DNA of 64,000 nucleotides from the NCBI RefSeq assembly GCF_900105475.1, contig NZ_LT629777.1, positions 4,030,001 to 4,094,000 of the forward strand, read 5' to 3'. Positions 1 through 64,000 of this stretch are shown one piece after another. Position 1 is the first letter of the stretch; every line of letters starts with the position of its first letter. Source of the DNA: Pseudomonas asplenii. Lineage in GTDB: Bacteria; Pseudomonadota; Gammaproteobacteria; Pseudomonadales; Pseudomonadaceae. A model generated the notes under the pieces. The model ran no database searches, was not told the DNA's origin, and saw only the letters and a list, made by a program, of their open reading frames with translations. The position numbers were made by a program, and so were the translations under genes.

Positions 1-1
1 A

Positions 2-310
2 GGGCTTGAGGCCGCCGTATCCAAGGTCTTCCATGCGACGTGGCAGCGCTGCCGAGTCCACTTCATACGCAATGCCATGGCTCATGTCGGTAAAGGCCAG
101 CGAACGATGGTGGCGGCACTGCTGCGCACGGTCTTCGCCCAGGACAACTGCGCAGAATGTCATCAGCAGTGGCGGTTGATGGCTGACCAGTTGCGAGAGA
201 AGTATCCGAAAATCGCTACGCTCATGGATAACAGTGAGGATGAAGTGCAAGTTCTAACCTGCAAGCGGCTCAGTTCGTACAACCATTCCCCATTACGTGG
301 TATTCCATGA
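2..310 (+). pseudogene. IS256-family (mutator-type) transposase, internal fragment
   Basis: Reading in the frame that begins at base 2, the peptide starts GLEAAVSKVFHATWQRCRVH and continues with the RNAMAHV segment typical of IS256/Mutator transposases, so the window opens inside such a gene. Similarity holds to about base 250 (IATLMDNSEDEV). After that the reading changes to unrelated residues and stops at 310, so the C-terminal third of a normal transposase (about 400 residues) is missing. The element is therefore a degraded remnant, or the part upstream of the window belongs to a truncated copy. No terminal inverted repeat is visible on this side. Confidence 0.75.
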
Positions 311-524
311 TGTGCCGGTCGCCCTTGGAATCGTCGTAAGTCAAATGCATCGGTACTACATCGCAGACATTGGGTACCTGAGTAATCGCTACAACGTGCG
401 CAATATCCAGGTCCTGAGAGTAACGATAGGGCTCGACCGTAACCTGTGTGGTCTGAGCCTCCTGCTCATCGGCCATAGCAACAGAACCGATGCAGACTAG
501 GAGTAAGACGAGTAAGCGTTTCAT
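270..524 (-). CDS. Small secreted protein, DUF2790 family
   Basis: An 84-residue product with a cleavable signal peptide (MKRLLVLLLVCIGSVAMA) followed by a short mature domain holding two cysteines (VCDVVP and GNGCTN), the layout of the Pseudomonas DUF2790 family of periplasmic proteins of unknown function. An upstream GTG at 533 is in frame, but the AGGTG at the right distance precedes the ATG at 524, so that start was preferred. Its 3' end overlaps the transposase fragment. Some family members are reported as copper- or stress-induced, but nothing in this sequence shows regulation. Confidence 0.8.
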   Translation of the reverse strand: MKRLLVLLLVCIGSVAMADEQEAQTTQVTVEPYRYSQDLDIAHVVAITQVPNVCDVVPMHLTYDDSKGDRHIMEYHVMGNGCTN

Positions 525-600
525 GGCAATCACCTGTATTGAGGGCGTGAGAAGTCCAGAGCACGCAAGCGGTGCTCAGTGGTAATAAGAGTTGGGGTGT

Positions 601-624
601 ACCCGGCGCCCGCAGACGCCGGGT
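601..624 (-). terminator. Hairpin downstream of cynS
   Basis: Bases 601-608 and 617-624 form a perfect 8-bp GC-rich stem with an 8-nt loop, starting 10 nt after the cynS stop codon. No T-tract follows on the minus strand, so it may only be a 3'-end stabiliser or weak terminator. Confidence 0.45.
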
Positions 625-633
625 TGAGGTACA

Positions 634-1104
634 TCAGAAAGGCTTGGTAGGCAGGTACTTGCCGTCCAGGGTGATCACGGCTCGGTGACCACCGTCCGGA
701 TCTTCGACTTTCTTGATGTCCAGCTTGAAGTTGATGGCGCTGATGATGCCGTCGCCGAACTTCTCGTGAACCAGTGCTTTGAGGGTGGTGCCGTATACCG
801 ACATCATTTCGTAGAAACGGTAGATGGTCGGGTCGCTTGGTACGCCGTCGAAGAAGCTGCCCCGAATGGGCATCGATTGCAGTAGAGCGACTTGATCAGC
901 ATCAAGATCGAGTTTCTCGCCCACGACCTTCGCGGCGGCGGCAGGCAGCGGGTGCTGGCCAAGCAGGGCTGCAGTGACGAAGGCTTCGGACAGGCCGGTG
1001 CCGTCAACGATCTCGGCGAAAGACAAGTCCTTGCGGGCCTTGGCCAAAATGATGACTTCGGTCAGTTCTTGGCGAGCGGTGCGGGTGGCTTGAGTCTGGA
1101 TCAT
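634..1104 (-). CDS. cynS: Cyanate hydratase (cyanase)
   Basis: Cyanase converts cyanate plus bicarbonate to carbamate, giving CO2 and ammonia, in the cytoplasm. The 156-residue length equals the E. coli enzyme. The catalytic set is present at the family positions: Arg96 and Glu99 in IYRFYEM, and Ser122 in GIISAINF. The N-terminal half is the usual helix-turn-helix-like dimerisation domain. An AGGAG lies at good distance from the ATG. It follows the carbonic anhydrase gene by 39 nt on the same strand, and the divergent LysR gene completes the cyn locus. Carbonic anhydrase supplies bicarbonate, the co-substrate. Confidence 0.97.
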
Positions 1105-1143
1105 GGTAAATCTCCTGGATAGGTAGGGGTGCGAGTTCAGATT

Positions 1144-1803
1144 TCAGGCAACGTGCCTGGCTTGTTGGGAAACAGCGTGGACTTCCGGGTTTTCTGCGAG
1201 GGATACAAAGGCCCCGGTGCGGCCATCGAAGGCGTCGATACGGCCAGTCTCGATGTCATAGATCCAGCCATGCAGGGTTACGCGGCCTTCTTCAAGCGCC
1301 AGGCGAACGGATGGGTGGGTCTGGATATTGGCCAGTTGCGCGATAACGTTTTCGCGCACCATGGACGAAACCTTGCTCGGTTGATCAGGGTGCTTGCGGG
1401 CTTCGTTAACCACCTTCGCCGAGTCGGCGTAGCGCAACCAACCGGCCACTGCGGGCATATGGTCGAGGCATTTACAGGTGGCAATGGCGGTCATCGCACC
1501 GCAGTCGGAATGGCCGCAGATCACGATGTCGGCGACGTTGAGTCCGGCGACCGCGTATTCCACCGAGGCCGAAACACCGCCTGGCTCTGGACCATACGAC
1601 GGCACGATGTTGCCGGCGTTGCGGATGACAAACAGATCGCCTGGCTCGCGTTGAGTGACGAGTTCCGGTACCAGCCGGCTGTCGGAGCAGGAGATGAATA
1701 GAGCTTTCGGGTTCTGCTGATTGGCCAGGTCCTTGAACAGCTTGACGCGTTCAGGGAAGGCATTTTTTTGGAATTTCAGAAAACCGTCGATGATCGCTTT
1801 CAT
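1144..1803 (-). CDS. cynT: Beta-class carbonic anhydrase of the cyanate operon
   Basis: A 219-residue beta-carbonic anhydrase that interconverts CO2 and bicarbonate. The zinc ligands and dyad are visible: SCSDSR near residue 39 (Cys, Asp-Arg) and GHSDCGAM near residue 98 (His, Cys). In the cyn operon it retains the bicarbonate that cyanase consumes. The reading frame extends 24 codons upstream of the chosen start, but the family begins at [12 protein letters not shown], and a purine-rich GAGACAG sits before that ATG. Transcribed leftwards with cynS. The divergent LysR gene starts about 110 nt away. Confidence 0.95.
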
Positions 1804-1886
1804 GGTTGCTGTCTCAATGTTCGCTGGGTGTGGAACAAAGATTAAGCAACACATGGCATAAGGTAAAAGTCTCATTTATTATGGTT

Positions 1887-1899
1887 ATTATCAGATAAT
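1887..1899. promoter_or_regulatory. Putative CynR operator between cynT and cynR
   Basis: ATTATCAGATAAT is a near-perfect palindrome around a central A, carrying the T-N11-A core of LysR sites. It is flanked by wider symmetric arms, CTCAT at 1871-1875 and ATGAG at 1903-1907. It lies in the 111-nt divergent promoter region, as expected for a regulator controlling cynTS and itself. Inference from position and symmetry. Confidence 0.6.
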
Positions 1900-1914
1900 C
1901 TTATGAGTTAACGC

Positions 1915-2802
1915 ATGCTTGCTCGCCCTATCCAATATTTTCTCGCGGTTGCAGAACATCTCAGCTTCACCAAGGCGGCAGCAGCGTTGCACGTCTCTCA
2001 GCCAGCCCTTTCCCAGCAGGTAAAGCAGTTGGAAGAAATCCTTGGAGCCCAGTTGTTTGACCGATCAGGACGCACAACGCGATTGACTGACGCTGGAGAT
2101 GCCTATCTTCTTTATGCGCGCCGTGCTTATCAGGAATTGCGGGCGGCTCAAAGCGCCATCCATGACGTGAGCGACCTCACTCGCGGCTCATTGCGCGTGG
2201 CCGTAACGCCGACGTTCACCACCTATTTGGTGGGGCCGCTGATCGAGGCATTTCACTCCAGGTACCCTAAAATCACCTTCAACCTGAAAGAGATCTCCCA
2301 AGAGCGGATTGAAGAGCTGCTTTTGGCAGGAGAACTGGACGTAGGGATCGCGTTTGATGAAATAAATACACCAGACATTGATGCGATTCCCTTGCTGAAC
2401 GAAACCCTCGCTTTAGTGGTGAGCCGCAGGCACCGCCTGGCCGAGGAGCGGTCCATTGGATTGCAAGACCTCAGCGCCGAGTCTCTGGTTCTGCTTAGTA
2501 CAGATTTTGCCACCCGCGAACAAATCGACCGTTACTGCCGTAAACACGCTATTCGCCCTCAGGTGCAAATGGAGGCCAATGCTCTTGGGGCTGTGATCGA
2601 AATCGTCCGCCGCACTCATCTCTCGACCTTATTGCCTGCCAAAATCGCGCTAGCCCACGACGATCTGGTGGCCATCAATTTGGAGCCAGAACGCCTGCAG
2701 CGAACCGCCGTTCTTATGCGACGCCGAGACGCTTTTCAGAGCGCAGCAGCACAAGTTTTTATTGAACTGGCTAAGGAAGTATCCATCGAACTTGATGAGT
2801 GA
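1915..2802 (+). CDS. cynR: LysR-type transcriptional activator of the cyanate operon
   Basis: A 295-residue LysR protein. The N-terminal winged helix-turn-helix is clear ([20 protein letters not shown], about residues 20-39, then [16 protein letters not shown]), followed by a type 2 periplasmic-binding-fold effector domain from about residue 90. Its position divergent from cynT-cynS, and the close match to CynR sequences in the DNA-binding region, support the name. CynR normally activates cynTS in response to cyanate or azide and represses itself. Confidence 0.88.
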
Positions 2803-3112
2803 GATGGCATACGACTCAAGTTGCGCGTTCACGGGCGACGCCATCAGTGCGCAAATCGCCTGATCGGGACAGTCGTAGGTGTCGCTGAGGCTGATAGCGC
2901 TATGCGGCGCTCAGGGCATGAAGACGGGACTGGCAGCTTCGCCTTAATAGCCAAGTCACGCAGCGGGAAGAATGGATTTGAAGGCAGTTGCAATTGGCTT
3001 TTTAGTCGCCCAAAGCGCGCAGTTATGCAAATAAAAACTGCTACATCGATATATGGACTTTTACAAAACAAAACCTGATCCTTCACGAATAAAGGATCAG
3101 GTTCGGAATGGC
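2803..3112. other. Intergenic stretch between cynR and DUF1348 copy 1
   Basis: About 310 bases with no supportable gene: the open frames here lack a ribosome site and resemble no family. The only structure seen is the terminator at its right end (3065-3103). Confidence 0.6.
3065..3103 (-). terminator. Rho-independent terminator of DUF1348 copy 1
   Basis: Bases 3072-3083 (AACCTGATCCTT) pair perfectly with 3092-3103 around an 8-nt loop. On the minus strand the stem is followed by TTTTGTTTTGT. It lies about 10 nt after the stop codon. Confidence 0.85.
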
Positions 3113-3589
3113 TTACAGGCCCAGTTCGGTCAGACTTGGGTGATCATCAGGGCGGCGACCCAGAGGCCAGAAGAACTTTCGCTCATTTTCTTTGATGGGC
3201 ATATCATTGACGCAAGCGAAGCGACGATGCATCAGGCCATCCGCTTCAAATTCCCAGTTTTCGTTACCGTAAGAGCGGAACCAGTTACCCGAATCATCAT
3301 GCCATTCATAAGCATAACGAACGGCAATCCGGTTATCGGTAAAGGCCCACAATTCTTTGATCAAGCGATAATCGAGTTCTTTTTTCCATTTGCGAGTGAG
3401 GAAGCCTTTGGCCTCTTCGCGATTGGTAGCGAATTCGGCGCGGTTACGCCATTTGGTGTCCAGTGTATAGGCGAGCGAGACTTTTTCGGCGTCGCGGCTG
3501 TTCCAGCCATCTTCAGCGAGTCGGACTTTCTCAATCGCCGTCTCACGAGTGAACGGAGGAAGTGGCGGGCGAACTTGTGCATTGGACAT
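3113..3589 (-). CDS. DUF1348 / NTF2-like (SnoaL-fold) protein, copy 1
   Basis: A 158-residue protein of the DUF1348 branch of the NTF2-like superfamily: a small alpha-beta barrel with conserved [13 protein letters not shown] near residue 21, WRNRAEF, and a C-terminal [16 protein letters not shown]. Biochemical function is unknown; relatives are often annotated as nuclear transport factor 2 family. A strong GGAGG lies before the ATG. It is one of two tandem copies (the other at 3786-4262) that differ at only a handful of residues, for example H versus R in AYEW(H/R)DD. Copy 1 carries the terminator, so the two may be transcribed together. Confidence 0.88.
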
Positions 3590-3785
3590 GGTGGTGCCTC
3601 CAAATTAACTGGAAATCAATAAAAATTGCATTTGTCAGACTGGGTCGATGCAGTCAGACCTGGTTGGATCGATACTTAATATGCTTTAAGCAACGGCTAA
3701 GGAGCGCAGCCGACAGTAACCATTAATGGCGGAAATAAAATTCTTACACCAACGGCTCATCCGAAAACGTGATCAATTGCAGCGC

Positions 3786-4262
3786 TTACAGGCCCAGATC
3801 ACTCAGACTTGGGTGATCGTCAGGGCGGCGACCCAGTGGCCAGAAGAACTTACGCTCGCTTTCCTTGATCGGCATGTCATTAACACAGGCGAATCGACGC
3901 TGCATCAAACCATCAGCTTCAAATTCCCAGTTTTCATTGCCGTAGGAGCGGAACCAGTTACCCGAATCGTCGCGCCACTCGTAGGCGTAGCGCACGGCGA
4001 TGCGGTTGTCGGTGAAGGCCCAAAGCTCTTTGATCAGGCGATAATCGAGCTCTTTTTTCCATTTGCGAGTGAGGAATCCTTTGGCTTCTTCGCGATTGGT
4101 CGCAAACTCAGCCCGGTTACGCCATTTGGTATCTAGCGTATAGGCAAGCGAAACTCTTTCTGCATCTCGGCTATTCCAGCCATCTTCAGCGAGTCGAACC
4201 TTTTCAATCGCCGACTCGCGAGTGAAAGGAGGAAGTGGTGGGCGAGCTTGTTCGTTGGACAT
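3786..4262 (-). CDS. DUF1348 / NTF2-like protein, copy 2
   Basis: A 158-residue near-duplicate of the downstream gene, same strand, 196 nt upstream of it. The two share the ribosome-site leader (TTGGAGGCACCACC before ATG), so the duplication included the translation start. Both frames are intact and both keep every conserved family segment, suggesting either a recent duplication or gene conversion. Upstream lies the wreck of a TetR gene, the kind of regulator that often accompanies this family. Confidence 0.88.
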
Positions 4263-4329
4263 GGTGGTGCCTCCAATCTTTGGATAACTTCATTTAAGTT
4301 AGTGTTTCTAAAAATCACGCGCTTGGGCG

Positions 4330-4869
4330 ATGTGCTTCTTCAAGCAAGATTACGGCAGCTTTTCTTGCACTATCCAGGGCTGTGTAGTCAACCATTGTGC
4401 GGATCACGGTTATCGTTCAACTGTTTATCCAGGTAGCTTGGGTCTTCTATATCTAACTGTCCGGCCTGCTTCAATGTATAATCGAGTGGCTTTTGTTTAT
4501 ACAGCTTTGCGATATGACGAATAGGATCATCTATGTCGTCAACCTCTTCGGTCGTGTTAAATGCACATCCCCGAAACCCGTCTGACTCAAACCAACTCTT
4601 GAGTACCGCAAAGATGCTAATGATACGCCTTTGCGGAATTTCCGACTTTTCGCACTCGCTTCTAAATCACTGCATCCAGCGTACATCGCGTGCATTTAAT
4701 ACCGCTGCCGCTGTATCGTCCTTGTTCGCACAATAGCGGTAAATACTTTTTGCGCTACGGCGGAAGTTCTTACCAGCGGTCCATGCCAGTGGCGTGGATA
4801 CCATTTCGTAAATCAGCTTCTCGGCAGTAGACAAGATTTTTCGCTTGTTTCGATCATTTGCTTTTCCAT
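4330..4869 (-). pseudogene. Decayed TetR-family regulator
   Basis: No single frame is open, but reading the minus strand across frames recovers a TetR protein. From ATG at 4869: MEKQMIETSEK, then a shift to ILSTAEKLIYE, another shift through NGIHATGMDR, then back to KSIYRYCANKDDTAAAVLNA (the helix-turn-helix and following helix). After a further shift comes a roughly 98-codon C-terminal domain (RSECEKSEIPQRRIISIFAV ... YTLKQAGQLDIEDPSYLDKQ, bases about 4690-4395). A last shift gives YTALDSARKAAVILLE near 4340. At least three frameshifts and in-frame stops make it non-functional. It lies just upstream of the DUF1348 pair and on the same strand. Confidence 0.82.
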
Positions 4870-4880
4870 GTAGCCAGAGT

Positions 4881-4894
4881 AGAACGATCGTTCT
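4881..4894. promoter_or_regulatory. Perfect palindrome, likely operator of the dead TetR gene
   Basis: AGAACGATCGTTCT is a perfect 14-bp palindrome 12 nt upstream of the former TetR start codon, the classic place for an autoregulatory TetR operator. The site is intact although the regulator is not. Confidence 0.6.
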
Positions 4895-5078
4895 CCGTGG
4901 TCAAGCTTCTAAAGAAATTATTTTTGACTGCGCGATAGCGGGGGGATTTCAGTGGGATCGAGCGTGCAGGTTTTTCGAATTTCATATCGTTCTCACCACC
5001 TCGACGGTGCGGTCACAAGCTCTGATTGTAAGCCTTCCCCATAAGAACACCGGCACCAGCGTGATCAGGCTGGTATGC

Positions 5079-5106
5079 GAAAAGCCGCGCCGTGTAGGCG
5101 CGGCCC
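5079..5106 (-). terminator. Rho-independent terminator of dabB-dabA
   Basis: On the minus strand GCCGCGCC pairs with GGCGCGGC (5084-5091 and 5097-5104) around a 5-nt loop and is followed by TTTTC, just after the dabA stop codon. Confidence 0.85.
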
Positions 5107-5113
5107 TTATCGA

Positions 5114-7561
5114 TCAGACTCCCGGCAGCGGTTGCCAGCCTGCTGCGGTACGCCGCTCCAGGCGGACGGGTTGACCGTCCATGCGCAACAGGTACAGCCA
5201 GCCATGCTGGACCAAGTCGCGCACCACGGCGTGCTTCTCGATGACCCGGTCGATCATGGCCTGCGGCGCTTCTATCACCACATGCAGGCGCAGCGGGCGA
5301 TGCCTCCACTGCTGACCATCGTGCAGCGACTGGCGGGCCAGGCCGATGCGCAGATCGCCGCCATTGCCTTCAAATACGCCGATATGCCCGCCGACCACGT
5401 TGTGCAGCAGCTTATTGCCGCTGCCAAAACGCGCATTGTCGGTGGTCGAGGTGAAGTACTGCAGGTTGATCCAGTGCGCAACCACCATGGGCGCGGTCAT
5501 GATCAGCTCCAGCACCGCGCCCTCGGTATCCTGCTGCCACTCGTAGTCGTGCAGGAAGGCGCGGCCCTGCAGGTCGACGCCGCGAGTACGCGCGCGCGGC
5601 GCGGCGATAAACGCGGCATTGTTGGCCAGGCCCCATTCGGGGCGTGTCTGCGACCAGTCGCGGGCACGCTGGCGCAACCGATCAAGCAATTTGACCGGCT
5701 GCCCCATGATTGCCGTCAGGCCCAGCCCAGCGGCGCGCTCCTGGCGCACCTGGGCAGCGGCCTGATTCAGCGCCAGGCGCAGACGCTGCCAGTTGGGCTG
5801 CTGGGCGGCTGCCAGGGTCTCGTGGGCAAATATCTGCACCTCGTCGGTGGTGGTGTTGTGCAGGCCGGCCAGCACATGGCAGTGCGCAGGCAGGTCATGC
5901 CCACGCTGGCGCAGTTCAGCGCGCACCTCGCGATCGTTGAGCAGGCCGGCCAGCAGGCGGGCATTGATCTCGCCACTCTGGCCGCAGCAGGCACCGCAGT
6001 CGAGCCCGGCAGCCTGGGGATTGTTGGCACTCTGGCTGCCGTGCCCGAGCAGCACCAGCAGCGCCGGTACCGGCCCGTTGAGCCCCATGGCCCGCAGGAT
6101 GCGCGCAGCCAGATCAGTCTTCTCGGTCAGCGACAAGGCAGGCAATCGAGGGAGCAACTGCTGCCACTCGGCAGCGCGCCAGCCACTGCGATGTGCTTCT
6201 TTCGTACCCGAGGACAGGCCACAGGTGCGCCCTAGCAGCGCCCCGGCATAACCCAGGCCGACACTCTCGACCAAGGTAAAGGTCGAAGCCGGCAGGCGTT
6301 CGAACAGACGCCAGCGTCCCTGACGGGCCAGCCGCGCCTGGCGGCGCTGCGCCAGGTGGTTATCCAGCGCGGCATCACCGCTGCCATCGCTGACCTGCAA
6401 CTGCGGTGCCAGCAGCCCCGGCAACTGCGGGCGGGTGGCGGCAGTGCCCAGCGGCGTGTAGGCGATGGGCAGGCCGAAGAAGCCGGCGAAACCACCGGTT
6501 TCAAGGTCGGGGCAGACCTGTTCCAAGGCCCGACGCAAGGGCTCGGAGCGCACGTCGATACAGAAGAACAGCTTGGCCAGCGGCGCCTGCGGCAGTGCGG
6601 CCGGTTCGGCCCGAGAGAGTTTCTGTTGCAGTTGCTCCTGCCAGGCCAGCTCGTCGGCCCGCTGCCACAGTTGCAAAGCCTGCCAGGCGGCCGAGGGCGG
6701 CTGCTGCAAACCGGTCTGCCAGGCCGAGCGCCAGCGCTGCCAGCGGCTCTGGGCATCACGTTGGCGATCATCCACCAGCCACTCCCAGGCGGCGCGGATA
6801 GCCAGCAGTTCCAATGTAGTCTGGTCATCCTCTCCCAACTGGTTCGCCTGCCAGCGCTTATACGCGCACCAGGAGGCCCAACCCAGGCTGCGCAGTAACA
6901 AGCAGTCGAACCACGGCGCCCAGTCATCGGCGCTCAGCCCGAGGCGCTGCACCGCAGCCTCAAGCGCAGCGTGTGGCTGCGACGGCAGCTCGGCAATGCG
7001 CCCGTGCAGGTCGCGGCAGTCACTGAGTACGCTCAACCCTCTGTCCGCGAGCATGCTGCTGCGCCAGGTCTGGTAAAGCCCGGCGCTGGCTTGCGGGCGC
7101 CAGTCGGCCTGTTCGTGGTCAAACCAGGCGGCGCAACACTGGCCAATCTGCTGGGTGATCAGCACCGGCCAGCCCGGTAACGGGATGCCGGGATCGGCCA
7201 AGTCTTCGAGCAAAGGCAGCCCGGCGTTTGCCTCCGGCGGCATCTCCAGGGCCTGCAGCAACTGTGACGTGCTCCAGGACTCGGCCTGCTCAGCCAGGGC
7301 CTGCTGCAAGTGGTGTTTGCTGATGCGACCCTCCTGCCAGGCGCTCCGGTAGTCTGCGGCGCTTAGTGTCAGCGGGCTGCCGGCACGTTGCCAGAGCTCT
7401 GCGGCGACGGCTGACCAGGCGTGTTCGCGCCTCTCCCACAGCGGGTTGACGGCAATCATGCGGTCCAGTGGCCAGGTGGGCGCGATACGCGCACAAGCCT
7501 GACGCGCAGCCTCATGCAGAGCATCCCGGTCGAGGCTGGTGAAGTGTTCGAGCGCAGTCAT
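5114..7561 (-). CDS. dabA: Inorganic carbon transport subunit DabA (UPF0753/DUF2309)
   Basis: An 815-residue member of the DabA family, the beta-carbonic-anhydrase-like subunit that works with the DabB membrane protein to accumulate bicarbonate in the cytoplasm in an energy-dependent way. The metal-site residues described for the Halothiobacillus protein are all kept at matching spacing: Cys334 and Asp336 (FFCIDVRSE), His507 (LLGHGSQS), and Cys522 (LDCGACC). The chosen ATG at 7561 overlaps the dabB stop as ATGA and has GGAG before it. An in-frame extension further upstream lies within dabB and is unlikely. A terminator follows. Known function is from the family; activity here is inferred. Confidence 0.93.
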   Translation of the reverse strand: MTALEHFTSLDRDALHEAARQACARIAPTWPLDRMIAVNPLWERREHAWSAVAAELWQRAGSPLTLSAADYRSAWQEGRISKHHLQQALAEQAESWSTSQLLQALEMPPEANAGLPLLEDLADPGIPLPGWPVLITQQIGQCCAAWFDHEQADWRPQASAGLYQTWRSSMLADRGLSVLSDCRDLHGRIAELPSQPHAALEAAVQRLGLSADDWAPWFDCLLLRSLGWASWCAYKRWQANQLGEDDQTTLELLAIRAAWEWLVDDRQRDAQSRWQRWRSAWQTGLQQPPSAAWQALQLWQRADELAWQEQLQQKLSRAEPAALPQAPLAKLFFCIDVRSEPLRRALEQVCPDLETGGFAGFFGLPIAYTPLGTAATRPQLPGLLAPQLQVSDGSGDAALDNHLAQRRQARLARQGRWRLFERLPASTFTLVESVGLGYAGALLGRTCGLSSGTKEAHRSGWRAAEWQQLLPRLPALSLTEKTDLAARILRAMGLNGPVPALLVLLGHGSQSANNPQAAGLDCGACCGQSGEINARLLAGLLNDREVRAELRQRGHDLPAHCHVLAGLHNTTTDEVQIFAHETLAAAQQPNWQRLRLALNQAAAQVRQERAAGLGLTAIMGQPVKLLDRLRQRARDWSQTRPEWGLANNAAFIAAPRARTRGVDLQGRAFLHDYEWQQDTEGAVLELIMTAPMVVAHWINLQYFTSTTDNARFGSGNKLLHNVVGGHIGVFEGNGGDLRIGLARQSLHDGQQWRHRPLRLHVVIEAPQAMIDRVIEKHAVVRDLVQHGWLYLLRMDGQPVRLERRTAAGWQPLPGV

Positions 7562-9084
7562 GGGCGGTCTCCAGTAGTCGAGGTCAGGCGCTGGGGCGAA
7601 CGCACTGGCCACAGGCGGAAGGTCAGGCGGGTGAAGTGCTCATCCAGGTAGAAGCCGGCAAAGGCCAGCGGATACAGGCGCTGCGCCAGTGCGCCCTGGG
7701 GGCGCGCGAGGATCAGCGCCTGCACCAGGTACAGGCCGACAAACAGCAGCAGGGCCAACCCGGTCAGCAGCCGGGGTGCCTCCGTTGGCGGGGTGTCCAG
7801 GATCCAGGCGGCGGCCTGGTGCCAGAGCAGGTAGGCCGCAAGCAGCAGAACGAACATGCTCAGCCCTTGCAGCACCTGCCCGCGGCGCAGGCACCAGGGG
7901 GCCAGGCCGATGGCGAGGATGGCCAGGGCCACCAGAGGCAACTCATGGGCCGGCAGTTGCCAGGTCCACACGCCCTGCAGCAGCACCAGCGCCAGGCCGG
8001 CCAGCAACAGGGCCCGCACCAGATCACCCAGGCCCGGCAGCGGAACAGCGGGCTGCAGGGCATGTTGGCGCGCCTGGGCCACCGTCTCGCCAGCGGCGAG
8101 GAAGGCATGAGCCTTGTATAACGAGTGTGCCAGCAGGTGCACCAGGGCCAGTTCGTAGAGCCCCAGGCCGCACTCCAGCAGCATCAGGCCCATCTGCGCA
8201 CAGGTCGACCAGGCCAGGCGGACCTTGATGCTGATGCGCGTCATCATCACCAGCGCGGCAAGCACCGCCGTCAGGCCGCCGACCAGCACCAGCAGGCTCT
8301 GCGCCGGTACGGCGGCAGAAAACAGGGGGGCGAAGCGCAGCAGCAGGAAACCACCCAGGTTGACCAAGCCGGCGTGCAACAACGCGGATACCGGCGTCGG
8401 TGCCTCCATCACCTGGATCAGCCAGCCATGCACCGGCAATTGCGCCGACTTGAGGATGACCGCCAGGGCCAGTAGCAGCGCAGCCAGTTGCAGGTCCCAG
8501 CCAAGCTGGCCGCTGGTCTGCAGGCGGCTGTACACGGCATCGAGAATCACGGCGATGCTGCTGTCACCGCCGGCACGCACCAGCAACCCGGTGGCCAACA
8601 ACAAACAGACATCGGCCAGGCGACTGGCGAGGAATTTCTTGTGCGCCACCACCAGGGCCTGCGGGCGGTCGCGGTAAAACGTGAGCAGTTGATGCAGACA
8701 CAGGCTGGAGAAAATCCAGGCACCGACCAGCACCAGCAGATGGGTGCTGGTGACCACGGTGGCCACTGCCGCCAGCGTACCGAGCAGGGCCAGCACATAG
8801 CGCCGCTGCCCCGGTTCGCCCTCCAGGTAGCGCCGGGAATAGTCGATGATCACCAACGCCAGCAAACTGACCAGCCCCGCCATGGCCAGACCCAGTCGAT
8901 CATCCTTCTGTTCGTTGAGAGCAGCTTGCAGCCAGGCCGCCAGAACCAGGCTGAGGCCGACGTAGCCGGCACCTCGGGCTGGCCACCAGAAACGTTCGTG
9001 AGTGTGCAAGAGGCTGGCCGGAATCAGCGCCAGGGCATATAGCCAGGGCAACAGTTCGACCAGGGGGGGAAGGGTGATCGGCAC
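7558..9084 (-). CDS. dabB: Inorganic carbon transport membrane subunit DabB (NuoL/Mrp-like)
   Basis: A 508-residue polytopic membrane protein of the proton-conducting NuoL/MrpA/ND5 family, almost entirely hydrophobic helices. The core helix bundle around residues 200-340 is recognisable (KSAQLPVHGWLIQVMEAPTP, then SALLHAGLVNLGGFLL, and LAHSLYKAHAFL). It partners DabA and is thought to couple cation flow to bicarbonate uptake. Translation starts at a GTG (9084) with AGGAG nine bases upstream. The gene overlaps dabA by four bases and is divergent from a LysR gene. Confidence 0.9.
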   Translation of the reverse strand: MPITLPPLVELLPWLYALALIPASLLHTHERFWWPARGAGYVGLSLVLAAWLQAALNEQKDDRLGLAMAGLVSLLALVIIDYSRRYLEGEPGQRRYVLALLGTLAAVATVVTSTHLLVLVGAWIFSSLCLHQLLTFYRDRPQALVVAHKKFLASRLADVCLLLATGLLVRAGGDSSIAVILDAVYSRLQTSGQLGWDLQLAALLLALAVILKSAQLPVHGWLIQVMEAPTPVSALLHAGLVNLGGFLLLRFAPLFSAAVPAQSLLVLVGGLTAVLAALVMMTRISIKVRLAWSTCAQMGLMLLECGLGLYELALVHLLAHSLYKAHAFLAAGETVAQARQHALQPAVPLPGLGDLVRALLLAGLALVLLQGVWTWQLPAHELPLVALAILAIGLAPWCLRRGQVLQGLSMFVLLLAAYLLWHQAAAWILDTPPTEAPRLLTGLALLLFVGLYLVQALILARPQGALAQRLYPLAFAGFYLDEHFTRLTFRLWPVRSPQRLTSTTGDRP

Positions 9085-9133
9085 GGGCGTAGCTCCTAAT
9101 CCATCGAGTGGTCCTAGTCTCCCGTAGCGGTTG

Positions 9134-9150
9134 ATCTATTAAAAATAGAT
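9134..9150. promoter_or_regulatory. Inverted repeat in the dabB-lysR divergent promoter
   Basis: ATCTATTAAAAATAGAT has perfect 7-bp arms around AAA, fitting the ATC-N11-GAT form of LysR operators. It lies between the divergent genes, about 40 nt before the LysR start. Confidence 0.6.
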
Positions 9151-9187
9151 TGATATGAATGGATCGTTCTCTTTTTAGGAATTCGGC

Positions 9188-10060
9188 ATGCGTCGACTCA
9201 ACTTTCATCACCTGCACTACTTCTGGGCTGTTGCCAAAGAAGGCAACCTGACGCGCGCCGCCCACTCGCTGCATGTGTCGCAATCGGCGCTGTCGACGCA
9301 AATCCGGACACTGGAAGACGATCTGGGCCACGCGCTGTTTATTCGCAGCGGTCGCAGCCTGACGCTGACCGAAGCGGGACGACTGGTGCTGGACTACGCC
9401 GAGAGCATCTTTGCCCTGGGCAGCGAATTGCAGATGACCCTGCAAGGCGCGCAGCAGGATATCCAGCCTTTACGCATCGGCGCAGTGGCAACCCTGTCGC
9501 GTAACTTTCAGGAAAACCTGCTGCGGCCCTTTCTCGGCCGTGCGCAGGTGCGCATCACCCTTGAGTCCGGCAGCCTGGAGGAGTTGCTTGACCGGCTGGC
9601 CTTACACAAACTGGATGTGGTGCTGACCAACCAGGCGGTCAGTGGCGATGGCCAGCGGGCCTGGCGCTGCCGCCTGCTGGACCGGCAGAGCGTGTGCCTG
9701 GTGGGGCAGCCCCGGACGGGGCTGGCGCCGTTCACCTTGCCTGCTGATCTGCAGCAGGCCCGCCTGATAGTGCCTGGGCGCAGCAGCGATATTCGCAGCC
9801 AGTTCGAGGTCTACTGCAACAGCCACGGCCTTAGCCCGAATATCTGTGCCGAGGTGGACGACATGGCCATGCTGCGTCTACTGGCGCGCGACTCCGGCGA
9901 CATCGCCTTGCTGCCCGCCGTGGTGGTGCAGGACGAGTTGCTCAACGGCACCCTGCAGTTGTATGCCGAGCTGCCTGAAATCGCCGAGCAGTTCTTTGCG
10001 GTTACGCTCGAACGCCATTTTGGGCTTGGTATTCTAGATGAGCTGCTTGACAAGCCTTGA
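9188..10060 (+). CDS. LysR-type regulator divergent from dabBA
   Basis: A 290-residue LysR protein with N-terminal helix-turn-helix (LTRAAHSLHVSQSALSTQIR, about residues 21-40) and an effector domain from about residue 90. The N-terminus NFHHLHYFWAVAKEGNLTRA resembles the NhaR-like branch. A GGAATTC-type ribosome site precedes the ATG. Its place beside dabBA and the shared palindrome at 9134-9150 suggest it controls that operon, perhaps in response to CO2 or bicarbonate supply. That role is inference from context. Confidence 0.85.
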   Translation: MRRLNFHHLHYFWAVAKEGNLTRAAHSLHVSQSALSTQIRTLEDDLGHALFIRSGRSLTLTEAGRLVLDYAESIFALGSELQMTLQGAQQDIQPLRIGAVATLSRNFQENLLRPFLGRAQVRITLESGSLEELLDRLALHKLDVVLTNQAVSGDGQRAWRCRLLDRQSVCLVGQPRTGLAPFTLPADLQQARLIVPGRSSDIRSQFEVYCNSHGLSPNICAEVDDMAMLRLLARDSGDIALLPAVVVQDELLNGTLQLYAELPEIAEQFFAVTLERHFGLGILDELLDKP

Positions 10061-10153
10061 TCGCAATTGATCAGACATTCAACGCGATTCAATAGTCATG
10101 CGACCATGATCGCGCGCGCAAGTCTTCAATGGTCACAAAGGGCGGTGTTCTAT

Positions 10154-10426
10154 TCAGAGATTGATGCGTTTTTCGATCGTCTGTAGTTGCCTTAGCGGGT
10201 CCCAACCACTTGGCGACGCTTGAGCTTTGCTCCACCAAAGCATTCCTTTAGATATCCATGATTTCCGCAAATCAGCATGAGCAGATGTCGCGTCATCGTA
10301 GCCAAACTGCGTACCGCAGGACGGGCACATGCCAAAAGAAGAACAACCAACCTCGTCGTAGGGAGGATCTTCAAGCCCGGGGTATCGACAAACCGGACAA
10401 AGATATGAAACGTTGCTACTCAGCAA
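10154..10426 (-). CDS. Small zinc-ribbon protein (cysteine-rich CPCC-like)
   Basis: A 90-residue protein with two CxxC knuckles (YLCPVC near residue 10 and MCPSC near residue 34) separated by DPPYDEVGCSSFG, resembling the cysteine-rich CPCC family of small zinc-ribbon proteins of unknown function. The C-terminal half carries a conserved LRKSWISKGMLWWS segment. No ATG is available: the best start is TTG at 10426, which overlaps the last codons of the upstream XRE gene, and no clear ribosome site is seen, so translation may depend on coupling. The XRE gene is probably its operon partner. Confidence 0.65.
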   Translation of the reverse strand: MLSSNVSYLCPVCRYPGLEDPPYDEVGCSSFGMCPSCGTQFGYDDATSAHADLRKSWISKGMLWWSKAQASPSGWDPLRQLQTIEKRINL

Positions 10427-10820
10427 AACAGAACTCAGTCTGTTGAGTAGTCATTGCCAAGTGCCGGGTCCGAGGTGGGGAGCGGCGCTGTGGCACTGGC
10501 GACTCTTCACCCATCGAAATCTGCAACTTCTGGAGTACTCCCGTCTGTGCCAGTTCGGCCGCCTCTTGCTCGATGCGATTCACCAAGCCCTTGATGGGCT
10601 CGCCGGTCTGCGCCCCCAGTGTGATGGCCATCAGCGTCAGCGGGCTCACGTTCAGAGGAGCACTCAACGCAGTGATCATTTCCAGAGTAGGGCAGCACTG
10701 TCCGCGTTCCAGCTTCGAGATGTACGTGCGGCTGCTGACTTCAGCGAGTTTTTTCTGCGAGAGCCCACGCGTGGCACGCATGGCTTTGAGCACCGCAGCA
10801 AAGGTTGTCTTGAGCGACAT
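10416..10820 (-). CDS. XRE-family helix-turn-helix regulator
   Basis: A 134-residue protein. Residues about 8-62 form a Cro/C1-type helix-turn-helix (LKAMRATRGLSQKKLAEVSS, then TYISKLERGQCCPTLEMITA), followed by a glutamate-rich helical tail of unknown role. It overlaps the zinc-ribbon gene by 11 bases and probably forms a two-gene unit with it. Such small regulators often control themselves. No target can be named. Confidence 0.82.
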   Translation of the reverse strand: MSLKTTFAAVLKAMRATRGLSQKKLAEVSSRTYISKLERGQCCPTLEMITALSAPLNVSPLTLMAITLGAQTGEPIKGLVNRIEQEAAELAQTGVLQKLQISMGEESPVPQRRSPPRTRHLAMTTQQTEFCFAE

Positions 10821-10985
10821 AAAACGTTCCGTGAGAGGGGGGCGTCTGTGTACCCATCGGGTTGTTCGTGTAGCGGGTTGAAGTGTTCTGGCACCGTTGA
10901 AACTAGCACGACTTGAGCCGTGATCGCTTGAACCGTTGTGTCGAGAACAGGGGTATGTTGTCTCATTGAACGAGGCGTATCAACG

Positions 10986-11028
10986 CAACCCCACAATACT
11001 GCGGCATTGCCGAAGCACTGTGGGGTTG
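10986..11028. terminator. Long hairpin after the GMC operon
   Basis: CAACCCCACA (10986-10995) pairs perfectly with 11019-11028. The loop holds a second small stem (CGGCA/TGCCG). It starts 13 nt after the GMC stop codon on the minus strand. The T-tract is missing, so termination is only probable. Confidence 0.5.
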
Positions 11029-11040
11029 GTATGACAGCGC

Positions 11041-13299
11041 CTACACCGTCCCGAAACGCACCTCCACCGACAGACTGCCCTGGTTATCGCTCAGGCCAGC
11101 CCCGTAACGCCCGTCCAGATCGTCATTGATGCACAATTGCAACTCCCCCTGCTGGCCACGTGGCAATTGCGCCTGGTTGCCGACCAGGAACGGCACGCCG
11201 CTGTTGCCGATACGCCCGATCAATGCTCCTTCCGGTTGACCGGACAAGGTATAGCCGGGCTTGGCGATCAACCCTGGGTGGCCCGCCGCGTTGACCATCC
11301 CGGTGGCCGGGTTGGCCGTCCACTGCCCACCGATGCACACCGCCAGTTGCCAGCTCTGCCCGTTGACCTGCACGCCGGTGCTCTGCCAGGCCTGGTTGGC
11401 CTGCACCTGCACGGTACGCTTGAGCAGATCGCTGGCGACCACGTCTGCTGCCTGGAAGGTCAGCGCGGTGATGGTCAAGGTCGGGTTGGCGGTTCCGGTG
11501 GTGGGGAACACTCCATCACCGACCAGGAACAGGTTGGGGTGGTCCCAGCTGCGCTGGTCCTTGTCCACCACCGACTTGGTGCGGTCCGAGCCCATGCGGT
11601 AGGTGCCCATCAGGTGGCCAGCGCCGAAGAACGCGTAGTTCTGGCCGTCGTACTCGAACACCGTTTGCGAGCCGGGCTCGAGCTTGGGGTTCAGGTTGGT
11701 CAGCTCGGTGGCGCCCATCAGCTTGGTGATGATATGCGTGGCGGCCAGGCGCGCCTGCTTGAAGCCCTTCCTGGTGTATTCGGACAGTTCGTAGGTGATC
11801 TGTGGCCGAGGCAGGCCCAAACCGTCGGTGAACTCCGTGCTCCTCTCCACCCGGCACAGCGCATTGTCGGGATCTTTCTCCACCTGTTCGATCAGGAAGC
11901 CCAGACGGAATTGGCGGGTCAGTACGCTGTTGAGCTGCTGCACCAGCGTCTTGCCGGACAGCGCCAGGTTTTTGGGGTTAGCGCCGCCGTGGTTGGTGCC
12001 GTCGATGAAATCGCAGACCGAGGTGTAGGGGTCATTCACCGACCAGTTCCAACCCTCGTTGCCGATCTCGATACGCCAGGCGGCACGCTGGCTGCGGAAC
12101 GGGCCATCGCGCATGTCCTCGATCCCCGAGGTGGACAACGGCCCGCGGAACGGGAACAGTGGCTTGCCTTCGGGCATAAGACCCCAGGCCAAGTACACTG
12201 GGTGGTCGGCCAACGCCTGGCCGACCTGGCCGCTGCTGTTGGCGACCCCTTTAGGGCTGTTCGGGCCGATGGAATTGAGCAGCAGCTTCGGCGTTTCGAT
12301 CGCGTGGGCGGCGATCACGTAGCGCTTGCCCTGGGCCGTGCCGTTGTGGCGCGTGCCATCGTTCTGGTACTGAATGAAATCGATACCCGTGACCCCATTG
12401 GCATCGACCTGCACCTGGCTCGCCACACTCTGGTAGAGGATGCGCACGTTGCCGGTATCCAGCGCCTTGGCCATCGTCACGGTGGCATCGTACTTGGCCT
12501 GGATCGGGCAGATCGGCGTGCAGCTGGTGTTGCCAGCGCACACCCGGCGGCCGTTGTCGCTCTGCGAGTTGCGCCCGGCCGGGGTCTGCCGGACGTTGAG
12601 GGTGACACTTGGGTATGGCTTGTCGTCGGGCGCCTTCTCCGGGCTCTGGTACACCGTGCCCGTGACGTTCTTGCCCAGGCCCTGGTCGACCAGCGACGGC
12701 GGGATGCCGTGCATGCTGTATTCATAGCCCTGCGGGAAGGTCACGCCCAGGTAGGTCTGCGAGGCGACATCGGCGGACACGCCCATCTCCTCCTCGGCGC
12801 GGCAGTAGGCGGTCTGCAGGTCGTCGTAGCTGATCGGCCAGTCGACCCCGACGTTGTACGCAGTGCGCATGCGAAAGTCGTTGGGCAACAGGCGCAAGGC
12901 CGTGCCCATCCAGTGCCACATGGTGCCGCCGCCTACCCGCTCGTAGGTGCTGGCGAACAGTTGCGGCCCCTTCTGTACCAGATAGCTCTTCTGCGCCTTG
13001 TTCGGGTCGGTGCTACTGGCGGTGATCAAGTCCTGAATAGTCGCTCGCGGGGCGAACTGCGTGGCTGGGGTCTGCTCGGTCTGCTCCGGTGGGTATGGCG
13101 ACTCGGGCGACTTGAGCACGGCGGTGTAGAAACGCTCCAGGTACTCGCTGCGGTTCGGCGGAATCGCCGGGCCCGACTCGAGCACCAGCACTTTCAAGCC
13201 GGCCAGGCCCAACTGATAGGCCATGACGCTGCCGGCCATGCCGGCGCCCACGACGATCACATCGGCGGTTTCGATGTTCTGGGTTGGTAGATTGCTCAT
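11041..13299 (-). CDS. GMC flavoprotein dehydrogenase with C-terminal LecA-like lectin domain
   Basis: A 752-residue FAD enzyme. Residues about 12-30 hold the Rossmann motif (VIVVGAGMAGSV). The middle has GGGTMWHWMG, and the C-terminal catalytic segment includes GHLMGTYRMG and FPTTGTANPTLTITAL near residue 600, as in membrane sugar/polyol dehydrogenases of the GMC family. Unlike those, about 120 residues follow (636-752) that match the LecA (PA-IL) galactose lectin fold: EGALIGRIGNSG, INDD and SDNQGSLSVEV correspond to LecA's strand and calcium-loop segments. The start at 13299 overlaps the preceding gene as ATGA. Together with the small subunit and cytochrome c it probably oxidises a sugar or polyol in the periplasm. 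The substrate is unknown. Confidence 0.85.
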   Translation of the reverse strand: MSNLPTQNIETADVIVVGAGMAGSVMAYQLGLAGLKVLVLESGPAIPPNRSEYLERFYTAVLKSPESPYPPEQTEQTPATQFAPRATIQDLITASSTDPNKAQKSYLVQKGPQLFASTYERVGGGTMWHWMGTALRLLPNDFRMRTAYNVGVDWPISYDDLQTAYCRAEEEMGVSADVASQTYLGVTFPQGYEYSMHGIPPSLVDQGLGKNVTGTVYQSPEKAPDDKPYPSVTLNVRQTPAGRNSQSDNGRRVCAGNTSCTPICPIQAKYDATVTMAKALDTGNVRILYQSVASQVQVDANGVTGIDFIQYQNDGTRHNGTAQGKRYVIAAHAIETPKLLLNSIGPNSPKGVANSSGQVGQALADHPVYLAWGLMPEGKPLFPFRGPLSTSGIEDMRDGPFRSQRAAWRIEIGNEGWNWSVNDPYTSVCDFIDGTNHGGANPKNLALSGKTLVQQLNSVLTRQFRLGFLIEQVEKDPDNALCRVERSTEFTDGLGLPRPQITYELSEYTRKGFKQARLAATHIITKLMGATELTNLNPKLEPGSQTVFEYDGQNYAFFGAGHLMGTYRMGSDRTKSVVDKDQRSWDHPNLFLVGDGVFPTTGTANPTLTITALTFQAADVVASDLLKRTVQVQANQAWQSTGVQVNGQSWQLAVCIGGQWTANPATGMVNAAGHPGLIAKPGYTLSGQPEGALIGRIGNSGVPFLVGNQAQLPRGQQGELQLCINDDLDGRYGAGLSDNQGSLSVEVRFGTV

Positions 13300-13787
13300 G
13301 GCTGCTGCCCTTCCTTGGCGTCGACACCGGTGAATTGCTTGAGGGTCGGTGGCTGTTCGGCCCAGTAGCCGAAGTGGTACTGGCTGTAGCCCATGGGGTG
13401 GGATTGGGCGATCTTCCACGCCCAGCTTTCCTTGTAGGCCTGGTCGGAGACCACGCGGGTATCACCCTTGTGGGCGTTGTCCTGGTCATAAGGCTGGTAC
13501 CAACTGCCAAGCAGCCACAGCTTCATGATCGAGCGGGCCCCCTGGGCGATCTGCGGGTCCGAGTTGCCGAGCACGGCGCTAGCGATTTGCTCAGGCGGTT
13601 GGCTCTTGATGCGGGCGTACAGCTCCAGCAGGTTGCTGAACGCTACGGTGCCCATGCCTTGCTGGGCAGTGGCGTAGAACAGCGGCGGCAGGTTGATCGG
13701 GTCGACGGACGGCGCGAGCAGGTCGGCCGCAAGGCCGGTGAGTATGGCGGACAGGTCGATGAAGTTCTGCAGGTTCGGGACACTCAT
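13296..13787 (-). CDS. Small subunit of membrane FAD dehydrogenase (sorbitol/fructose dehydrogenase type)
   Basis: A 163-residue protein resembling the small subunits of FAD-dependent sorbitol/fructose/gluconate dehydrogenases, which help export and assemble the flavoprotein. Visible family segments are LSAILTGL near the N-terminus, IMKLWLLGSWY around residue 95, and the C-terminal SWAWKIAQSHPMGYSQYHFG. The start at 13787 has AGGAG at the right distance, while the longer frame lies inside the cytochrome gene. It sits 4 nt after the cytochrome stop and overlaps the GMC gene by 4 bases. No obvious Tat signal is seen at the start, which differs from several characterised relatives. Confidence 0.75.
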   Translation of the reverse strand: MSVPNLQNFIDLSAILTGLAADLLAPSVDPINLPPLFYATAQQGMGTVAFSNLLELYARIKSQPPEQIASAVLGNSDPQIAQGARSIMKLWLLGSWYQPYDQDNAHKGDTRVVSDQAYKESWAWKIAQSHPMGYSQYHFGYWAEQPPTLKQFTGVDAKEGQQP

Positions 13788-13791
13788 GGCA

Positions 13792-15132
13792 TCACTCCTT
13801 GGCGCCGGTGGATTGGGCACGTTCAAGCAGGAAGGTGAAATCGGCGAAGCTGGTGCGCGGGGACTGGGTCACCCGGGTGGTCGCGTTGTTGTGGCACTCC
13901 ATGCAACTGGACGAGGCCTGTGGCGTGGTGCCCTGGTTGTAGGTTTCCAGGGTGGCGTTGGCCAGGAAGGACGGGGCAGGCGTGCCCAGCGGGTTGGTCG
14001 GCGACGGCACTTGGCAATCCTTGGCCGGGTCGGTCGGCCACTGGGTGCTGATCAACTGGTAGTTGGCCCAGACCGTGCCCTTGAGCGCGCCTTGCCACTG
14101 CGCGTTGAGCTGTTGGGTCGCGACGGTGAGCGGGATTTCCCGCACGATCTGCGAAGGCGTGGCTTTCTTCGACGGGTCCCATGGCTGCGCTGGCGGTTCG
14201 TTCACCGGTCGGTCGCTGGCCTGGGCGTTATAGAACAGGTAGGGGCCCTTGCGCTCGTTCATCGGCGTGGTCTTTTCCGGTACGTTGCGCACGTGCTCGA
14301 AGCTCGACCATACCCACTGCGGCGCACCTTTGGTCTTGTGCACGATGTGCAGGCCGACCAGCCCGACCTTCTGTGCGCTGCACGACTCGGGGATCACCGC
14401 ACCCTTGTTCGGGTCGGCGTTGCCGGGGGTGTAGACCAAGGCGTCGACGGCGTGGAAGTCCTGCGGGTTGTCGTTGCCGCCGAGTACCTTCCAGGACGAC
14501 TTGACCATGATCGCGCCGACCTGCTGGTCTTTCTTCGAACCGCAGGAGAAGGCGATGCGGTTGTCGGCCTTGGTGAAGAATGACTGCTGGCCTTCCTTGC
14601 TGTAGAGACCATTGTTGACGATGTCGTTGAACATCGGCTGGTTGACCATGATCGCGTTGCGCGTGTAGGTGCCGTTCTGGTCCACCAGTGGGCCGGTCTT
14701 GAACGGCTGGATGAACTCGTCGAGCACACCGGCGACCTTGCCCATCTGTTGCAATACGGGCAGGTCACCCTTGCCTTGGCAGGCTGCGGGTAGCGGCGCC
14801 TTCTGGTTCCACGCGACCGGCTTCTTGCCTTGGGGCAGGAAAATCTCGTAGCTCTCCTTCCACGACTCCCAAACCGTCTGCCCCGGCGCGCCGATCTTCG
14901 CCGAGGTGTTGGCGCTGCCGTCGGCGTTGGCGGGCCAGTTCAGGGCGACGAAGGTCTGCCACGAAAGCACGTCGAAATCGTGTTGCAGGTTGTCCAGGGT
15001 GAAGGGGGCGTTGGCGGTGACGTCGAAGGGAATCGCAGGTGACAGCACCGGCGGGCTGGCCGCATCGGCCATGGCGAGCGCGCTGGTGAAGCTTGCACCC
15101 AGGCACGCCAACCGTTTCAGGGTTATTTTCAT
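13792..15132 (-). CDS. Secreted cytochrome c family protein (single CxxCH)
   Basis: A 446-residue exported protein: signal peptide at residues 1-24 (LACLGASFTSALAMADA), a long domain rich in tryptophan (SWQTFVALNWPA), and one haem-binding CMECH near residue 410. It heads the operon with the small subunit and GMC dehydrogenase, so it is probably their electron acceptor. The classical partner in acetic acid bacteria has three CxxCH motifs; here only one is present, so electron transfer to the quinone pool must differ. The family appears in Pseudomonas beside GMC genes but has no assigned function that I can name. Confidence 0.72.
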   Translation of the reverse strand: MKITLKRLACLGASFTSALAMADAASPPVLSPAIPFDVTANAPFTLDNLQHDFDVLSWQTFVALNWPANADGSANTSAKIGAPGQTVWESWKESYEIFLPQGKKPVAWNQKAPLPAACQGKGDLPVLQQMGKVAGVLDEFIQPFKTGPLVDQNGTYTRNAIMVNQPMFNDIVNNGLYSKEGQQSFFTKADNRIAFSCGSKKDQQVGAIMVKSSWKVLGGNDNPQDFHAVDALVYTPGNADPNKGAVIPESCSAQKVGLVGLHIVHKTKGAPQWVWSSFEHVRNVPEKTTPMNERKGPYLFYNAQASDRPVNEPPAQPWDPSKKATPSQIVREIPLTVATQQLNAQWQGALKGTVWANYQLISTQWPTDPAKDCQVPSPTNPLGTPAPSFLANATLETYNQGTTPQASSSCMECHNNATTRVTQSPRTSFADFTFLLERAQSTGAKE

Positions 15133-15489
15133 TATCGTCTCCTCAGCAGATAAAGCGTCGGGACGAGGCGTACGGGCCCTTCATGGACCGAATGTTCAGC
15201 GTCGTCCCTGACGCTAGGCTGGAGGCTAGTCGTTGCAGTAACCCCCTCAGAGATATCCGACTAACGGTTGGGACAAAGCAGGGATCGTCGCACAGCGGCA
15301 GACGCTCTCTGGCGGCCAAGGTGTAGGCGGCAACTGGCGATGTTGAAACGGTGCAGACCATCCTGGTGAATCGCCCACAGTTTCGTAGATACCCCTTCGT
15401 AGATACCCCTAGGCCACTGCGAGGCAGCCGCTTTTGGCTGTGGATTCAACCGTTCTACGTCAGCTCAGGGGCGAAAGCTGCTTGCTCCA
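15133..15489. other. Intergenic region upstream of the dehydrogenase operon
   Basis: About 357 bases without a gene. It must hold the promoter of the leftward dehydrogenase operon. The one structure seen is the tandem 14-bp repeat at 15382-15409. Confidence 0.5.
15382..15409. repeat. Tandem 14-bp direct repeat
   Basis: TTCGTAGATACCCC occurs twice head to tail (15382-15395 and 15396-15409). It lies 250 nt upstream of the cytochrome gene start. It could be a regulator-binding direct repeat (AraC proteins bind such sites) or replication slippage. Confidence 0.7.
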
Positions 15490-16359
15490 CTATTGCAGCG
15501 GAATATACACATCTGTTTGCCATTGATCCCGAGGTGTCTCGGGATAGACGCTCAGGTAATTGAAGAACAGCGGCTGGTCACGAAGTTCCTCTCCACTGCC
15601 AGGAAGCCAATCGCGGTAAATCGGATAGATCGTTTCGCCGATGTGATCCGGTGACCCCACGTGTCGCATTACGACGCAGCGACCGCCAGGAATGACGATC
15701 TCGCGCACGCCGAATTCATTCGGTATCACGTCCTTGTGAATCTCGCCGCAGATTGCGAAGCGGAATGCTTGCGCAGGTGTGGTATCGGGATTGCCATAGG
15801 GAATGCCAAAGCTGCGGCTCGATGCCACTGGCGACTGTCCGCTCTGCTTGCGCCACTCGATGAACTTGCGCACGCTCTCATTGACGAGCCCGGCGGGTCC
15901 GCAGTGTTCAAGCGCTGCGACCCTGACTTCAGGGAATTCCACGATTCGTATTTGCATGATGATAGCCCTGGAAAAGTGAGGGATTGCGAATACCGCGTTC
16001 CAGACCTGCCAGTTCGGTTCCTTCCTGAACGCACTCGGCGTCGTACCGAACGCCCGCCTGAATGCCCTGCAAAATGCCTCGGGACTTTCAAAACCGGCAC
16101 CGAGTGCAGCGTCCAGTACCGAGTGATCAGCGAGGGCGGCCAGGCGATGTGCCGCGCGTCGTAGTCGCATCAGTTGCACGTAACGTGAGACAGGCACTCC
16201 AACGAACGCGGTGAATTGTCTATGGAAGTGAAACACCGAAAAGTTCGCCACATGGCTCAACACCTTCACCGACAGATCACCTTCGAGATTGGCATCAATG
16301 TAGGCGAGTACGGCGTTGAAGCGTTTCGTGTAAGCGAAATGGGTCGGCATGTCAGACAC
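15490..16359 (-). CDS. AraC-family regulator with GyrI-like effector domain
   Basis: A 289-residue protein in the Rob/SoxS-like layout. Residues 1-110 are the two helix-turn-helix AraC domain (VLSHVANFSVFHFHRQFTAF, then LGAGFESPEAFCRAFRRAFG). Residues about 130-289 are a GyrI-like/SOUL-type small-molecule-binding domain beginning IRIVEFPEVRVAALEHCGPA. The start is GTG at 16359, with AGGAG nine bases before it; the ATG at 16350 is a less well-spaced alternative. Proteins of this build often respond to toxic organic compounds, but the target here is unknown. It could act on the downstream dehydrogenase operon, which lies on the same strand. Confidence 0.85.
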   Translation of the reverse strand: MSDMPTHFAYTKRFNAVLAYIDANLEGDLSVKVLSHVANFSVFHFHRQFTAFVGVPVSRYVQLMRLRRAAHRLAALADHSVLDAALGAGFESPEAFCRAFRRAFGTTPSAFRKEPNWQVWNAVFAIPHFSRAIIMQIRIVEFPEVRVAALEHCGPAGLVNESVRKFIEWRKQSGQSPVASSRSFGIPYGNPDTTPAQAFRFAICGEIHKDVIPNEFGVREIVIPGGRCVVMRHVGSPDHIGETIYPIYRDWLPGSGEELRDQPLFFNYLSVYPETPRDQWQTDVYIPLQ

Positions 16360-16467
16360 AAGGAGCAGCTCCTGGAAGTACGGTCGCCAATAGAGTCGAC
16401 TATAGCGACACGAACCGCCTAGCCGCGCTTGCTCAAGGGGCCGTTCCCACCTTGAGGTGTGAAAACG

Positions 16468-16746
16468 TTAGCCCTCGCTGCTGCTTCTGCCTTGCGGCAT
16501 GCCCAGAGCATCGACGACTTCGTCGATGAAGTGCCTGACCTTTGCTGAGGGACGACGGTCGGTGGGGTAGATCAGGTTGACGGGGTAGGTGGGCCCTTCG
16601 AAGTCCTCAAAGAGTACGACCCATTCACCTCGTTGCACGTAGGGCATGAGCACGTCCTCGACACAGAGCGTGATGCCGAAATCCGACAATGCCGCGTTCA
16701 CCTTGGCCAGGGTAAACCGACACTGTTCCCAGTGGAGAATTTTCAC
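16468..16746 (-). pseudogene. C-terminal fragment of a LysR regulator
   Basis: About 80 residues matching the last third of a LysR effector domain (FGITLCVEDVLMPYVQRGEW, then YPTDRRPSAKVRHFIDEVVD). The DNA-binding domain and the first half of the effector domain are absent. Similarity begins just beside the terminator at 16748-16781, so a deletion or insertion junction lies close to 16740. The GTG at 16746 gives an open frame, but a functional product is unlikely. Confidence 0.7.
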
Positions 16747-16747
16747 G

Positions 16748-16781
16748 AAAAAAACCGGCCAGAGTGTAGGCCGGTTTTTTT
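16748..16781. terminator. Bidirectional terminator after the TonB-dependent receptor
   Basis: A-tract, ACCGGCC, 8-nt loop, GGCCGGT, T-tract. The perfect stem with A and T runs works on both strands. It lies 13 nt beyond the receptor stop codon. Confidence 0.9.
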
Positions 16782-16793
16782 GTTTGAGCCGCT

Positions 16794-19232
16794 TTAGAAG
16801 TTATAGGTCGCTGTCAACCGGGTCGTACGCCCAGGCCGCACCCCGATATAGTTCGGCGTCGCCGTGTATGAGTAAAGCGTGCGGTCAAAGATGTTTTTGA
16901 CGCCCAGCGTCAGTGACCAGTCTTTCTGCCGGTAGAAAATCGACGCATCGGTCTGAGCCCCGCCGGGAAGGGAGAAGTAATTGAAGCCTGAAGCGTACCC
17001 GTTTATCGTGCTGCTGTAGGCATTCACGCCTATCCCTGCTCCCAAGCCTTTGAACGTGCCATCCAACAGCTCATAGGAGGTCCACACGCTGCCGGTGTGT
17101 TTTGGCTGGCCGATCGTTTGAGGAGAAGCGTTAAAAAGGGGGTTCCTTCCTGGTGGCGCTGCCGGTTGGTCGAAATCACTGTAGGTGTAGCTGGCATTGA
17201 TTGCCCAGCCCGGAAGAATTTCACCGGCCAGGTCAAGATCCACGCCCTTGGATTTAAGCCCTTGGGAACCGGTAGTTCGGCCGAACGGATCGGTGGTCGG
17301 CACGCCGGTTTCTTCCATTTGGAAAACGGCGCTGGTCAAGGTCAGGGCGTCGTCGTTGAACTTCACTTTTACCCCGGCCTCCTTTGAATCGCTTTGTCTA
17401 GGAGGCAGCGCCAGGCCTGTGACGTTGTCAGTCGTGTTGTTGGCCTGGAAACCTTTGTAATGGTTTGCATACACCGTTACATCGGGCGTGATGTCGTAAC
17501 TGATGCCGTAGCTCGGTACCCACTTGCTGTTCTTGAAATCCGTTGAAGAGGAAGTGCCACGTCTATTGGCCGGGTAGTCGGGCAAGTTGGGTATATAAAT
17601 AGTCGAATCGGCATCGTACAGAGTACGTCTCGCGACGAGCATGACGTGTGTTTTATCGCCAACCTTGACCAGGTCCTGCAGCAACAGTCCCTTTTGGGTC
17701 TGAAGGTAGTCCCCTGAGTGATAATAGTTGGGTGATGTGTAACTGAAATCAGGCAGGTCGAAATCGTGGCCCGCATTGAGGTTGCCACTGGCTGAAACCC
17801 GAGTTGAAGTATCAAACGCGGAGGTTTTGTAGTGTTGGTAGTCAAGCCCGGCTAGAAGTTTCTGTTCGATAACACCCGTCGTCAGCGTGTAAATAATATT
17901 ATTTTGAGTATTAAAGGAATCGGTGTTCGTTCCGGATTGTAAGCCTCTTGAGCGGATCAAGCCGTTCGGCCCATAAGGCGGTGCACCACCGGGTCCTCCC
18001 GGCTCCCATAGGTGAACCTGGTCTTCTTCACGGGTATAGGTCGCCTTGCTTTCAAACGTGAGGTTGCTTGTGAAGTTGTGACTGAACTCGTAATAACCGG
18101 TTTTGGTATTGCCGGTCACTCGGTCGTCCTTGCCGGTGATGCGGTAATTGGGAAGCTTTTGTATCTTGCCTTGGTAGAGGTACGTCGCAGCGCCTAGAGC
18201 GCCTCGCTGGCCTTGGAGTTCTGCGCCAATCGTCAGGCTGGTGTCGTCATCCTTCCAGCGTAATGCCGGAGCGATATAGTCGCGACGGCCGCCGTTGTAA
18301 TCCGGCTCGCTTTCGTTGGCACGCATGTGGACGATGTTGAGTCGATAACTGAACTGTTTGTCATCACTCAATGCGCCACCCAGATCCAGCGCTTGCTGAA
18401 ATTCGCCCTTGTCGGTCAAGTCCACGCGAAGTTGATGCAATGGCGTGGTTACCGGCGCTTTGCGGACCAGATTGATCGAGCCCGAAGAACCCGCGCTGCC
18501 GGTCATGATGGAGTCCGGGCCCTTGATGACTTCGACACGGTCCAACCCTTCGATTGGAGTAGTGCCGGCGCCAACGTCCGCCACACCATTGGTGCTGGTG
18601 TTCGCAACGGCGAAGCCCCGAATGAAGTAAGAATTGACCCCGCGGTTATTTTGCCAGGTGGTTACGCCCCCAGAGCTGCGTAATGCGTCCTCGAGAGAAG
18701 AGGCTTGGCGGTCGGTCAACAGTTTGTTACTGATTACCTGAACCGAGCGTGGGGTTTCCTGAATCGAGGTGTTGCCGCGCATCGCGCCAGTGGCACTGTT
18801 TGGATTGTAGACCTCTGCATCCTCGTTTTCGGTGCTGCTGCTCACGGTTATGCTGGGTAGTACGGCATCGTTATTGGCCGCCGCTGGCGCCGCAGCGGCT
18901 TGCGGAGCACGCTCAACGGTCAATGTCCCGTTGCTGGTGATACCCAGGCGCAGGTCAGTGCTGCGCAATGCCTGGGCGATGGCTTGTTCGGTGCTCAAGA
19001 GACCGGTAACTGCCGGCACGCGGTAAGCCTTGGCCAATGCCGGGTCGAAGGATATCGTTCTCCCGGTCTGTTGCCCGATCGCCAGGAGTGTCTGATCCAG
19101 CGAGCCCGCAGGAACGTTGAATTGAGCTACGGCCTCTTGCGCGGTTGCCGCCAGGACAACGTGCACCGGCGACAAGCCGGAAATCAGCGAAATAGCCAAA
19201 GCGAGTTTTGCCAACTTGCAGCTTGATGCCAT
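16794..19232 (-). CDS. TonB-dependent outer-membrane receptor with signalling (STN) domain, FpvA/FoxA type
   Basis: An 812-residue transducer. Signal peptide about 1-29 (LALAISLISGLSPVHVVLAA); secretin/TonB short N-terminal domain about 33-105 (FNVPAGSLDQTLLAIGQQTG ... LGITSNGTLTVERA), which contacts a FecR anti-sigma factor; plug about 150-270 (TPRSVQVISNKLLTDRQASS, then VEVIKGPDSIMTG); and a 22-strand barrel ending in aromatic Phe (TATYNF). The ATG at 19232 has GGAG before it. Annotation by family would be siderophore receptor, but its neighbours point to a peptide-like ligand. It is divergent from the ECF sigma/FecR pair. I see no Fur box in the 639-nt region between them. Confidence 0.93.
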   Translation of the reverse strand: MASSCKLAKLALAISLISGLSPVHVVLAATAQEAVAQFNVPAGSLDQTLLAIGQQTGRTISFDPALAKAYRVPAVTGLLSTEQAIAQALRSTDLRLGITSNGTLTVERAPQAAAAPAAANNDAVLPSITVSSSTENEDAEVYNPNSATGAMRGNTSIQETPRSVQVISNKLLTDRQASSLEDALRSSGGVTTWQNNRGVNSYFIRGFAVANTSTNGVADVGAGTTPIEGLDRVEVIKGPDSIMTGSAGSSGSINLVRKAPVTTPLHQLRVDLTDKGEFQQALDLGGALSDDKQFSYRLNIVHMRANESEPDYNGGRRDYIAPALRWKDDDTSLTIGAELQGQRGALGAATYLYQGKIQKLPNYRITGKDDRVTGNTKTGYYEFSHNFTSNLTFESKATYTREEDQVHLWEPGGPGGAPPYGPNGLIRSRGLQSGTNTDSFNTQNNIIYTLTTGVIEQKLLAGLDYQHYKTSAFDTSTRVSASGNLNAGHDFDLPDFSYTSPNYYHSGDYLQTQKGLLLQDLVKVGDKTHVMLVARRTLYDADSTIYIPNLPDYPANRRGTSSSTDFKNSKWVPSYGISYDITPDVTVYANHYKGFQANNTTDNVTGLALPPRQSDSKEAGVKVKFNDDALTLTSAVFQMEETGVPTTDPFGRTTGSQGLKSKGVDLDLAGEILPGWAINASYTYSDFDQPAAPPGRNPLFNASPQTIGQPKHTGSVWTSYELLDGTFKGLGAGIGVNAYSSTINGYASGFNYFSLPGGAQTDASIFYRQKDWSLTLGVKNIFDRTLYSYTATPNYIGVRPGRTTRLTATYNF

Positions 19233-19871
19233 ACGTTTGCGCTCCACCGTGTCCCCAGAAAACCAAAATGTTCGGTTACTGGTTCTGTGTGACGAGATGT
19301 CAAAAGCGTGAGAGGTCTGGCGAAAAAAATGTATTTTTTGGAAAGCAGGACCTGACCTGCAGTAGGCGATTGCCTCCCCCGGGGGCTCTAGCATGGGGGG
19401 GAGGGCTTACCTGAAACCAGTTGCCATCCCTGACGTATTCCGATGACCGGCTACTGATCTTTCGCGGGCTCGTTGAAGGGTTGAAGATCACAGCCGCTGC
19501 ATCTTGTTGATGAGGCTATCAGGGCGTCGGCAGGCAGCACCTCCCGGCAGTGGTGTTGCCGAGTAAATTTCCTACAACTGGGGTTTTTATCGCTTTCCCC
19601 AGGTGCATCTAGGTAACACTCGTCCAGTGCGCTGCATGAACAAGAGAAATTTTTGCAGTGCTGCTTTCTCTTTCGATCAATGATGGTGCGTTGCGGTTTT
19701 TTCCCGCTCCACTATAGCGCTCAATTATGACAACGCTGTGTATCCAGGGTGTTACCTGAACCTGCTGAGCTGTGTTGGCCCAAGACTTGCGTACGTGTGC
19801 CCCAACCGCTTGACCAAGTCGCCGGACCGTCTGTGTGAAGCGTATTCATTTGCAGTTGAACGGGTGCATTC
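19233..19871. other. Divergent control region between receptor and ECF sigma gene
   Basis: 639 bases with no gene. It should contain the promoters of the receptor and of the sigma/anti-sigma operon. No convincing Fur box (GATAAT-type repeats) or long inverted repeat could be recognised. A GC-rich CCCCCGGGGG palindrome lies near 19378. Confidence 0.5.
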
Positions 19872-20396
19872 ATGGCCGCCACTGACTCTCGCATTCGATC
19901 CGATTTACTGACTATGGTCTTTCGCAGTGACTATAGCTGGCTGACCTCGCGCTTGCGCTACAAGCTTGGCTGCCGATACAACGCCGAAGATGTCGCTTCC
20001 GAGGCATTCACCCAGTTGGCTGCAATGCCCACCCTGCAGGAAGTGAAAGAGCCGCGGGCGATGCTGACCACCATCGCCAACCGGGTCATGTATGAACTGT
20101 CGCGTCGTCGGGATCTGGAGCGAGCCTACATGGAGGCTCTGGCTCTGGCACCCGAGGCATGTCATCCTTCGCCGGAAGAGCAGCACTTGCTGATGGAGTC
20201 ACTGCTGGCCGTCGACAAGGCGCTGGAAGGGCTGTCGGTCAACGCCCGGAGCGCGTTCCTGTATAGCCAGCTCGATGGTTTGACCTACGCGCAAATTGGT
20301 GAACTGCTCGGAGTTTCGGCGGCTCGAGTTCGTCAATACATGGTCAAGGCACTGCGGTGCTGTTATGAGGCGGCTCGCCATGAGCAAGGCATCTAA
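19872..20396 (+). CDS. ECF sigma factor, FecI-like
   Basis: A 174-residue extracytoplasmic-function sigma factor. Region 2 is at residues about 12-75 (YSWLTSRLRYKLGCRYNAED, then ASEAFTQLA) and region 4 at about 110-165 (LEGLSVNARSAFLYSQLDGL, then YAQIGELLGVSAARVRQYM), with the FecI-type spacing and short length. It overlaps the anti-sigma gene by 17 bases and lies divergent from a receptor that has the signalling domain, the usual cell-surface-signalling trio. It probably directs RNA polymerase to the receptor promoter and perhaps to the downstream operon. Confidence 0.92.
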   Translation: MAATDSRIRSDLLTMVFRSDYSWLTSRLRYKLGCRYNAEDVASEAFTQLAAMPTLQEVKEPRAMLTTIANRVMYELSRRRDLERAYMEALALAPEACHPSPEEQHLLMESLLAVDKALEGLSVNARSAFLYSQLDGLTYAQIGELLGVSAARVRQYMVKALRCCYEAARHEQGI

Positions 20397-21342
20397 GAAA
20401 AGTACTGACGACGCAGCCGAACAGGCGATCGAGTGGATGGTGTTACTGCGTTCTGGTGAAGCCACACTCGACGATGAGCATGAGTTCGCCGCCTGGCGAG
20501 CCCGCAGTGCGGAACACGATCAGGCCTGTGCCTACATAGAGGCAACGCTGGGTCGGATTCCACTCAGGCTGGCGCCCACTCAGCATCAGGCGGTGCGTTC
20601 TACCTTGCTTGCACCCTCGCGCCGTCGTGAGTTCCTGCGCAATGCCCTGTGCGTGGCAGCAGTCGGCGTAGTGGGTGGGGCGCTGGTCGATAGAACCTAT
20701 CCGGTCGGCAACCTCCTCGCCGATCTTTCGACCCGCACTTCGGAGCGTCGGACCTTGACCTTGGGTGACGGCAGCTCGCTTACGCTCAATGCGCGCAGTG
20801 CGGTCAACATCGATATCGATGAGGTTCACGGCAAGCGCAAGATCAAATTGATGGAAGGGGAAATGTTGCTGCAGGCGGCTGCTTCCCGGCTACCCCTGAG
20901 TGTTCAGTTGGCAGGCGGCAGGGTGGAGCTGGGCAGTGGTCGGCTGTCCATCCGGCATCTGAATGATGGCTTCCGGGTGGCGGCCCTCACCGCGCCTGTG
21001 CAGGTGTGGGATGCGACCGGCAATTCGCGCTTGCTTGCCGTAGGGCAGGGGGCTTCGGTGGGGGCGAACGGCTTCAATGTCTTCCCGATCTCCGCCGTAG
21101 CCGAATGTAGCTGGACGCGGGGGCTGCTGGTGGTTGATGACCAGCCGCTGGCGACCGTAATCGAAGCCCTGCGTAACTATCGTACCGGCGTGGTGCGGCT
21201 GGATCCTCAAGCTGCTGTCATGCGGGTGAGTGGCATATTCCCGTTGGACGACAGCGACAATGCCATCGAATCAATAGCGCAAACCTTGCCGATCATCGTA
21301 CAGCGCACCACAGGTTTTTGGGTCAGCATCAGCGCTGCCTGA
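20380..21342 (+). CDS. FecR-family anti-sigma factor / signal transducer
   Basis: A 320-residue FecR protein: DUF4880 sigma-binding N-terminus (AEQAIEWMVLLRSGEATLDD), a membrane segment at about 86-104 preceded by a twin-arginine-like SRRREFLRNA, and a periplasmic FecR domain (RTLTLGDGSSLTLNARSAVN) with C-terminal STN-like contact region. It keeps the sigma factor inactive until the receptor binds its ligand. The start at 20380 inside the sigma gene has GAGG nine bases upstream; an alternative ATG lies at 20365. The twin-arginine segment agrees with Tat-dependent insertion known for other FecR-type proteins. Confidence 0.9.
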   Translation: MSKASKKSTDDAAEQAIEWMVLLRSGEATLDDEHEFAAWRARSAEHDQACAYIEATLGRIPLRLAPTQHQAVRSTLLAPSRRREFLRNALCVAAVGVVGGALVDRTYPVGNLLADLSTRTSERRTLTLGDGSSLTLNARSAVNIDIDEVHGKRKIKLMEGEMLLQAAASRLPLSVQLAGGRVELGSGRLSIRHLNDGFRVAALTAPVQVWDATGNSRLLAVGQGASVGANGFNVFPISAVAECSWTRGLLVVDDQPLATVIEALRNYRTGVVRLDPQAAVMRVSGIFPLDDSDNAIESIAQTLPIIVQRTTGFWVSISAA

Positions 21343-21519
21343 CGTCTGCATTTGCCTGCTCGTGTTTTCTCCTCCCTTGCTTGACTGACCAGAACCCCCG
21401 CCACGCCTGCCTTCACGGCAGCCCTGCAAAAAAAATCCAAAATAATCGCATTCGCCCCTCACGCTTTTACTTCCTCGTTGCACATAGGTAGTAAGAACAA
21501 CTGTTAGGCGATCACCATC
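21343..21519. promoter_or_regulatory. Possible internal promoter region before the import operon
   Basis: A 177-nt gap, the largest between fecI and the last gene of the locus. It holds an A-tract (GCAAAAAAAATCC near 21426) followed by AT-rich sequence, suggesting that a separate promoter may drive the STN-tonB operon. No consensus boxes are certain. Confidence 0.35.
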
Positions 21520-21897
21520 GTGCTGCGTTCCCTCCTTCCCAAGCGTCATTTTCGCTCTGCCCAGGCCGTGAGTCTGTCAGTACTGATGGCAGGAGGTTGT
21601 GGCAGCAGTATGGCTTGCAGCTTGACCGCCGAGCGAGACTACTCGATAGCTCGCGGCACCTTGAGCAACGCGCTGCTTGAAATCGGGCGTCTCAACGGGT
21701 GCTCGATCGTGTTTGATCCGGGTTTGATCAGCCAGATGCGCAGTGACGGCGTTCGCGGCCATTTCAGTGGCTACGACGTTGCGCGGATGCTCCTGCATGG
21801 CTCGGGGTTCGAGTTGGTGCTTACTGCCAACGGCACCCTGACCCTGCAGCCAGCGGATGTCCAGATCAAGCGTGCGAGTGCGGGGAGAGGCGTGTGA
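21520..21897 (+). CDS. Free-standing secretin/TonB short N-terminal (STN) domain protein
   Basis: A 125-residue protein. An N-terminal hydrophobic stretch (AVSLSVLMAGGCGSSMA) suggests export, and a GGC-type lipobox-like sequence (LMAGGC) could make it a lipoprotein. Residues about 38-110 are a single STN domain (YSIARGTLSNALLEIGRLNG ... FELVLTANGTLTLQP), the module that in receptors touches FecR. Here it stands alone, overlapping tonB by four bases. The start is a GTG without a clear ribosome site, so the exact N-terminus is uncertain. It may modulate signalling between receptor, FecR and TonB in the periplasm. This role is inference. Confidence 0.75.
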   Translation: MLRSLLPKRHFRSAQAVSLSVLMAGGCGSSMACSLTAERDYSIARGTLSNALLEIGRLNGCSIVFDPGLISQMRSDGVRGHFSGYDVARMLLHGSGFELVLTANGTLTLQPADVQIKRASAGRGV

Positions 21898-22730
21898 CCA
21901 ATATGAATGTGCGTGTAGAACAGATCCCTCGCGGGCGCGGCTGGGATGCCAGCCGAATTGGCGAGTTTGCCGAGCTGAAAAAAAGCCGCTTGCCTATCGT
22001 CACGGCGTTCAGTTTTGCAGTGCTGATTCATGTGGCGGCGCTGGCACTGCTGGTCACCCAGGTCAGCAAGCGAGAGTTGACGATGGACGCTTCCGCGCCG
22101 GTCACCAGTGTACGCGTGAGCCTGATCGCCATGCCGCCACCGCCGCCCGTGGTTGTGCCGCCACCGGTGGTCGAAGCTCCTGTTGCGCCGGAGCCCGCCG
22201 TGCTCACCAGTGAGTCGGCAACCCGTACGATAGAACAGGCGCCGCCCAAGCCCGAGGCCAAGCCAAAGGAAGTAAAACCCAAGCTCAAGCCCAAGCCTGT
22301 CATCAAGCCTGAACCGAAGAAAACGCCGCCTGTGGTCGAGCAAAAGCCGGTCGAGCCGAGCCCACGCACTGAAGCCAAGCCTGACCCGAATTCAACGCAG
22401 GCCCAGTCGGCACCTGTTGCGCAAAAGCTGATGGATCTGCCCTCCGCAGTGCCCAAGGACGTGCCTTCGGTAGGTTGCCGCGTGCCGGCGCCGGATTATC
22501 CGCGTAGAGCCCGGCGGCTACATGCCCAGGGACAAGTGCTGGTACGCCTGGAAATCAACCCTAAAGGACTGGTACAGCGCGCGGATGTCGTTCGCAGCAG
22601 TGGCAATGAAGACCTTGACGAGTCTGCGGTTACCGCCGTACGCGGCGCTGTTTGCAACCCTTATATGGAAGGCGGCCAAGCCATCTCGGTGCGCGCTGTG
22701 CAAACCGTTGACTTCAATTTGAGCAAATAA
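21894..22730 (+). CDS. tonB: TonB energy transducer
   Basis: A 278-residue TonB. It has a cytoplasmic N-terminus, one membrane helix at about 41-60 (VTAFSFAVLIHVAALALLV), a proline-rich periplasmic spacer with PPPPPVVVPPP and many KP/EP pairs (about 80-185), and the C-terminal TonB domain (YPRRARRLHAQGQVLVRLEI, then GNEDLDESAVTAV). GTG at 21894 overlaps the upstream stop as GTGA; ATG at 21903 is possible. With the next two genes it makes a private TonB-ExbB-ExbD motor for the nearby receptor. Confidence 0.93.
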   Translation: MTNMNVRVEQIPRGRGWDASRIGEFAELKKSRLPIVTAFSFAVLIHVAALALLVTQVSKRELTMDASAPVTSVRVSLIAMPPPPPVVVPPPVVEAPVAPEPAVLTSESATRTIEQAPPKPEAKPKEVKPKLKPKPVIKPEPKKTPPVVEQKPVEPSPRTEAKPDPNSTQAQSAPVAQKLMDLPSAVPKDVPSVGCRVPAPDYPRRARRLHAQGQVLVRLEINPKGLVQRADVVRSSGNEDLDESAVTAVRGAVCNPYMEGGQAISVRAVQTVDFNLSK

Positions 22731-22770
22731 CCGCTCGACGATGCTCGAGTGCCACAGAAGAGGATTGATC

Positions 22771-23523
22771 ATGCAAGAAATGGGATTGGCCTACGCTTGG
22801 CAAACAGCGGATATGGTGTCGAAAACCATCGCTTTCGTACTGCTGATCATGTCAGTACTGAGCTGGGGAGTGATGATCATCAAGGCTGGGCAGTTGATCA
22901 AGCTACGCAGCATGACGCGCCGCGCGGTGACATCGTTCTGGCGCGCCGAAAGCTTCGAAGAGGGTGTAAAGCAGCTCAATACCGGCCCCGGCAATCCCTT
23001 CGTCCATCTGGCCCAGGCCGGTGTTGCCGCTAATACTCACCAGCAGCAACAGAGCTCCCAGTTGAACAGCCGGTTCGACCTGAGTGACTGGTTGGCACGC
23101 TGCCTCAAGGATGTGGTGGAGGAGCATTTGTCGCGCTTGCAAATGGGCTTGGCAGTGCTGGCGTCGATTGGCAGCACCGCACCGTTCGTGGGGCTTTTTG
23201 GTACCGTGTGGGGTATTTACCACGCGCTCAAAGTGATAGGAACGTCGGGCGATGCATCCTTGGCCCAGGTCGCCGGTCCTGTGGGCGAATCGCTGATCAT
23301 GACGGCATTCGGTCTGTTCGTGGCCATCCCGGCCGTGCTGGGTTACAACGCGATTGCGCGTCGCAACAAAAGCGTCAGTCATGCGCTGGGGCGGTTCGCT
23401 CACGACCTGCACGCCTACTTCCTCACCGGCGCCCGCGTCAGCATTGCCGGCAATGCGGCACAGCCTGTCGCAGTACCTTCCGACAAGTGCTCGGACACTC
23501 TCGTCGAGAGGGCACGGGCATGA
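22771..23523 (+). CDS. exbB: ExbB-type proton channel subunit
   Basis: A 250-residue MotA/TolQ/ExbB protein with three membrane helices: about 13-35 (AFVLLIMSVLSWGVMIIKAG), about 125-150 (LAVLASIGSTAPFVGLFGTV, the conserved pore helix) and about 172-195 (MTAFGLFVAIPAVLGYNAIA). The start at 22771 has AGAGGAT before it and matches the family N-terminus, whereas an in-frame upstream start lacks this. It overlaps exbD by ATGA. Confidence 0.92.
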   Translation: MQEMGLAYAWQTADMVSKTIAFVLLIMSVLSWGVMIIKAGQLIKLRSMTRRAVTSFWRAESFEEGVKQLNTGPGNPFVHLAQAGVAANTHQQQQSSQLNSRFDLSDWLARCLKDVVEEHLSRLQMGLAVLASIGSTAPFVGLFGTVWGIYHALKVIGTSGDASLAQVAGPVGESLIMTAFGLFVAIPAVLGYNAIARRNKSVSHALGRFAHDLHAYFLTGARVSIAGNAAQPVAVPSDKCSDTLVERARA

Positions 23524-23942
23524 GCATGGGTGGCTCACAGTTCGATGCCGACGACGTGATGTCCGATATCAACATGACGCCGTTGATCGACGTCATGCTG
23601 GTGTTGTTGATCATCTTCATCATCACCCTTCCAGTCATCAACCACGCGGTGAAACTTGAGCTGCCCAAAGCCGACAGCCACGCGATGGAAAAGCAGCCAG
23701 ATGCGATCGATGTATCGATCACCGCCGACGGCCAGGTGCTGTGGAACAAGGAAGCGGTGGATGATGAGCAACTCAAACAACGTATCGCCGTGGCTGCGGT
23801 GCAGGACCCCGTGCCCAATGTTCGCCTGTTCGCCGACAAGGCAGTGCGCTACGAGCGGGTCGCCACCGTGTTATCCGCAGCACAAGGTGGCGGCCTGAGC
23901 AAAATCGACTTCGTGACTGAAGCCAAACCCGCAACTCCCTGA
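23520..23942 (+). CDS. exbD: ExbD-type proton channel subunit
   Basis: A 140-residue ExbD/TolR protein: a short cytoplasmic tail, one membrane helix at about 22-42 with the essential aspartate in PLIDVMLVLLIIFII, and a periplasmic domain. The ATG overlaps the exbB stop by four bases. Completes the TonB motor of this locus. The next gene follows after 16 nt. Confidence 0.92.
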   Translation: MSMGGSQFDADDVMSDINMTPLIDVMLVLLIIFIITLPVINHAVKLELPKADSHAMEKQPDAIDVSITADGQVLWNKEAVDDEQLKQRIAVAAVQDPVPNVRLFADKAVRYERVATVLSAAQGGGLSKIDFVTEAKPATP

Positions 23943-23958
23943 GTCCTTTGGTACCCCT

Positions 23959-25671
23959 ATGACCAGTGCCGTAAAAACCACTGCCAGGCCCTCGCTCGCC
24001 CAGCTTTTGCTGCCCTACTGGGTTTCGCAAGACCGGTATTGGGCATGGGGGCTCTTGGCGACCAATCTTGCGATCAACTTCGGTTCGGTCTACGTGTCTC
24101 TTGCGGCAATGCGGGTTGTGGCAAAAACCACGGATGCACTGGTCGCGCGCGATTGGCCTACGTTGTGGGGGGCGCTGGGATTGGGGCTGGCGCTGGGGGG
24201 GACAATGGTGTTTCTGGCCATCATCAATTATGCCGTGCAGGATTACTTGCGCATTCGCTGGCGAACCTGGATGACCCACGGCTTTATCCATCAGTGGACC
24301 GCTGACCAGCGGTTTTATGGAATAGAGCGCGACGGGCTGCTGGGCAATGCTGACCAGCGCTTGGCCGAAGACATTGATGTGTTCGTACAGCGCGCGCTGT
24401 CCTTGAGCGTAGGGACACTGACAGCGGTAGTGAATGCTTTCACATTCGGTGCGGTCTTGTGGTCACTGTCCGGTACTGTCGAGTTCGACCTGGCCGGAAC
24501 CCACTACGCGATTCCAGGTTATCTACTCTACGCCGCGCTCCTGTATTCACTGCTGGGTATGCTGATCGCGCAATGGATGGGCAAGCCGTTGATTGCCCTC
24601 AATGCACGCAAGCAGACAGTCGAGGCGGACTTCCGAGCGCTGGGCATGAACCTGCGCGAAAACGCTGAGCAAATCGCATTTTATCGCGGTGGGCCCCAAG
24701 AGGGACGCCGCATGATGGGACAGTTCCGAGAGATACAGCTCAACTTTGTCGCGCTGGTGATCCGCACCTCCAAGCTATTGGTCACTAACGTGACCTACTT
24801 TCACGTCGGGAGCCTGGTTCCCACCGTATTGTCGATGCCGCGTTACTTGTCAGGTGCTGCCTCGCTGGGGGACATCACTCAGGTTACCGCGTCTTTCGAA
24901 CGCGTTCATTCCTCGCTGAACTACTTCATCTCCTGCTATGTCGATTTCAGCATCTGGTTGGCCTCTGCCAACCGCTTGCGTGACTTCAAGGCGGCGCTGG
25001 ACAAACTGCAATTCAACCGCACCGGTATCGTGTTTAAACATTCAAGCGAGGCGGTATTGACTGCCTCGCCCCTGGCGCTCGAGGCACCCACTGGCGAACT
25101 GCTGAGCCATGTGGCCGCCATCCGCATAGAGCCAGGCCAGCGATGGTTGATCAAAGGGGCCTCCGGTTCCGGCAAAAGCACGTTGATGCGTGCGCTGTCC
25201 GGGTTGTGGCCCCATGGCAACGGCGACATCACACTGCCTGGATCTCAGGCCACCACGCTGTTCGTCCCGCAAAAAAGCTACATTCCAGAGGGCAGCTTGA
25301 AAGCCGCACTGTGCTACCCGGATGCTGAGGCCCGGTTCACCACGGAGCAATGCAGCCAGGCGCTCCTCGATGTCGGCTTGACCGAGCGGGCGGGGTCGTT
25401 AAGCGTATGTGACGACTGGCAGAAAGTGCTCTCTGGCGGTGAGCAGCAGCGCCTGGCCATTGCGCGAGTGTTATTGCAACAACCGCAATTCGTCTTTTTT
25501 GACGAGGCCACCAGCGGGCTGGATATAGCCAGCGAGCACGCGCTGTATCAGGTAGTGTTCGCCCGCCTGCCCAACAGCGCGATTATCAGCATCAGTCATA
25601 ACCGGCAACTCGACTCTTACTACCCCTATCAACTGAACCTCACCTGCGCGCGGCATGGGGTGCCGGCATGA
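23959..25671 (+). CDS. SbmA/BacA-like permease fused to ABC ATPase (1)
   Basis: A 570-residue inner-membrane protein. Residues about 20-340 are an ABC_membrane_2/SbmA-BacA-type transmembrane domain with the signature RIRWRTWMT, LLGNADQRLAEDI and LRENAEQIAFYRGG. Residues about 370-570 are an ATPase: Walker A GASGSGKST at 400-408, signature LSGGEQQR near 491, and Walker B FVFFDEATSGLD. SbmA and BacA take up peptide antibiotics such as microcins; YddA-type proteins add the ATPase as here. It overlaps its sister gene by four bases and follows exbD by 16 nt. In this context it probably carries a peptide-like substrate across the inner membrane; direction is not certain. Confidence 0.88.
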   Translation: MTSAVKTTARPSLAQLLLPYWVSQDRYWAWGLLATNLAINFGSVYVSLAAMRVVAKTTDALVARDWPTLWGALGLGLALGGTMVFLAIINYAVQDYLRIRWRTWMTHGFIHQWTADQRFYGIERDGLLGNADQRLAEDIDVFVQRALSLSVGTLTAVVNAFTFGAVLWSLSGTVEFDLAGTHYAIPGYLLYAALLYSLLGMLIAQWMGKPLIALNARKQTVEADFRALGMNLRENAEQIAFYRGGPQEGRRMMGQFREIQLNFVALVIRTSKLLVTNVTYFHVGSLVPTVLSMPRYLSGAASLGDITQVTASFERVHSSLNYFISCYVDFSIWLASANRLRDFKAALDKLQFNRTGIVFKHSSEAVLTASPLALEAPTGELLSHVAAIRIEPGQRWLIKGASGSGKSTLMRALSGLWPHGNGDITLPGSQATTLFVPQKSYIPEGSLKAALCYPDAEARFTTEQCSQALLDVGLTERAGSLSVCDDWQKVLSGGEQQRLAIARVLLQQPQFVFFDEATSGLDIASEHALYQVVFARLPNSAIISISHNRQLDSYYPYQLNLTCARHGVPA

Positions 25672-27446
25672 GCGCTACCGAGCAAAGAACCGACAGCAGC
25701 GCACTGCGGCCGAGTATAGGTCGCCTGGTAATGGGGTTCTGGGTTTCAGAAGAGAAGTGGCTGGCCTACCTGTTGTTCGCCGTGTGCGTGAGCATTACCT
25801 TGGGCGGGGTGTATGTCGCCGTGTGGGCTAACAAAGCCGGTGGCAGCCTGGTCGATGCGCTGGTTGCACGGAACTGGGCAACGCTGTTTCCCGTGTTGGT
25901 GCTCAACTTTTTGTTGGCCTTGGCCACACCGGTATTGATGATCATCGGCTCGGTCTTCCGCCAGCTACTGGAGTTGCGTTGGCGGACTTGGCTGACCCGT
26001 CACTATGTAGAACGCTGGACGCAGGCCAACCATTTTTTCGAGCTTGAACGCGAGGGCATGCTGGGCAATGCCGATCAGCGTATCGCTCAGGATGTGGCCC
26101 AGTTCGTCGACATTACCCTCAACAATATTCTCAACATCATTCAAGTCGTGGTCAGCGCCGTGTCCTTCGGGGTGGTGCTCTGGGGACTTTCAGGTGAGTT
26201 GTCGTTCAGTGTATTCGGGCTGGCCTTGGCCATTCCCGGATACCTGCTATTGGCTGCTTTCGCATACACCTTTGGCCAACTGGCTGTGGTGCATTGGGCG
26301 GGCAAGTCGCTGATAGGCCTCAATAACCACAAGCAGACGGTTGAAGCCGAGTTTCGTTTCCTGGCAATGCGCTTGCGCGAAAACGCCGAGCAGATCGCTT
26401 TCTATCGTGGCGCAGAAACAGAAGGGCAGCGGCTATCGGGCGCATTCATGCGCGTGCGTAGCAACTGGGTGGCGATCATCAGGCGGACCTGCAGGCTGAT
26501 GTTCGCCCGTGACGCCTATTCCGAGGCATTCTCGCTGCTGCCTCTATTGCTTGCGGTACCGCGCTACATGAGCGGGGATATCAGCCTTGGCGACGTTGCG
26601 CGCATTCGAGGTGGTCTCGGCGGCCCTGCCGGCGGTGCGTTCGGCGCGATGACCGGCGTATTGAGCCTGTTCGTGCAGATATACCCGACCTTTACCCTGT
26701 GGTTGGCGCTGGTTAACCGGCTGCGGGACTTCAGCTGGGCAATTAACAAACTCGATGCGAAACCCAATGGCTTCAAGCTGCAGCGGGGCGGCTATCGATT
26801 GATTTGTCGCGATGTGCACCTGCTCAAACCTTTGGGCCAACCCTTGCTGCGGCTCAGGTCGCTCGAGATCAGCCAGGGTCAGCGCTGGCTGATCAAGGGC
26901 GCTTCCGGGCGCGGCAAAAGCACCCTGCTGCGCGCTATCGCCGGCCTGTGGCCACATGGCAGCGGGCTGATACGGACGCCGAGCCATTGGCAGGTGATGT
27001 TCGTTCCCCAGCGCAGCTATACGCCTACCGGCACGCTCAAGGCTGCACTCTGTTACCCCGCCGAAGCGGCTCAGTTCAGTGACGCGCAGTGCGAGCAGGC
27101 ACTGCGAGATTGTCGGCTGCCGCAATGCGCAGGGCTGCTACATGAAGAAGCTGCGTGGCACCGCAAGTTGTCCGGAGGTGAACAGCAGCGGCTGGCGTTT
27201 GCCCGGTTGCTACTGCAACGCCCGAACCTTGTGTTCCTCGATGAGGCCACCAGTGCGCTGGACGCTGAGACCGAAATCGCAGTTTACCGCCATGTGCTTG
27301 CTCAGTTGCCGGCCACCACGATCGTCAGTATCAGCCACAGACCCGCCCTGGACAGCCTGCACGAGCACGTACTCGATCTGGACGCGTCACCGCCGTTCTC
27401 ATTCAACCATCCGCAGCGTGAAGGCGCTTCTGGATATTCTTTCTGA
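25668..27446 (+). CDS. SbmA/BacA-like permease fused to ABC ATPase (2)
   Basis: A 592-residue paralogue of the preceding gene. The same membrane domain is seen (LRWRTWLT, MLGNADQRIAQDVAQF, LRENAEQIAFYRGAE), then an ATPase with Walker A GASGRGKST, signature LSGGEQQR and Walker B LVFLDEATSALD. The two proteins are related but clearly diverged, so they more likely form a heterodimer than duplicate functions. The unusual insertion RGGLGGPAGGAFGAMTGVL lies in the membrane domain, where the sister has a shorter loop. The ATG overlaps the previous stop. TldE follows after 13 nt. Confidence 0.88.
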   Translation: MSATEQRTDSSALRPSIGRLVMGFWVSEEKWLAYLLFAVCVSITLGGVYVAVWANKAGGSLVDALVARNWATLFPVLVLNFLLALATPVLMIIGSVFRQLLELRWRTWLTRHYVERWTQANHFFELEREGMLGNADQRIAQDVAQFVDITLNNILNIIQVVVSAVSFGVVLWGLSGELSFSVFGLALAIPGYLLLAAFAYTFGQLAVVHWAGKSLIGLNNHKQTVEAEFRFLAMRLRENAEQIAFYRGAETEGQRLSGAFMRVRSNWVAIIRRTCRLMFARDAYSEAFSLLPLLLAVPRYMSGDISLGDVARIRGGLGGPAGGAFGAMTGVLSLFVQIYPTFTLWLALVNRLRDFSWAINKLDAKPNGFKLQRGGYRLICRDVHLLKPLGQPLLRLRSLEISQGQRWLIKGASGRGKSTLLRAIAGLWPHGSGLIRTPSHWQVMFVPQRSYTPTGTLKAALCYPAEAAQFSDAQCEQALRDCRLPQCAGLLHEEAAWHRKLSGGEQQRLAFARLLLQRPNLVFLDEATSALDAETEIAVYRHVLAQLPATTIVSISHRPALDSLHEHVLDLDASPPFSFNHPQREGASGYSF

Positions 27447-27459
27447 ATCGGAGTTACCC

Positions 27460-28806
27460 ATGGATCATCAGTTCGCTTATACCGAGGAACAACTGGCAGA
27501 AGTGGCTCATGACTTGATCGCGCAGGCCCATGCGGCGGGTGCAAGCGATGTGAAGGTCTCGCTCTCGGAGATGGCCGGTCTGAGCGTCGAGGTCATGGGC
27601 GGCCGTGTGAACACGCGCTCGCAACATGCCAAGAGCGGGCTTTCTCTCACGGTTTTTCGCGGTGATCGGCAAGGCACCACGCATTCCACCGATTTCAGCG
27701 CGGGCAACCTGCAGCGCATGGTGGGTAAAGCGCTGGATATCGCCCGTTACACCAATGAGGACCGACACGCGGGGTTGGTGGATGGCGACGGGCTTAGCCG
27801 TTTTTACGCAGACCTCAAGCTCGACAACCCCTGGGACCTGAGTATCGATGAGGCGCTTGAACATGCCCATCGCGTCGAGGCCGGCATACGGGCGGTAGGC
27901 CGTGACGTGCGCAGTGACGGAGCCAGTGTGAGCACTTCGCGCTCGCAATTCCAGCTGGTCACGTCACGAGGATTTTGCCGGACGGCGACACGTACCGACC
28001 ACAACATTTCCGCGAGGGTAATTGCCAATCGTGACGGGCAAAACAAGCCGGACGCCTGGACTGATTATCAAGTTGCACCGCACCGCCTCCAGGCGCCGGA
28101 GGCAACGGGTGAGCGCGCTGCGCGATCTGCGCTTGAAGCCTTGGGCGGCTGCTCGATCAGTTCGCGCAGTTGTCCGGTGCTGTTCGCACCCAAAGCTGCC
28201 CATAGCCTCACTCAGCATTTTTTTCAGGCGGTAAACGGGGGCGAACTGTCGCGCGGTTCGAGCTTTCTACGTGGCAGCCTTGGCCAAGTGATTTTTGCCG
28301 AGCACATTGACGTGCTTGAGGACCCCTTCCTTGTCGGTGGCGCGGCCAGCGCCTGTTTCGACACCGATGGCGTAGTCGGGCAGCGTCGTGCCGTGGTCAA
28401 GCATGGCATGGTCAGCGGCTATTTTCTCAATGCCTACAGTGCCCGACGCCTGGGTATGGTCAGCACCGGCAATGCGCAGGGGGCGCACAATCTTACCCTC
28501 AAAAGCCGGCTGACGCGTCCCGAGGACGACCTGCCAGCCATGCTGCGCAAGCTGCATACAGGGCTTCTGGTCACCCACCTCATGGGCGATGGCGTACGCC
28601 TGGCCTCCGGTGATTATTCGCGCGCGGCCCAAGGCTTCTGGGTTGAAAACGGCCAGATACAGTTTCCGGTCGAGCAAATCACCATTGCCGGGCATCTGCG
28701 CGAGATGTTCGCCGGCATCGTCGCGGTGGGAAGCGACACCCTGACCCTGGGCAATATCAGCAGTGGCTCGGTCCTGATCGACCAACTGCGAATCGGCGGC
28801 CAATAA
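27460..28806 (+). CDS. TldE/PmbA-family subunit of the TldD/TldE protease
   Basis: A 448-residue PmbA/TldE protein, the same length as E. coli PmbA. Family segments are GLSVEVMGGRVNTRSQHAKS near residue 40, LFAPKAAHSLTQHFF (about 245), GSSFLRGSLGQ, and the C-terminal REMFAGIVAVGSDTLTLGNI. In E. coli the TldD/TldE heterodimer is a metalloprotease that trims the microcin B17 leader and degrades unstructured peptides; TldE lacks the metal site. An earlier in-frame start would overlap the ABC gene and is rejected. This is probably a second, dedicated copy, since pseudomonads also carry a housekeeping tldD-pmbA. Confidence 0.9.
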   Translation: MDHQFAYTEEQLAEVAHDLIAQAHAAGASDVKVSLSEMAGLSVEVMGGRVNTRSQHAKSGLSLTVFRGDRQGTTHSTDFSAGNLQRMVGKALDIARYTNEDRHAGLVDGDGLSRFYADLKLDNPWDLSIDEALEHAHRVEAGIRAVGRDVRSDGASVSTSRSQFQLVTSRGFCRTATRTDHNISARVIANRDGQNKPDAWTDYQVAPHRLQAPEATGERAARSALEALGGCSISSRSCPVLFAPKAAHSLTQHFFQAVNGGELSRGSSFLRGSLGQVIFAEHIDVLEDPFLVGGAASACFDTDGVVGQRRAVVKHGMVSGYFLNAYSARRLGMVSTGNAQGAHNLTLKSRLTRPEDDLPAMLRKLHTGLLVTHLMGDGVRLASGDYSRAAQGFWVENGQIQFPVEQITIAGHLREMFAGIVAVGSDTLTLGNISSGSVLIDQLRIGGQ

Positions 28807-28834
28807 CTTGCACATTCTGAACGGAGCGAACCCC

Positions 28835-29191
28835 ATGAGCGAATTGATTCAAGACCTGTCCCTAGCGACTTTCGATGCACAGGTGACTGATTCCGACCTG
28901 CCAGTGCTGGTGGATTTCTGGGCGCCCTGGTGCGGCCCGTGCAAGATGCTCGCGCCGGTCATCGACCAGTTGGCCGAAGAGTATGACGGCCGACTCAAGG
29001 TCATGAAATGCAATATGGACGAAGTCAACGCCCAGGACCCGGAGGCCGGCAAGGCACGTTTCCAGGTGGCGGGTATTCCCGCCCTGGTGATTTACCGGAA
29101 CGGCAAAGAGGTTACGCGGGCTGTCGGTGTGCAGTCGCGACTGCGGCTGCGCGGTTTTATCGATAAGGCGATTGCGGCCGACGCCGACTGA
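28835..29191 (+). CDS. Thioredoxin
   Basis: A 118-residue thioredoxin with the active site WCGPC at residues 32-36 and the cis-proline segment VAGIPALVIYRNG. It lacks a signal peptide, so it is cytoplasmic. It lies between tldE and tldD in the same transcript, which suggests it reduces a disulfide in the imported substrate or keeps a partner enzyme reduced. An upstream in-frame codon is ignored because the family starts at MSELIQDLS. Confidence 0.9.
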   Translation: MSELIQDLSLATFDAQVTDSDLPVLVDFWAPWCGPCKMLAPVIDQLAEEYDGRLKVMKCNMDEVNAQDPEAGKARFQVAGIPALVIYRNGKEVTRAVGVQSRLRLRGFIDKAIAADAD

Positions 29192-29227
29192 TCACCCACT
29201 TCCTTTGAGCGAGCTACCTGGGACATC

Positions 29228-30682
29228 ATGAACGCACCTCATACTCACATAAATAATCTGCAGGCCGCCAGGCAGCTGCTGCTCGAGCCCTATGGGCTGG
29301 ACGAGCGCAAGCTGGCGCGCGCCCTGGACGATGTCATGGCGCACCAGGTCGACTTTGCGGATTTGTATTTGCAGTCGGTCAAGCGAGAGCGCTGGTCTAT
29401 CGAAGACGGGCTGATCAAGTCTGGTTCGTTCAGTGTCGATCAGGGCTTTGGCCTGCGGGCGCTTGATCAGGACCAAAGTGCCTTTGCCTACTCCCAGCAG
29501 ATCAATGAGCGGTTCCTCATGGAGGCTGCACGTGCAGTGCGCACCATAGCGCCCCCCGGGGGGAAGCCGATTCAGGTCAACCTTCAGACTACGGCACCGC
29601 AGGCGCAGTATGCCAACGTTGATCCGATCGACTCTGTGGGCACCGATGCCAAGGTCGCAATCCTCAAAAACATCGACCGCATGGCCCGGGCCATGGACCC
29701 TCGGGTAGTCAACGTCTTCGCCATGATCGAGGTAGAGCAACAGACCGTCATGGTCATGCGCCACGATGGACGCCTGGCTGCCGATGTGCGACCGCTGGTC
29801 ATCGTGCAAATGAACGTGATGGTCGCCAACGGCAAGCAACGCGAAATGGCCAGTACCGGTCTCGGTGGGCGTTATGCGCTGGAGACGCTGGACGAAGCGA
29901 GCATAGGCGAGGAACTGCGCAAGCTGGTCGATGGCGCGTTGCTCAATCTTGATGCCATTCCCAGCCCGTCCGGCAGTATGCCGGTAGTGCTGGGGCCCGG
30001 TTGGACCGGCATTCTCCTGCATGAAGCCATGGGTCACGGGTTTGAAGGGGACTTCAATCGCCTGGGGACTTCCGCCTATAGCGGGCGCATGGGGGAGAGA
30101 GTGGCGCCCAAAGGCGTCAACGTGGTCGACGATGGCTCGCTGGTCGGCCATAGGGGCTCGCTGAATATCGACGATGAGGGCGAAGCAGGACAGTGCACGC
30201 CGCTGATCGAGGATGGGATCCTGTGCGGCTACATGCACGACAGCCTCAGCGCGCGGTTGATGAACATGGCGCCTACGGGCAACGGTCGACGCCAGTCATA
30301 TGCCCATTTGCCGATGCCTCGCATGACCAACACCTTCATGCGCAATGGCGAGTTGGTGCCAGAGGAAATCATCGCTTCAGTGAAACGTGGCCTTTACCTG
30401 GCCACTCCAGGCAGCGGCCAGGTCGATATCGTCAGCGGCCAATTCACTTTCCAAAGTGCGCTGGCCTACCTGATCGAAGACGGCAGGCTGGTTGCCCCCG
30501 TGCGCGGAGCCACCCTGACAGGCAACGGTCCGCAAACGCTCAGCCAAATCAGTATGGTCGGCAATGACCTGGCGCTGGACCCGGGCATGGCGGTCTGTGG
30601 GAAAAAAGGCCAGAGCGTACCGGTCAGCGTTGGGCAACCCACGTTGAAAATTGACAATCTTATCGTCGGAGGGACGGCCTGA
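29228..30682 (+). CDS. TldD-family metalloprotease subunit
   Basis: A 484-residue TldD protein with the zinc motif HEAMGH (HExxxH) at residues 265-270, in GILLHEAMGHGFEGD. The conserved C-terminal MAVCGKKGQSVPVSVGQPTL supplies the further cysteine ligand. It is the catalytic partner of the TldE encoded two genes upstream. In characterised systems the narrow chamber admits only unfolded or extended peptides. Here the pair could cleave an imported peptide or mature one made by the cell. The genes are separated only by thioredoxin. Confidence 0.93.
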   Translation: MNAPHTHINNLQAARQLLLEPYGLDERKLARALDDVMAHQVDFADLYLQSVKRERWSIEDGLIKSGSFSVDQGFGLRALDQDQSAFAYSQQINERFLMEAARAVRTIAPPGGKPIQVNLQTTAPQAQYANVDPIDSVGTDAKVAILKNIDRMARAMDPRVVNVFAMIEVEQQTVMVMRHDGRLAADVRPLVIVQMNVMVANGKQREMASTGLGGRYALETLDEASIGEELRKLVDGALLNLDAIPSPSGSMPVVLGPGWTGILLHEAMGHGFEGDFNRLGTSAYSGRMGERVAPKGVNVVDDGSLVGHRGSLNIDDEGEAGQCTPLIEDGILCGYMHDSLSARLMNMAPTGNGRRQSYAHLPMPRMTNTFMRNGELVPEEIIASVKRGLYLATPGSGQVDIVSGQFTFQSALAYLIEDGRLVAPVRGATLTGNGPQTLSQISMVGNDLALDPGMAVCGKKGQSVPVSVGQPTLKIDNLIVGGTA

Positions 30683-30705
30683 GCCGTCTCCTACAGGAGC
30701 CCCGC

Positions 30706-32469
30706 ATGTCTCTGGTCAACTACCGGCGCGAAGGCACACTCGCGCTGCTGCAACTGAATAACCCGCCTTTCAACGCCTTCAGCGAAACCTTGCTGGATGA
30801 TTTCGCTCGCTGCCTGGCACTTTATGAGCAGGACGGTGAGGCGCGACTGGCCGTCGTCCATGGACAAGGTGCGGATTTCTCGATCGGAGCCTTGGCCAAC
30901 GAATTGGGCTCGTTGTACAACAGCGACGCAACCAGGCCGCTGGTGGACGCGGTGGAGGCCTGCGCAAAACCGCTCATGGCCCTGATGCACGGTCATGTAC
31001 TGGGGGCGGGGCTGGAACTCGCGCTGGCGTGCCATTGGCGCGTGGCAACGGCGACCGCTCGAATCGGGGTTCCGGAAATCCACATAGGTCTGCCACCGGG
31101 AGCCGGCGCTACACAGCGCTTGCCACGGCTGATCGGGATTGAGCCAGCCTTGAATCTGTTGCTGGAGGGCACAATCATCACCGCCGAGCAGGCCGGAGAC
31201 CTCAAGCTGGTCGATAAGGTTCTGGAAAAGGATTGGTTGAGTGACTTCAAAGCGATCGCAGAATGGGCCGCGATGCTCGGAGCGCCTCAACAGACCCGCA
31301 ACCGCAGTGATCTGCTCGCGCAAACGCCGGAGGGCTTCTTCAGCGAATTCCGAGCCGCCAAACCCGCAGAATTCTTTGTATACAAAGGCAAGGCCGCCAT
31401 ATTGCAGGCGATGGAAGCTATCGACCCGGATGAGTTTGACAAGGGCTATGAGCTGGAGGAACGCCTTTACCTGGAGGTTGAGCAATCTGGCCAGAAGACG
31501 GCCTTGATGAACAGCTTCATGCACGACGAAGCTGCGGCGTGGCGTATGACAGGACGGCCCGACGAGCATGCGCCATCGATAGGCGCAGTGACGTTGACAG
31601 GAGCGCAGCTTCCGCTCGGCTGCAAGCAGAGTGTCGATGGATTGCAGGTGAGCTGGATCAAGCCTCATGAAATGCGCGCCCAGACATTGACCGCTCTGGA
31701 GGCAGCAGATGTATGGCTGGACTTCACCGAGGAGCCACAGGCAAATCGGTTGGAGACCTTCACCCGCTATTGTGCGGCCATGAAGCCGGGCGCGGTGATT
31801 GTTTATGCGATTCGCGAAGGGGAGAGCTTTGACCTGCGTCAGCTCCCCGAGCAGATACAAGGGCATGCGTTGTTGCCTGCTTTTGTCTATGGCACAGGCC
31901 CCAAGTCAATCCTGCAGTTCTGGGCTCGCGAGTCGAATCAATCCAGTCACGTCCAGTTGGCCGTGCATGGTGGGCGCGCCGTAGGGCTGGCGTGCATGCA
32001 TTCATCTGGACAGTGGATGTTGGGGCCAGAAATGAAGGCGGGTTGGACAACCGACTTCGATAGCCTCCTGCTCCAGGGGGTAAGCTCGGAATCCATCATG
32101 CGAGTGTGCCAAAGCTTCGGTCTGTCGCTGGAGGCCCTGCAATGGTCGCCGCAGGGCTCCCGCCAAACCACCGAGCTCGATTGCTCACTCGACGATAAAG
32201 ACGTGCTCGACGCCATTCTCTGCTCTATTGCCAATCAGGGCTGTTACCAGTTGGGCGCAGGGCTGGCGATGAATCCTGCGGATATCGATATGCTGATCAC
32301 CCGCGGCTATGGCTACCCACCTTACCAGTCTGGCCCCATGGCGCGCTGGGCGCAAAGCGTGCTGGCGCTGCATGACAACCTGGTGAAGTTGCAGGCGCAG
32401 TTTGGTGAAAGCTGGAAACCCGCGCCCATGCTTAAACGTTTGGCTAGCGGATTACGGGGCGTTTCCTGA
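30706..32469 (+). CDS. FadJ-like enoyl-CoA hydratase with degenerate dehydrogenase half
   Basis: A 587-residue protein. Residues 1-190 are a crotonase domain with both catalytic glutamates kept (GAGLELALACHWR and GVPEIHIGLPPGAGATQRLP). The C-terminal 85 residues match the second 3-hydroxyacyl-CoA dehydrogenase domain (NPADIDMLITRGYGYPPYQS, then KPAPMLKRLA). The central NAD-binding domain has lost its glycine motif: the segment near residue 290 reads IGAVTLTGAQLPLG instead of a GxGxxG fold. The total is about 130 residues shorter than FadJ/FadB. It may hydrate or isomerise an acyl-CoA, or a dehydro-amino acid of the peptide substrate, without oxidising it. It sits 23 nt after tldD. Role unknown. 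Confidence 0.8.
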   Translation: MSLVNYRREGTLALLQLNNPPFNAFSETLLDDFARCLALYEQDGEARLAVVHGQGADFSIGALANELGSLYNSDATRPLVDAVEACAKPLMALMHGHVLGAGLELALACHWRVATATARIGVPEIHIGLPPGAGATQRLPRLIGIEPALNLLLEGTIITAEQAGDLKLVDKVLEKDWLSDFKAIAEWAAMLGAPQQTRNRSDLLAQTPEGFFSEFRAAKPAEFFVYKGKAAILQAMEAIDPDEFDKGYELEERLYLEVEQSGQKTALMNSFMHDEAAAWRMTGRPDEHAPSIGAVTLTGAQLPLGCKQSVDGLQVSWIKPHEMRAQTLTALEAADVWLDFTEEPQANRLETFTRYCAAMKPGAVIVYAIREGESFDLRQLPEQIQGHALLPAFVYGTGPKSILQFWARESNQSSHVQLAVHGGRAVGLACMHSSGQWMLGPEMKAGWTTDFDSLLLQGVSSESIMRVCQSFGLSLEALQWSPQGSRQTTELDCSLDDKDVLDAILCSIANQGCYQLGAGLAMNPADIDMLITRGYGYPPYQSGPMARWAQSVLALHDNLVKLQAQFGESWKPAPMLKRLASGLRGVS

Positions 32470-32553
32470 GCCCCAGCGTCGCCGTTGCCTGATGATTCGA
32501 CTCCATGACGACCTCATCCAGCGTGTCTCGGGATTTACCTTGCGAGGGTCTCA

Positions 32554-33588
32554 ATGAACTTCACCTTGAATACGAAGCCGTCATTTTTAATGGACAATCT
32601 TCAATTCGAACATATCGTTTCAGCGACTCTGCTACACGTGCGTCAGGAGTTTCCGCACTCCCAAAGCCGCGTGTTCGAGTCTGCCGAAGACCTGCAGACA
32701 CCCAGTAGTGTGCACCCGATTTTCTATGGCAGTTTCGACTGGCATTCTTGTGTCCACAGTCACTGGCTGCTGCTTCATGCCTTGGAGCGAGCGCCACAAG
32801 GTCTGCAGGCGCGGCAGATTGAGCAGCATTTCAACAGCCACTTCACGAGTCCAAAGGTAGAGGCTGAGTGCGACTTCTTTCGTCGACCGGCCCAGGCAGG
32901 TTTTGAGCGCCCTTATGGATGGGTCTGGTTGCTCAAGCTCGTCGCTCAGCTCAAAGGATCGACCTTGCCCCAGGCGTCGCAGTGGCTTGCAAATCTGGAA
33001 CCTCTGGCCGAGTTGCTAGCCTCGCGACTAAAGAGCTATTTGCCAAAACTTGTTTACCCGATCCGCTCCGGACAACACAACAACACGGCCTTCGCGCTCT
33101 TGCTGGCGCTCGACTATGCGCAGGCCTTCAACGACATCGAGTTTGACCGGTTACTACAGACGCTGGCTCTCTCATACTTCAAGGAGGCTGTGGCTTGCCC
33201 AGAGCTTGAGCCGGGCGGTGAGGATTTTCTATCTCCCACCTGGCAGCAGGCCCTGCTGATGCAGCGGGTTCTGGTACCCGAAGAGTACCGTCAGTGGTTC
33301 TCGACATCTCTACTCGCACCGAGCGTTTCTGCGTCCAGCAGGCTTTTCATCCCTGTCCAGGTCAGTGACCGCACTGATGGTCGCCTGGCCCATTTGGACG
33401 GGCTGAACCTCAGTCGCGCCTGGTGTATGACCCGTATCTCCAAAAGCTTTGCTGTCGGCAGTGATGAGCATTGCCGACTGACCGAGTCGGCGGCGCAGCA
33501 TCTGCAGGCTAGCAGCGCGCACCTGCATGACCACTACATGGGCGAGCACTGGCTCGCTACCTTCCTGTTTTTGGCGCTTGATGCCTGA
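32554..33588 (+). CDS. DUF2891 family protein
   Basis: A 344-residue cytoplasmic protein of the DUF2891 family, recognised from HPIFYGSFDWHSCVHSHWLL (about residues 53-72), ERPYGWVWLLKL, IRSGQHNNTAFALLLALDYA and the C-terminal HYMGEHWLATFLFLAL. The fold predicted for the family is an all-helical (alpha/alpha) barrel of the glycoside-hydrolase-like type, but no activity is known. GAGG precedes the ATG. It follows the FadJ-like gene by 84 nt and is probably the last gene of the import operon; the next gene is on the other strand. Confidence 0.85.
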   Translation: MNFTLNTKPSFLMDNLQFEHIVSATLLHVRQEFPHSQSRVFESAEDLQTPSSVHPIFYGSFDWHSCVHSHWLLLHALERAPQGLQARQIEQHFNSHFTSPKVEAECDFFRRPAQAGFERPYGWVWLLKLVAQLKGSTLPQASQWLANLEPLAELLASRLKSYLPKLVYPIRSGQHNNTAFALLLALDYAQAFNDIEFDRLLQTLALSYFKEAVACPELEPGGEDFLSPTWQQALLMQRVLVPEEYRQWFSTSLLAPSVSASSRLFIPVQVSDRTDGRLAHLDGLNLSRAWCMTRISKSFAVGSDEHCRLTESAAQHLQASSAHLHDHYMGEHWLATFLFLALDA

Positions 33589-33677
33589 TCTCTATCTCCA
33601 GGAGGAACTCGGGTTGAGTTGTGTCCGGGCCCGACACCCGTGCTTGAGGGCCGCTGACACGGCCCCCAAGACGAAGC

Positions 33678-34763
33678 TCAAGCCACCTGGGGTGAAACAA
33701 TGATCTTCACGTTGTGCTCCTTGTTGTTCACCAGCTCCAGGAAACCCTTCTCGACGATGTCTTCAAGCTCGATACGCCCGGTAACCAACGGCGTGATGTC
33801 CAGGCGGCCGTCGGCGATGAAGGCGATCACATCGGCGAACTCGCCGTTGTAGGCCAACGAGCCGAACACCTGCTTCTCGGTCGCCACCAGTTCGAAGAAG
33901 TTGAACGAACTGGGCTCCTCGAAGATGCCCACCAGCACGCAGGTACCAGCCTTGCGAATGGCATCGATGGCCAACTTGGCGGTGTGCTTGTTGCCGATGC
34001 ATTCGAAGCTGACGTCCGCCCCCAGGCCGTGGGTGAGACGGCGTATTTCCGCGAGCACATCGCACTCGTTCGGATCCAGCACATGGCTGGCGCCGACCTC
34101 CTGAGCCTTGGCCTTGCGCGCCGAGGACATTTCCAATGCAATCACCTGGGCGGCACCCGCGGCCTTGGCGCACATGATGGTGCACAGGCCGATGGTGCCC
34201 GCGCCAACCACCACTACATTGCGCCCCAGCAGGCTGCCGGCTTTCTTCACGGCATGCATGCCCACTGCCAGGGGCTCGATCAGCGCTCCGGCTTCGGCGG
34301 GGAAGCCGGCGGGCAGTTTGTACAGCAGGTTGGCTGGTACGTTGACCCATTGGGCGAAGGCGCCGTTGTTCATGAGTCCGGTGAAGGCCAGGTTCTCGCA
34401 GATGTTGTACTGGCCGTTGCGGCAGTAGTAGCAGGTCCCACAGTGCTGGCAGGCGTCAGCCGCGACGATCTCGCCACTGCTGAAACCCTCGACGCCGTCG
34501 CCGAGCTTGACGATCTCGCCGCAGAATTCGTGACCGAGAATGCATTGTCCCTTGATGCCGGTGAGCGGGTGTGGCGCTTCCACCGGTATGAACACGGGAC
34601 CTGCGACATACTCATGCAGGTCTGAACCACAAATGCCACACCAGTGGACCCGGATCTGCACCCACCCGGCTGGCGGGTCACCCGGCAGCGGTACGTTCTC
34701 CACGCGTATATCGTTGCGTCCGTGCCAGACCGCTGCGCGCATGCTGTTTGAAGTGATTGTCAT
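33678..34763 (-). CDS. bdhA: 2,3-butanediol dehydrogenase (zinc alcohol dehydrogenase family)
   Basis: A 361-residue medium-chain dehydrogenase: catalytic zinc site CGICGSDLHE near residue 39 and GHEFCGE, structural zinc cysteines CQHCGTCYYCRNGQYNIC, and NAD-binding VVVVGAGTIGLC near residue 178. It oxidises 2,3-butanediol to acetoin, feeding the acetoin dehydrogenase genes immediately upstream in the same operon. The start at 34763 has AGGAG. The order acoX-acoA-acoB-acoC-bdh matches the P. putida locus. Confidence 0.92.
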   Translation of the reverse strand: MTITSNSMRAAVWHGRNDIRVENVPLPGDPPAGWVQIRVHWCGICGSDLHEYVAGPVFIPVEAPHPLTGIKGQCILGHEFCGEIVKLGDGVEGFSSGEIVAADACQHCGTCYYCRNGQYNICENLAFTGLMNNGAFAQWVNVPANLLYKLPAGFPAEAGALIEPLAVGMHAVKKAGSLLGRNVVVVGAGTIGLCTIMCAKAAGAAQVIALEMSSARKAKAQEVGASHVLDPNECDVLAEIRRLTHGLGADVSFECIGNKHTAKLAIDAIRKAGTCVLVGIFEEPSSFNFFELVATEKQVFGSLAYNGEFADVIAFIADGRLDITPLVTGRIELEDIVEKGFLELVNNKEHNVKIIVSPQVA

Positions 34764-34805
34764 GGCTGTCTCCTGGGCCCGGCTACATAGGCGGGCCCTC
34801 ATGGT

Positions 34806-35918
34806 TCAATGGCGTTTGAGGAAGTCCAGCAACAGGGCGTTGACCGCTTCGGCGTCTTCTAGCTGGAGCATGTGCGCCTGTTTGGGCAGCACATGAACCT
34901 CGGCAGAGAGGCCTTCGGCGTGGCTGGCCGGAATGATCGCGTCCGCCTCGCCCCAGATCACCAGCGCCGGGTGCTCAGTGCTGCCCAGCACCGGGCGCAG
35001 GTCGACCTGCTGCTGGCCGTTGGCGAAGAGCTGATCGGCGAGTTGCTGCAGGGCGGTGCCCACGCCTTCGAGTCGCTTGTACTTGAGCATGTCTTCCAGC
35101 ATCTGGCGGTTGACCAGCGCCGGGTCGGAGAACAACTGCACCAGTTGCGGCTTGAGCTCGTTGCGACTGTTGGCCTTGACGAAGCCTTGCAGGTAATCAC
35201 CGTTGATCTCTTCGCCCAGGCCGGCGCTGGCCAACAGGCTTAACGAGCGCACCCGTCGTGGCGCCAGTCGTGCGGTGTTGAGGGCTACGGCACCGCCCAT
35301 GGAATGCCCGGCCAGGTGCGCCTGCTGGATGTCCAGGTGATCGAGCAGGCTGAGTACCGCACCACTCAGTTCGTCGAGGCCGCCGTGCTGAAGGCTTTTG
35401 CCCGACTCTCCATGGCCCGGCAGGTCAAGGGCAATGACCCGACGCTCGGCCGCCAGCGGCTCGTGGTTGAACAGCCAGTTGTTCAGGTCGCCGCCAAAAC
35501 CGTGGATCAGCAGCAACGGTACGCCGCCTTCGCCACGTTCGAAGTAGCGCAGCACACTGCCGTTCAGCTCGACCTTCAGCGGTGTCGGACCGCTATCTGC
35601 TTCGGCACCGCCGTTGGGGATGAACTCCGCCTGGAAACGATTGACCACCTCGTCGATCTCTTCGTCGCTGGCTTCACCGTCGACGATAACGGCCAGCAGA
35701 GCACCGACCGGCAGCACCTCTTCCTCACGCGCGATCTGCCGTCGAAGCACGCCGGAAAAGGGTGCCTCGACGCTGCTGCTGATCTTGTCGGTCTCCACAT
35801 CGAGCACCGAATCACCTTTCTCGATGACGTCACCGTCGTTTTTGAGCCAGGTGTCGATACGCCCTTCGGTCATCGACAGGCCCCACTTGGGCATGGTCAG
35901 GGTATGGATTTGGCTCAT
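34806..35918 (-). CDS. acoC: Acetoin dehydrogenase E2, dihydrolipoamide acetyltransferase
   Basis: A 370-residue protein. N-terminal lipoyl domain with the attachment lysine at residue 45 (VETDKISSSVEAPFSG), a linker, then an alpha/beta-hydrolase-fold domain from about 130 (LLLIHGFGGDLNNWLFNH, nucleophile elbow GHSMGGAVA) rather than the normal E2 catalytic domain, which is typical of AcoC. It accepts the acetyl group from E1 during acetoin cleavage. It overlaps acoB by four bases. Confidence 0.95.
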   Translation of the reverse strand: MSQIHTLTMPKWGLSMTEGRIDTWLKNDGDVIEKGDSVLDVETDKISSSVEAPFSGVLRRQIAREEEVLPVGALLAVIVDGEASDEEIDEVVNRFQAEFIPNGGAEADSGPTPLKVELNGSVLRYFERGEGGVPLLLIHGFGGDLNNWLFNHEPLAAERRVIALDLPGHGESGKSLQHGGLDELSGAVLSLLDHLDIQQAHLAGHSMGGAVALNTARLAPRRVRSLSLLASAGLGEEINGDYLQGFVKANSRNELKPQLVQLFSDPALVNRQMLEDMLKYKRLEGVGTALQQLADQLFANGQQQVDLRPVLGSTEHPALVIWGEADAIIPASHAEGLSAEVHVLPKQAHMLQLEDAEAVNALLLDFLKRH

Positions 35919-36934
35919 GCGACCTTCCTCCCTCGTACCAGCTCCAGAACGGTGGCCTCGATCTTCGCCGCGCTGGGGATGTACAGGTCCTCCAGGGCGT
36001 CGGAGAAGGGCACCGGCGTATGCGGCGCGGTGACCTGGCGGATCGGTCCCTTGAGGGCGCTGAAGGCCTGTTCGGCAGCCAGGGCGGCAATGTCCGTGGC
36101 CATGGAACAGCGTGGGTTGGCCTCATCGATGACCACCAGGCGGCCGGTTTTCTCGACGCTTTCAAGGATACTGTCGGCGTCCAGGGGGCTGGTGGTGCGC
36201 AGGTCCAGCACCTCACAGGACACACCCTGGCGCGCCAGGCTCGCGGCGGCGTCCATGGCCAGGTGAACCATGCGCCCATAGGTCACCAGGGTCACGTCGT
36301 CACCCTCGCGCAGGAAGTTGGCTTCGCCGAAAGGCACGGTGTACAGCTCTTCCGGCACTTCGCCCTGCATCGAGTAGAGCAGCTTGTGCTCACAGAAGAT
36401 CACCGGGTCGTTGTCACGGATGGCCTGGATCAGCAGACCCTTGGCGTCATAGGGCGAGGAGGGGCAGACCACCTTCAGCCCGGGGATGTGCGTCCAGAGT
36501 GCGGTGAGCATCTGCGAATGCTGGGCGGCGGCCCGTAGCCCTGCGCCGACCATGGTGCGGATCACCAGCGGGGTCACCGCCTTGCCACCGAACATGTAGC
36601 GAAATTTGGCGGCCTGGTTGAGGATCTGGTCCAGGCAGCAGCCGGCGAAGTCGACGAACATCAGTTCGCACACCGGACGCAGGCCGCGCGTTGCGGCGCC
36701 CACCGCAGCGCCGACGTAGCCGATCTCCGACAGCGGGGTGTCCAGCACGCGGCCGGGGAATTCGTGGAACAGGCCCTTGGTGACGCCGAGCACGCCACCC
36801 CAGGCGTCGTCCTCACCGGGTGCGCCAGCGCCGCCGGCATTATCCTCGCCCATGATGAACACCGTCGGGTCGCGGCGCATTTCCTGGGCCAGGGCTTCGT
36901 TGATGGCCTGCTGGTAACTGATTTTTCTGGCCAT
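35915..36934 (-). CDS. acoB: Acetoin dehydrogenase E1 beta subunit
   Basis: A 339-residue transketolase-pyrimidine-type subunit. It has the opening ISYQQAINEALAQEMRRDPT, the GEDNAGGAGAPGEDDAW stretch, and the C-terminal transketolase domain (VSCEVLDLRTTSPLDADSIL). With AcoA it forms the thiamine diphosphate E1 that splits acetoin into acetaldehyde and an acetyl group. It lies between acoA (69 nt upstream) and acoC (4-base overlap). Confidence 0.95.
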   Translation of the reverse strand: MARKISYQQAINEALAQEMRRDPTVFIMGEDNAGGAGAPGEDDAWGGVLGVTKGLFHEFPGRVLDTPLSEIGYVGAAVGAATRGLRPVCELMFVDFAGCCLDQILNQAAKFRYMFGGKAVTPLVIRTMVGAGLRAAAQHSQMLTALWTHIPGLKVVCPSSPYDAKGLLIQAIRDNDPVIFCEHKLLYSMQGEVPEELYTVPFGEANFLREGDDVTLVTYGRMVHLAMDAAASLARQGVSCEVLDLRTTSPLDADSILESVEKTGRLVVIDEANPRCSMATDIAALAAEQAFSALKGPIRQVTAPHTPVPFSDALEDLYIPSAAKIEATVLELVRGRKVA

Positions 36935-37003
36935 GATGGCTCTCCTTTTGTTGTTCTTCTCGGGCCGAGTCGCGGCATGAGGCCAGGCGCTCGGCGGGTG
37001 ATC

Positions 37004-37978
37004 TCAGGGGTAGGCGACGTACACGTCGCTCAGCAGGTCGGCTGGCGAGGGCTTGGGGTCGGCCTTGGCGCGCAGCACGGCTTCATCGATGCTCGCGTGT
37101 ACTTCGGCATCGATGCTGTCCAGTGCAGAGGCCTGCAGCAGACCGGCGCGCACGGTGCGTTCACGAAATTGCATCAGGCAGTCACGGGTTTCGCGGTAGT
37201 GTTTGACCTCGTCGGGTGCGCGGTAAGTCTGGGCATCACCTTCGAAGTGACCGTAATAGCGGGTGAGCTTGACCTCGATCAGCGACGGACCCTCGCCAGC
37301 CCGGGCGCGCTCGATGGCAGCACCGGCCGCTTCGTGTACCGCGAAGAAGTCAAAGCCATCCACCGTCACCCCAGGCATGCCGAAGCCGGCGGCGCGGTCG
37401 GCGATGTGGTCACAGGCCAGCGACCAGTTCGAGGCGGTGGCTTCGGCGTAGCCATTGTTCTCGGCGACGAAGATGCACGGCAGGTTCCACACCGATGCCA
37501 GGTTCATGGCCTCGAACACCGCGCCTTCGTTGGAGCCGCCGTCGCCGAAGAAGGCCACCGCCACCGAGCGGCTGCCCTTGAGCTTGGCAGCCAGGGCTGC
37601 ACCGGCTGCCAGCGGCGCACCGGCCCCGACGATGCCATTGGCGCCGAGCATGCCCTTGGACAGGTCAGCGATGTGCATGGAGCCGCCCTTGCCTTGGCAG
37701 ACACCGGTCTTCTTGCCGTAGATCTCGGCCATCATTCCGTACACGTCCACACCCTTGGCGATGCAGTGGCCGTGGCCGCGGTGGGTGGAGGCGATGCAAT
37801 CCTCATCGTCGAGGTGGGCCATGACGCCTGCGGCGGAAGCTTCCTCACCGGCGTACAGGTGCACGAAGCCGGGAATTTCGCCGGTCGCGAACTCCACGTG
37901 CAGGCGTTCCTCGAAGGCGCGGATGGTGCGCATCACGCGATAGGCATGGAGCAGTTGTTCAGTCGGTAGCGTGGACAT
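37004..37978 (-). CDS. acoA: Acetoin dehydrogenase E1 alpha subunit
   Basis: A 324-residue E1 alpha with the thiamine diphosphate motif GDGGSNEGAVFEAMNLASVW ... NN and the conserved HRGHGHCIAKGVD. It forms the alpha2-beta2 E1 with AcoB. Its start overlaps the end of acoX by 20 bases, so the two are translationally linked. Confidence 0.95.
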   Translation of the reverse strand: MSTLPTEQLLHAYRVMRTIRAFEERLHVEFATGEIPGFVHLYAGEEASAAGVMAHLDDEDCIASTHRGHGHCIAKGVDVYGMMAEIYGKKTGVCQGKGGSMHIADLSKGMLGANGIVGAGAPLAAGAALAAKLKGSRSVAVAFFGDGGSNEGAVFEAMNLASVWNLPCIFVAENNGYAEATASNWSLACDHIADRAAGFGMPGVTVDGFDFFAVHEAAGAAIERARAGEGPSLIEVKLTRYYGHFEGDAQTYRAPDEVKHYRETRDCLMQFRERTVRAGLLQASALDSIDAEVHASIDEAVLRAKADPKPSPADLLSDVYVAYP

Positions 37979-39029
37979 TTTCTTGTTCTCCAGGGGGGGG
38001 CACGGACTTGCCAGGAACGGCCAGCAGGCGATGATGGGCAGCGAAGGCCAGGGCGGCCTCGACGTCGATGCTCAGCGGGCCGTCAAGTTCGAGGGTGATG
38101 GTGGGGCGGTCGCTGGCGGCGAACTCGATCTCGCGTTCACCGTCCAGTGCCAGGGTGCCGGCGGCCAGTAGCGGCAGGCGTGGCACGCCCGGTTCCAGGC
38201 TGCCGCTGGCGACGATTCCGCAGGCTTGCAAGAGGCCAGGGGCCAGAGGCGCCAGCAGCGCCTCGTCGGCCTGCGGGGAAAGGCGCAGCCAACTGCCACG
38301 CGGGCAACGTCGCGACACCGGATTCCACAGACCGCACAGCGAGGACAGGCCGATGGCATGGGGCTCGGCGAACGCCGCATGGATTTCCGCCAGGTCTTCG
38401 GCACGGCTGATGGCGCGGGCGCCGGTAAAAGTCAGCGGCGAGACGGCGACCTCCACCAGGGCGATTTCGTCGATACCTCTTGCTGCCAGCCGTACGCGCA
38501 GGCGTTTATTGCGCCGCAGACCGACTTCGGGAGGAATGCGTCCATTGGCATAGAGCCCGCCGGCCAGTCCGGCTCCGGTGGCCTCGCGCAACTCCGGGAA
38601 GGCGTTGTTGGTACCGGTGGACAGGCACAGCAGGGGAATGTCGCCGACCTCGGCGGCCACCGCCTTGTGTGTGCCGTCACCGCCGAGCACGGCGATCATG
38701 CTGACGCCCCGCTCAGCCAACAGACGCGCCGCCAGGCGGGTGTCCTCCACGCTCTGGCGCAGCGGCATGTCGAGGAAGTTCAGGCGCGGCCAGCGGCTTT
38801 CAAGGGCGTGACGGCTGGTACTGGCCTTGAGCACGGCGGCGGCTATGCCGGTCATGTCCGGTGGCATCAGTACCTCGTCGATACCGGTGGCGCCAAAGGC
38901 GCCCATCAGGCGCTGGACCACGGCGGCCTTGTCGGTGCTGGAATAGAGCGCAGCATTGGCGGTCAGGCGACGCAGGTCCCGACCCGATGCGGGATTGGCG
39001 ATGATCCCCACGCGCAGCAGCGCGCTCAT
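37959..39029 (-). CDS. acoX: AcoX, NAD-kinase-like protein of the acetoin operon
   Basis: A 356-residue protein of the ATP-NAD/AcoX kinase family. The nucleotide-binding GGDGT stands in MIAVLGGDGTHKAVAAEVGD near residue 105, and the N-terminus is RVGIIANPASGRDLRRL. Its precise role is not settled; it accompanies acoABC in Pseudomonas and Cupriavidus. The ATG at 39029 overlaps, as ATGA, the stop of a tiny remnant gene, so its translation is coupled to that remnant. Confidence 0.92.
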   Translation of the reverse strand: MSALLRVGIIANPASGRDLRRLTANAALYSSTDKAAVVQRLMGAFGATGIDEVLMPPDMTGIAAAVLKASTSRHALESRWPRLNFLDMPLRQSVEDTRLAARLLAERGVSMIAVLGGDGTHKAVAAEVGDIPLLCLSTGTNNAFPELREATGAGLAGGLYANGRIPPEVGLRRNKRLRVRLAARGIDEIALVEVAVSPLTFTGARAISRAEDLAEIHAAFAEPHAIGLSSLCGLWNPVSRRCPRGSWLRLSPQADEALLAPLAPGLLQACGIVASGSLEPGVPRLPLLAAGTLALDGEREIEFAASDRPTITLELDGPLSIDVEAALAFAAHHRLLAVPGKSVPPPGEQENVHATD

Positions 39030-39139
39030 AGCGAGAAGCCGCCGTCGACTGCGATTCCCAGCCCAATGCCGCAACCGGCACCGGTGACCAGGGCGACCTT
39101 ACCGGCCAGGGAGAATGGCGAAGCAACAGGAGCGGACAT
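39026..39139 (-). pseudogene. Internal-deletion remnant of a short-chain dehydrogenase
   Basis: A 37-codon frame from ATG 39139 to TGA 39026. Residues 11-28 read LAGKVALVTGAGCGIGLG, the cofactor-binding start of a short-chain dehydrogenase. The text then jumps directly to IAVDGGFSL, the usual last residues of such enzymes. About 200 codons are missing, but the frame, start and the ATGA coupling to acoX are intact. A complete short-chain dehydrogenase (acetoin reductase type) is the likely ancestor. The product cannot be active; the remnant may survive because it carries the ribosome entry for acoX. Confidence 0.85.
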
Positions 39140-39198
39140 GAGACACCTCTGATTGTTGTTGTGGGTGCGGGACGGCGTCCCGGTGTCAGCAGGGCAAT

Positions 39199-39214
39199 AG
39201 CAAGGGCAGTGCCA
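39199..39214 (-). promoter_or_regulatory. Sigma-54 promoter of the acetoin operon
   Basis: On the minus strand TGGCACTGCCCTTGCT fits the -24/-12 consensus TGGCAC-N5-TTGC almost perfectly. It lies about 60 nt upstream of the operon's first start codon and faces acoX-acoABC-bdh. AcoR, encoded divergently, is a sigma-54 activator. Confidence 0.85.
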
Positions 39215-39293
39215 GGGGCGCTTTCAAGGTGCCGAATGCGCCGGGCCAGAGCGGTTGGAGCCGTTTGACGACAACGTCCAGACCCACGTGGAA

Positions 39294-39353
39294 TGAGACG
39301 GGCCATATCAGCCAGCAGGACGCTCCCGTGAGACGTTGAGACGCTGCGTCTCA
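39294..39353. promoter_or_regulatory. Likely AcoR upstream activating site
   Basis: TGAGACGCTGCGTCTCA at 39337-39353 has perfect 7-bp arms around CTG. The half-site TGAGACG recurs at 39329-39335 and 39294-39300. The cluster lies about 80-150 nt upstream of the sigma-54 promoter, the normal distance for an enhancer-binding activator. Confidence 0.7.
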
Positions 39354-39445
39354 GCCGGGTACTGCCTGTTCGCAAGACTTGTCCGGGAGGCGAGGAGGGG
39401 CTTAAATGAGCGCGACAAGAACAATGAAACAGCCGTGGAGGCCCC

Positions 39446-41329
39446 ATGCTTCCTGCCTACTCGAAAGCCCATGTGGACTGTGTCAGTCGCGTGTTGCGTC
39501 ATGCCGGCCGCTTGCCTGAGGCGCCGGTGCCGAACCTGATCCTCGACTCCTGGCGCCGCTCAGTGGAGCAGCACCATCTGGACCCGGGGTCGCTGCAGGG
39601 CCCGCGTATCCTGAGCCAGACCCTGCTCAAGGAGTGCCGCGAGCGCGCCGAGAGTTTTCTGTGCCTTGCCGGTGAAGAGGTTTCGCGGCTGCATGGACGG
39701 GTGCGCGATGCCGACTACTGCGTGCTGCTCACTGACGCACAAGGCAACACCATCGACTATCGCGTGGAATCGGCGATTCGTGCCGATTGCCGGCGTGCCG
39801 GGCTCTATCTGGGTACTTGCTGGTCGGAGGGCGAGGAGGGCACGTGTGGCGTGGCCGCGGTACTGACCAACGGTGTGCCGGTGACGGTGCACAAGCGCGA
39901 TCACTTTCGCGCGGCTTTTATCGGCCTGACCTGTTCGGCGGCGCCCGTGTTCGACCCCTGGGGTGAACTGCTCGGTGTGCTGGATGTGTCTGCCGTGGAG
40001 TCTCCGGATGATCGCCGCAGTCAGCACCTGATCCGGCAGATGACCGTGCAAAGTGCCCGAGATATCGAAAACGCTTTCTTCATGCACAGTACTCGTGGCC
40101 AGTGGGTCTTGCGTGCCCACGCCGCCCCTGGCTACGTCGACAGCCAGCCGGATTTTCTCTTTGCCTGGGACGCCGACGGTTGCGTGCAGGCCCTCAATCC
40201 TTCGGCCCGTCGTTATCTGCTGGAGCGCCACGGGCAACTGCCTCGGCAGATTGGCGAGGTCTTTGACCTGAACATGCTGCACGCGGCTGCTGATGAGCAT
40301 TCACGGTATGACCCTGAGCACGGCTTGCACATTCGTCTGAGCATCCCCCGGGGCGCCCTCCATGCGGCGATTGCGCAGCGCCCCGCCGCTGAAGTGGATC
40401 CGAAAATCGCGCAGAGCCTGCGCTTGGCGGTACGCGTCAAGGACCGCAACCTGCCAGTGTTGATTCACGGTGAAACCGGCGCCGGCAAGGAGGTCTTCGC
40501 GCGCCAGTTGCATGAGCAAAGCGCGCGGTGTGACAAACCCTTTGTGGCGCTCAATTGCGCCGCGATTCCCGAGAGCCTGATCGAGAGCGAGTTGTTTGGC
40601 TACGTCGCCGGTGCCTTTACCGGTGCCGATCGCAAAGGCTCGCGTGGGCTCTTGCAGCAGGCTGATGGCGGCACGTTGTTCCTGGACGAGATCGGCGATA
40701 TGCCCCTGGCCCTGCAGAGTCGACTGCTTCGAGCGCTGGCTGAAGGTGAGGTGGCACCGCTGGGGGCGGCGCAGCGGCAAGCGGTGGACATTCAGGTGAT
40801 CTGCGCCAGCCACCGCGATCTGGCGGCCCTCGTGGCTGAAGGGGCCTTTCGTGAGGACCTGTATTTTCGCCTCAGCGGTGCTCGTTTCGAATTACCGCCG
40901 CTTCGCGAGCGAAGCGACAAGCTGGTGCTGATCAACCGGATCCTTGACGAAGAGGCTTCGCGCTGTGGTTTGCGCTTGGGGCTTGGCGCCTCAGCCTTGG
41001 AGTGCCTGCTGGGCTACAGCTGGCCGGGCAACGTGCGGCAACTGCGCCATGTCTTGCGGTATGCCTGCGCCATCTGCCCGGGCGAAAGTATTCTCCTGGA
41101 GGACCTGCCTGAGGATCTGCACGGCACTGTTCGACACGAGACGACGGAAACGCCGGCCAGTCCCGAGCGCCAGGCGCTGCTCGATGCTCTGGTGCGCCAC
41201 CGCTGGCAGCCCGGGCCTGCATCCCAAGCGCTGGGGATCTCTCGGGCAACCTTGTACCGGCGGGTGAGGCAGCATGGCATTGTGATGCCGCGGGCTAAAC
41301 CACATGATCAGGCGATAAGCCGGTCATGA
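39446..41329 (+). CDS. acoR: Sigma-54-dependent activator of acetoin catabolism
   Basis: A 627-residue enhancer-binding protein. The N-terminal half carries a GAF sensor (about 60-200) and a PAS-like segment ([20 protein letters not shown]). The AAA+ domain has Walker A GETGAGKE near residue 342, GAFTGA in [13 protein letters not shown], and Walker [14 protein letters not shown]. The C-terminal Fis-type helix-turn-helix is [24 protein letters not shown] is the sigma-54 contact loop. It is divergent from acoX with promoter and sites between. It responds to acetoin in known systems. Confidence 0.94.
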
Positions 41330-41432
41330 CGAGCGCCGCAGGGTGGTGGGCTGGGCGATGTCCGCCAAGCCTCATGCAGCACATTCACAGGCTTTTCCAT
41401 GTAGCACTCCTGGCACCCGTGCAATGGGTGCT

Positions 41433-42602
41433 TCAACGCTGATACACCACGTCCCGAATCGCCATTGGCAGATCGCCGGCCATGCCTTCGTAGGCGGTAT
41501 TGGTCAGCAACAGAACGCTGAGCCCGAGAGCCGTATCGATGAACCAGGAGTGACCGTATACGCCTCCCCATTTGAGCGTGCCGGCACTCTGCGGTGTGGC
41601 CGCCAGCTGTGGATCAACCAACACCGCACCACCGTAACCGAACCCCCAGCCTGGCCCATTGCATTCGGCCTCCTGACCCGCGTGGGCCACACGCATGCTT
41701 TCGCGCAGATCCCGGGATAGGAACACATCGTCATTGCGGATCGTTTCCAGCAGACGCAGGAGATCGTCAGCGCTGCCGTACATGCCGGCCCCGGCGGATG
41801 GGAAGGCCTGTGGGTCGAAGATTCGTGAAGGCGCGAACCGTACGGATACCCCAAACCCTTCTGGCATTGGCACATCAAGGTTGTCGCTCATGCGCAGGGG
41901 TTCCGGACTGGCATTGGCATAAGGCGTTGCCAGGCGCTCGGGCTGACTGCTCACGAAGCCGGTGTCGAACATGCCCAGCGGCGCGGTGACCAGTTTTTCG
42001 ACCGCTTGTGCCAGCGATTGGCCGGTCACGCGCTCGATGGCGGCGCCTAACACGTCGAGCGACAGCGAGTAGCGCCAGGCGCTGCCTGGTGCATAGAGCA
42101 GAGGTGCGGCGGCCAGCCGACGCAGGTTCTCCTGCAGATCAAAATCGACCAGGTCGAGACCGTCGGAAATGCCGAGTGTGTGATAGCAGGTGCCGAACTC
42201 TTCAGACAGCACGTAACTCAGGCCTGCGGTGTGGCTCAGCAACTGATGCACGGTCAGCACGGGGGCACTGCCATCGGCCAACTTCGGGGTGAAGTCCGGC
42301 AGCCAGCGGGTGATGGGGTCGTCCAGTCGCATATGGCCGCTGGCGATCAACCGCAACACGGCCACAGTGACGATGGGTTTGGTCACGGAAGCCAGGCGGA
42401 ACAGGTTGTCCTCTTGCAAGGGACGTGCTGACTCACGATCCGCCAGCCCATGTGCGCGGCGATAGAGAACCTGGCCGTGCTGCGCAACGATGGCTATCGC
42501 GCCAACGATGCGCTTTTCACACAAGGCTGTGGCGAAAACCTGATCGAGTCGTACACAAAGATCGGCCGCGTTGATGGCATGCAGGTGCTGTGGGGCGTTC
42601 AT
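41433..42602 (-). CDS. Serine hydrolase, beta-lactamase class C / esterase family
   Basis: A 389-residue protein of the penicillin-binding/beta-lactamase superfamily. The nucleophile motif SVTK is at residues 72-75, the tyrosine motif YSL lies in GSAWRYSLSLDVLGAAIERV, and a late GHSW stands in place of the KTG box (WGGVYGHSWFIDTALGLSV). No signal peptide is seen, which favours a cytoplasmic esterase or amidase over a true beta-lactamase. The start at 42602 (AGGACTC upstream) was chosen over an extended frame. Its neighbours give no pathway. Confidence 0.82.
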   Translation of the reverse strand: MNAPQHLHAINAADLCVRLDQVFATALCEKRIVGAIAIVAQHGQVLYRRAHGLADRESARPLQEDNLFRLASVTKPIVTVAVLRLIASGHMRLDDPITRWLPDFTPKLADGSAPVLTVHQLLSHTAGLSYVLSEEFGTCYHTLGISDGLDLVDFDLQENLRRLAAAPLLYAPGSAWRYSLSLDVLGAAIERVTGQSLAQAVEKLVTAPLGMFDTGFVSSQPERLATPYANASPEPLRMSDNLDVPMPEGFGVSVRFAPSRIFDPQAFPSAGAGMYGSADDLLRLLETIRNDDVFLSRDLRESMRVAHAGQEAECNGPGWGFGYGGAVLVDPQLAATPQSAGTLKWGGVYGHSWFIDTALGLSVLLLTNTAYEGMAGDLPMAIRDVVYQR

Positions 42603-42933
42603 GAGGCGAGTCCTTTCGAAAAAGTTGATCCTGGTTTCGGCAGCTTGATCCGCAGCTGCCTGGCTATTTATCCGAGTACCGACAGGGTAAACGCGGACAA
42701 GTCGGCCACATACTATCCAGTCCACGCCATATTGATCTAGATCGGTGCAGCCTACGTTGCATGCGGCAATACTTTTCGTACAAAATCTCAAGCCGAGACC
42801 CGATCAGCTGATCAATCAGGCCGGATCTGCCAGCAGGCATTCATAAAGGGCAACCAATAGCCCGTTTTCCCACACTCTTTCTTCGTTGATAGGTAAACGC
42901 TGCCGCCACCCCTTACTCATCGAAGTCACCAAT
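42603..42933. other. Divergent intergenic region
   Basis: About 331 bases between the serine hydrolase and the MCP-tip/Cache gene. It must hold two divergent promoters. No strong terminators, operators or small genes were recognised. Confidence 0.45.
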
Positions 42934-43977
42934 ATGATCGAACCTGAACGGATCGTCGCCCTCTCACGTGAAGTGGAATCGCTGGCAAATCGCGGCGTCA
43001 ACGATATCCATATGATCACTCGTCAAAGTCGATTACTGGCCATCAACGCGTTAATCGAGGCCGCACATGCAGGCAAGGCCGGGCTAGGCTTTGCGGTTGT
43101 TGCCGACGAAGTCAAAAACATATCCGAGCGAATTTCAAAAATAGCCAGCGGGCTGACCGAGGATCTGCAACGCACAGTCAATGAGTTGACTGACCTCGGC
43201 CGAGGCATGTGCTTTGACGTACGCGGGCAGCGACTGGCCGATCTGTCGCTGAACATGATCGACATCATCGACCGCAATCTTTATGAGCGCACCTGTGACG
43301 TGCGCTGGTGGGCCACCGATGCATCGCTGGTGGATGCACTGACCACTCAAAACCCTCAAAGCTGCGCTCACGCCGGTAAACGCCTGGGGATTATTCTCGA
43401 CAGTTATACCGTGTACCTGGATATCTGGGTCGCCGACACCAGTGGCCGGGTCATCGCTTCAGGGCGGTCGGATAAGTTCGGCGAAGTCACCGGCGCCAAC
43501 GTTGCCCAGGCACCCTGGTTCACGCAAGCGATGCGACACTCATCAGGCGATCAGTATTTCGCCGGTGAGGTGGCCGTCGAACCTTTGCTGAACGGCTCAT
43601 CCAGCTGTGTATTCAGCGCAGCCGTACGGGCCAAGGCCGAAAAGCAGGCGGCGGTGATTGGAGTGGTCGGAATTTTTTTCGACTGGAAAAATCAGGCCGA
43701 GTCGGTCATCAGCAGCGTGCGTTTGAGCGACGAAGAACGCGCGCGAAGCCGAGTGATGATCATCGACGCCAACCGCAGGATCATTGCCAGCTCCGATACC
43801 GTGGATCACCTGGGTGAGGGCATTGAATTGCGAACCAAGGCCGGGCAGCCCAGTGGTTACAGCACGCTGAGCGACCATCATATCCAGGGCTACTCACTGA
43901 CGCCGGGCTTTGAAACCTGGCCAGGCATGGGCTGGCTCGGTGTTATCGAACAGCAATTGCCAGCGATTGACGATTAG
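42934..43977 (+). CDS. Truncated chemoreceptor tip joined to a Cache-type sensor domain
   Basis: A 347-residue protein in unusual order. Residues about 23-63 are the hairpin tip of a methyl-accepting signalling domain (ITRQSRLLAINALIEAAHAG, then [13 protein letters not shown]), the part that binds CheA and CheW. It is followed, without any membrane helix, by a Cache/PAS-like double domain (about 100-330: YTVYLDIWVADTSGRVIASG, GYSLTPGFETWPGMGWLGVI). The long arms and methylation helices are missing. The product is soluble. An alternative TTG start at 42886 would add 16 residues. It could sense a cytoplasmic ligand and feed a chemosensory array or act as a decoy; this is inference. Confidence 0.75.
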   Translation: MIEPERIVALSREVESLANRGVNDIHMITRQSRLLAINALIEAAHAGKAGLGFAVVADEVKNISERISKIASGLTEDLQRTVNELTDLGRGMCFDVRGQRLADLSLNMIDIIDRNLYERTCDVRWWATDASLVDALTTQNPQSCAHAGKRLGIILDSYTVYLDIWVADTSGRVIASGRSDKFGEVTGANVAQAPWFTQAMRHSSGDQYFAGEVAVEPLLNGSSSCVFSAAVRAKAEKQAAVIGVVGIFFDWKNQAESVISSVRLSDEERARSRVMIIDANRRIIASSDTVDHLGEGIELRTKAGQPSGYSTLSDHHIQGYSLTPGFETWPGMGWLGVIEQQLPAIDD

Positions 43978-44039
43978 CTATCGTCCGAAAAATCGGCGAG
44001 CGACGGTCAGGCAAGGCAAAAGCAGGCGAGGAGCGCCAC

Positions 44040-45797
44040 TCAAGGAAGGGGCTGCTGATGCTTCCTCAAACGGTAGGCAAATTGGGCACGGCTGAGCCCT
44101 ACCTGCCTGGCTGCTGCGGCCATATTTCCGGCGTTCTGTTGCAGCGCCTCATGGATCAGGCGCGATTCGAGAGCCTCGATGGAAACCCCCTGGTCCAATT
44201 GGCCGAGAGTGTCCAACAGTGAAGGCTGTTGAGTGGGTGGGGCATTTGACAGACTGCCGTGGTCGTCCAGGCCGTAAGGTGCCGCCGGCAGGGGTTCGTT
44301 GCGAAACAGATGGACCAGATCAATGGCCTGGCCGTCGTCACTGGCGATCAGGCCGCGCTCGATCAGGTTTTGAAGCTCGCGCACATTGCCCGCGAAGTCG
44401 TAACGCAACAAGGTCTTCATCGCGCGCATGGTCAGGCCCACGGGCGTGCGCCCATATTCCTGGCAGAAACGCGTGAGGAAGGCGTTGATCAACAGCGGTA
44501 TGTCATCGCGGCGTTCACGCAGTGGCGGCAGGGCGATGGGGTAGACATTCAGCCGATAGAACAGGTCTTCGCGAAACGTGCCGTCCGCCACGGCTTTGCG
44601 CAGATCGATATTGGTCGCGGCCACCACCCGTACATCCACGCTGATGCCGCGCACGCCACCGACCCGCTCGATCTCGCGCTCCTGCAAGGCCCGCAGCAGT
44701 TTGCTTTGCCCGGCCAGGCTGAGGCTGGTGATTTCATCCAGAAACAGTGTGCCGCCCTGGGCGCGCTCGAAACGCCCGGGGCGCGAATGGGTGGCGCCTG
44801 TGTATGCCCCGCGTTCGACACCGAAGAGTTCGGCTTCGATCAGGTTGTCCGGGATGGCCGCGCAATTGAGCGCCACGAACGGGTTGTCATGACGATAGCT
44901 GAGCTGGTGCAACTGGCGTGCGAACATTTCCTTGCCCACCCCGGATTCACCGCTGATCAGCACGGTGGCGGGCGTCAGCGCGACGCGTCGCAGGGCTTGC
45001 ATCGCCGCATTGAACGTCGCACTGGCGCCCACCAGGGGGTGTTGCGGGCCAGCACCGGTACGGTTTTCCAGCGGACTGTGGCGCGTGGGTGCGGCGTCGG
45101 GGACGGGGACGGTCTGGGACACATTCAGATAGCGCAGGTCCTGCTCGACGTCGCCCCATTGCTCGGCGGTCTTGCCGATGACCCGGCAACGTCCATGGCC
45201 CATGCCACGGCATTCCACTTCGCGAAAAATCACCAACTGCCCGAACAGGCCACTGACAAAACCGATGGCATAGCCGGTTTCGGTCCAGCACACCGGATCC
45301 TGGCCGACGCCGTAGGCCCCCACATGTTCGTCGGCTTCGCAGGAGTGATGCCAGAGAAATTCGCCTTCATAAAACCCCGAGTCAGCGTCGAACTTGAAGT
45401 GCAGAGGTTCGACCTTGGTCATGCCTTCCAGGGTGTGCAGGTGCGTCCCGGCACGGAACACGGCGGCGGCATCGGCCTGGGGCCAGCGCTCGCGGATCAA
45501 TCGAGCATCCCGCGCGCCGGAGGCATAACCGGTGCGGGTGAACAGGCCGCGCGCTTGCTCCAGACCCAGGCGTTCGATGACCTCCCTGCGCAGGGCGCCG
45601 AAGGAGGAACTGTGCAGCAGCAACATGCGTTGGTCGTTGAGCCAGATACGTCCGTCCTGGGGAGAAAAGAACAGGCAGTCCGTCAGTTCCGCTGGCGTGG
45701 GAGAGCTGCTGTCGCTGAGTTGGCGGCTGTCACCGCGAGGATGATAGTACGCCGTGGCCGCCCGGTCGTCGGGCAGCGCGTTGGGGGGATTAGTCAT
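44040..45797 (-). CDS. V4R-domain sigma-54 activator (XylR/DmpR/MopR-like)
   Basis: A 585-residue aromatic-responsive activator. N-terminal XylR_N region, then a V4R domain ([40 protein letters not shown]) with its conserved cysteines. The central AAA+ domain has Walker A GESGVGKE, sigma contact loop GAYTGA (the common variant of GAFTGA) and Walker [10 protein letters not shown]. The C-terminal helix-turn-helix is [20 protein letters not shown]. The start at 45797 is preceded by GGGGC. It is divergent from the aldehyde/alcohol dehydrogenase genes, whose promoter shows a sigma-54 box and a XylR-type site, so these are its likely targets. Confidence 0.92.
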
Positions 45798-45861
45798 TGT
45801 TATGCCCCTGCAAAGCGAGTGATCGATATGAGTAACCGCTGAGATAGTTATTAAACATAAC

Positions 45862-45878
45862 CTTATCAATTGAGCAAG
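45862..45878. promoter_or_regulatory. Upstream activating site of XylR/DmpR type
   Basis: CTTATCAATTGAGCAAG is an imperfect palindrome around AATT that closely resembles the XylR-family site TTGANCAATTGANCAA. It lies about 110 nt upstream of the sigma-54 promoter and beside the V4R regulator gene. Confidence 0.65.
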
Positions 45879-45987
45879 TGTCAGGGTCGCGGTTTTTGCG
45901 GTTGCCCGGTGGTGGGGGAGCGTCTGGAGCGCGGCAGGCCCCGTGCCAGAGCCCTCGGTGGTTTATGTCAGCGTGATCGGGTGCAGG

Positions 45988-46003
45988 CGGCACAGCCTTT
46001 GCT
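45988..46003 (+). promoter_or_regulatory. Sigma-54 promoter of the aldehyde dehydrogenase operon
   Basis: CGGCACAGCCTTTGCT matches the -24/-12 consensus (GG and GC with correct spacing; first T is C). It lies 63 nt before the aldehyde dehydrogenase ATG and faces it. Confidence 0.75.
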
Positions 46004-46066
46004 CAAGGCTTGATGCGGCGTCTGCACCCGTGCAGACGATGACAATTACAAGAACCGGGAGTTGCC

Positions 46067-47542
46067 ATGTCACTGTCTGAAACCACCCCGCTGTTACAGC
46101 GGGCCATAGCGTCCGAATGTCTGTTCAACGGCGATTGGATACCTGCTTCGGGCTCTGTGATGCCCGTGATCGAACCCGCCACCGGCGAAACCCTGATGCG
46201 CTGTGCCATGGCCAGCCCGGCCGACGTTGCCATCGCCAGTCGCGGCGCGGCCCTGGCCCAGCCGGCCTGGGCTGCGCTCGGCCCACGGGAGCGCGCCGAG
46301 GTGTTTCGCAAGGCGGCCGACATAGCCCAGCAGTCATTTGCCGAACTGGCGCTGTATGTCGCCAGGGAAACCGGCGGCGCGCTGTTCAAGGGCGAGCATG
46401 AAGTGCGCGAGGCGATTGTGCTGCTGCACCAGGCGGCGGGCATGCTGTCACAACCCCACGGGGTGGTACTGCCCAGCGCGGCCGGGCGTCTGTCTTATGC
46501 ACGGCGCCAGCCCCATGGGGTGGTCGGGGTGATTTCGCCGTTCAATTTTCCGCTGATCCTGTCGTTGCGCGCGGTGGCGCCGGCCCTGGCGACGGGCAAT
46601 GCGGTGGTACTCAAGCCTGACCCGCAGACGCCGGTCAGCGGTGGTTTCCTCATCGCCCGGCTGTTCGAAGAGGCGGGCTTGCCCAAGGGCCTGCTGCATG
46701 TATTGCCCGGCGCTGCGCCGGAGGGTGAGGCCCTGTGTCGCGACCCCAATGTGCGGATGATCGCCTTCACCGGTTCCACGGCGGCAGGGCGCAAAGTGGC
46801 AGAAACAGCCGGGCGCCATCTGAAAAAAGTCGCCCTGGAACTGGGCGGCAAGAACCCGTTGATCATTCTTGAAGATGCCGACCTCGACTTGGCAGCAAGC
46901 AACGCCGCCTGGGGCGCCTGGATGCACCAGGGGCAAATCTGCATGGCGACCGGATTGATTCTGGTACATGAGTCCATCGCCGCCAGCCTGACCCGCAAGC
47001 TGGTGGACAAAGCCCGGGCGCTCACCGTGGGCAACGCCGCCCGGGGTGAAGCCGCACTCGGCCCATTGATCAACCAGCGCCAACTGCAGCGCCTGCACGA
47101 GATCGTCAGCGAGAGCCTGGAGGCCGGCGCACGGCTGGAAGCGGGTGGCGAATATCACCAGCTGTTCTATCGACCCACCGTGCTCAGCGGGGTACGGCCG
47201 GGCATGCGCGCCTTTGAAGAGGAACTGTTCGGCCCGGTGGCCACGGTGGTCGGTTTTGCCTCGGACGAGGAGGCCATCGAGCTGGCCAACCGCACGGAAT
47301 ACGGCCTGTCGGCCGCCATCATTTCACCGTCGATAGGGCGCGCCATGGCCATGGCCGAGCGGCTCGACTGCGGCCTGTTGCACATCAACGACCAGACCGT
47401 GGCGGACGAGTGCATCAACCCCTTCGGCGGGCGTGGCGCCTCGGGGAATGGCGGCAGCGTGGGCGGGCCGGCTGACTGGGATGAATACACCCAGCTGCAA
47501 TGGGTGACGGTGAAAAACACGCCGCCAAACTATCCCTTCTGA
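46067..47542 (+). CDS. Aromatic aldehyde dehydrogenase (benzaldehyde/vanillin dehydrogenase type)
   Basis: A 491-residue NAD(P) aldehyde dehydrogenase: cofactor fold FTGSTAAGRKVAE near residue 233, catalytic glutamate in LELGGKNP, catalytic cysteine in MHQGQICMATG near residue 297, and C-terminal NPFGGRGASGNG. Sequence style and context suit XylC/vanillin dehydrogenase-like oxidation of an aromatic aldehyde to the acid. It is first in a three-gene set with an aromatic alcohol dehydrogenase and an outer-membrane channel, under V4R control. The exact substrate cannot be told from sequence. Confidence 0.85.
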   Translation: MSLSETTPLLQRAIASECLFNGDWIPASGSVMPVIEPATGETLMRCAMASPADVAIASRGAALAQPAWAALGPRERAEVFRKAADIAQQSFAELALYVARETGGALFKGEHEVREAIVLLHQAAGMLSQPHGVVLPSAAGRLSYARRQPHGVVGVISPFNFPLILSLRAVAPALATGNAVVLKPDPQTPVSGGFLIARLFEEAGLPKGLLHVLPGAAPEGEALCRDPNVRMIAFTGSTAAGRKVAETAGRHLKKVALELGGKNPLIILEDADLDLAASNAAWGAWMHQGQICMATGLILVHESIAASLTRKLVDKARALTVGNAARGEAALGPLINQRQLQRLHEIVSESLEAGARLEAGGEYHQLFYRPTVLSGVRPGMRAFEEELFGPVATVVGFASDEEAIELANRTEYGLSAAIISPSIGRAMAMAERLDCGLLHINDQTVADECINPFGGRGASGNGGSVGGPADWDEYTQLQWVTVKNTPPNYPF

Positions 47543-47608
47543 GGCATCCCTTCTGAACTCTCTCTTCTGAGCCTCGGCTCACGCATGCCTATACAACAAT
47601 AAGAGGGC

Positions 47609-48382
47609 TTGACCATGAACCTGTACAACAAAACCTTGATCGTCACTGGCGTGGCCTCGGGTATTGGAGCGGAAGTTGCGCGATTGGCGCGCTTCCAGGG
47701 CGCCACGGTGATCGGCGTTGATCGCCATGAGCCGCAGTTGACGCTGGAGGGGTTTTTCCAGGCTGACCTGAGCGATCCCGCGAGCATCGATGCGCTGGTG
47801 GCGCGGTTGCCAGCGCGGGTCGATGGGCTGTGCAACATTGCAGGGGTGCCCGGAACGGCGCCCCTGCAAGCCGTGGCCACGGTCAATTACCTGGGGCTGC
47901 GGCACCTGACTCAATCCCTGCTGCCACGCATGCCGGCGGGCGGCAGCATCGTCAATGTCGCCTCAATTCTCGGCGCACAATGGCCGCAACGACTTGAGCT
48001 GCACAAGGCCCTGGCCGCGACGCAGAGTTTCGAGGCCGGGCAGCAGTGGCTCGCGGCAAACCCGGTCGAGCAGGCCACCTGTTATCAGTACTTCAAGGAA
48101 GCGCTGATCGTCTGGACCCTGCAGCAAGCCCAGGGCTGCTTTCGCGATCATGCGGTGCGCATCAACTGCGTCGCGCCAGGGCCGGTGTTCACCCCCATCC
48201 TGGGCGATTTCGTCAGCATGCTCGGCCCGGATCGGGTGGCCCAGGACAGCCAACGCATGACCCGTCCGGCTCTGGCCGATGAGGTGGCGTCGGTGATCGC
48301 CTTCCTCTGCTCGGACGCGGCGCGCTGGGTCAACGGGGTCAATCTGCCGGTGGATGGCGGATTGGCTGCCACCTACGTGTAG
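47609..48382 (+). CDS. calA: Coniferyl-alcohol dehydrogenase-like short-chain dehydrogenase
   Basis: A 257-residue short-chain dehydrogenase: cofactor motif TGVASGIG, GLCNIAGVPGTA, and catalytic tyrosine/lysine in CYQYFKEALIVW. The YQYFK version, the long insert before it (AGQQWLAANPVEQATC) and the ending LPVDGGLAATYV closely match CalA of Pseudomonas sp. HR199, which oxidises coniferyl alcohol to coniferaldehyde. With the neighbouring aldehyde dehydrogenase it would take an aromatic alcohol to the acid. The symbol is assigned by resemblance; other aryl alcohols are possible. Confidence 0.82.
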   Translation: MTMNLYNKTLIVTGVASGIGAEVARLARFQGATVIGVDRHEPQLTLEGFFQADLSDPASIDALVARLPARVDGLCNIAGVPGTAPLQAVATVNYLGLRHLTQSLLPRMPAGGSIVNVASILGAQWPQRLELHKALAATQSFEAGQQWLAANPVEQATCYQYFKEALIVWTLQQAQGCFRDHAVRINCVAPGPVFTPILGDFVSMLGPDRVAQDSQRMTRPALADEVASVIAFLCSDAARWVNGVNLPVDGGLAATYV

Positions 48383-48401
48383 GGCGCGCCACCGCGCCAA
48401 A

Positions 48402-48428
48402 CCCCGGTGCGGATCCACCACACCGGGG
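48402..48428 (+). terminator. Hairpin between calA and the channel gene
   Basis: CCCCGGTG (48402-48409) pairs perfectly with CACCGGGG (48421-48428). It is about 20 nt after the calA stop and 36 nt before the channel ATG. There is no strong T-tract, so it may attenuate rather than end transcription. Confidence 0.5.
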
Positions 48429-48463
48429 GTCTTGAACAACAACAAAAATACAGGACATACAAG

Positions 48464-49411
48464 ATGCTCAAGCCACTCTTGCGCACGGCTGCGGCCACGA
48501 CTTTTGTCGCACTGTCAGCCACTGCACACGCCTATGACTTGCCCGGACTCAACCTTGGCAGTACCAGTTTTTATGACGGTTCACCGGCACCGGCCGGTCC
48601 TGGTTGGTATCTGGAGGAGTACCTCACGTATTCGCGCGCCAGCCGCTTCAACGATGCCCAGGGCAACAAGCTGGCGCTGCCCCGACAGGACGTGGACGTG
48701 GTGGCGCCGACCACGCAGATCATTTACGTCGGCCAACCCCTGGCCAACGGCGCAATGCCTGGCTTTACCCTGATCAACACTTCCCTGGCCCATGTGGACG
48801 TGGACGATGGTCTGCATAACGCGGCATTGAGTTCTCGTGCAGGTTTGGGTGACTTGACCGTTGGCCCTTTCCTGCAGTTGCCGACCCTGAGCCATGCCGA
48901 TGGCAGCCCGCTGCTGACCCAGCGGGTCGAAGTCGATGTGTCGATCCCGGTGGGGGCCTACGACCGCAATCGATCGATCAACCCAGGCAGCAACTTCTGG
49001 TCTTTCAACCCGTATTACGCGGCGACTTACTGGTTCAGCCCCAAGTGGTCGACAAGTGGGCGTTTCATGTACTTGTGGAATGGCAGGAATGATCAGCCGC
49101 AGGCCGCCTTCGGTGATGTCTCCAACACCCAGGCCGGTCAGGCGTTGCATGCCAACCTGACGCTGCAGTATGCGATCGACCAACAGCTGAGTGTGGGGCT
49201 TAACGGCTACTGGTTGAAGCAGATCACCGACACCGAGGTGGATGGGCATGCGGTGAGTGGGCGCCGGGAAAAGGTCTGGGCCATTGGCCCAGGCCTGATC
49301 TACGCGTTCAGCAAGGAAAATACCCTGTCAGTGAACGCGTACTTCGAGCAACAGGCTGAGAACCGCACCCAGGGCAACAAGCTGGTACTTAACTGGCTAC
49401 ACCATTTCTAG
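48464..49411 (+). CDS. Outer-membrane channel, phenol/meta-pathway (MetA) family
   Basis: A 315-residue protein with signal peptide (LLRTAAATTFVALSATAHA, cleavage about residue 22) and a beta-barrel of alternating residues (SFNPYYAATYWFSPKWSTSG), ending in aromatic Phe (VLNWLHHF). It matches the Phenol_MetA_deg family (such as SphA-like proteins) found beside aromatic degradation genes, thought to admit hydrophobic aromatics. The start at 48464 has AGGAC and precedes the signal peptide directly. It is the third gene of the V4R-controlled block. Confidence 0.85.
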   Translation: MLKPLLRTAAATTFVALSATAHAYDLPGLNLGSTSFYDGSPAPAGPGWYLEEYLTYSRASRFNDAQGNKLALPRQDVDVVAPTTQIIYVGQPLANGAMPGFTLINTSLAHVDVDDGLHNAALSSRAGLGDLTVGPFLQLPTLSHADGSPLLTQRVEVDVSIPVGAYDRNRSINPGSNFWSFNPYYAATYWFSPKWSTSGRFMYLWNGRNDQPQAAFGDVSNTQAGQALHANLTLQYAIDQQLSVGLNGYWLKQITDTEVDGHAVSGRREKVWAIGPGLIYAFSKENTLSVNAYFEQQAENRTQGNKLVLNWLHHF

Positions 49412-49551
49412 ACCTCGGCCTACCGGGCAGCGTCAGTGGCGCTGCACGCAGAGGAGGACGCCAGCAACACCCCGGTGGGGCTGGCGACCTCTGCCCTGGA
49501 TCAGGGTGACGAATGCCCAGCAGGTTGGGTGAGCGGATTGATTGTCCCTGT

Positions 49552-51138
49552 TCATGGCTGCACCCACTGCACGCTATCAAACACAAAGCCAGGGCTCAGA
49601 AAGCCTTTGCCCGTTTTACCCGATGCCACGCCTATCTCCAGCGTGTTGACACCGGCATGCAGCGCTGCGGCCGGAATACTGATCTCGAAGAGGCTGTTGT
49701 TACCGCGATAAGTGCCTCGGGTGATACCACGGCTGTCGGGCTGGTTCGAGGGCGCAGGCACAGGCGCTTCCCAGTGCTGATTGACGCTCACTGCTGGGCG
49801 CCCTCCGGCTTGGGCCAGCGTAATGAACAGGCGCAATCGGTAATCCCTCACCTCGTTGGCGGCCAAGACGAACTGGATGCGGGTGGGGCTGTTGACGTCG
49901 CGCCACTGCGCGGCGGGGAACGTGTTGGGCGTGCTGGTGCCAACGGTGTAGGTGACCGGCGCCCATGGCGTCATGCGCGAATCGCTGGGGTGTGCGGAGG
50001 CCAGCAGGTGGGCATTGAGAAAACCTGCCGGCGTGCCGTCGGGCAGACCGATTTGCCATTTCACCTGGCCGGCCAGCGGTCGCGCCTGCAGGCTCGTTTG
50101 CGTCGTGCTGCCGGCGCTCACGGTGGCTGTGGTCTGCGCGACTTCCAGCTCATTCTGATACAGCGTGACCCGGTATTGTCCCGGTCGAATCCCGGTCACG
50201 ACGAACCGCCCGTTGCCGTCTGCGCGGGCCCAGTACTCGGCGTTGGCATTACTCAAACCCACCACCGCCGGCAGCTCATTCGCCACGTCGGATACGTGGC
50301 CTGCCAGTGTGCCGCGCCCGGCGTTGTCCACGAAGCCCACAAGGCCCAGGTCCCTGGCGACAAAGCCCAGGTCGGTCAAGGTGGCATCAGGCGCATCACC
50401 GTTGGTAAACAACAGCCCGTAAACCCCGTGCAGGCCGCCGCGATAGGGCTCGGTCTGGGTGTGGTTGGAGTACATGTAGTTGTAGAGTTCATGGGTGGTC
50501 GCGGTTTTCTGGGTGGCAATATCCTTGAAAAATGCACCGCCCGAGCTGAGCTCGCGATTACCCATCAGCATATACACCGCGACCCCGGGGCCTTTAACAC
50601 CGTGCAGCGAGTCGTCGATCATCGGTTGTGCCGAATAGAACTTGGAACTGGTGCGTCCATCCGGCAGCAGGAACACGTCTTTGCCTTCGATCGCCGTGCC
50701 GACGTTGGAGTCGGTACCGCGCAGAGCCTTGGGCAGCTTGCTGACGTTGAGCCGCGTCACGAAGCGCAACTCGCCCACGGGCAGCAGGGTGGGGGCGTAG
50801 GTCGCCATGTAAATGGCCGCGCGACCTTTTTTGGCCAGGTAGTAGTGGATCAAATCACCCGCCCGTACGCTGATGACGATCACGTCACCCACTGTGCGGG
50901 CGTCTACCTGTGCGCTGCCCAGCCCGGATGCGATCTGCGAGGCTTTGGGTTCGGTGGTCTGCAATTCGTTGTCGCGATAACGCAGGGAGACCAGATCGCT
51001 ATTGTGCGTGTCCACGCTGAATAGCAGGTGTGCCTCGGTGTCGACGACAATTCGGGAGTCGGTGCGTACGAAGCCGAAACCGGCGGCGTGTGCGTGAATC
51101 GCAAGACTGCAACATACGATCAGAATGAGACGTCGCAT
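49552..51138 (-). CDS. Rhamnogalacturonan lyase, polysaccharide lyase family 4
   Basis: A 528-residue secreted enzyme. Signal peptide 1-19 (LILIVCCSLAIHAHA); N-terminal catalytic domain to about 275 with Lys166 (TSSKFYSAQ) and His226 (YSNHTQTEPYRGGLHGVYG), the catalytic pair known from the Aspergillus family 4 enzyme; a fibronectin-like domain about 290-365 (GNGRFVVTGIRPGQYRVTLY); and a carbohydrate-binding-like C-terminal domain (SLFEISIPAAALHAGVNTLE). It would cleave rhamnogalacturonan I of pectin by beta-elimination in the periplasm or outside the cell. The start at 51138 has AGGAAG. Its neighbour upstream is an MFS transporter on the same strand, 195 nt away. Confidence 0.88.
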   Translation of the reverse strand: MRRLILIVCCSLAIHAHAAGFGFVRTDSRIVVDTEAHLLFSVDTHNSDLVSLRYRDNELQTTEPKASQIASGLGSAQVDARTVGDVIVISVRAGDLIHYYLAKKGRAAIYMATYAPTLLPVGELRFVTRLNVSKLPKALRGTDSNVGTAIEGKDVFLLPDGRTSSKFYSAQPMIDDSLHGVKGPGVAVYMLMGNRELSSGGAFFKDIATQKTATTHELYNYMYSNHTQTEPYRGGLHGVYGLLFTNGDAPDATLTDLGFVARDLGLVGFVDNAGRGTLAGHVSDVANELPAVVGLSNANAEYWARADGNGRFVVTGIRPGQYRVTLYQNELEVAQTTATVSAGSTTQTSLQARPLAGQVKWQIGLPDGTPAGFLNAHLLASAHPSDSRMTPWAPVTYTVGTSTPNTFPAAQWRDVNSPTRIQFVLAANEVRDYRLRLFITLAQAGGRPAVSVNQHWEAPVPAPSNQPDSRGITRGTYRGNNSLFEISIPAAALHAGVNTLEIGVASGKTGKGFLSPGFVFDSVQWVQP

Positions 51139-51333
51139 CAGTGGCTTCCTGGGCTGAGGTGGTCCGCACCTTTTTTCATGCGATCGAAGTCTACCTCGGT
51201 ATGCAGGGCGCCAAGATGAACGAATGTGCCGGTCAGGGCGTAAGGTGCGATCACCCTGTCTCCACAGGCTGGAAGACAATGCCTCGTGATGTTTTGTCGC
51301 TTCAATAGTGTTGATTGCTGCGTAGGGTTTTCA

Positions 51334-52806
51334 TCAGTCACTCACCTGCGACAACGGCCTGGCCACATGCTCCAGCGAGCGCCGCTCGGCGGCCACGCCC
51401 CAGAGTGCCTGGACCGCCGCCGCGATGATCATCAGCGCCGCACCGATCAGGTAGCCGTAGAACACGTTGGTGCGCTGGCCGGTTTCGATCAGCGCGCCGA
51501 ACAGGGTCGGGCCGACCAGCCCGCCCAGGCCGGTGCCGAACGCATAGAACACGGCAATGGCCAGCGCGCGAATCTCCAGTGGAAAGGTCTCGGCCACGGT
51601 GAGGTAGGCCGAACTGGCTGCCGCTGAGGCAAAGAAGAAAATCACCACCCAGGCAATGGTCTGCTGGGTGGCGTCGATCATCTGCTGCTGGAACAGGTAG
51701 CCGCTGAAACAGAGCAAGACCCCGGAAATCAGATAGGTGCTGCTGATCATGATGCGTCGGCCGACCACGTCGAACAGCCGGCCGAGCAGCAGCGGCCCGC
51801 AGAAATTGCCGAGGGCGAAGGGCAGCAGGTACCAGCCGACGTGGGCGGACGGCACGTCGTAGAAGTCGGTGAGCACCAGGGCATAGGTGAAGAAAATCGC
51901 GTTGTAGAAAAACGCCTGGGCGGTCAGCAGGGTCAGGCCGACGAACGCCCGGCACCGGTGTTCGACGAACAGGCTGTGGAACACCTCTCGCAGCGGCGTG
52001 TGGTCACGGGCGTGCAAGCGCAAGGGCGGTTCCTGCACCGACGGCACCTCGATGCCGCGCTCACGGTAATGGCGTTCGATCTCGGCGACGATGCGCTCGG
52101 CTTCTTCCGGCTGGTTGTGGATCATCAGCCAGCGCGGGCTCTCCGGGACCCACAGGCGCATCAGCATGATGATCAGTCCGAGCGCGGCGCCAATGCCGAA
52201 GCACAGCCGCCAGCCCAGCTCACCGCCGGCCACGTCCGGGTCGAGCAGGATCACCGAACCCACCGCGCCCAGGGCGGCGCCGATCCAGAAGGTGCCATTG
52301 ATGGTCAGGTCCACCCAGCCGCGATAGCGGGCCGGGGTGAATTCCTGGATGGTCGAGTTGATCGCCGTGTATTCGCCGCCGATGCCCGCTCCGGTCAGAA
52401 ATCGGAACAGCAGGAAACTCCACAGGTTCCAGGAAAAGGCCGTGGCCGCGGTAGCGCCGATGTACAGGAACAGGGTGATGAAAAACAGTTTGCGCCGGCC
52501 CAGGCGGTCGGTCAGCCAGCCGAAGAACAACGCGCCCAGTACCGCACCGGCGATATAGGTGGCGCCCGCCAGCCCGATATCGGTATTGCTCATGGCCAGG
52601 CTGGGGCTGTCCTTGAGTGCACCGGATACGGCGCCCGCGAGTGTCACCTCAAGGCCATCAAGCAGCCAGGTGATACCCAGCGCCAGCACCAGCAGGGTGT
52701 GGAAGCGGGTCCACGGCAGGCGGTCGAGGCGGGCAGGGATATCAGTGCTGTAGCAGCGCTCGTCCGCTGAGGCGCCTGGCGTGTCTTGCAGGGTTTGGGT
52801 CGTCAT
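51334..52806 (-). CDS. Major facilitator superfamily transporter, sugar/organic-acid proton symporter
   Basis: A 490-residue MFS protein of twelve helices, with the superfamily signatures GWLTDRLGRRKLFF (loop 2-3), GAGIGGEYTAINSTIQEF and PESPRWLMI after helix 6. This pattern is close to the sugar porter and aromatic acid symporter branches. The start at 52806 follows from the upstream ribosome site; the longer frame is less likely. It is encoded upstream of the family 4 lyase on the same strand, so a role in taking up pectin breakdown products is possible but unproven. Confidence 0.85.
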   Translation of the reverse strand: MTTQTLQDTPGASADERCYSTDIPARLDRLPWTRFHTLLVLALGITWLLDGLEVTLAGAVSGALKDSPSLAMSNTDIGLAGATYIAGAVLGALFFGWLTDRLGRRKLFFITLFLYIGATAATAFSWNLWSFLLFRFLTGAGIGGEYTAINSTIQEFTPARYRGWVDLTINGTFWIGAALGAVGSVILLDPDVAGGELGWRLCFGIGAALGLIIMLMRLWVPESPRWLMIHNQPEEAERIVAEIERHYRERGIEVPSVQEPPLRLHARDHTPLREVFHSLFVEHRCRAFVGLTLLTAQAFFYNAIFFTYALVLTDFYDVPSAHVGWYLLPFALGNFCGPLLLGRLFDVVGRRIMISSTYLISGVLLCFSGYLFQQQMIDATQQTIAWVVIFFFASAAASSAYLTVAETFPLEIRALAIAVFYAFGTGLGGLVGPTLFGALIETGQRTNVFYGYLIGAALMIIAAAVQALWGVAAERRSLEHVARPLSQVSD

Positions 52807-53043
52807 GGTCACTCCTGTTCGCCGACGGTGTTGCATAGCGATGGAGCTTTACGCAACGGAAGGAGTTCAAAAATCTGACGCCGTGGCGGTTCTGATGATC
52901 GAGAACCTGAGCTTCAACGGTGAGCGTGACTGTATTGACGCGGTACCCGGGTACGATACGGCGAAGCGCCTGTTCAGAACCCGGTCGCACTCCGAAGCGT
53001 TTTCACGGTCCATGGAAAACGCACCATTTATCGGAGGTGAATC

Positions 53044-54624
53044 TTGGCTAGAAAGAAAAAGCCCGTGCTCGACCGTATCGATCTGGCGGGGCTTTCTTCC
53101 AATCGCAAAGATCTGTTCTTCGCTGCCATGGAAACCAGTCACAGTGCGATGATCGTGACCGATCCCGCTCAGCCCGACAACCCGATCATCTTTGCCAACC
53201 AGGCGTTCCTGAGTCTTGTGGGGTTTGAGCGCGACGAAGTCATCGGACGAAATTGCCGGTTCCTGCAGGGACCGGAAACCGACAAGCGTGTCCTGCAGCA
53301 GGTCCAGCTTGCGGTGCTGCACCACCATGAAGTGTGTGTGGAGGTGCTCAATTACCGTAAGGATGGCTCGGCCTTCTGGAACGAGCTGTTCATTTTTCCG
53401 TTATTCAACGAGCGCGGGCAACTGGTGTACTTTTTTGCCTCCCAGTTGGACGTGAGCCGGCGTCACGATGTGGAACCGCGTGTACGTCGCGCACAAGACC
53501 TGGAGGCCCTGGGGCAACTGACCGGCGGCATCGCCCATGATTTCAATAATCTGCTGCAGGTGATGGCCGGCTATCTCGAATTGATTCAACAGAGTGCCAA
53601 ACGCCCTGGCAGCGACCCGCAGCGCATTTTCAACAGCGCCAGTCATGCGCGAGCAGCGGCCGAAAAGGCTCAAGCCTTGACTCAGCAGTTATTGGCGTTT
53701 TCGCGCAAGCAACGGCTCGAAAGCCGGGTGACCAATCTGAACACCTTGCTGAGCAGCCCCGACTTCATGGCAGGTGCGCTGTATGAGGCCGCTCTGCAGG
53801 TGGAACTCGCCGACGATTTATGGAACTGCTGCATCGACCCTTCCCAGGCGCAGTTGGCAGTCCAGCAACTCCTATCGAACGCCCAGGAAGCGCTGGAGGG
53901 GTGCGCCGATCCGACGGTGACCGTCAAAACCTGCAACGTCCGGGTTCCAGGCGATCCCCTTGTTCAGCACGATGGGCTGGCCGAGGGATGCTACGTGAGC
54001 CTCTCGGTCAGCGATAATGGCAAAGGCATCGCAGCCGATATCCAGGAAAAAGTCATGCAGCCGTTCTTCACCACCAAGGAAGAAGGCAAGGGCTCTGGCC
54101 TGGGGCTGTCGATGGTCTATGGTTTCGTCAAGCAATCGGGGGGCACGGCCCGTCTCTCTTCGTATCCGGGCATCGGTACGACAATACGCCTGTATTTTCC
54201 GGCCGATGGCAGCCAGCTCTGCGACGAGCAGAAGCCGATCGATCCTCCCTCGCTGCGAGGCCGGGAGAGAATCCTGATAGTTGAGGACCGACCCGAGGTC
54301 GCGGAACTGGCACGGGTGATTCTGTCTGACTACGGTTACCCGGCAGACATAGCCCACGATGCCAGCAAGGCATTGACCCTGCTCAAGCATAAAACCTACG
54401 ACCTGGTGTTCAGCGACTTGATCATGCCGGGAGCAATGGATGGCGCGGCCCTGGCGCGCGAGATATCACGCTTGTATCCGCACATCAGAATCTTGCTCAC
54501 GACAGGTTATGCGAAAGATTCATTGGAGCGCGCGGATATCCAGGTGCATGAGTTCGAGCTGATTCTCAAACCTTACCAGCCCGCTGATCTACCCCGGAAA
54601 ATCCGCACGGTGCTCGACGCCTAG
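53044..54624 (+). CDS. LOV-domain hybrid histidine kinase (blue-light or PAS sensor)
   Basis: A 526-residue soluble kinase. PAS/LOV domain about 25-140 with the photoactive motif GRNCRFLQG (Cys71); phosphoacceptor [14 protein letters not shown] (His165); ATPase domain about 260-385 with SVSDNGKGI and [12 protein letters not shown]; and C-terminal receiver about 405-525 ([14 protein letters not shown], phosphoacceptor Asp in VFSDLIMPG). TTG start, but with a strong GGAGGT at the right distance. Because the receiver has no output domain, the signal probably passes to another protein. No response regulator gene adjoins. Confidence 0.9.
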
Positions 54625-54637
54625 GTTCATAGGCGTC
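54616..54637 (+). terminator. Hairpin spanning the kinase stop codon
   Basis: GACGCCTA pairs perfectly with TAGGCGTC around a 6-nt loop; the stop codon TAG lies in the stem. Only a weak T-run follows. The next gene is convergent. Confidence 0.55.
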
Positions 54638-54725
54638 AATTGCTACTGGTTGTCCCTTGGGTGGCATACTGACAAGTGCCGATTTTTCGGCTTTTGTTGT
54701 GAAGTGCAGTGGCATGACTACGCGT

Positions 54726-55913
54726 TTAAGCCACTTGAGTTGCAAACCTCCCCACCGCTTCGACTACTCTTTTGGCTCCATCCTGAATCTCTACAATTAC
54801 CTGGCCTGCCTGCGTGGCCAGTTCCAGACCTTCTTCTGCTTGAGACTTACTGTTCGCCATCTCAGCTACGGTCTGGTCCACCAGCTTTTGATTCTCCAAA
54901 ACAACCGATGCGATCTCTTCAGTCGCTGTGCTGGTGCGCCCGGCCAATTGTCGAACCTCATCTGCAACGACGGCGAAACCTCGACCCTGCTCACCTGCGC
55001 GGGCAGCTTCAATAGCAGCATTCAATGCCAACAGATTGGTTTGCTGGGCAATACTACTGATCGTTTGAATAATCGAGCTGATTAACAGCGACTGCTTCCC
55101 GAGCGCTTCAACCCCGCCCGAGGCAGCCTGCATCTCGACAGCGACTTTGCGCATGGTGTGCATAGTGTCGTTGACCACGATTGCTCCACGTTGAGCAGTG
55201 ACATCGGTCTGTCGTGAGATTTCAAATGCAGTTTGGGCGGCCTCGCTGACCTCTCGTTCCCGGGCAACTTGCTCGGTAATTACCGTAGCAAACTTAACTA
55301 CCTTGCGTAACGTTCCCTCCGAGTCATACACCGGGTTGTAGGTTGCCTCCAACCATACAGTCTGACCGCGACTGTCAACCCGTTCAAATCGACCAGCAAC
55401 AAACTCACCCTTGTTCAACGTTGACCAAAAGTCCTTATATCGCTGAGACGAAGCTTCCTCCGGCTTGCAGAAAATGCGGTGGTGACTGCCTTTAGCTTGG
55501 CTAAGGTTGTAACCCATCGCCTTTAAAAACTGGTCATTGGCCATGATGACATGCCCGGAAAGATCGAATTCAATGACTGCCGTAGAACGAATCAAGGCGT
55601 CAATGAAGGAGGCGTTTTCCGATGCTTTTTCCAATCGGGAGGTAATGTTTGTCGCATAGCAGGTGATATGACTCAACAAGCCAGTCGCACCTGTCAACGG
55701 TTGCCAATGCGCATGTAACCACACCAATGACCCGTCAGCATGCAGGTATCTGTAATCGTCAGTAATGGATTTTCCAGCAGCGATGGCAGATCGGAAATTA
55801 TGAAAGCAGGGAAGCTTGGATACGTACGGCGGCACAATCTCGGCCATTGCGCGGCCCAGAAGCCGATCCACTTTTTTCGGCGCAGGGGGCGGGCTGTCGA
55901 TCGGAGGGTTCAT
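54726..55913 (-). CDS. Soluble PAS-PAS methyl-accepting chemotaxis protein, probably 5' truncated
   Basis: A 395-residue protein without membrane helices. A first PAS domain (incomplete at its start) with [20 protein letters not shown]; a second PAS at about 105-215 ([20 protein letters not shown]); and a signalling domain with the tip [20 protein letters not shown] and [12 protein letters not shown]. The domain order resembles Aer2/BdlA-like cytoplasmic receptors. The first PAS lacks about 30 N-terminal residues, replaced by a proline-rich stretch, and an in-frame stop lies four codons upstream of the ATG, so the gene cannot be longer here. No clear ribosome site precedes it. Confidence 0.78.
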
Positions 55914-56068
55914 GTCGCTTAGCTACCACCCCAGAGCCGCATAAGCCGATGCAACCAGTGGGTAGTCCGTACGAAGGCTGGATGGAACTTTCTCTATGGC
56001 AGGGCTGCCCACGTTGATAAGGGGCTGCTCGTCGCTGGCTCCAGTTGAAACATCCAGGGAGCATCGAT

Positions 56069-56626
56069 ATGGCCGATCCATTACGGGAGTATCAACACAA
56101 ACGCGACCTCAATACGACGCCTGAACCCGTGGGACGCCAAAAGCACAAGCGGTCAGGCAGAGCGCTGCACTATTGCATTCAGAAGCATGATGCCAGCCAC
56201 CTGCATTACGACTTCCGCCTGGAGCTTGATGGCACGTTGAAAAGCTGGGCCATCCCCAAGGGGCCTTCTCTGGATCCCTCAGTCCGCCGTCTTGCCATAC
56301 ACGTTGAGGACCACCCCATGGAGTACGCCACTTTCGAGGGGCATATTCCCGAGGGGCACTATGGCGCAGGCGATGTGATTGTGTGGGACCAGGGAATATG
56401 GAGCCCCGAGGGGGACCCGCATGAAGGTTACGTACAGGGCAGGCTGCGATTTATCCTGCTGGGCGAAAAGCTCGCGGGAAGATGGAACCTGTTTCGTACC
56501 CGCCTGGCTGGCAAGAAGGAACAATGGCTATTGGTTAAATCCAACGATGAGCAGGCCCGGGCTGAAGCTGATTACAACGTCCTGGAGGCTCAGCCTGAGA
56601 GTGTACTCAGTGGCCTCCCTCTGTGA
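56069..56626 (+). CDS. Stand-alone LigD 3'-phosphoesterase domain protein
   Basis: A 185-residue protein matching the N-terminal phosphoesterase domain of bacterial DNA ligase D: HYCIQKHDASHLHYDFRLEL with the metal-binding histidines, LKSWAIPKGPS, AIHVEDHPMEYATFEGHIPE, and WNLFRTR. The family trims 3' ends in non-homologous end joining. The full LigD of pseudomonads continues into ligase and polymerase domains, absent here: the frame stops after VLSGLPL. Stand-alone versions exist, so this may be a natural single-domain gene or a truncated LigD. GGGAG precedes the start. Confidence 0.85.
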   Translation: MADPLREYQHKRDLNTTPEPVGRQKHKRSGRALHYCIQKHDASHLHYDFRLELDGTLKSWAIPKGPSLDPSVRRLAIHVEDHPMEYATFEGHIPEGHYGAGDVIVWDQGIWSPEGDPHEGYVQGRLRFILLGEKLAGRWNLFRTRLAGKKEQWLLVKSNDEQARAEADYNVLEAQPESVLSGLPL

Positions 56627-56627
56627 G

Positions 56628-57854
56628 TCATCCGTTTTCTCCCTCGCGACAGCCCATGTGTTGCACGCGGGGAGCCATCGGGTGCAGGTACTGCTTATGT
56701 GCCGGCAGCCAGCCAGCAATCGCCGGAAAATGCCGGATGCAGTGAAAGCACAGAAAGATCAGGGGCGCCCTCCACCAGTAACCGCGGATCATCCGTTCAA
56801 GTGTGATGCGCTTGCAGTCTGAGTGGATGAGTTGGCGAAGATGATTGTGCAGGTGTTCGTTGAACAGGTTATCGCGGATGAACAGATTGGCTTCCAGGTT
56901 CAACGCCAGGCTCAGCGGATCGAGATTGCTGGAGCCTACCGTGGCCCATTCATCGTCCACCAGGGCGACCTTTCCATGCAGGGGGCGACGACAATATTCG
57001 AAGACCCTGACGCCATCGCGCAGCAGGTAGTTATACAACAGCCTGGAGAGTGAACGTACCCAACGCATGTCCGGCTGCCCCTGAAGAATCAGCGTCACCT
57101 CCACCCCGCGTCGGGCAACATTGCGCAGTTCCCGAAGCAAACGATAACCCGGAAAGAAATAGGCGTTGGCAACCATCACTCGAAAGCGGGCGGCCTGAAG
57201 GGCTGCCAGGTACTGGCCCTCGATCGCAGTGGTGTGATGCTGATTGTCACGTTCAAGCAACCGTGCCCATGCCTGTCCGCCGTCAGGGCGTGTGGGGGCC
57301 GCTCGCCGCCTGGGAGGTTCTTCTGCGAGCAGGTGCAGGCAACAGTCTTCTATCTGGGCCACAACGGGGCCGGTGACCTCTACCGCATAGTCCTGTTTGG
57401 CCATGGGGCCGGATTCTTCCAGGTGATCAGCCGCATAGTTGAGCCCGCCGATAAACGCCAGCTGGCCATCAATCACGACGATCTTGCGATGCAGACGCCG
57501 AAAGATATGGGTGCGAAGGCCCATCAAGCGTGGTTGCGGATCGAATACATGCAGGCGCACGCCCGCTGATGTCATGGCCTGGATGAACGTCGGAGGCAGG
57601 TTGGCGGTACCGTAGCCATCGACCGTGACATCAATCTGTACGCCCCGTTGTGAGGCCTCTATGAGTACCTGCTGTAGTGCCTTACCAACGACATCATCAA
57701 AGAGGATGAAGGTTTCAAGCAGCACACGTTGTCGAGCGCGGCGAATGCTGTCGAAGACACGGCTGTAATAGTCATTGCCATTGATCAGCAATTGGACGTC
57801 ATTGCCTTCCAGCCAGGGGGCGTTCACAGCGCCAGCTCCACCACCGGGGATCAT
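56628..57854 (-). CDS. clsB: Cardiolipin synthase ClsB-like phospholipase D family protein
   Basis: A 408-residue protein with two phospholipase D HKD motifs: HRKIVVIDGQLAFIGGLN near residue 122 and HGKVALVDDEWATVGSSNLD near residue 293. Length and spacing match ClsB, which makes cardiolipin at the inner membrane; the C-terminal stretch LIFLCFHCIRHFPAIAGWLP could be a membrane anchor. It is convergent with the LigD gene, whose stop is one base away. The start (ATG 57854) has no strong ribosome site, so it could lie slightly downstream. Confidence 0.85.
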   Translation of the reverse strand: MIPGGGAGAVNAPWLEGNDVQLLINGNDYYSRVFDSIRRARQRVLLETFILFDDVVGKALQQVLIEASQRGVQIDVTVDGYGTANLPPTFIQAMTSAGVRLHVFDPQPRLMGLRTHIFRRLHRKIVVIDGQLAFIGGLNYAADHLEESGPMAKQDYAVEVTGPVVAQIEDCCLHLLAEEPPRRRAAPTRPDGGQAWARLLERDNQHHTTAIEGQYLAALQAARFRVMVANAYFFPGYRLLRELRNVARRGVEVTLILQGQPDMRWVRSLSRLLYNYLLRDGVRVFEYCRRPLHGKVALVDDEWATVGSSNLDPLSLALNLEANLFIRDNLFNEHLHNHLRQLIHSDCKRITLERMIRGYWWRAPLIFLCFHCIRHFPAIAGWLPAHKQYLHPMAPRVQHMGCREGENG

Positions 57855-57919
57855 CCAGCGTCTGGATAGATGGGGGGATGCGCTTTAACCTGACGCTGGA
57901 TAATGCGGTACCTGCTCTA

Positions 57920-58480
57920 TCAGGCTGCTAGCAGAGCCTGGGCGATTGCCTGGTTGAAGTCTGCAAGATCACCCGGGTTGCGGGAGGTAATCAACCTCCA
58001 GCCATTGGCCGGGCATTCCTTGACGCCAGCATCGACCCATTGAGCCTTGGCATTGATCAGGTCGGTACGTACGCTGGGGTAGGAAGTGAGTGTTTTGCCA
58101 GCGATCACGCCTACATCAATCAGTGTCCAGGGCCCGTGACAGATAGAGGCGACGATCTTGCCCGCTTTGACAAAATCGTTGATCAGACGAAGGGCGTCTG
58201 CATCCTGGCGTAGCGTATCGGCGTTGACGGTGCCTCCTGGAATCAACAGCGCATCGAAGCCATCGCTGTTCAGATCAGCCAATCTTGCGTCGGACTCGAC
58301 CTGTTTGTCCTTGTCGGTATCGTGAAGGAAGGTCTGCGTTGTCCCTCCTTTGCAGGAACCATGAATCACTGTCGCACCCCGTTCACGCAAGTTCTCCAGC
58401 GGTTTTAACAGTTCGTCTCGCTCGATACCGGTATTGGAGGTGATGATGAGTACTTTTTTGCTCTGCAGGTTTGTGTTCAT
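57920..58480 (-). CDS. DJ-1/PfpI family protein (glutamine-amidotransferase-like)
   Basis: A 186-residue protein of the PfpI subgroup. Nucleophile Cys114 followed by His115 in VASICHGPW, conserved ALLIPGGT near residue 78, and GVKECPANGWRLITSRNPGD at the C-terminal end. Relatives are stress-related proteases, glyoxalases or deglycases; the exact reaction is not settled. It is separated by about 150 nt from the ClpP-like gene on the same strand. Confidence 0.88.
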   Translation of the reverse strand: MNTNLQSKKVLIITSNTGIERDELLKPLENLRERGATVIHGSCKGGTTQTFLHDTDKDKQVESDARLADLNSDGFDALLIPGGTVNADTLRQDADALRLINDFVKAGKIVASICHGPWTLIDVGVIAGKTLTSYPSVRTDLINAKAQWVDAGVKECPANGWRLITSRNPGDLADFNQAIAQALLAA

Positions 58481-58633
58481 GGGGATAATTCTCCACTGTC
58501 AATAAGGGTGGTCTTCATGTGAAGTCGGCGCCATCTTCGAAGTTCAGAATTCTTCTCAGATGTTTTGCCATTTCCAAATCTCCGCTCACGGCGCGCACCC
58601 GCGCAGGTGAAGTATCGAGTTACTGGCTTGGGC

Positions 58634-59191
58634 TTATTCTGCGCTGACTTTCCAGTGTTTGACGCCTTCGGCGAACACGATTTGTCTGACCTCATGGGCA
58701 ATACCATAGGCCAGTGAGTCATGAGCGGCGATCACCTTCTCCTCGGCCGATAGGCACTTGAAAATGTCCAGTTGGGTGGCGGCCTCGGTTGTCTCGATTT
58801 CGTAGATTTTCACGTACCGCGCCAGGTCATTGTCCAAGCTCGATAGGTACTCGCGCAGCCTTTGGTGATCCACCGAATTTTGGCTGAAGTACCAATTCAT
58901 GGGGTGAATCAGAAAACGTGAGTGGGGTGCGGTGATACGTCGATGGGCGGCGAGAAACATGATGATGCCCATCGATTCGATGTTGCCTGCATTGATCGCG
59001 CACAGCGGCACTGGCAAGGACTTGAGGAAGGTGTACAGCGTGAAACCGAAATTGGTACTGCCGCCAGTGGTGGACAGGTTGAGCAGCAGCGACTGAGCAC
59101 CTTGTTCGATGGCCTCCAGGCAGCAGTTTCGAAAACGCTCGGTGGTGCCCTGATCGATCTGGCAGTGAAAATGCACGACGTGTTCGCTCAT
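58634..59191 (-). CDS. ClpP-like serine protease
   Basis: A 185-residue protein with the ClpP fold signature. Catalytic Ser73 in NIESMGIIMFLA, His96 in SRFLIHPMNWYF, and a matching aspartate (Asp142) in LDIFKCLSAEEKV, which aligns with the DRDNFMSAEEA of true ClpP. It is shorter and clearly diverged from housekeeping ClpP, and no Clp ATPase gene adjoins. Its ATG overlaps the stop of the thiamine-diphosphate enzyme, so translation is coupled. The substrate is unknown. Confidence 0.85.
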   Translation of the reverse strand: MSEHVVHFHCQIDQGTTERFRNCCLEAIEQGAQSLLLNLSTTGGSTNFGFTLYTFLKSLPVPLCAINAGNIESMGIIMFLAAHRRITAPHSRFLIHPMNWYFSQNSVDHQRLREYLSSLDNDLARYVKIYEIETTEAATQLDIFKCLSAEEKVIAAHDSLAYGIAHEVRQIVFAEGVKHWKVSAE

Positions 59192-60988
59192 GGGGTCAGC
59201 CTCTTGCGTTTGGGCAGTACCCGGCTTACCACCTGCCTGGCTGTCTGCAGGATGATGCCTGCTTCATCGGGGTCGCCCTGGGCCAGGGCCGAGACCAGTT
59301 TTCTGGCTTGCTCAAGCTTGATATGTGCGGGCAGCGGTGGGACGTCGGGGTCGGTCTTGAATTCGATCACCACCGGACAGTCGGCGGCCAGGGCCTGCTC
59401 CCAGGCTGGTGCGACGTCTTCTTCACGCTCGACGAAGATGCCCTTGAGACCGATGGAAATCGCGAACAGGTGGTAGGGCACGTCCGGAATGTTCTGCGAG
59501 GCTTCGAACTTGGGATCACCTTGCATGACGCGCTGTTCCCAGGTCACCTGGTTCAGGTCTTCGTTATTGAAGATCGCGCAGATCCATCGAGGGCTTTGCC
59601 ACTGCCGCCAGTACTTGGCCACGGTGATCAGTTCGGCCATGTTGTTCATCTGCATGGCGCCGTCGCCGACCAACGCCACCACCGTGCGCTGCGGGTGGGC
59701 GAATTTGGCGGCGATGGCATAAGGCACTGCGGCGCCCATCGAGGCCAGGCCGCCGGACAGCGAGCACTGCATGCCGCGACGGATCTGCAGGTCGCGGGCG
59801 TACCAGTTGGCGCAGGAGCCGGAGTCGCTGGTGATGATCGCGTCGTCCGGAAGGCGGGGTGACAGTTCGAACACCACCCGTTGCGGGTTGATCGGGTCGG
59901 CCTTGACCAGGGCGCGTTTTTCCAGGGTCTTGTCCCAACTGGCACGCCAGCCCTCGACTTTCTTGCGCCACTGGCGGCGGCGCTTGTGTTCGAGCAGCGG
60001 CAGCAGCGCCTGCAGGGTCTGGGCGGCATCCCCCTGCAGGTTGACCTCCATCGGATAGCGCAGGCTGAGCATGCCCGGCCGCAGATCGATCTGTACTCCG
60101 CGTGCCTGGCCTTCCTTGGGCAGAAACTCGGCATACGGAAACCCAGAGCCGATCATCAACAAGGTGTCGCATTCATTCATCAGCTTGTAGCTGGGTTCGG
60201 TGCCCAGCAGGCCGATCGAACCGGTCACCCAGGGCAGGTCATCGGGCAGTACAGCCTTGCCCAGAAGGGCCTTGGCGACCCCGGCCCCCAGCTTCTCGGC
60301 CACGGCGATGACCTCTTCGGTGGCCTGAAATGCGCCGGCCCCGACCAGAATCGCAACCTTGTCCCCAGCGTTCAGGACCTCGGCCGCGCGCTGCAGGTCC
60401 TGTGCATGGGGGAATCACCCGTGGGGCGCTGTAGCCGAGGCCCGAATGCGCGGTGCCATGGACGTGACGTGGCTCCTGGTATTCGAGGTCCTGCAGATCG
60501 TTAGGCAGTATCAAGGCCGTGACGCGTCGTTCGCCGATGGCGATCCGCAGTGCCCGGTCGACCAGGTGGCGCACCTGGGAGGGTTCGCAGGCCTGCTGGA
60601 CGAATGCGCAGGCGACGTCCTTGAACATCGACACCAGGTCCAGTTCCTTCTGGTAATGGCTGCCCAGCGCAGTGCGCGCCTGCTGCCCGACGATCGCCAA
60701 CACGGGCATGTGATCCATCTGGGCATCGTAGAGACCGGTCAGCAGGTGCGAGGCACCCGGGCCTGAGGTGGCGATACACACCCCGGGTTCGCCAGTGAAC
60801 TTGGCATGAGCGGTAGCCATGAAGGCGGCCATTTCCTCGTGACGGGCCTGGATGAATTCAATTTTGCCCTGGCTTCGGTTGAGGGCACCGAAGACACCGT
60901 TGATACCGTCTCCCGGATAGCCATAGATGCGTCGTACGCCCCACTGATACAAGCGTTCCACTAGAAAATCGCCTACGGTCATGTTCAT
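59188..60988 (-). pseudogene. Thiamine-diphosphate enzyme (pyruvate oxidase/acetolactate synthase family), frameshifted
   Basis: Two frames join into one PoxB-like protein of about 600 residues. The first, from 60988, has FMATAHAKFTGEPGVCIATS and reads correctly to APRVIP. The second continues EEVIAVAEKLGAGVAKALLG through the cofactor region (LVGDGAMQMNNMAELITVAK ... NN) to the end. The break is at a run of five G (60408-60412): with four, the product reads IPHAQDLQRAAEVLNAGDKV in one frame. This may be a real mutation, a phase-variable run, or a sequencing error. Good ribosome site (GAGGTG) at the start. Confidence 0.82.
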
Positions 60989-61160
60989 CGAACACCTCGT
61001 TGCTTACGAAAATGACATCGCGAGGGAAGGGCGCCTGGAGGCTCTGAGCTCAACCCGGCTACCTGTGCACGCCATGGATTACTGATGGGGGCTGGGTGCG
61101 GCGGCCGGCAACGGCTGCGAATTGACCCGATGCTTCAAGTGCTGCTGCATGTCGCCCGTT

Positions 61161-61412
61161 TCATTCGGTTTGTTCCTGAAACGCCTCCCTGGCTTGCTCC
61201 CAGGCCTTTCGGGCCTGCGCGTACTTGGCGGCGGCTGCGGCCTTGGCGAGTCGAAATTTCTCCAGTGTGTCTGACGTGACGACGCCGTCGCTGAGCAGGT
61301 CGTAGGCTTCGTCATCCAGCCTGGCCGCCTCCTTGAATAGGTGGTTGCTGCGTTCGGTTGCAGCTAGCCACCGGGTTTTGGTGGTCTTTTGGTTATTCGC
61401 TCTCCGGTTCAT
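61161..61412 (-). CDS. Small helical protein, unknown function
   Basis: An 83-residue, alanine- and lysine-rich protein predicted to be mostly helix or coiled coil (DTLEKFRLAKAAAAAKYAQA, then KAWEQAREAFQEQTE). A strong AAGGAGG lies before the ATG at 61412, so the gene is probably real; the longer frame is rejected. I recognise no family. Neighbours are small Pseudomonas-type genes. Confidence 0.65.
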   Translation of the reverse strand: MNRRANNQKTTKTRWLAATERSNHLFKEAARLDDEAYDLLSDGVVTSDTLEKFRLAKAAAAAKYAQARKAWEQAREAFQEQTE

Positions 61413-61483
61413 GACACGCCTCCTTTTTCTGGTTTGTCTTTCAAATGAGGGGAGCCAGCCTGAGTGATGGCCTCCGTAACCGA

Positions 61484-61753
61484 TCAATCGGGTGGCGGTG
61501 GGATGTAGGGTTTTGGAACAAAAGGTGCTTCGCCGGAACGCCACCATTTCACGTTCTCGACGCCATATCGTTCAGCGAGCGGTTTACTGATCCGTTTGAC
61601 GCGCTCTCGGGCGAATCGGGGAATACGGCCTATGCCTGCATCGCAACAAGCCCAATGCCAGGCCTCGGCGTTATTCATGGCGGATGCTCTGATGATGAAA
61701 GATCTGTGCTCGCCATGAAGAAAGTATTCGATGATGAAAAGTTCGTTATTCAT
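61484..61753 (-). CDS. Small conserved Pseudomonas protein (DUF6555-like)
   Basis: An 89-residue protein with the pattern IEYFLHGEHRSFIIRASAMN, then AEAWHWACCDAGIGRIPRFA and PLAERYGVENVKWW, which I recognise as a small family widespread in Pseudomonas (probably DUF6555) with no known role. AGGAGGAG precedes the ATG at 61753. The C-terminus is proline-rich. Confidence 0.72.
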   Translation of the reverse strand: MNNELFIIEYFLHGEHRSFIIRASAMNNAEAWHWACCDAGIGRIPRFARERVKRISKPLAERYGVENVKWWRSGEAPFVPKPYIPPPPD

Positions 61754-62152
61754 TTCTCCTCCTTGCTGTGTGAATTGGGCAGACTGCCGAACTAGGAGGT
61801 TCAAATTTTTTATAATTGATTTGAATTGGGTGATATCAATAGGCCTGCAAGTTACTTGTTTGAGTGATGGGTTGGCGTTGTTGCTGAGGAAAACATGTAC
61901 ATGGATTTATTTTTTGTACATGTTTTGTATAATTGTTATATGAATATCATCATATTGCGGGGCGCTATAGCGTCATTGCAGTGAGTGCACTCGAAGGCGC
62001 TTGATGCAGCAGTCGTATTACGTTCTGTCGGATTTGAATGAAATAAATGAAATTATTATCGCCGTGGGTGGGTCCTTGCTGAGAGTTTATCTTTTACTGA
62101 CTCAGGGCAGTCCGCCACAAAATGATGCAACTGAATACGAGAACCTGTTGCG
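61754..62152. other. AT-rich intergenic region
   Basis: About 400 bases with clearly lower GC than the surroundings and no supportable gene. It contains the 12-bp inverted repeat at 61890-61926 and a TATAAT-like box at 61928-61933. Confidence 0.6.
61890..61926. promoter_or_regulatory. 12-bp perfect inverted repeat
   Basis: AAAACATGTACA (61890-61901) and TGTACATGTTTT (61915-61926) are perfect inverted arms with a 13-nt spacer, followed at once by TATAAT (61928-61933). It could be an operator overlapping a promoter reading rightwards, or an RNA stem. Confidence 0.6.
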
Positions 62153-62689
62153 ATGACCCGTATCCTTACATCTCAGGTCAATGAAGATGACCTGACCGAG
62201 CAAAATGCCAAGATGTTCGGCTCTCCCAAGGAGCGTCTGGATTTCTATCGCCGTGAAATCCAGTATGAAACCACGATCCTGTCCAATCGGACGGATGCTT
62301 ACCTGAGTGCCCAGTCCTTTCTGGTGATCGCTTTCGCGTCCTGTATGGCCAACCTCAATCCGGATTGGGGCAAGCTCTTCACGCTGTCCCTGCCGCCGAT
62401 ATTGGCCTTGCTCGGCCTCCTCAGTTCTCTGAACGCCTGGCCTGGCATCAAGGCGGCGTACGACATCATCGATCACTGGCATTTCAAGCAAAGCCAGCTA
62501 TTGCAAAGTGAGCCGGTGATGGGGCTGGCCTACGATGAATCGCCGTTGTTCTGTGCGACTGAATCAACGCACCGGGGGTACCGCAAATCACTGCTTTTCT
62601 CTCTGCGTTCCCCGCTGCTTTTTGCCCTCTTCTGGCTGTTGCTCGCAGGCTGGTCGGTCATTGTGCAGACCGTCAGCTTCGGTGCTTGA
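62153..62689 (+). CDS. Conserved membrane protein, unknown function
   Basis: A 178-residue protein with three likely membrane segments: about 52-66 (SFLVIAFASCMANL), 76-95 (LSLPPILALLGLLSSL) and 152-170 (PLLFALFWLLLAGWSVIVQT). The first is preceded by the charged RLDFYRREIQYETTILSNRT. Similar proteins occur in other pseudomonads, but no function is known to me. No strong ribosome site precedes the ATG. Confidence 0.65.
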   Translation: MTRILTSQVNEDDLTEQNAKMFGSPKERLDFYRREIQYETTILSNRTDAYLSAQSFLVIAFASCMANLNPDWGKLFTLSLPPILALLGLLSSLNAWPGIKAAYDIIDHWHFKQSQLLQSEPVMGLAYDESPLFCATESTHRGYRKSLLFSLRSPLLFALFWLLLAGWSVIVQTVSFGA

Positions 62690-62749
62690 AAAGGATGGAT
62701 CGCGCGTCTGGTCCTGCTTGAGACACAAGGACGCGCCTGAAGACGGCAG

Positions 62750-63172
62750 TCACTGGCCCTCTTGTGGACGATGTGCCGATAGCGGTGCATTGGGCGGGGA
62801 GGCCAGGGCGGATGAGCGGCCGTTATCTTCTGATCCGATTTCGCTATATTCCTTGCGTAGTTCACGCAGCTCGTGGCTTTCAAGCTTATCCAGGCATAAC
62901 GCCGCGTTCTGCGCTTCTTTTGTCACCCGTAACAGCTCATCAATCTTGATATGCAAGATGTCATTGTCTCGGTTTTGAGTGTTCTGGATCAGGAAAACCA
63001 TGAGGAAGGTGATGATCGTGGTTGAGGTGTTGATGATCAATTGCCACGTATCGTTGTAATGAAAATAGGGGCCGGTGGCCGCCCAGATGATGATCAGCAC
63101 AATCGCGCTCATAAAGGTTTTCGAATGGCCGGCCCATTTTGAAAGCGATTGGGAGAAGTTGGCGAATTTCAT
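62750..63172 (-). CDS. Low-affinity iron permease family protein
   Basis: A 140-residue protein with two membrane segments (FMSAIVLIIIWAATGP near residue 20 and IINTSTTIITFLMVFLIQNT near residue 46) followed by the charged helix QNRDNDILHIKIDELLRVTK, which is diagnostic of the low-affinity Fe/Cu permease family. Despite the family name, the bacterial members have no proven transport activity. The C-terminal tail is low-complexity. Confidence 0.8.
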   Translation of the reverse strand: MKFANFSQSLSKWAGHSKTFMSAIVLIIIWAATGPYFHYNDTWQLIINTSTTIITFLMVFLIQNTQNRDNDILHIKIDELLRVTKEAQNAALCLDKLESHELRELRKEYSEIGSEDNGRSSALASPPNAPLSAHRPQEGQ

Positions 63173-63329
63173 GGGGAAGTTCCTTGTCGTTGATAGTGGT
63201 TGGACAAGTGAACCTTGGCGAAATTCTGCTCAGATGAGGGCGGACGATTCTATCTGGAGGATGGCGGGATCTATCGAGCACTCGATCCCGACGTCTTGGC
63301 AGAAGAGTTCCTACGGGACTCTGCAGTGT

Positions 63330-63713
63330 TCAGCCCAACTGTTGCTCCAGGGTTTTGGTAAGGGGTGAATAAACATCCCCGGTATGCAGGGTGTCCACTG
63401 GCTCGATCAGGACGATCCAGCACTCTTCTTCCGCAACCGGATTATGCATGACGCCCCTGGGTACAACATGCATCGAGCCTGCGGGCAGCTCGACCGCTCG
63501 GCCACCTTCATACTCAATCCTCAAATTCCCTTTGACGACATAAAACAGTTCGTCCTGTGTCGCATGGTTGTGCCAAATCAGCTGGCCGCAGACTTTGGCG
63601 ACCTTCACGTACTGATCATTCACTTGCGCGACGACCTTGGGTGACCAGTATTCAGAAATCGAGTTGAAACAAGCATCCAGATCGAAAGACTCAGCAAAGG
63701 GCAGAAGGGGCAT
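63330..63713 (-). CDS. Single-domain cupin protein
   Basis: A 127-residue beta-barrel with the two cupin motifs: WHNHATQDELFYVVKGNLRI (metal-binding histidines and glutamate) and PAGSMHVVPRGVMHNPVA. Function cannot be fixed from such a small cupin; many are metal-binding sugar or aromatic enzymes. The start is three bases after the stop of the upstream small frame, so the two are probably co-translated. Confidence 0.82.
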   Translation of the reverse strand: MPLLPFAESFDLDACFNSISEYWSPKVVAQVNDQYVKVAKVCGQLIWHNHATQDELFYVVKGNLRIEYEGGRAVELPAGSMHVVPRGVMHNPVAEEECWIVLIEPVDTLHTGDVYSPLTKTLEQQLG

Positions 63714-63716
63714 TTT

Positions 63717-63956
63717 TTATATCCAGGTCGGGACGATGGGCAGCACGAGCAGTATGGCCATCGAAAGGTTGAGGCGATGCCAGGGTTTTGGGGGGCGAGG
63801 CAGTGAGCTGATCCGGCCAGGTCCTGCGCCTGAAGCAGTGGTCAATGCAGTAGCTCCTCCAGGAGAAAGAGTATAGGCAGTCACCAAAAAGAGCAGAAAA
63901 GCGAGAGCGGTCAACCGTTCATCCGTCGGTAGAGCTTTCGATGAAGTGCGCTGCAT
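63717..63956 (-). CDS. Small hydrophobic protein, unknown function
   Basis: A 79-residue frame with two hydrophobic stretches (LTALAFLLFLVTAYTL and LNLSMAILLVLPIVPTW) split by a glycine/proline-rich loop. It ends three bases before the cupin ATG, which is the main reason to accept it. The ribosome site (AGG five bases upstream) is weak. No family recognised. Could be spurious. Confidence 0.45.
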   Translation of the reverse strand: MQRTSSKALPTDERLTALAFLLFLVTAYTLSPGGATALTTASGAGPGRISSLPRPPKPWHRLNLSMAILLVLPIVPTWI

Positions 63957-64000
63957 CGCCTGAGCTGCACGAGGATATCAAGGAAGGGCGCCTGGACGTC

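Follow-up and report, generated by a model that had tools for sequence, protein, structure and literature searches.

Receptors of the siderophore type are typically regulated by FecI/FecR, and SbmA/BacA-type carriers serve as entry routes of antimicrobial peptides. According to PMC6793856, Fus ferredoxin uptake and other protease-associated import systems consist of receptor gene clusters that also encode a protease and an inner-membrane transporter. BacA has been reported to import cobalamin, bleomycin and the peptide Bac7, and BacA-type ABC proteins are also capable of export (PMC10960864). TldD/E is described as trimming unfolded peptides processively from their N-terminus and as the enzyme that matures microcin B17 (PMC5810440).

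Here, we analyzed a stretch of 64,000 nucleotides from Pseudomonas asplenii (the window; contig NZ_LT629777.1, positions 4,030,001 to 4,094,000, with coordinates below counted from its first nucleotide), in which these elements are found side by side. It is likely, with a probability of about two in three, that the locus encodes a ligand-induced system that imports a peptide intact into the cytosol and digests it there.

Gene organization of the locus

Profile scans recovered the complete gene order at its proposed place and strand: all genes named in the first-pass annotation are present where it had put them, and the spacing of -4 to +84 nt from the STN gene onward holds with the gene starts used here. 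A TonB-dependent receptor/transducer with an N-terminal STN-like signalling region is encoded on the minus strand (16794..19232; PF00593, PF07715; subfamily TIGR01783). Its longest reading frame extends to 19394 (16794-19394, minus strand), and because an ECF-type promoter (19286-19312) falls within this frame, the start was set to 19232 (M55), where translation probably begins with a signal-peptide-like N-terminus. On the plus strand lie the genes for a FecI-like ECF sigma factor (19872..20396; PF08281, PF04542) and a FecR-like anti-sigma/regulator (about 20380..21342, with an internal ATG chosen as start; PF04773, PF16220). They are followed on the same strand by genes for a stand-alone STN-like protein (21520..21897), a dedicated TonB (21894..22730; PF03544), ExbB (22741..23523; PF01618), ExbD (about 23520..23942; PF02472), two ABC permease-ATPases, TldE (PmbA), a thioredoxin, TldD and two accessory proteins.

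The first accessory gene encodes a FadJ-like protein (30706..32469, plus strand), for which the assignment stands with regard to the crotonase half (PF00378), the only recognisable one; in the alignment the 3-hydroxyacyl-CoA dehydrogenase half is degenerate, and the NAD-binding glycine loop is absent in all eight close-family members, the window's protein included. The second encodes a DUF2891 protein (32554..33588, plus strand; PF11199; solved relative 8ieu/8iev). Among the 18 loci that carry both tldD and tldE (TldDE loci), the FadJ-like gene was found in two (the window and G175) and DUF2891 in three (the window, Pantoea L015 and P. rhizoryzae L050), which makes the initial proposal that these proteins alter the imported molecule a weak one.

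Receptor and surface signalling

The receptor scored 253.1 bits against the cut-off of 223.5 for the siderophore-receptor subfamily TIGR01783, and its residues 68-179 can be aligned with the FecA model in the N-terminal portion of the latter. Its nearest solved relatives are FoxA/CntO, FhuA and FpvA, and the label FusA/YddB is absent among the names of its 27 solved matches. Because the receptor falls in this subfamily, and FecI/FecR control is usual for such receptors, the ligand could be a peptide-type metallophore, i.e., a siderophore-like, metal-bound modified peptide that is imported for its metal and opened by TldD/E and thioredoxin to free it. However, Pfam scans of the operon genes revealed no family of siderophore reductases, esterases or periplasmic binding proteins, and we consider this explanation unlikely.

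The stand-alone STN-like protein has a hydrophobic N-terminus in the hydropathy plot and is probably exported. Its gene is present and it aligns to positions 6-108 of the NCBIfam FecA model, far under that model's cut-off, as well as to the N-terminal region of the receptor of G175 (29%), but the match to Pfam STN (PF07660) is only a sub-cut-off one (14.6 vs 28.4 bits, E 0.029), which qualifies its original designation. Regarding the proposed surface signalling, ECF sigma factors were matched in 16 of the 18 TldDE loci and FecR in 14. Two of the four FecR misses (L018 and L066) concern short or cut contigs; in P. syringae GR12-2 (L007) and P. bohemica (L027), the loci are apparently complete and have an ECF match and no FecR/STN match. 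Thus, this mode of regulation is usual but not universal.

ECF-type promoters and search for Fur boxes

A bipartite ECF-type promoter precedes both the receptor gene (CTCACGCTTTT-N5-CTCGTCACACA; 19286..19312, minus strand) and the operon from STN to DUF2891 (CTCACGCTTTT-N5-CTCGTTGCACA; 21458..21484, plus strand). With at most three mismatches, the pattern has two sites in the whole 6.53 Mb genome and a control pattern has none. A strict form of the motif, tightened after hits had been inspected, gave 23 sites in 15 of the 18 TldDE loci, none in 66 other ABC loci and none in 20 Markov replicates. A looser pattern was drawn up after five loci had been viewed and was tested on the 13 others; it was present in 11 of these and in 3 of the 66 control loci, and Markov replicates gave 0 to 2 of 13. 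The window's own ECF sigma factor presumably recognises both promoters.

The limitation of this promoter to two genome sites also speaks against a biosynthetic role of the locus, in which TldD/E would mature a local RiPP, the ABC proteins would export it and the receptor would re-import it as an autoinducer. Such a role would be in line with the maturation of microcin B17 by TldD/E (PMC5810440) and with an ABC family able to run both ways (PMC10960864). On the other hand, the genes scanned in the region 11041-37978 include no RiPP modification enzyme, and the operon gaps of -4 to 84 nt leave little space for a precursor gene, so that this role appears very improbable.

By a simple consensus count, the divergent region reached at most 11/19 for a Fur-like box and the region before the STN gene 10/19; 98 of the 63,982 plus-strand 19-mers in the window score at least 11. 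The missing Fur box reported at first is therefore confirmed, the best match being at the background level of the window. No Fur-like box above background was found in the divergent and pre-STN regions of the window, G175, L016, L020 and L050 (best 10-11/19), which argues against import for the sake of a metal. In the first-pass annotation, the lack of such a box was taken to argue against a plain iron-siderophore system.

ABC transporters

Both ABC proteins (23959..25671 and 25668..27446, plus strand) are of the SbmA/BacA type and have an SbmA_BacA/ABC_membrane_2 transmembrane domain and a complete ATPase (PF06472, PF05992 and PF00005, over the cut-off in the first copy). Most other loci are most similar to the second copy, whose nearest solved relative is 6tqe/6tqf (E 1.4e-77), which we take to be Rv1819c. 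Walker A and signature motifs were found in 18/18 TldDE loci. Transport by these proteins is presumably inward.

Several carriers of related loci (including Pantoea, Brenneria and P. syringae) are plant-associated, as would be expected if an antimicrobial peptide of host-plant or bacterial origin were taken up and destroyed in the cytosol, so that less of it remained around the cell. The import of Bac7 by BacA (PMC10960864) would also fit such detoxification. However, a dedicated TonB-powered outer-membrane route would be costly for a toxin, and PADLOC, run on nine proteins, matched only mad3 and mad8, at the ATPase part of both ABC proteins. We regard detoxification as improbable; use of the peptide as a nutrient (C/N/S or a bound metal) would be the purpose instead.

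TldE, TldD and thioredoxin

The TldE of the window (about 27460..28806, plus strand; PF19289/PF19290/PF01523) is a system-specific paralogue. In the phylogenetic tree, 18 system copies and 23 housekeeping copies were split by one branch with support of 100/99, and none of 500 shuffles was equally low. Pseudomonas sequences occupy three places within the system clade, which points to horizontal transfer. With 335 bits, the window's copy does not reach the PmbA equivalog cut-off (438). At E <= 1e-60, a pair of TldEs was found in six of 398 genomes of the genus; five of these represent this locus type, and in the sixth (G293) both copies are housekeeping-like and score equally.

The HExxxH motif is absent from the window's TldE, and the metallopeptidase TldD (29228..30682, plus strand; PRK10735, 551 vs 513 bits) has intact HEAMGH and CGKKGQ motifs. 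The same division was seen in all TldDE loci, with the zinc motif in TldD in 18/18 and lacking from TldE in 18/18; the Cys zinc-ligand motif of TldD has Ser in 3/18 and is missed by the pattern search in 2/18. A review title reportedly names N-deacetylases, and relatives of TldD/E may have other activities.

The thioredoxin (about 28835..29191, plus strand; TIGR01068, 104 vs 97 bits) contains WCGPC and has no export signal by simple hydropathy. A thioredoxin was present in 13 of the 14 TldDE loci from the 80-locus set described below and was not found in L066; CxxC was present in 17/18 TldDE loci.

Occurrence of related loci

Our sample comprised 80 loci with a gene for a relative of these ABC transporters, 32 with and 48 without a TonB-dependent receptor. 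Peptidases (TldDE, S9, M3, M17, M24, M1 or M16C, with exemplars taken from the receptor loci themselves and checked with Pfam) were found in 27/32 receptor loci versus 1/48 receptor-less loci, and thioredoxin domains in 28/32 versus 2/48. An undescribed helical domain, YGD, is common to related loci (27/32 receptor loci versus 1/48 receptor-less ones; 12/18 TldDE loci); the window's thioredoxin lacks it, and it was not detected in this Pseudomonas genome. The first-pass annotation would have been contradicted by receptor and ABC/Tld genes seldom occurring together, but the opposite was observed: receptor, ABC, TldD and TldE are combined in 14 of the 80 ABC loci, as well as in G175 and two Burkholderiaceae megaplasmids.

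No peptidase of the types sought was found in 5 of the 32 receptor loci (L011, L014, L024, L026 and one more). S9 peptidases are absent from all 14 TldD loci and present in 10 of the 18 other receptor loci. As no locus has both, TldDE and S9 behave as if they were interchangeable modules. M16C (PreP-like) proteases are carried by the related loci L081 and L013. The general peptidases M1, M3, M17 and M24 have been added in several related loci, which points to full digestion of the ligand rather than release of a metal. Judging from sequence, gene sets of this kind, with protein-cutting parts that can be exchanged, are found in bacteria that are only distantly related.

Proposed mechanism and significance

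From the observed gene content, linkage, common promoter, TldE lineage and catalytic motifs, we infer the type of ligand, its inducing role, the order of steps and the reduction by thioredoxin. An extracellular peptide-like ligand would bind the receptor, whose STN region would release the ECF sigma factor via FecR. The sigma factor would then act on the two private promoters, of the receptor gene and of the STN-TonB-ExbBD-ABC-TldE-Trx-TldD operon. The dedicated TonB-ExbB-ExbD would power crossing of the outer membrane, and one or both SbmA/BacA-type ABC proteins would carry the ligand undegraded into the cytosol. There, thioredoxin may reduce its disulfides so that it unfolds, TldD/E, accepting unfolded chains only, may trim it from the N-terminus, and ordinary peptidases would complete its breakdown. 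The private route across both membranes with subsequent cleavage, as first proposed, is well supported by this anatomy because of the recurrent linkage, the system-specific TldE clade and the conserved receptor/operon promoter.

A broader reading, to which we give slightly less than even odds, is an undescribed TonB-dependent class that swallows its substrate whole and digests it inside. It would have a receptor-ABC-thioredoxin core, often YGD, and interchangeable peptidases (TldD/E, S9 and M16C, with M1/M3/M17/M24 as helpers), and would serve for eating intact disulfide-bearing signal or weapon peptides; its TldD/E branch would have spread horizontally in Pseudomonas, Enterobacterales, Burkholderiaceae and Rhodocyclaceae. 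If import with digestion in the cytosol is true, Gram-negatives own a dedicated ligand-sensing route for intact peptides across both membranes. This would give SbmA/BacA-type carriers a use besides letting in antibiotics by accident, and extra TldD/E copies a use besides maturing microcin; the route could also bring peptide drugs into such cells. The private promoter is a ready reporter for ligand discovery.

Comparison with known systems

With FecIRA, the locus shares the STN-bearing receptor, FecR and ECF sigma factor encoded together, the divergent order and the shared ECF-type promoters at receptor and operon; unlike FecIRA, it places an entire import-digest operon, along with an extra stand-alone STN-like protein, under the shared promoter, and no Fur-like box was found in its divergent and pre-STN regions. 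Lasso-peptide isopeptidase clusters, like the window, carry ECF, FecR and a TonB-dependent receptor beside a peptide-cleaving enzyme, but lasso genes were not found among the window genes scanned. The ABC proteins have the same PF06472/PF05992 region and fused ATPase as SbmA, BacA and Rv1819c, but are two tandem copies inside a TonB/TldDE operon. The domains and zinc motif of microcin-maturing TldD/TldE are retained, whereas the window's TldE belongs to a separate, system-linked clade and itself scores under the PmbA cut-off.

In Fus, as in the window, the gene of a TonB-dependent receptor is clustered with genes for a protease and for an inner-membrane transporter; in Fus, these serve the import and digestion of a polypeptide. 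The protease of Fus and YddB-PqqL is a periplasmic M16 enzyme; no M16 protease was found in Pfam scans of the operon or in an HxxEH-type motif scan of window reading frames of at least 300 codons, and the window instead has TldD/E and thioredoxin without export signals. It also differs from Fus in its transducer receptor, which by sequence is of the siderophore type, and in having TonB-ExbBD and an ECF/FecR pair of its own.

Conservation of the locus

The operon in the window represents a real, self-regulated and probably mobile import system. Scanning the ABC1 alignment against one genome for each of 84,980 species confirmed 100 loci, and the analysis used the best 80. The first-pass annotation had proposed gene-order conservation as a check, and homology mapping revealed a window-like neighbourhood in 14 of these best 80 ABC loci. 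They belong to Pseudomonas (P. syringae GR12-2, P. bohemica, P. cedrina, P. trivialis and P. rhizoryzae), Enterobacterales (Pantoea ananatis, Brenneria roseae, Rahnella perminowiae, Biostraticola tofi and Acerihabitans arboris), Rhodocyclaceae (n = 2) and Burkholderia (n = 2). In addition, the Pseudomonas genome G175 contained same-order matches from the receptor through the FadJ-like gene, with different flanks and no match for DUF2891, and the locus was also located on a megaplasmid in both B. cenocepacia and Paraburkholderia caribensis. Together with the window, this gave 18 system loci.

The receptor, ABC2, TldD and TldE were each present in all 18 loci, followed by TonB, ExbB, ExbD and Trx (17/18 each), ECF (16/18), FecR (14/18) and the helical YGD domain (12/18); DUF2891 and the FadJ-like gene were found in only three and two loci, respectively. 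For L018 and L066, the contig carrying the locus is short or cut. No FecR/STN match was detected in L007 and L027, two apparently complete loci having the ECF gene and the promoter motif, and their regulation may differ.

The receptor occurred in 32 of the best 80 ABC loci. Among these, 27 had at least one of the sought peptidases, 28 a Trx domain and 27 a YGD domain, against one, two and one of the 48 loci lacking the receptor; the sole peptidase case without a receptor (L017) lies at a contig end. The association between receptor and peptidase gave a Fisher p of 3e-15, which ignores relatedness and uses peptidase exemplars taken from receptor loci. An ECF match was found in 12 of the 14 TldD loci (missing in L018 and L066) but in none of the 18 other receptor loci.

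Gene content of the window

The host genome is a single contig of 6.53 Mb, of which the window covers 64 kb. ORF calls and Pfam/NCBIfam scans recovered every gene that had been named from the sequence alone and reproduced the gaps between them, -4 to 84 nt for the genes starting with STN; the STN gene itself was present, but its assignment to the STN family was weak. The longest receptor ORF starts at 19394; however, since the promoter sits at 19286-19312, the signal-peptide-like start at 19232 is likelier. ABC1 is 91% identical to a protein labelled P. fluorescens, in keeping with a genome of P. fluorescens-group appearance. The window and G175 are unusual among system loci in having two ABC genes, and the window further in its short Trx without YGD, its FadJ-like gene and DUF2891. 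A further SbmA/BacA-type ABC protein is encoded elsewhere in the genome (G000:C1:584364-585293; PF05992, 123.7 bits).

On the left, the window contains a DabA inorganic-carbon transporter subunit near its end (5114-7612; PF10070) and, left of the AraC gene, a 446-aa protein (13792-15132) with no Pfam match and 65-66% relatives in three of 28 other genomes searched. An acetoin/butanediol-type dehydrogenase cluster (33678-41329; ADH, lipoyl-domain hydrolase, E1 beta, E1 alpha and a sigma-54 activator) adjoins the operon on the right.

A dedicated TldE lineage and probable horizontal transfer

TldE was detected at E <= 1e-60 in 393 of 398 Pseudomonas genomes, only six of which had two copies. Five of the six have this locus type (the window's own genome, G175, G031, G085 and G022). 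The sixth, G293, has two equal-scoring housekeeping-like copies on different contigs (C11 and C17), with no ABC gene beside the one copy fetched, perhaps reflecting duplication or contamination. Exactly two TldEs were found in each of eight whole genomes with system loci searched. In a tree of 41 sequences, one branch (100/99; 100% of bootstrap trees) separated the 18 system copies from 23 housekeeping copies, with L066 and L040 forming long branches. Pseudomonas TldEs fell in three places of the system clade (with G175, beside Rhodocyclaceae and beside Enterobacterales), and this topology points to horizontal transfer.

A private promoter motif

The regions before the receptor and the STN/TonB operon of five loci (window, G175, L016, L020 and L050) yielded a bipartite motif, TCAC(GC)TTTT, nine bases and a TTGCAC-like box. 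At up to 3 mismatches, the window version had exactly two sites in the genome and a control pattern none; its chance expectation within the window was 0.00. A loose pattern from the five loci matched 11 of 13 other TldDE loci but only 3 of 66 controls, a set made up of 18 loci of the S9 type or similar and 48 others; in 20 Markov replicates it matched between 0 and 2 of the 13. A strict pattern, tightened after the loose-pattern matches had been viewed, gave 23 sites in 15 of 18 TldDE loci, and none in the 66 control loci or 20 Markov replicates. Across 16 system-bearing genomes or records, 21 of 26 motif sites fell inside the locus (control pattern, 2). We infer that the locus ECF factor recognises this motif, and the private promoter offers a tool for finding the ligand. 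A simple consensus count found no Fur-like box, in agreement with the first-pass annotation.

Predicted import and digestion

The HExxxH zinc motif was kept in all 18 TldDs and absent from all 18 TldEs. The TldD Cys-ligand motif was intact in 13 loci, carried Ser in three and was not found as a pattern in two; the Pseudomonas system TldDs of L016, L020 and L050 have SGKxGQ instead of CGKxGQ. The FadJ-like protein (30706-32469) has an intact crotonase half that retains both crotonase glutamates (one is Asp in one relative), and the NAD-binding glycine loop is missing from the dehydrogenase half in all eight family members (window and seven close relatives). The Trx CxxC motif was kept in 17 of 18 loci.

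E. coli TldD/E has been described as a processive N-terminal trimmer admitting only unfolded chains (PMC5810440); a natural role for the adjacent Trx would be to open the ligand disulfides before TldD/E trims the chain. Simple hydropathy revealed no signal-peptide-like N-terminus in the window Trx, TldE, TldD, FadJ-like and DUF2891 proteins, so digestion should be cytosolic. The intact ligand would then need a carrier in the inner membrane, a role that the ABC proteins of the window, which are of the SbmA/BacA kind, may fill. BacA can transport both inwards and outwards (PMC10960864), and thus transport could proceed in either direction. As the receptor falls by score among the siderophore receptors, with FoxA/CntO, FhuA and FpvA as nearest solved relatives, the ligand may be a metal-bound peptide.

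The YGD domain (L016:12029-12925; homologues in L050, L015, L021, L023, L006 and others) comprises about 295 residues and is all-helical. It follows Trx in 12 TldDE loci and weakly in a thirteenth (L040); elsewhere it stands alone or, in several loci, is fused before S9 peptidases. It matched no Pfam or NCBIfam family above noise, and its confident AF2 model (pLDDT 93.9, pTM 0.90) had no Foldseek match in PDB at E <= 0.001. In the window's own genome YGD was undetected, a Trx-YGD query matching Trx-sized stretches only. These profiles suggest an undescribed domain common to these import loci.

Apparently interchangeable peptidases and comparison with known systems

Among the 18 receptor loci without TldD/E, 10 (L004, L005, L006, L008-L010, L012, L019, L022 and L082) had an S9 prolyl-oligopeptidase-family enzyme in its place, with receptor, ABC and Trx/YGD; several of the 18 add M3, M17 or M24, L075 had M3 alone among the sought peptidases, and five had none of them. 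M16C (PreP-like) proteases occurred in two receptor-ABC-Trx-YGD loci (L081:14004-16949 and L013:2687-5713). Some TldDE loci carried additional peptidases, including M1 in L023, L030 and L126 (M24 too in the first two) and M3 plus M17 in P. cedrina and P. trivialis; S9 was found alongside TldD in none of 14 loci. We read this as one import core combined with interchangeable candidate digestion parts.

No description of this variant was found in the literature and database searches made. In general terms it is of a known kind, in which TonB import under cell-surface signalling is coupled to proteolysis, and the two M16C loci are a possible bridge to Fus-type systems. FusC and PqqL are periplasmic (PMC6793856), whereas digestion by the window system is predicted to be cytosolic.
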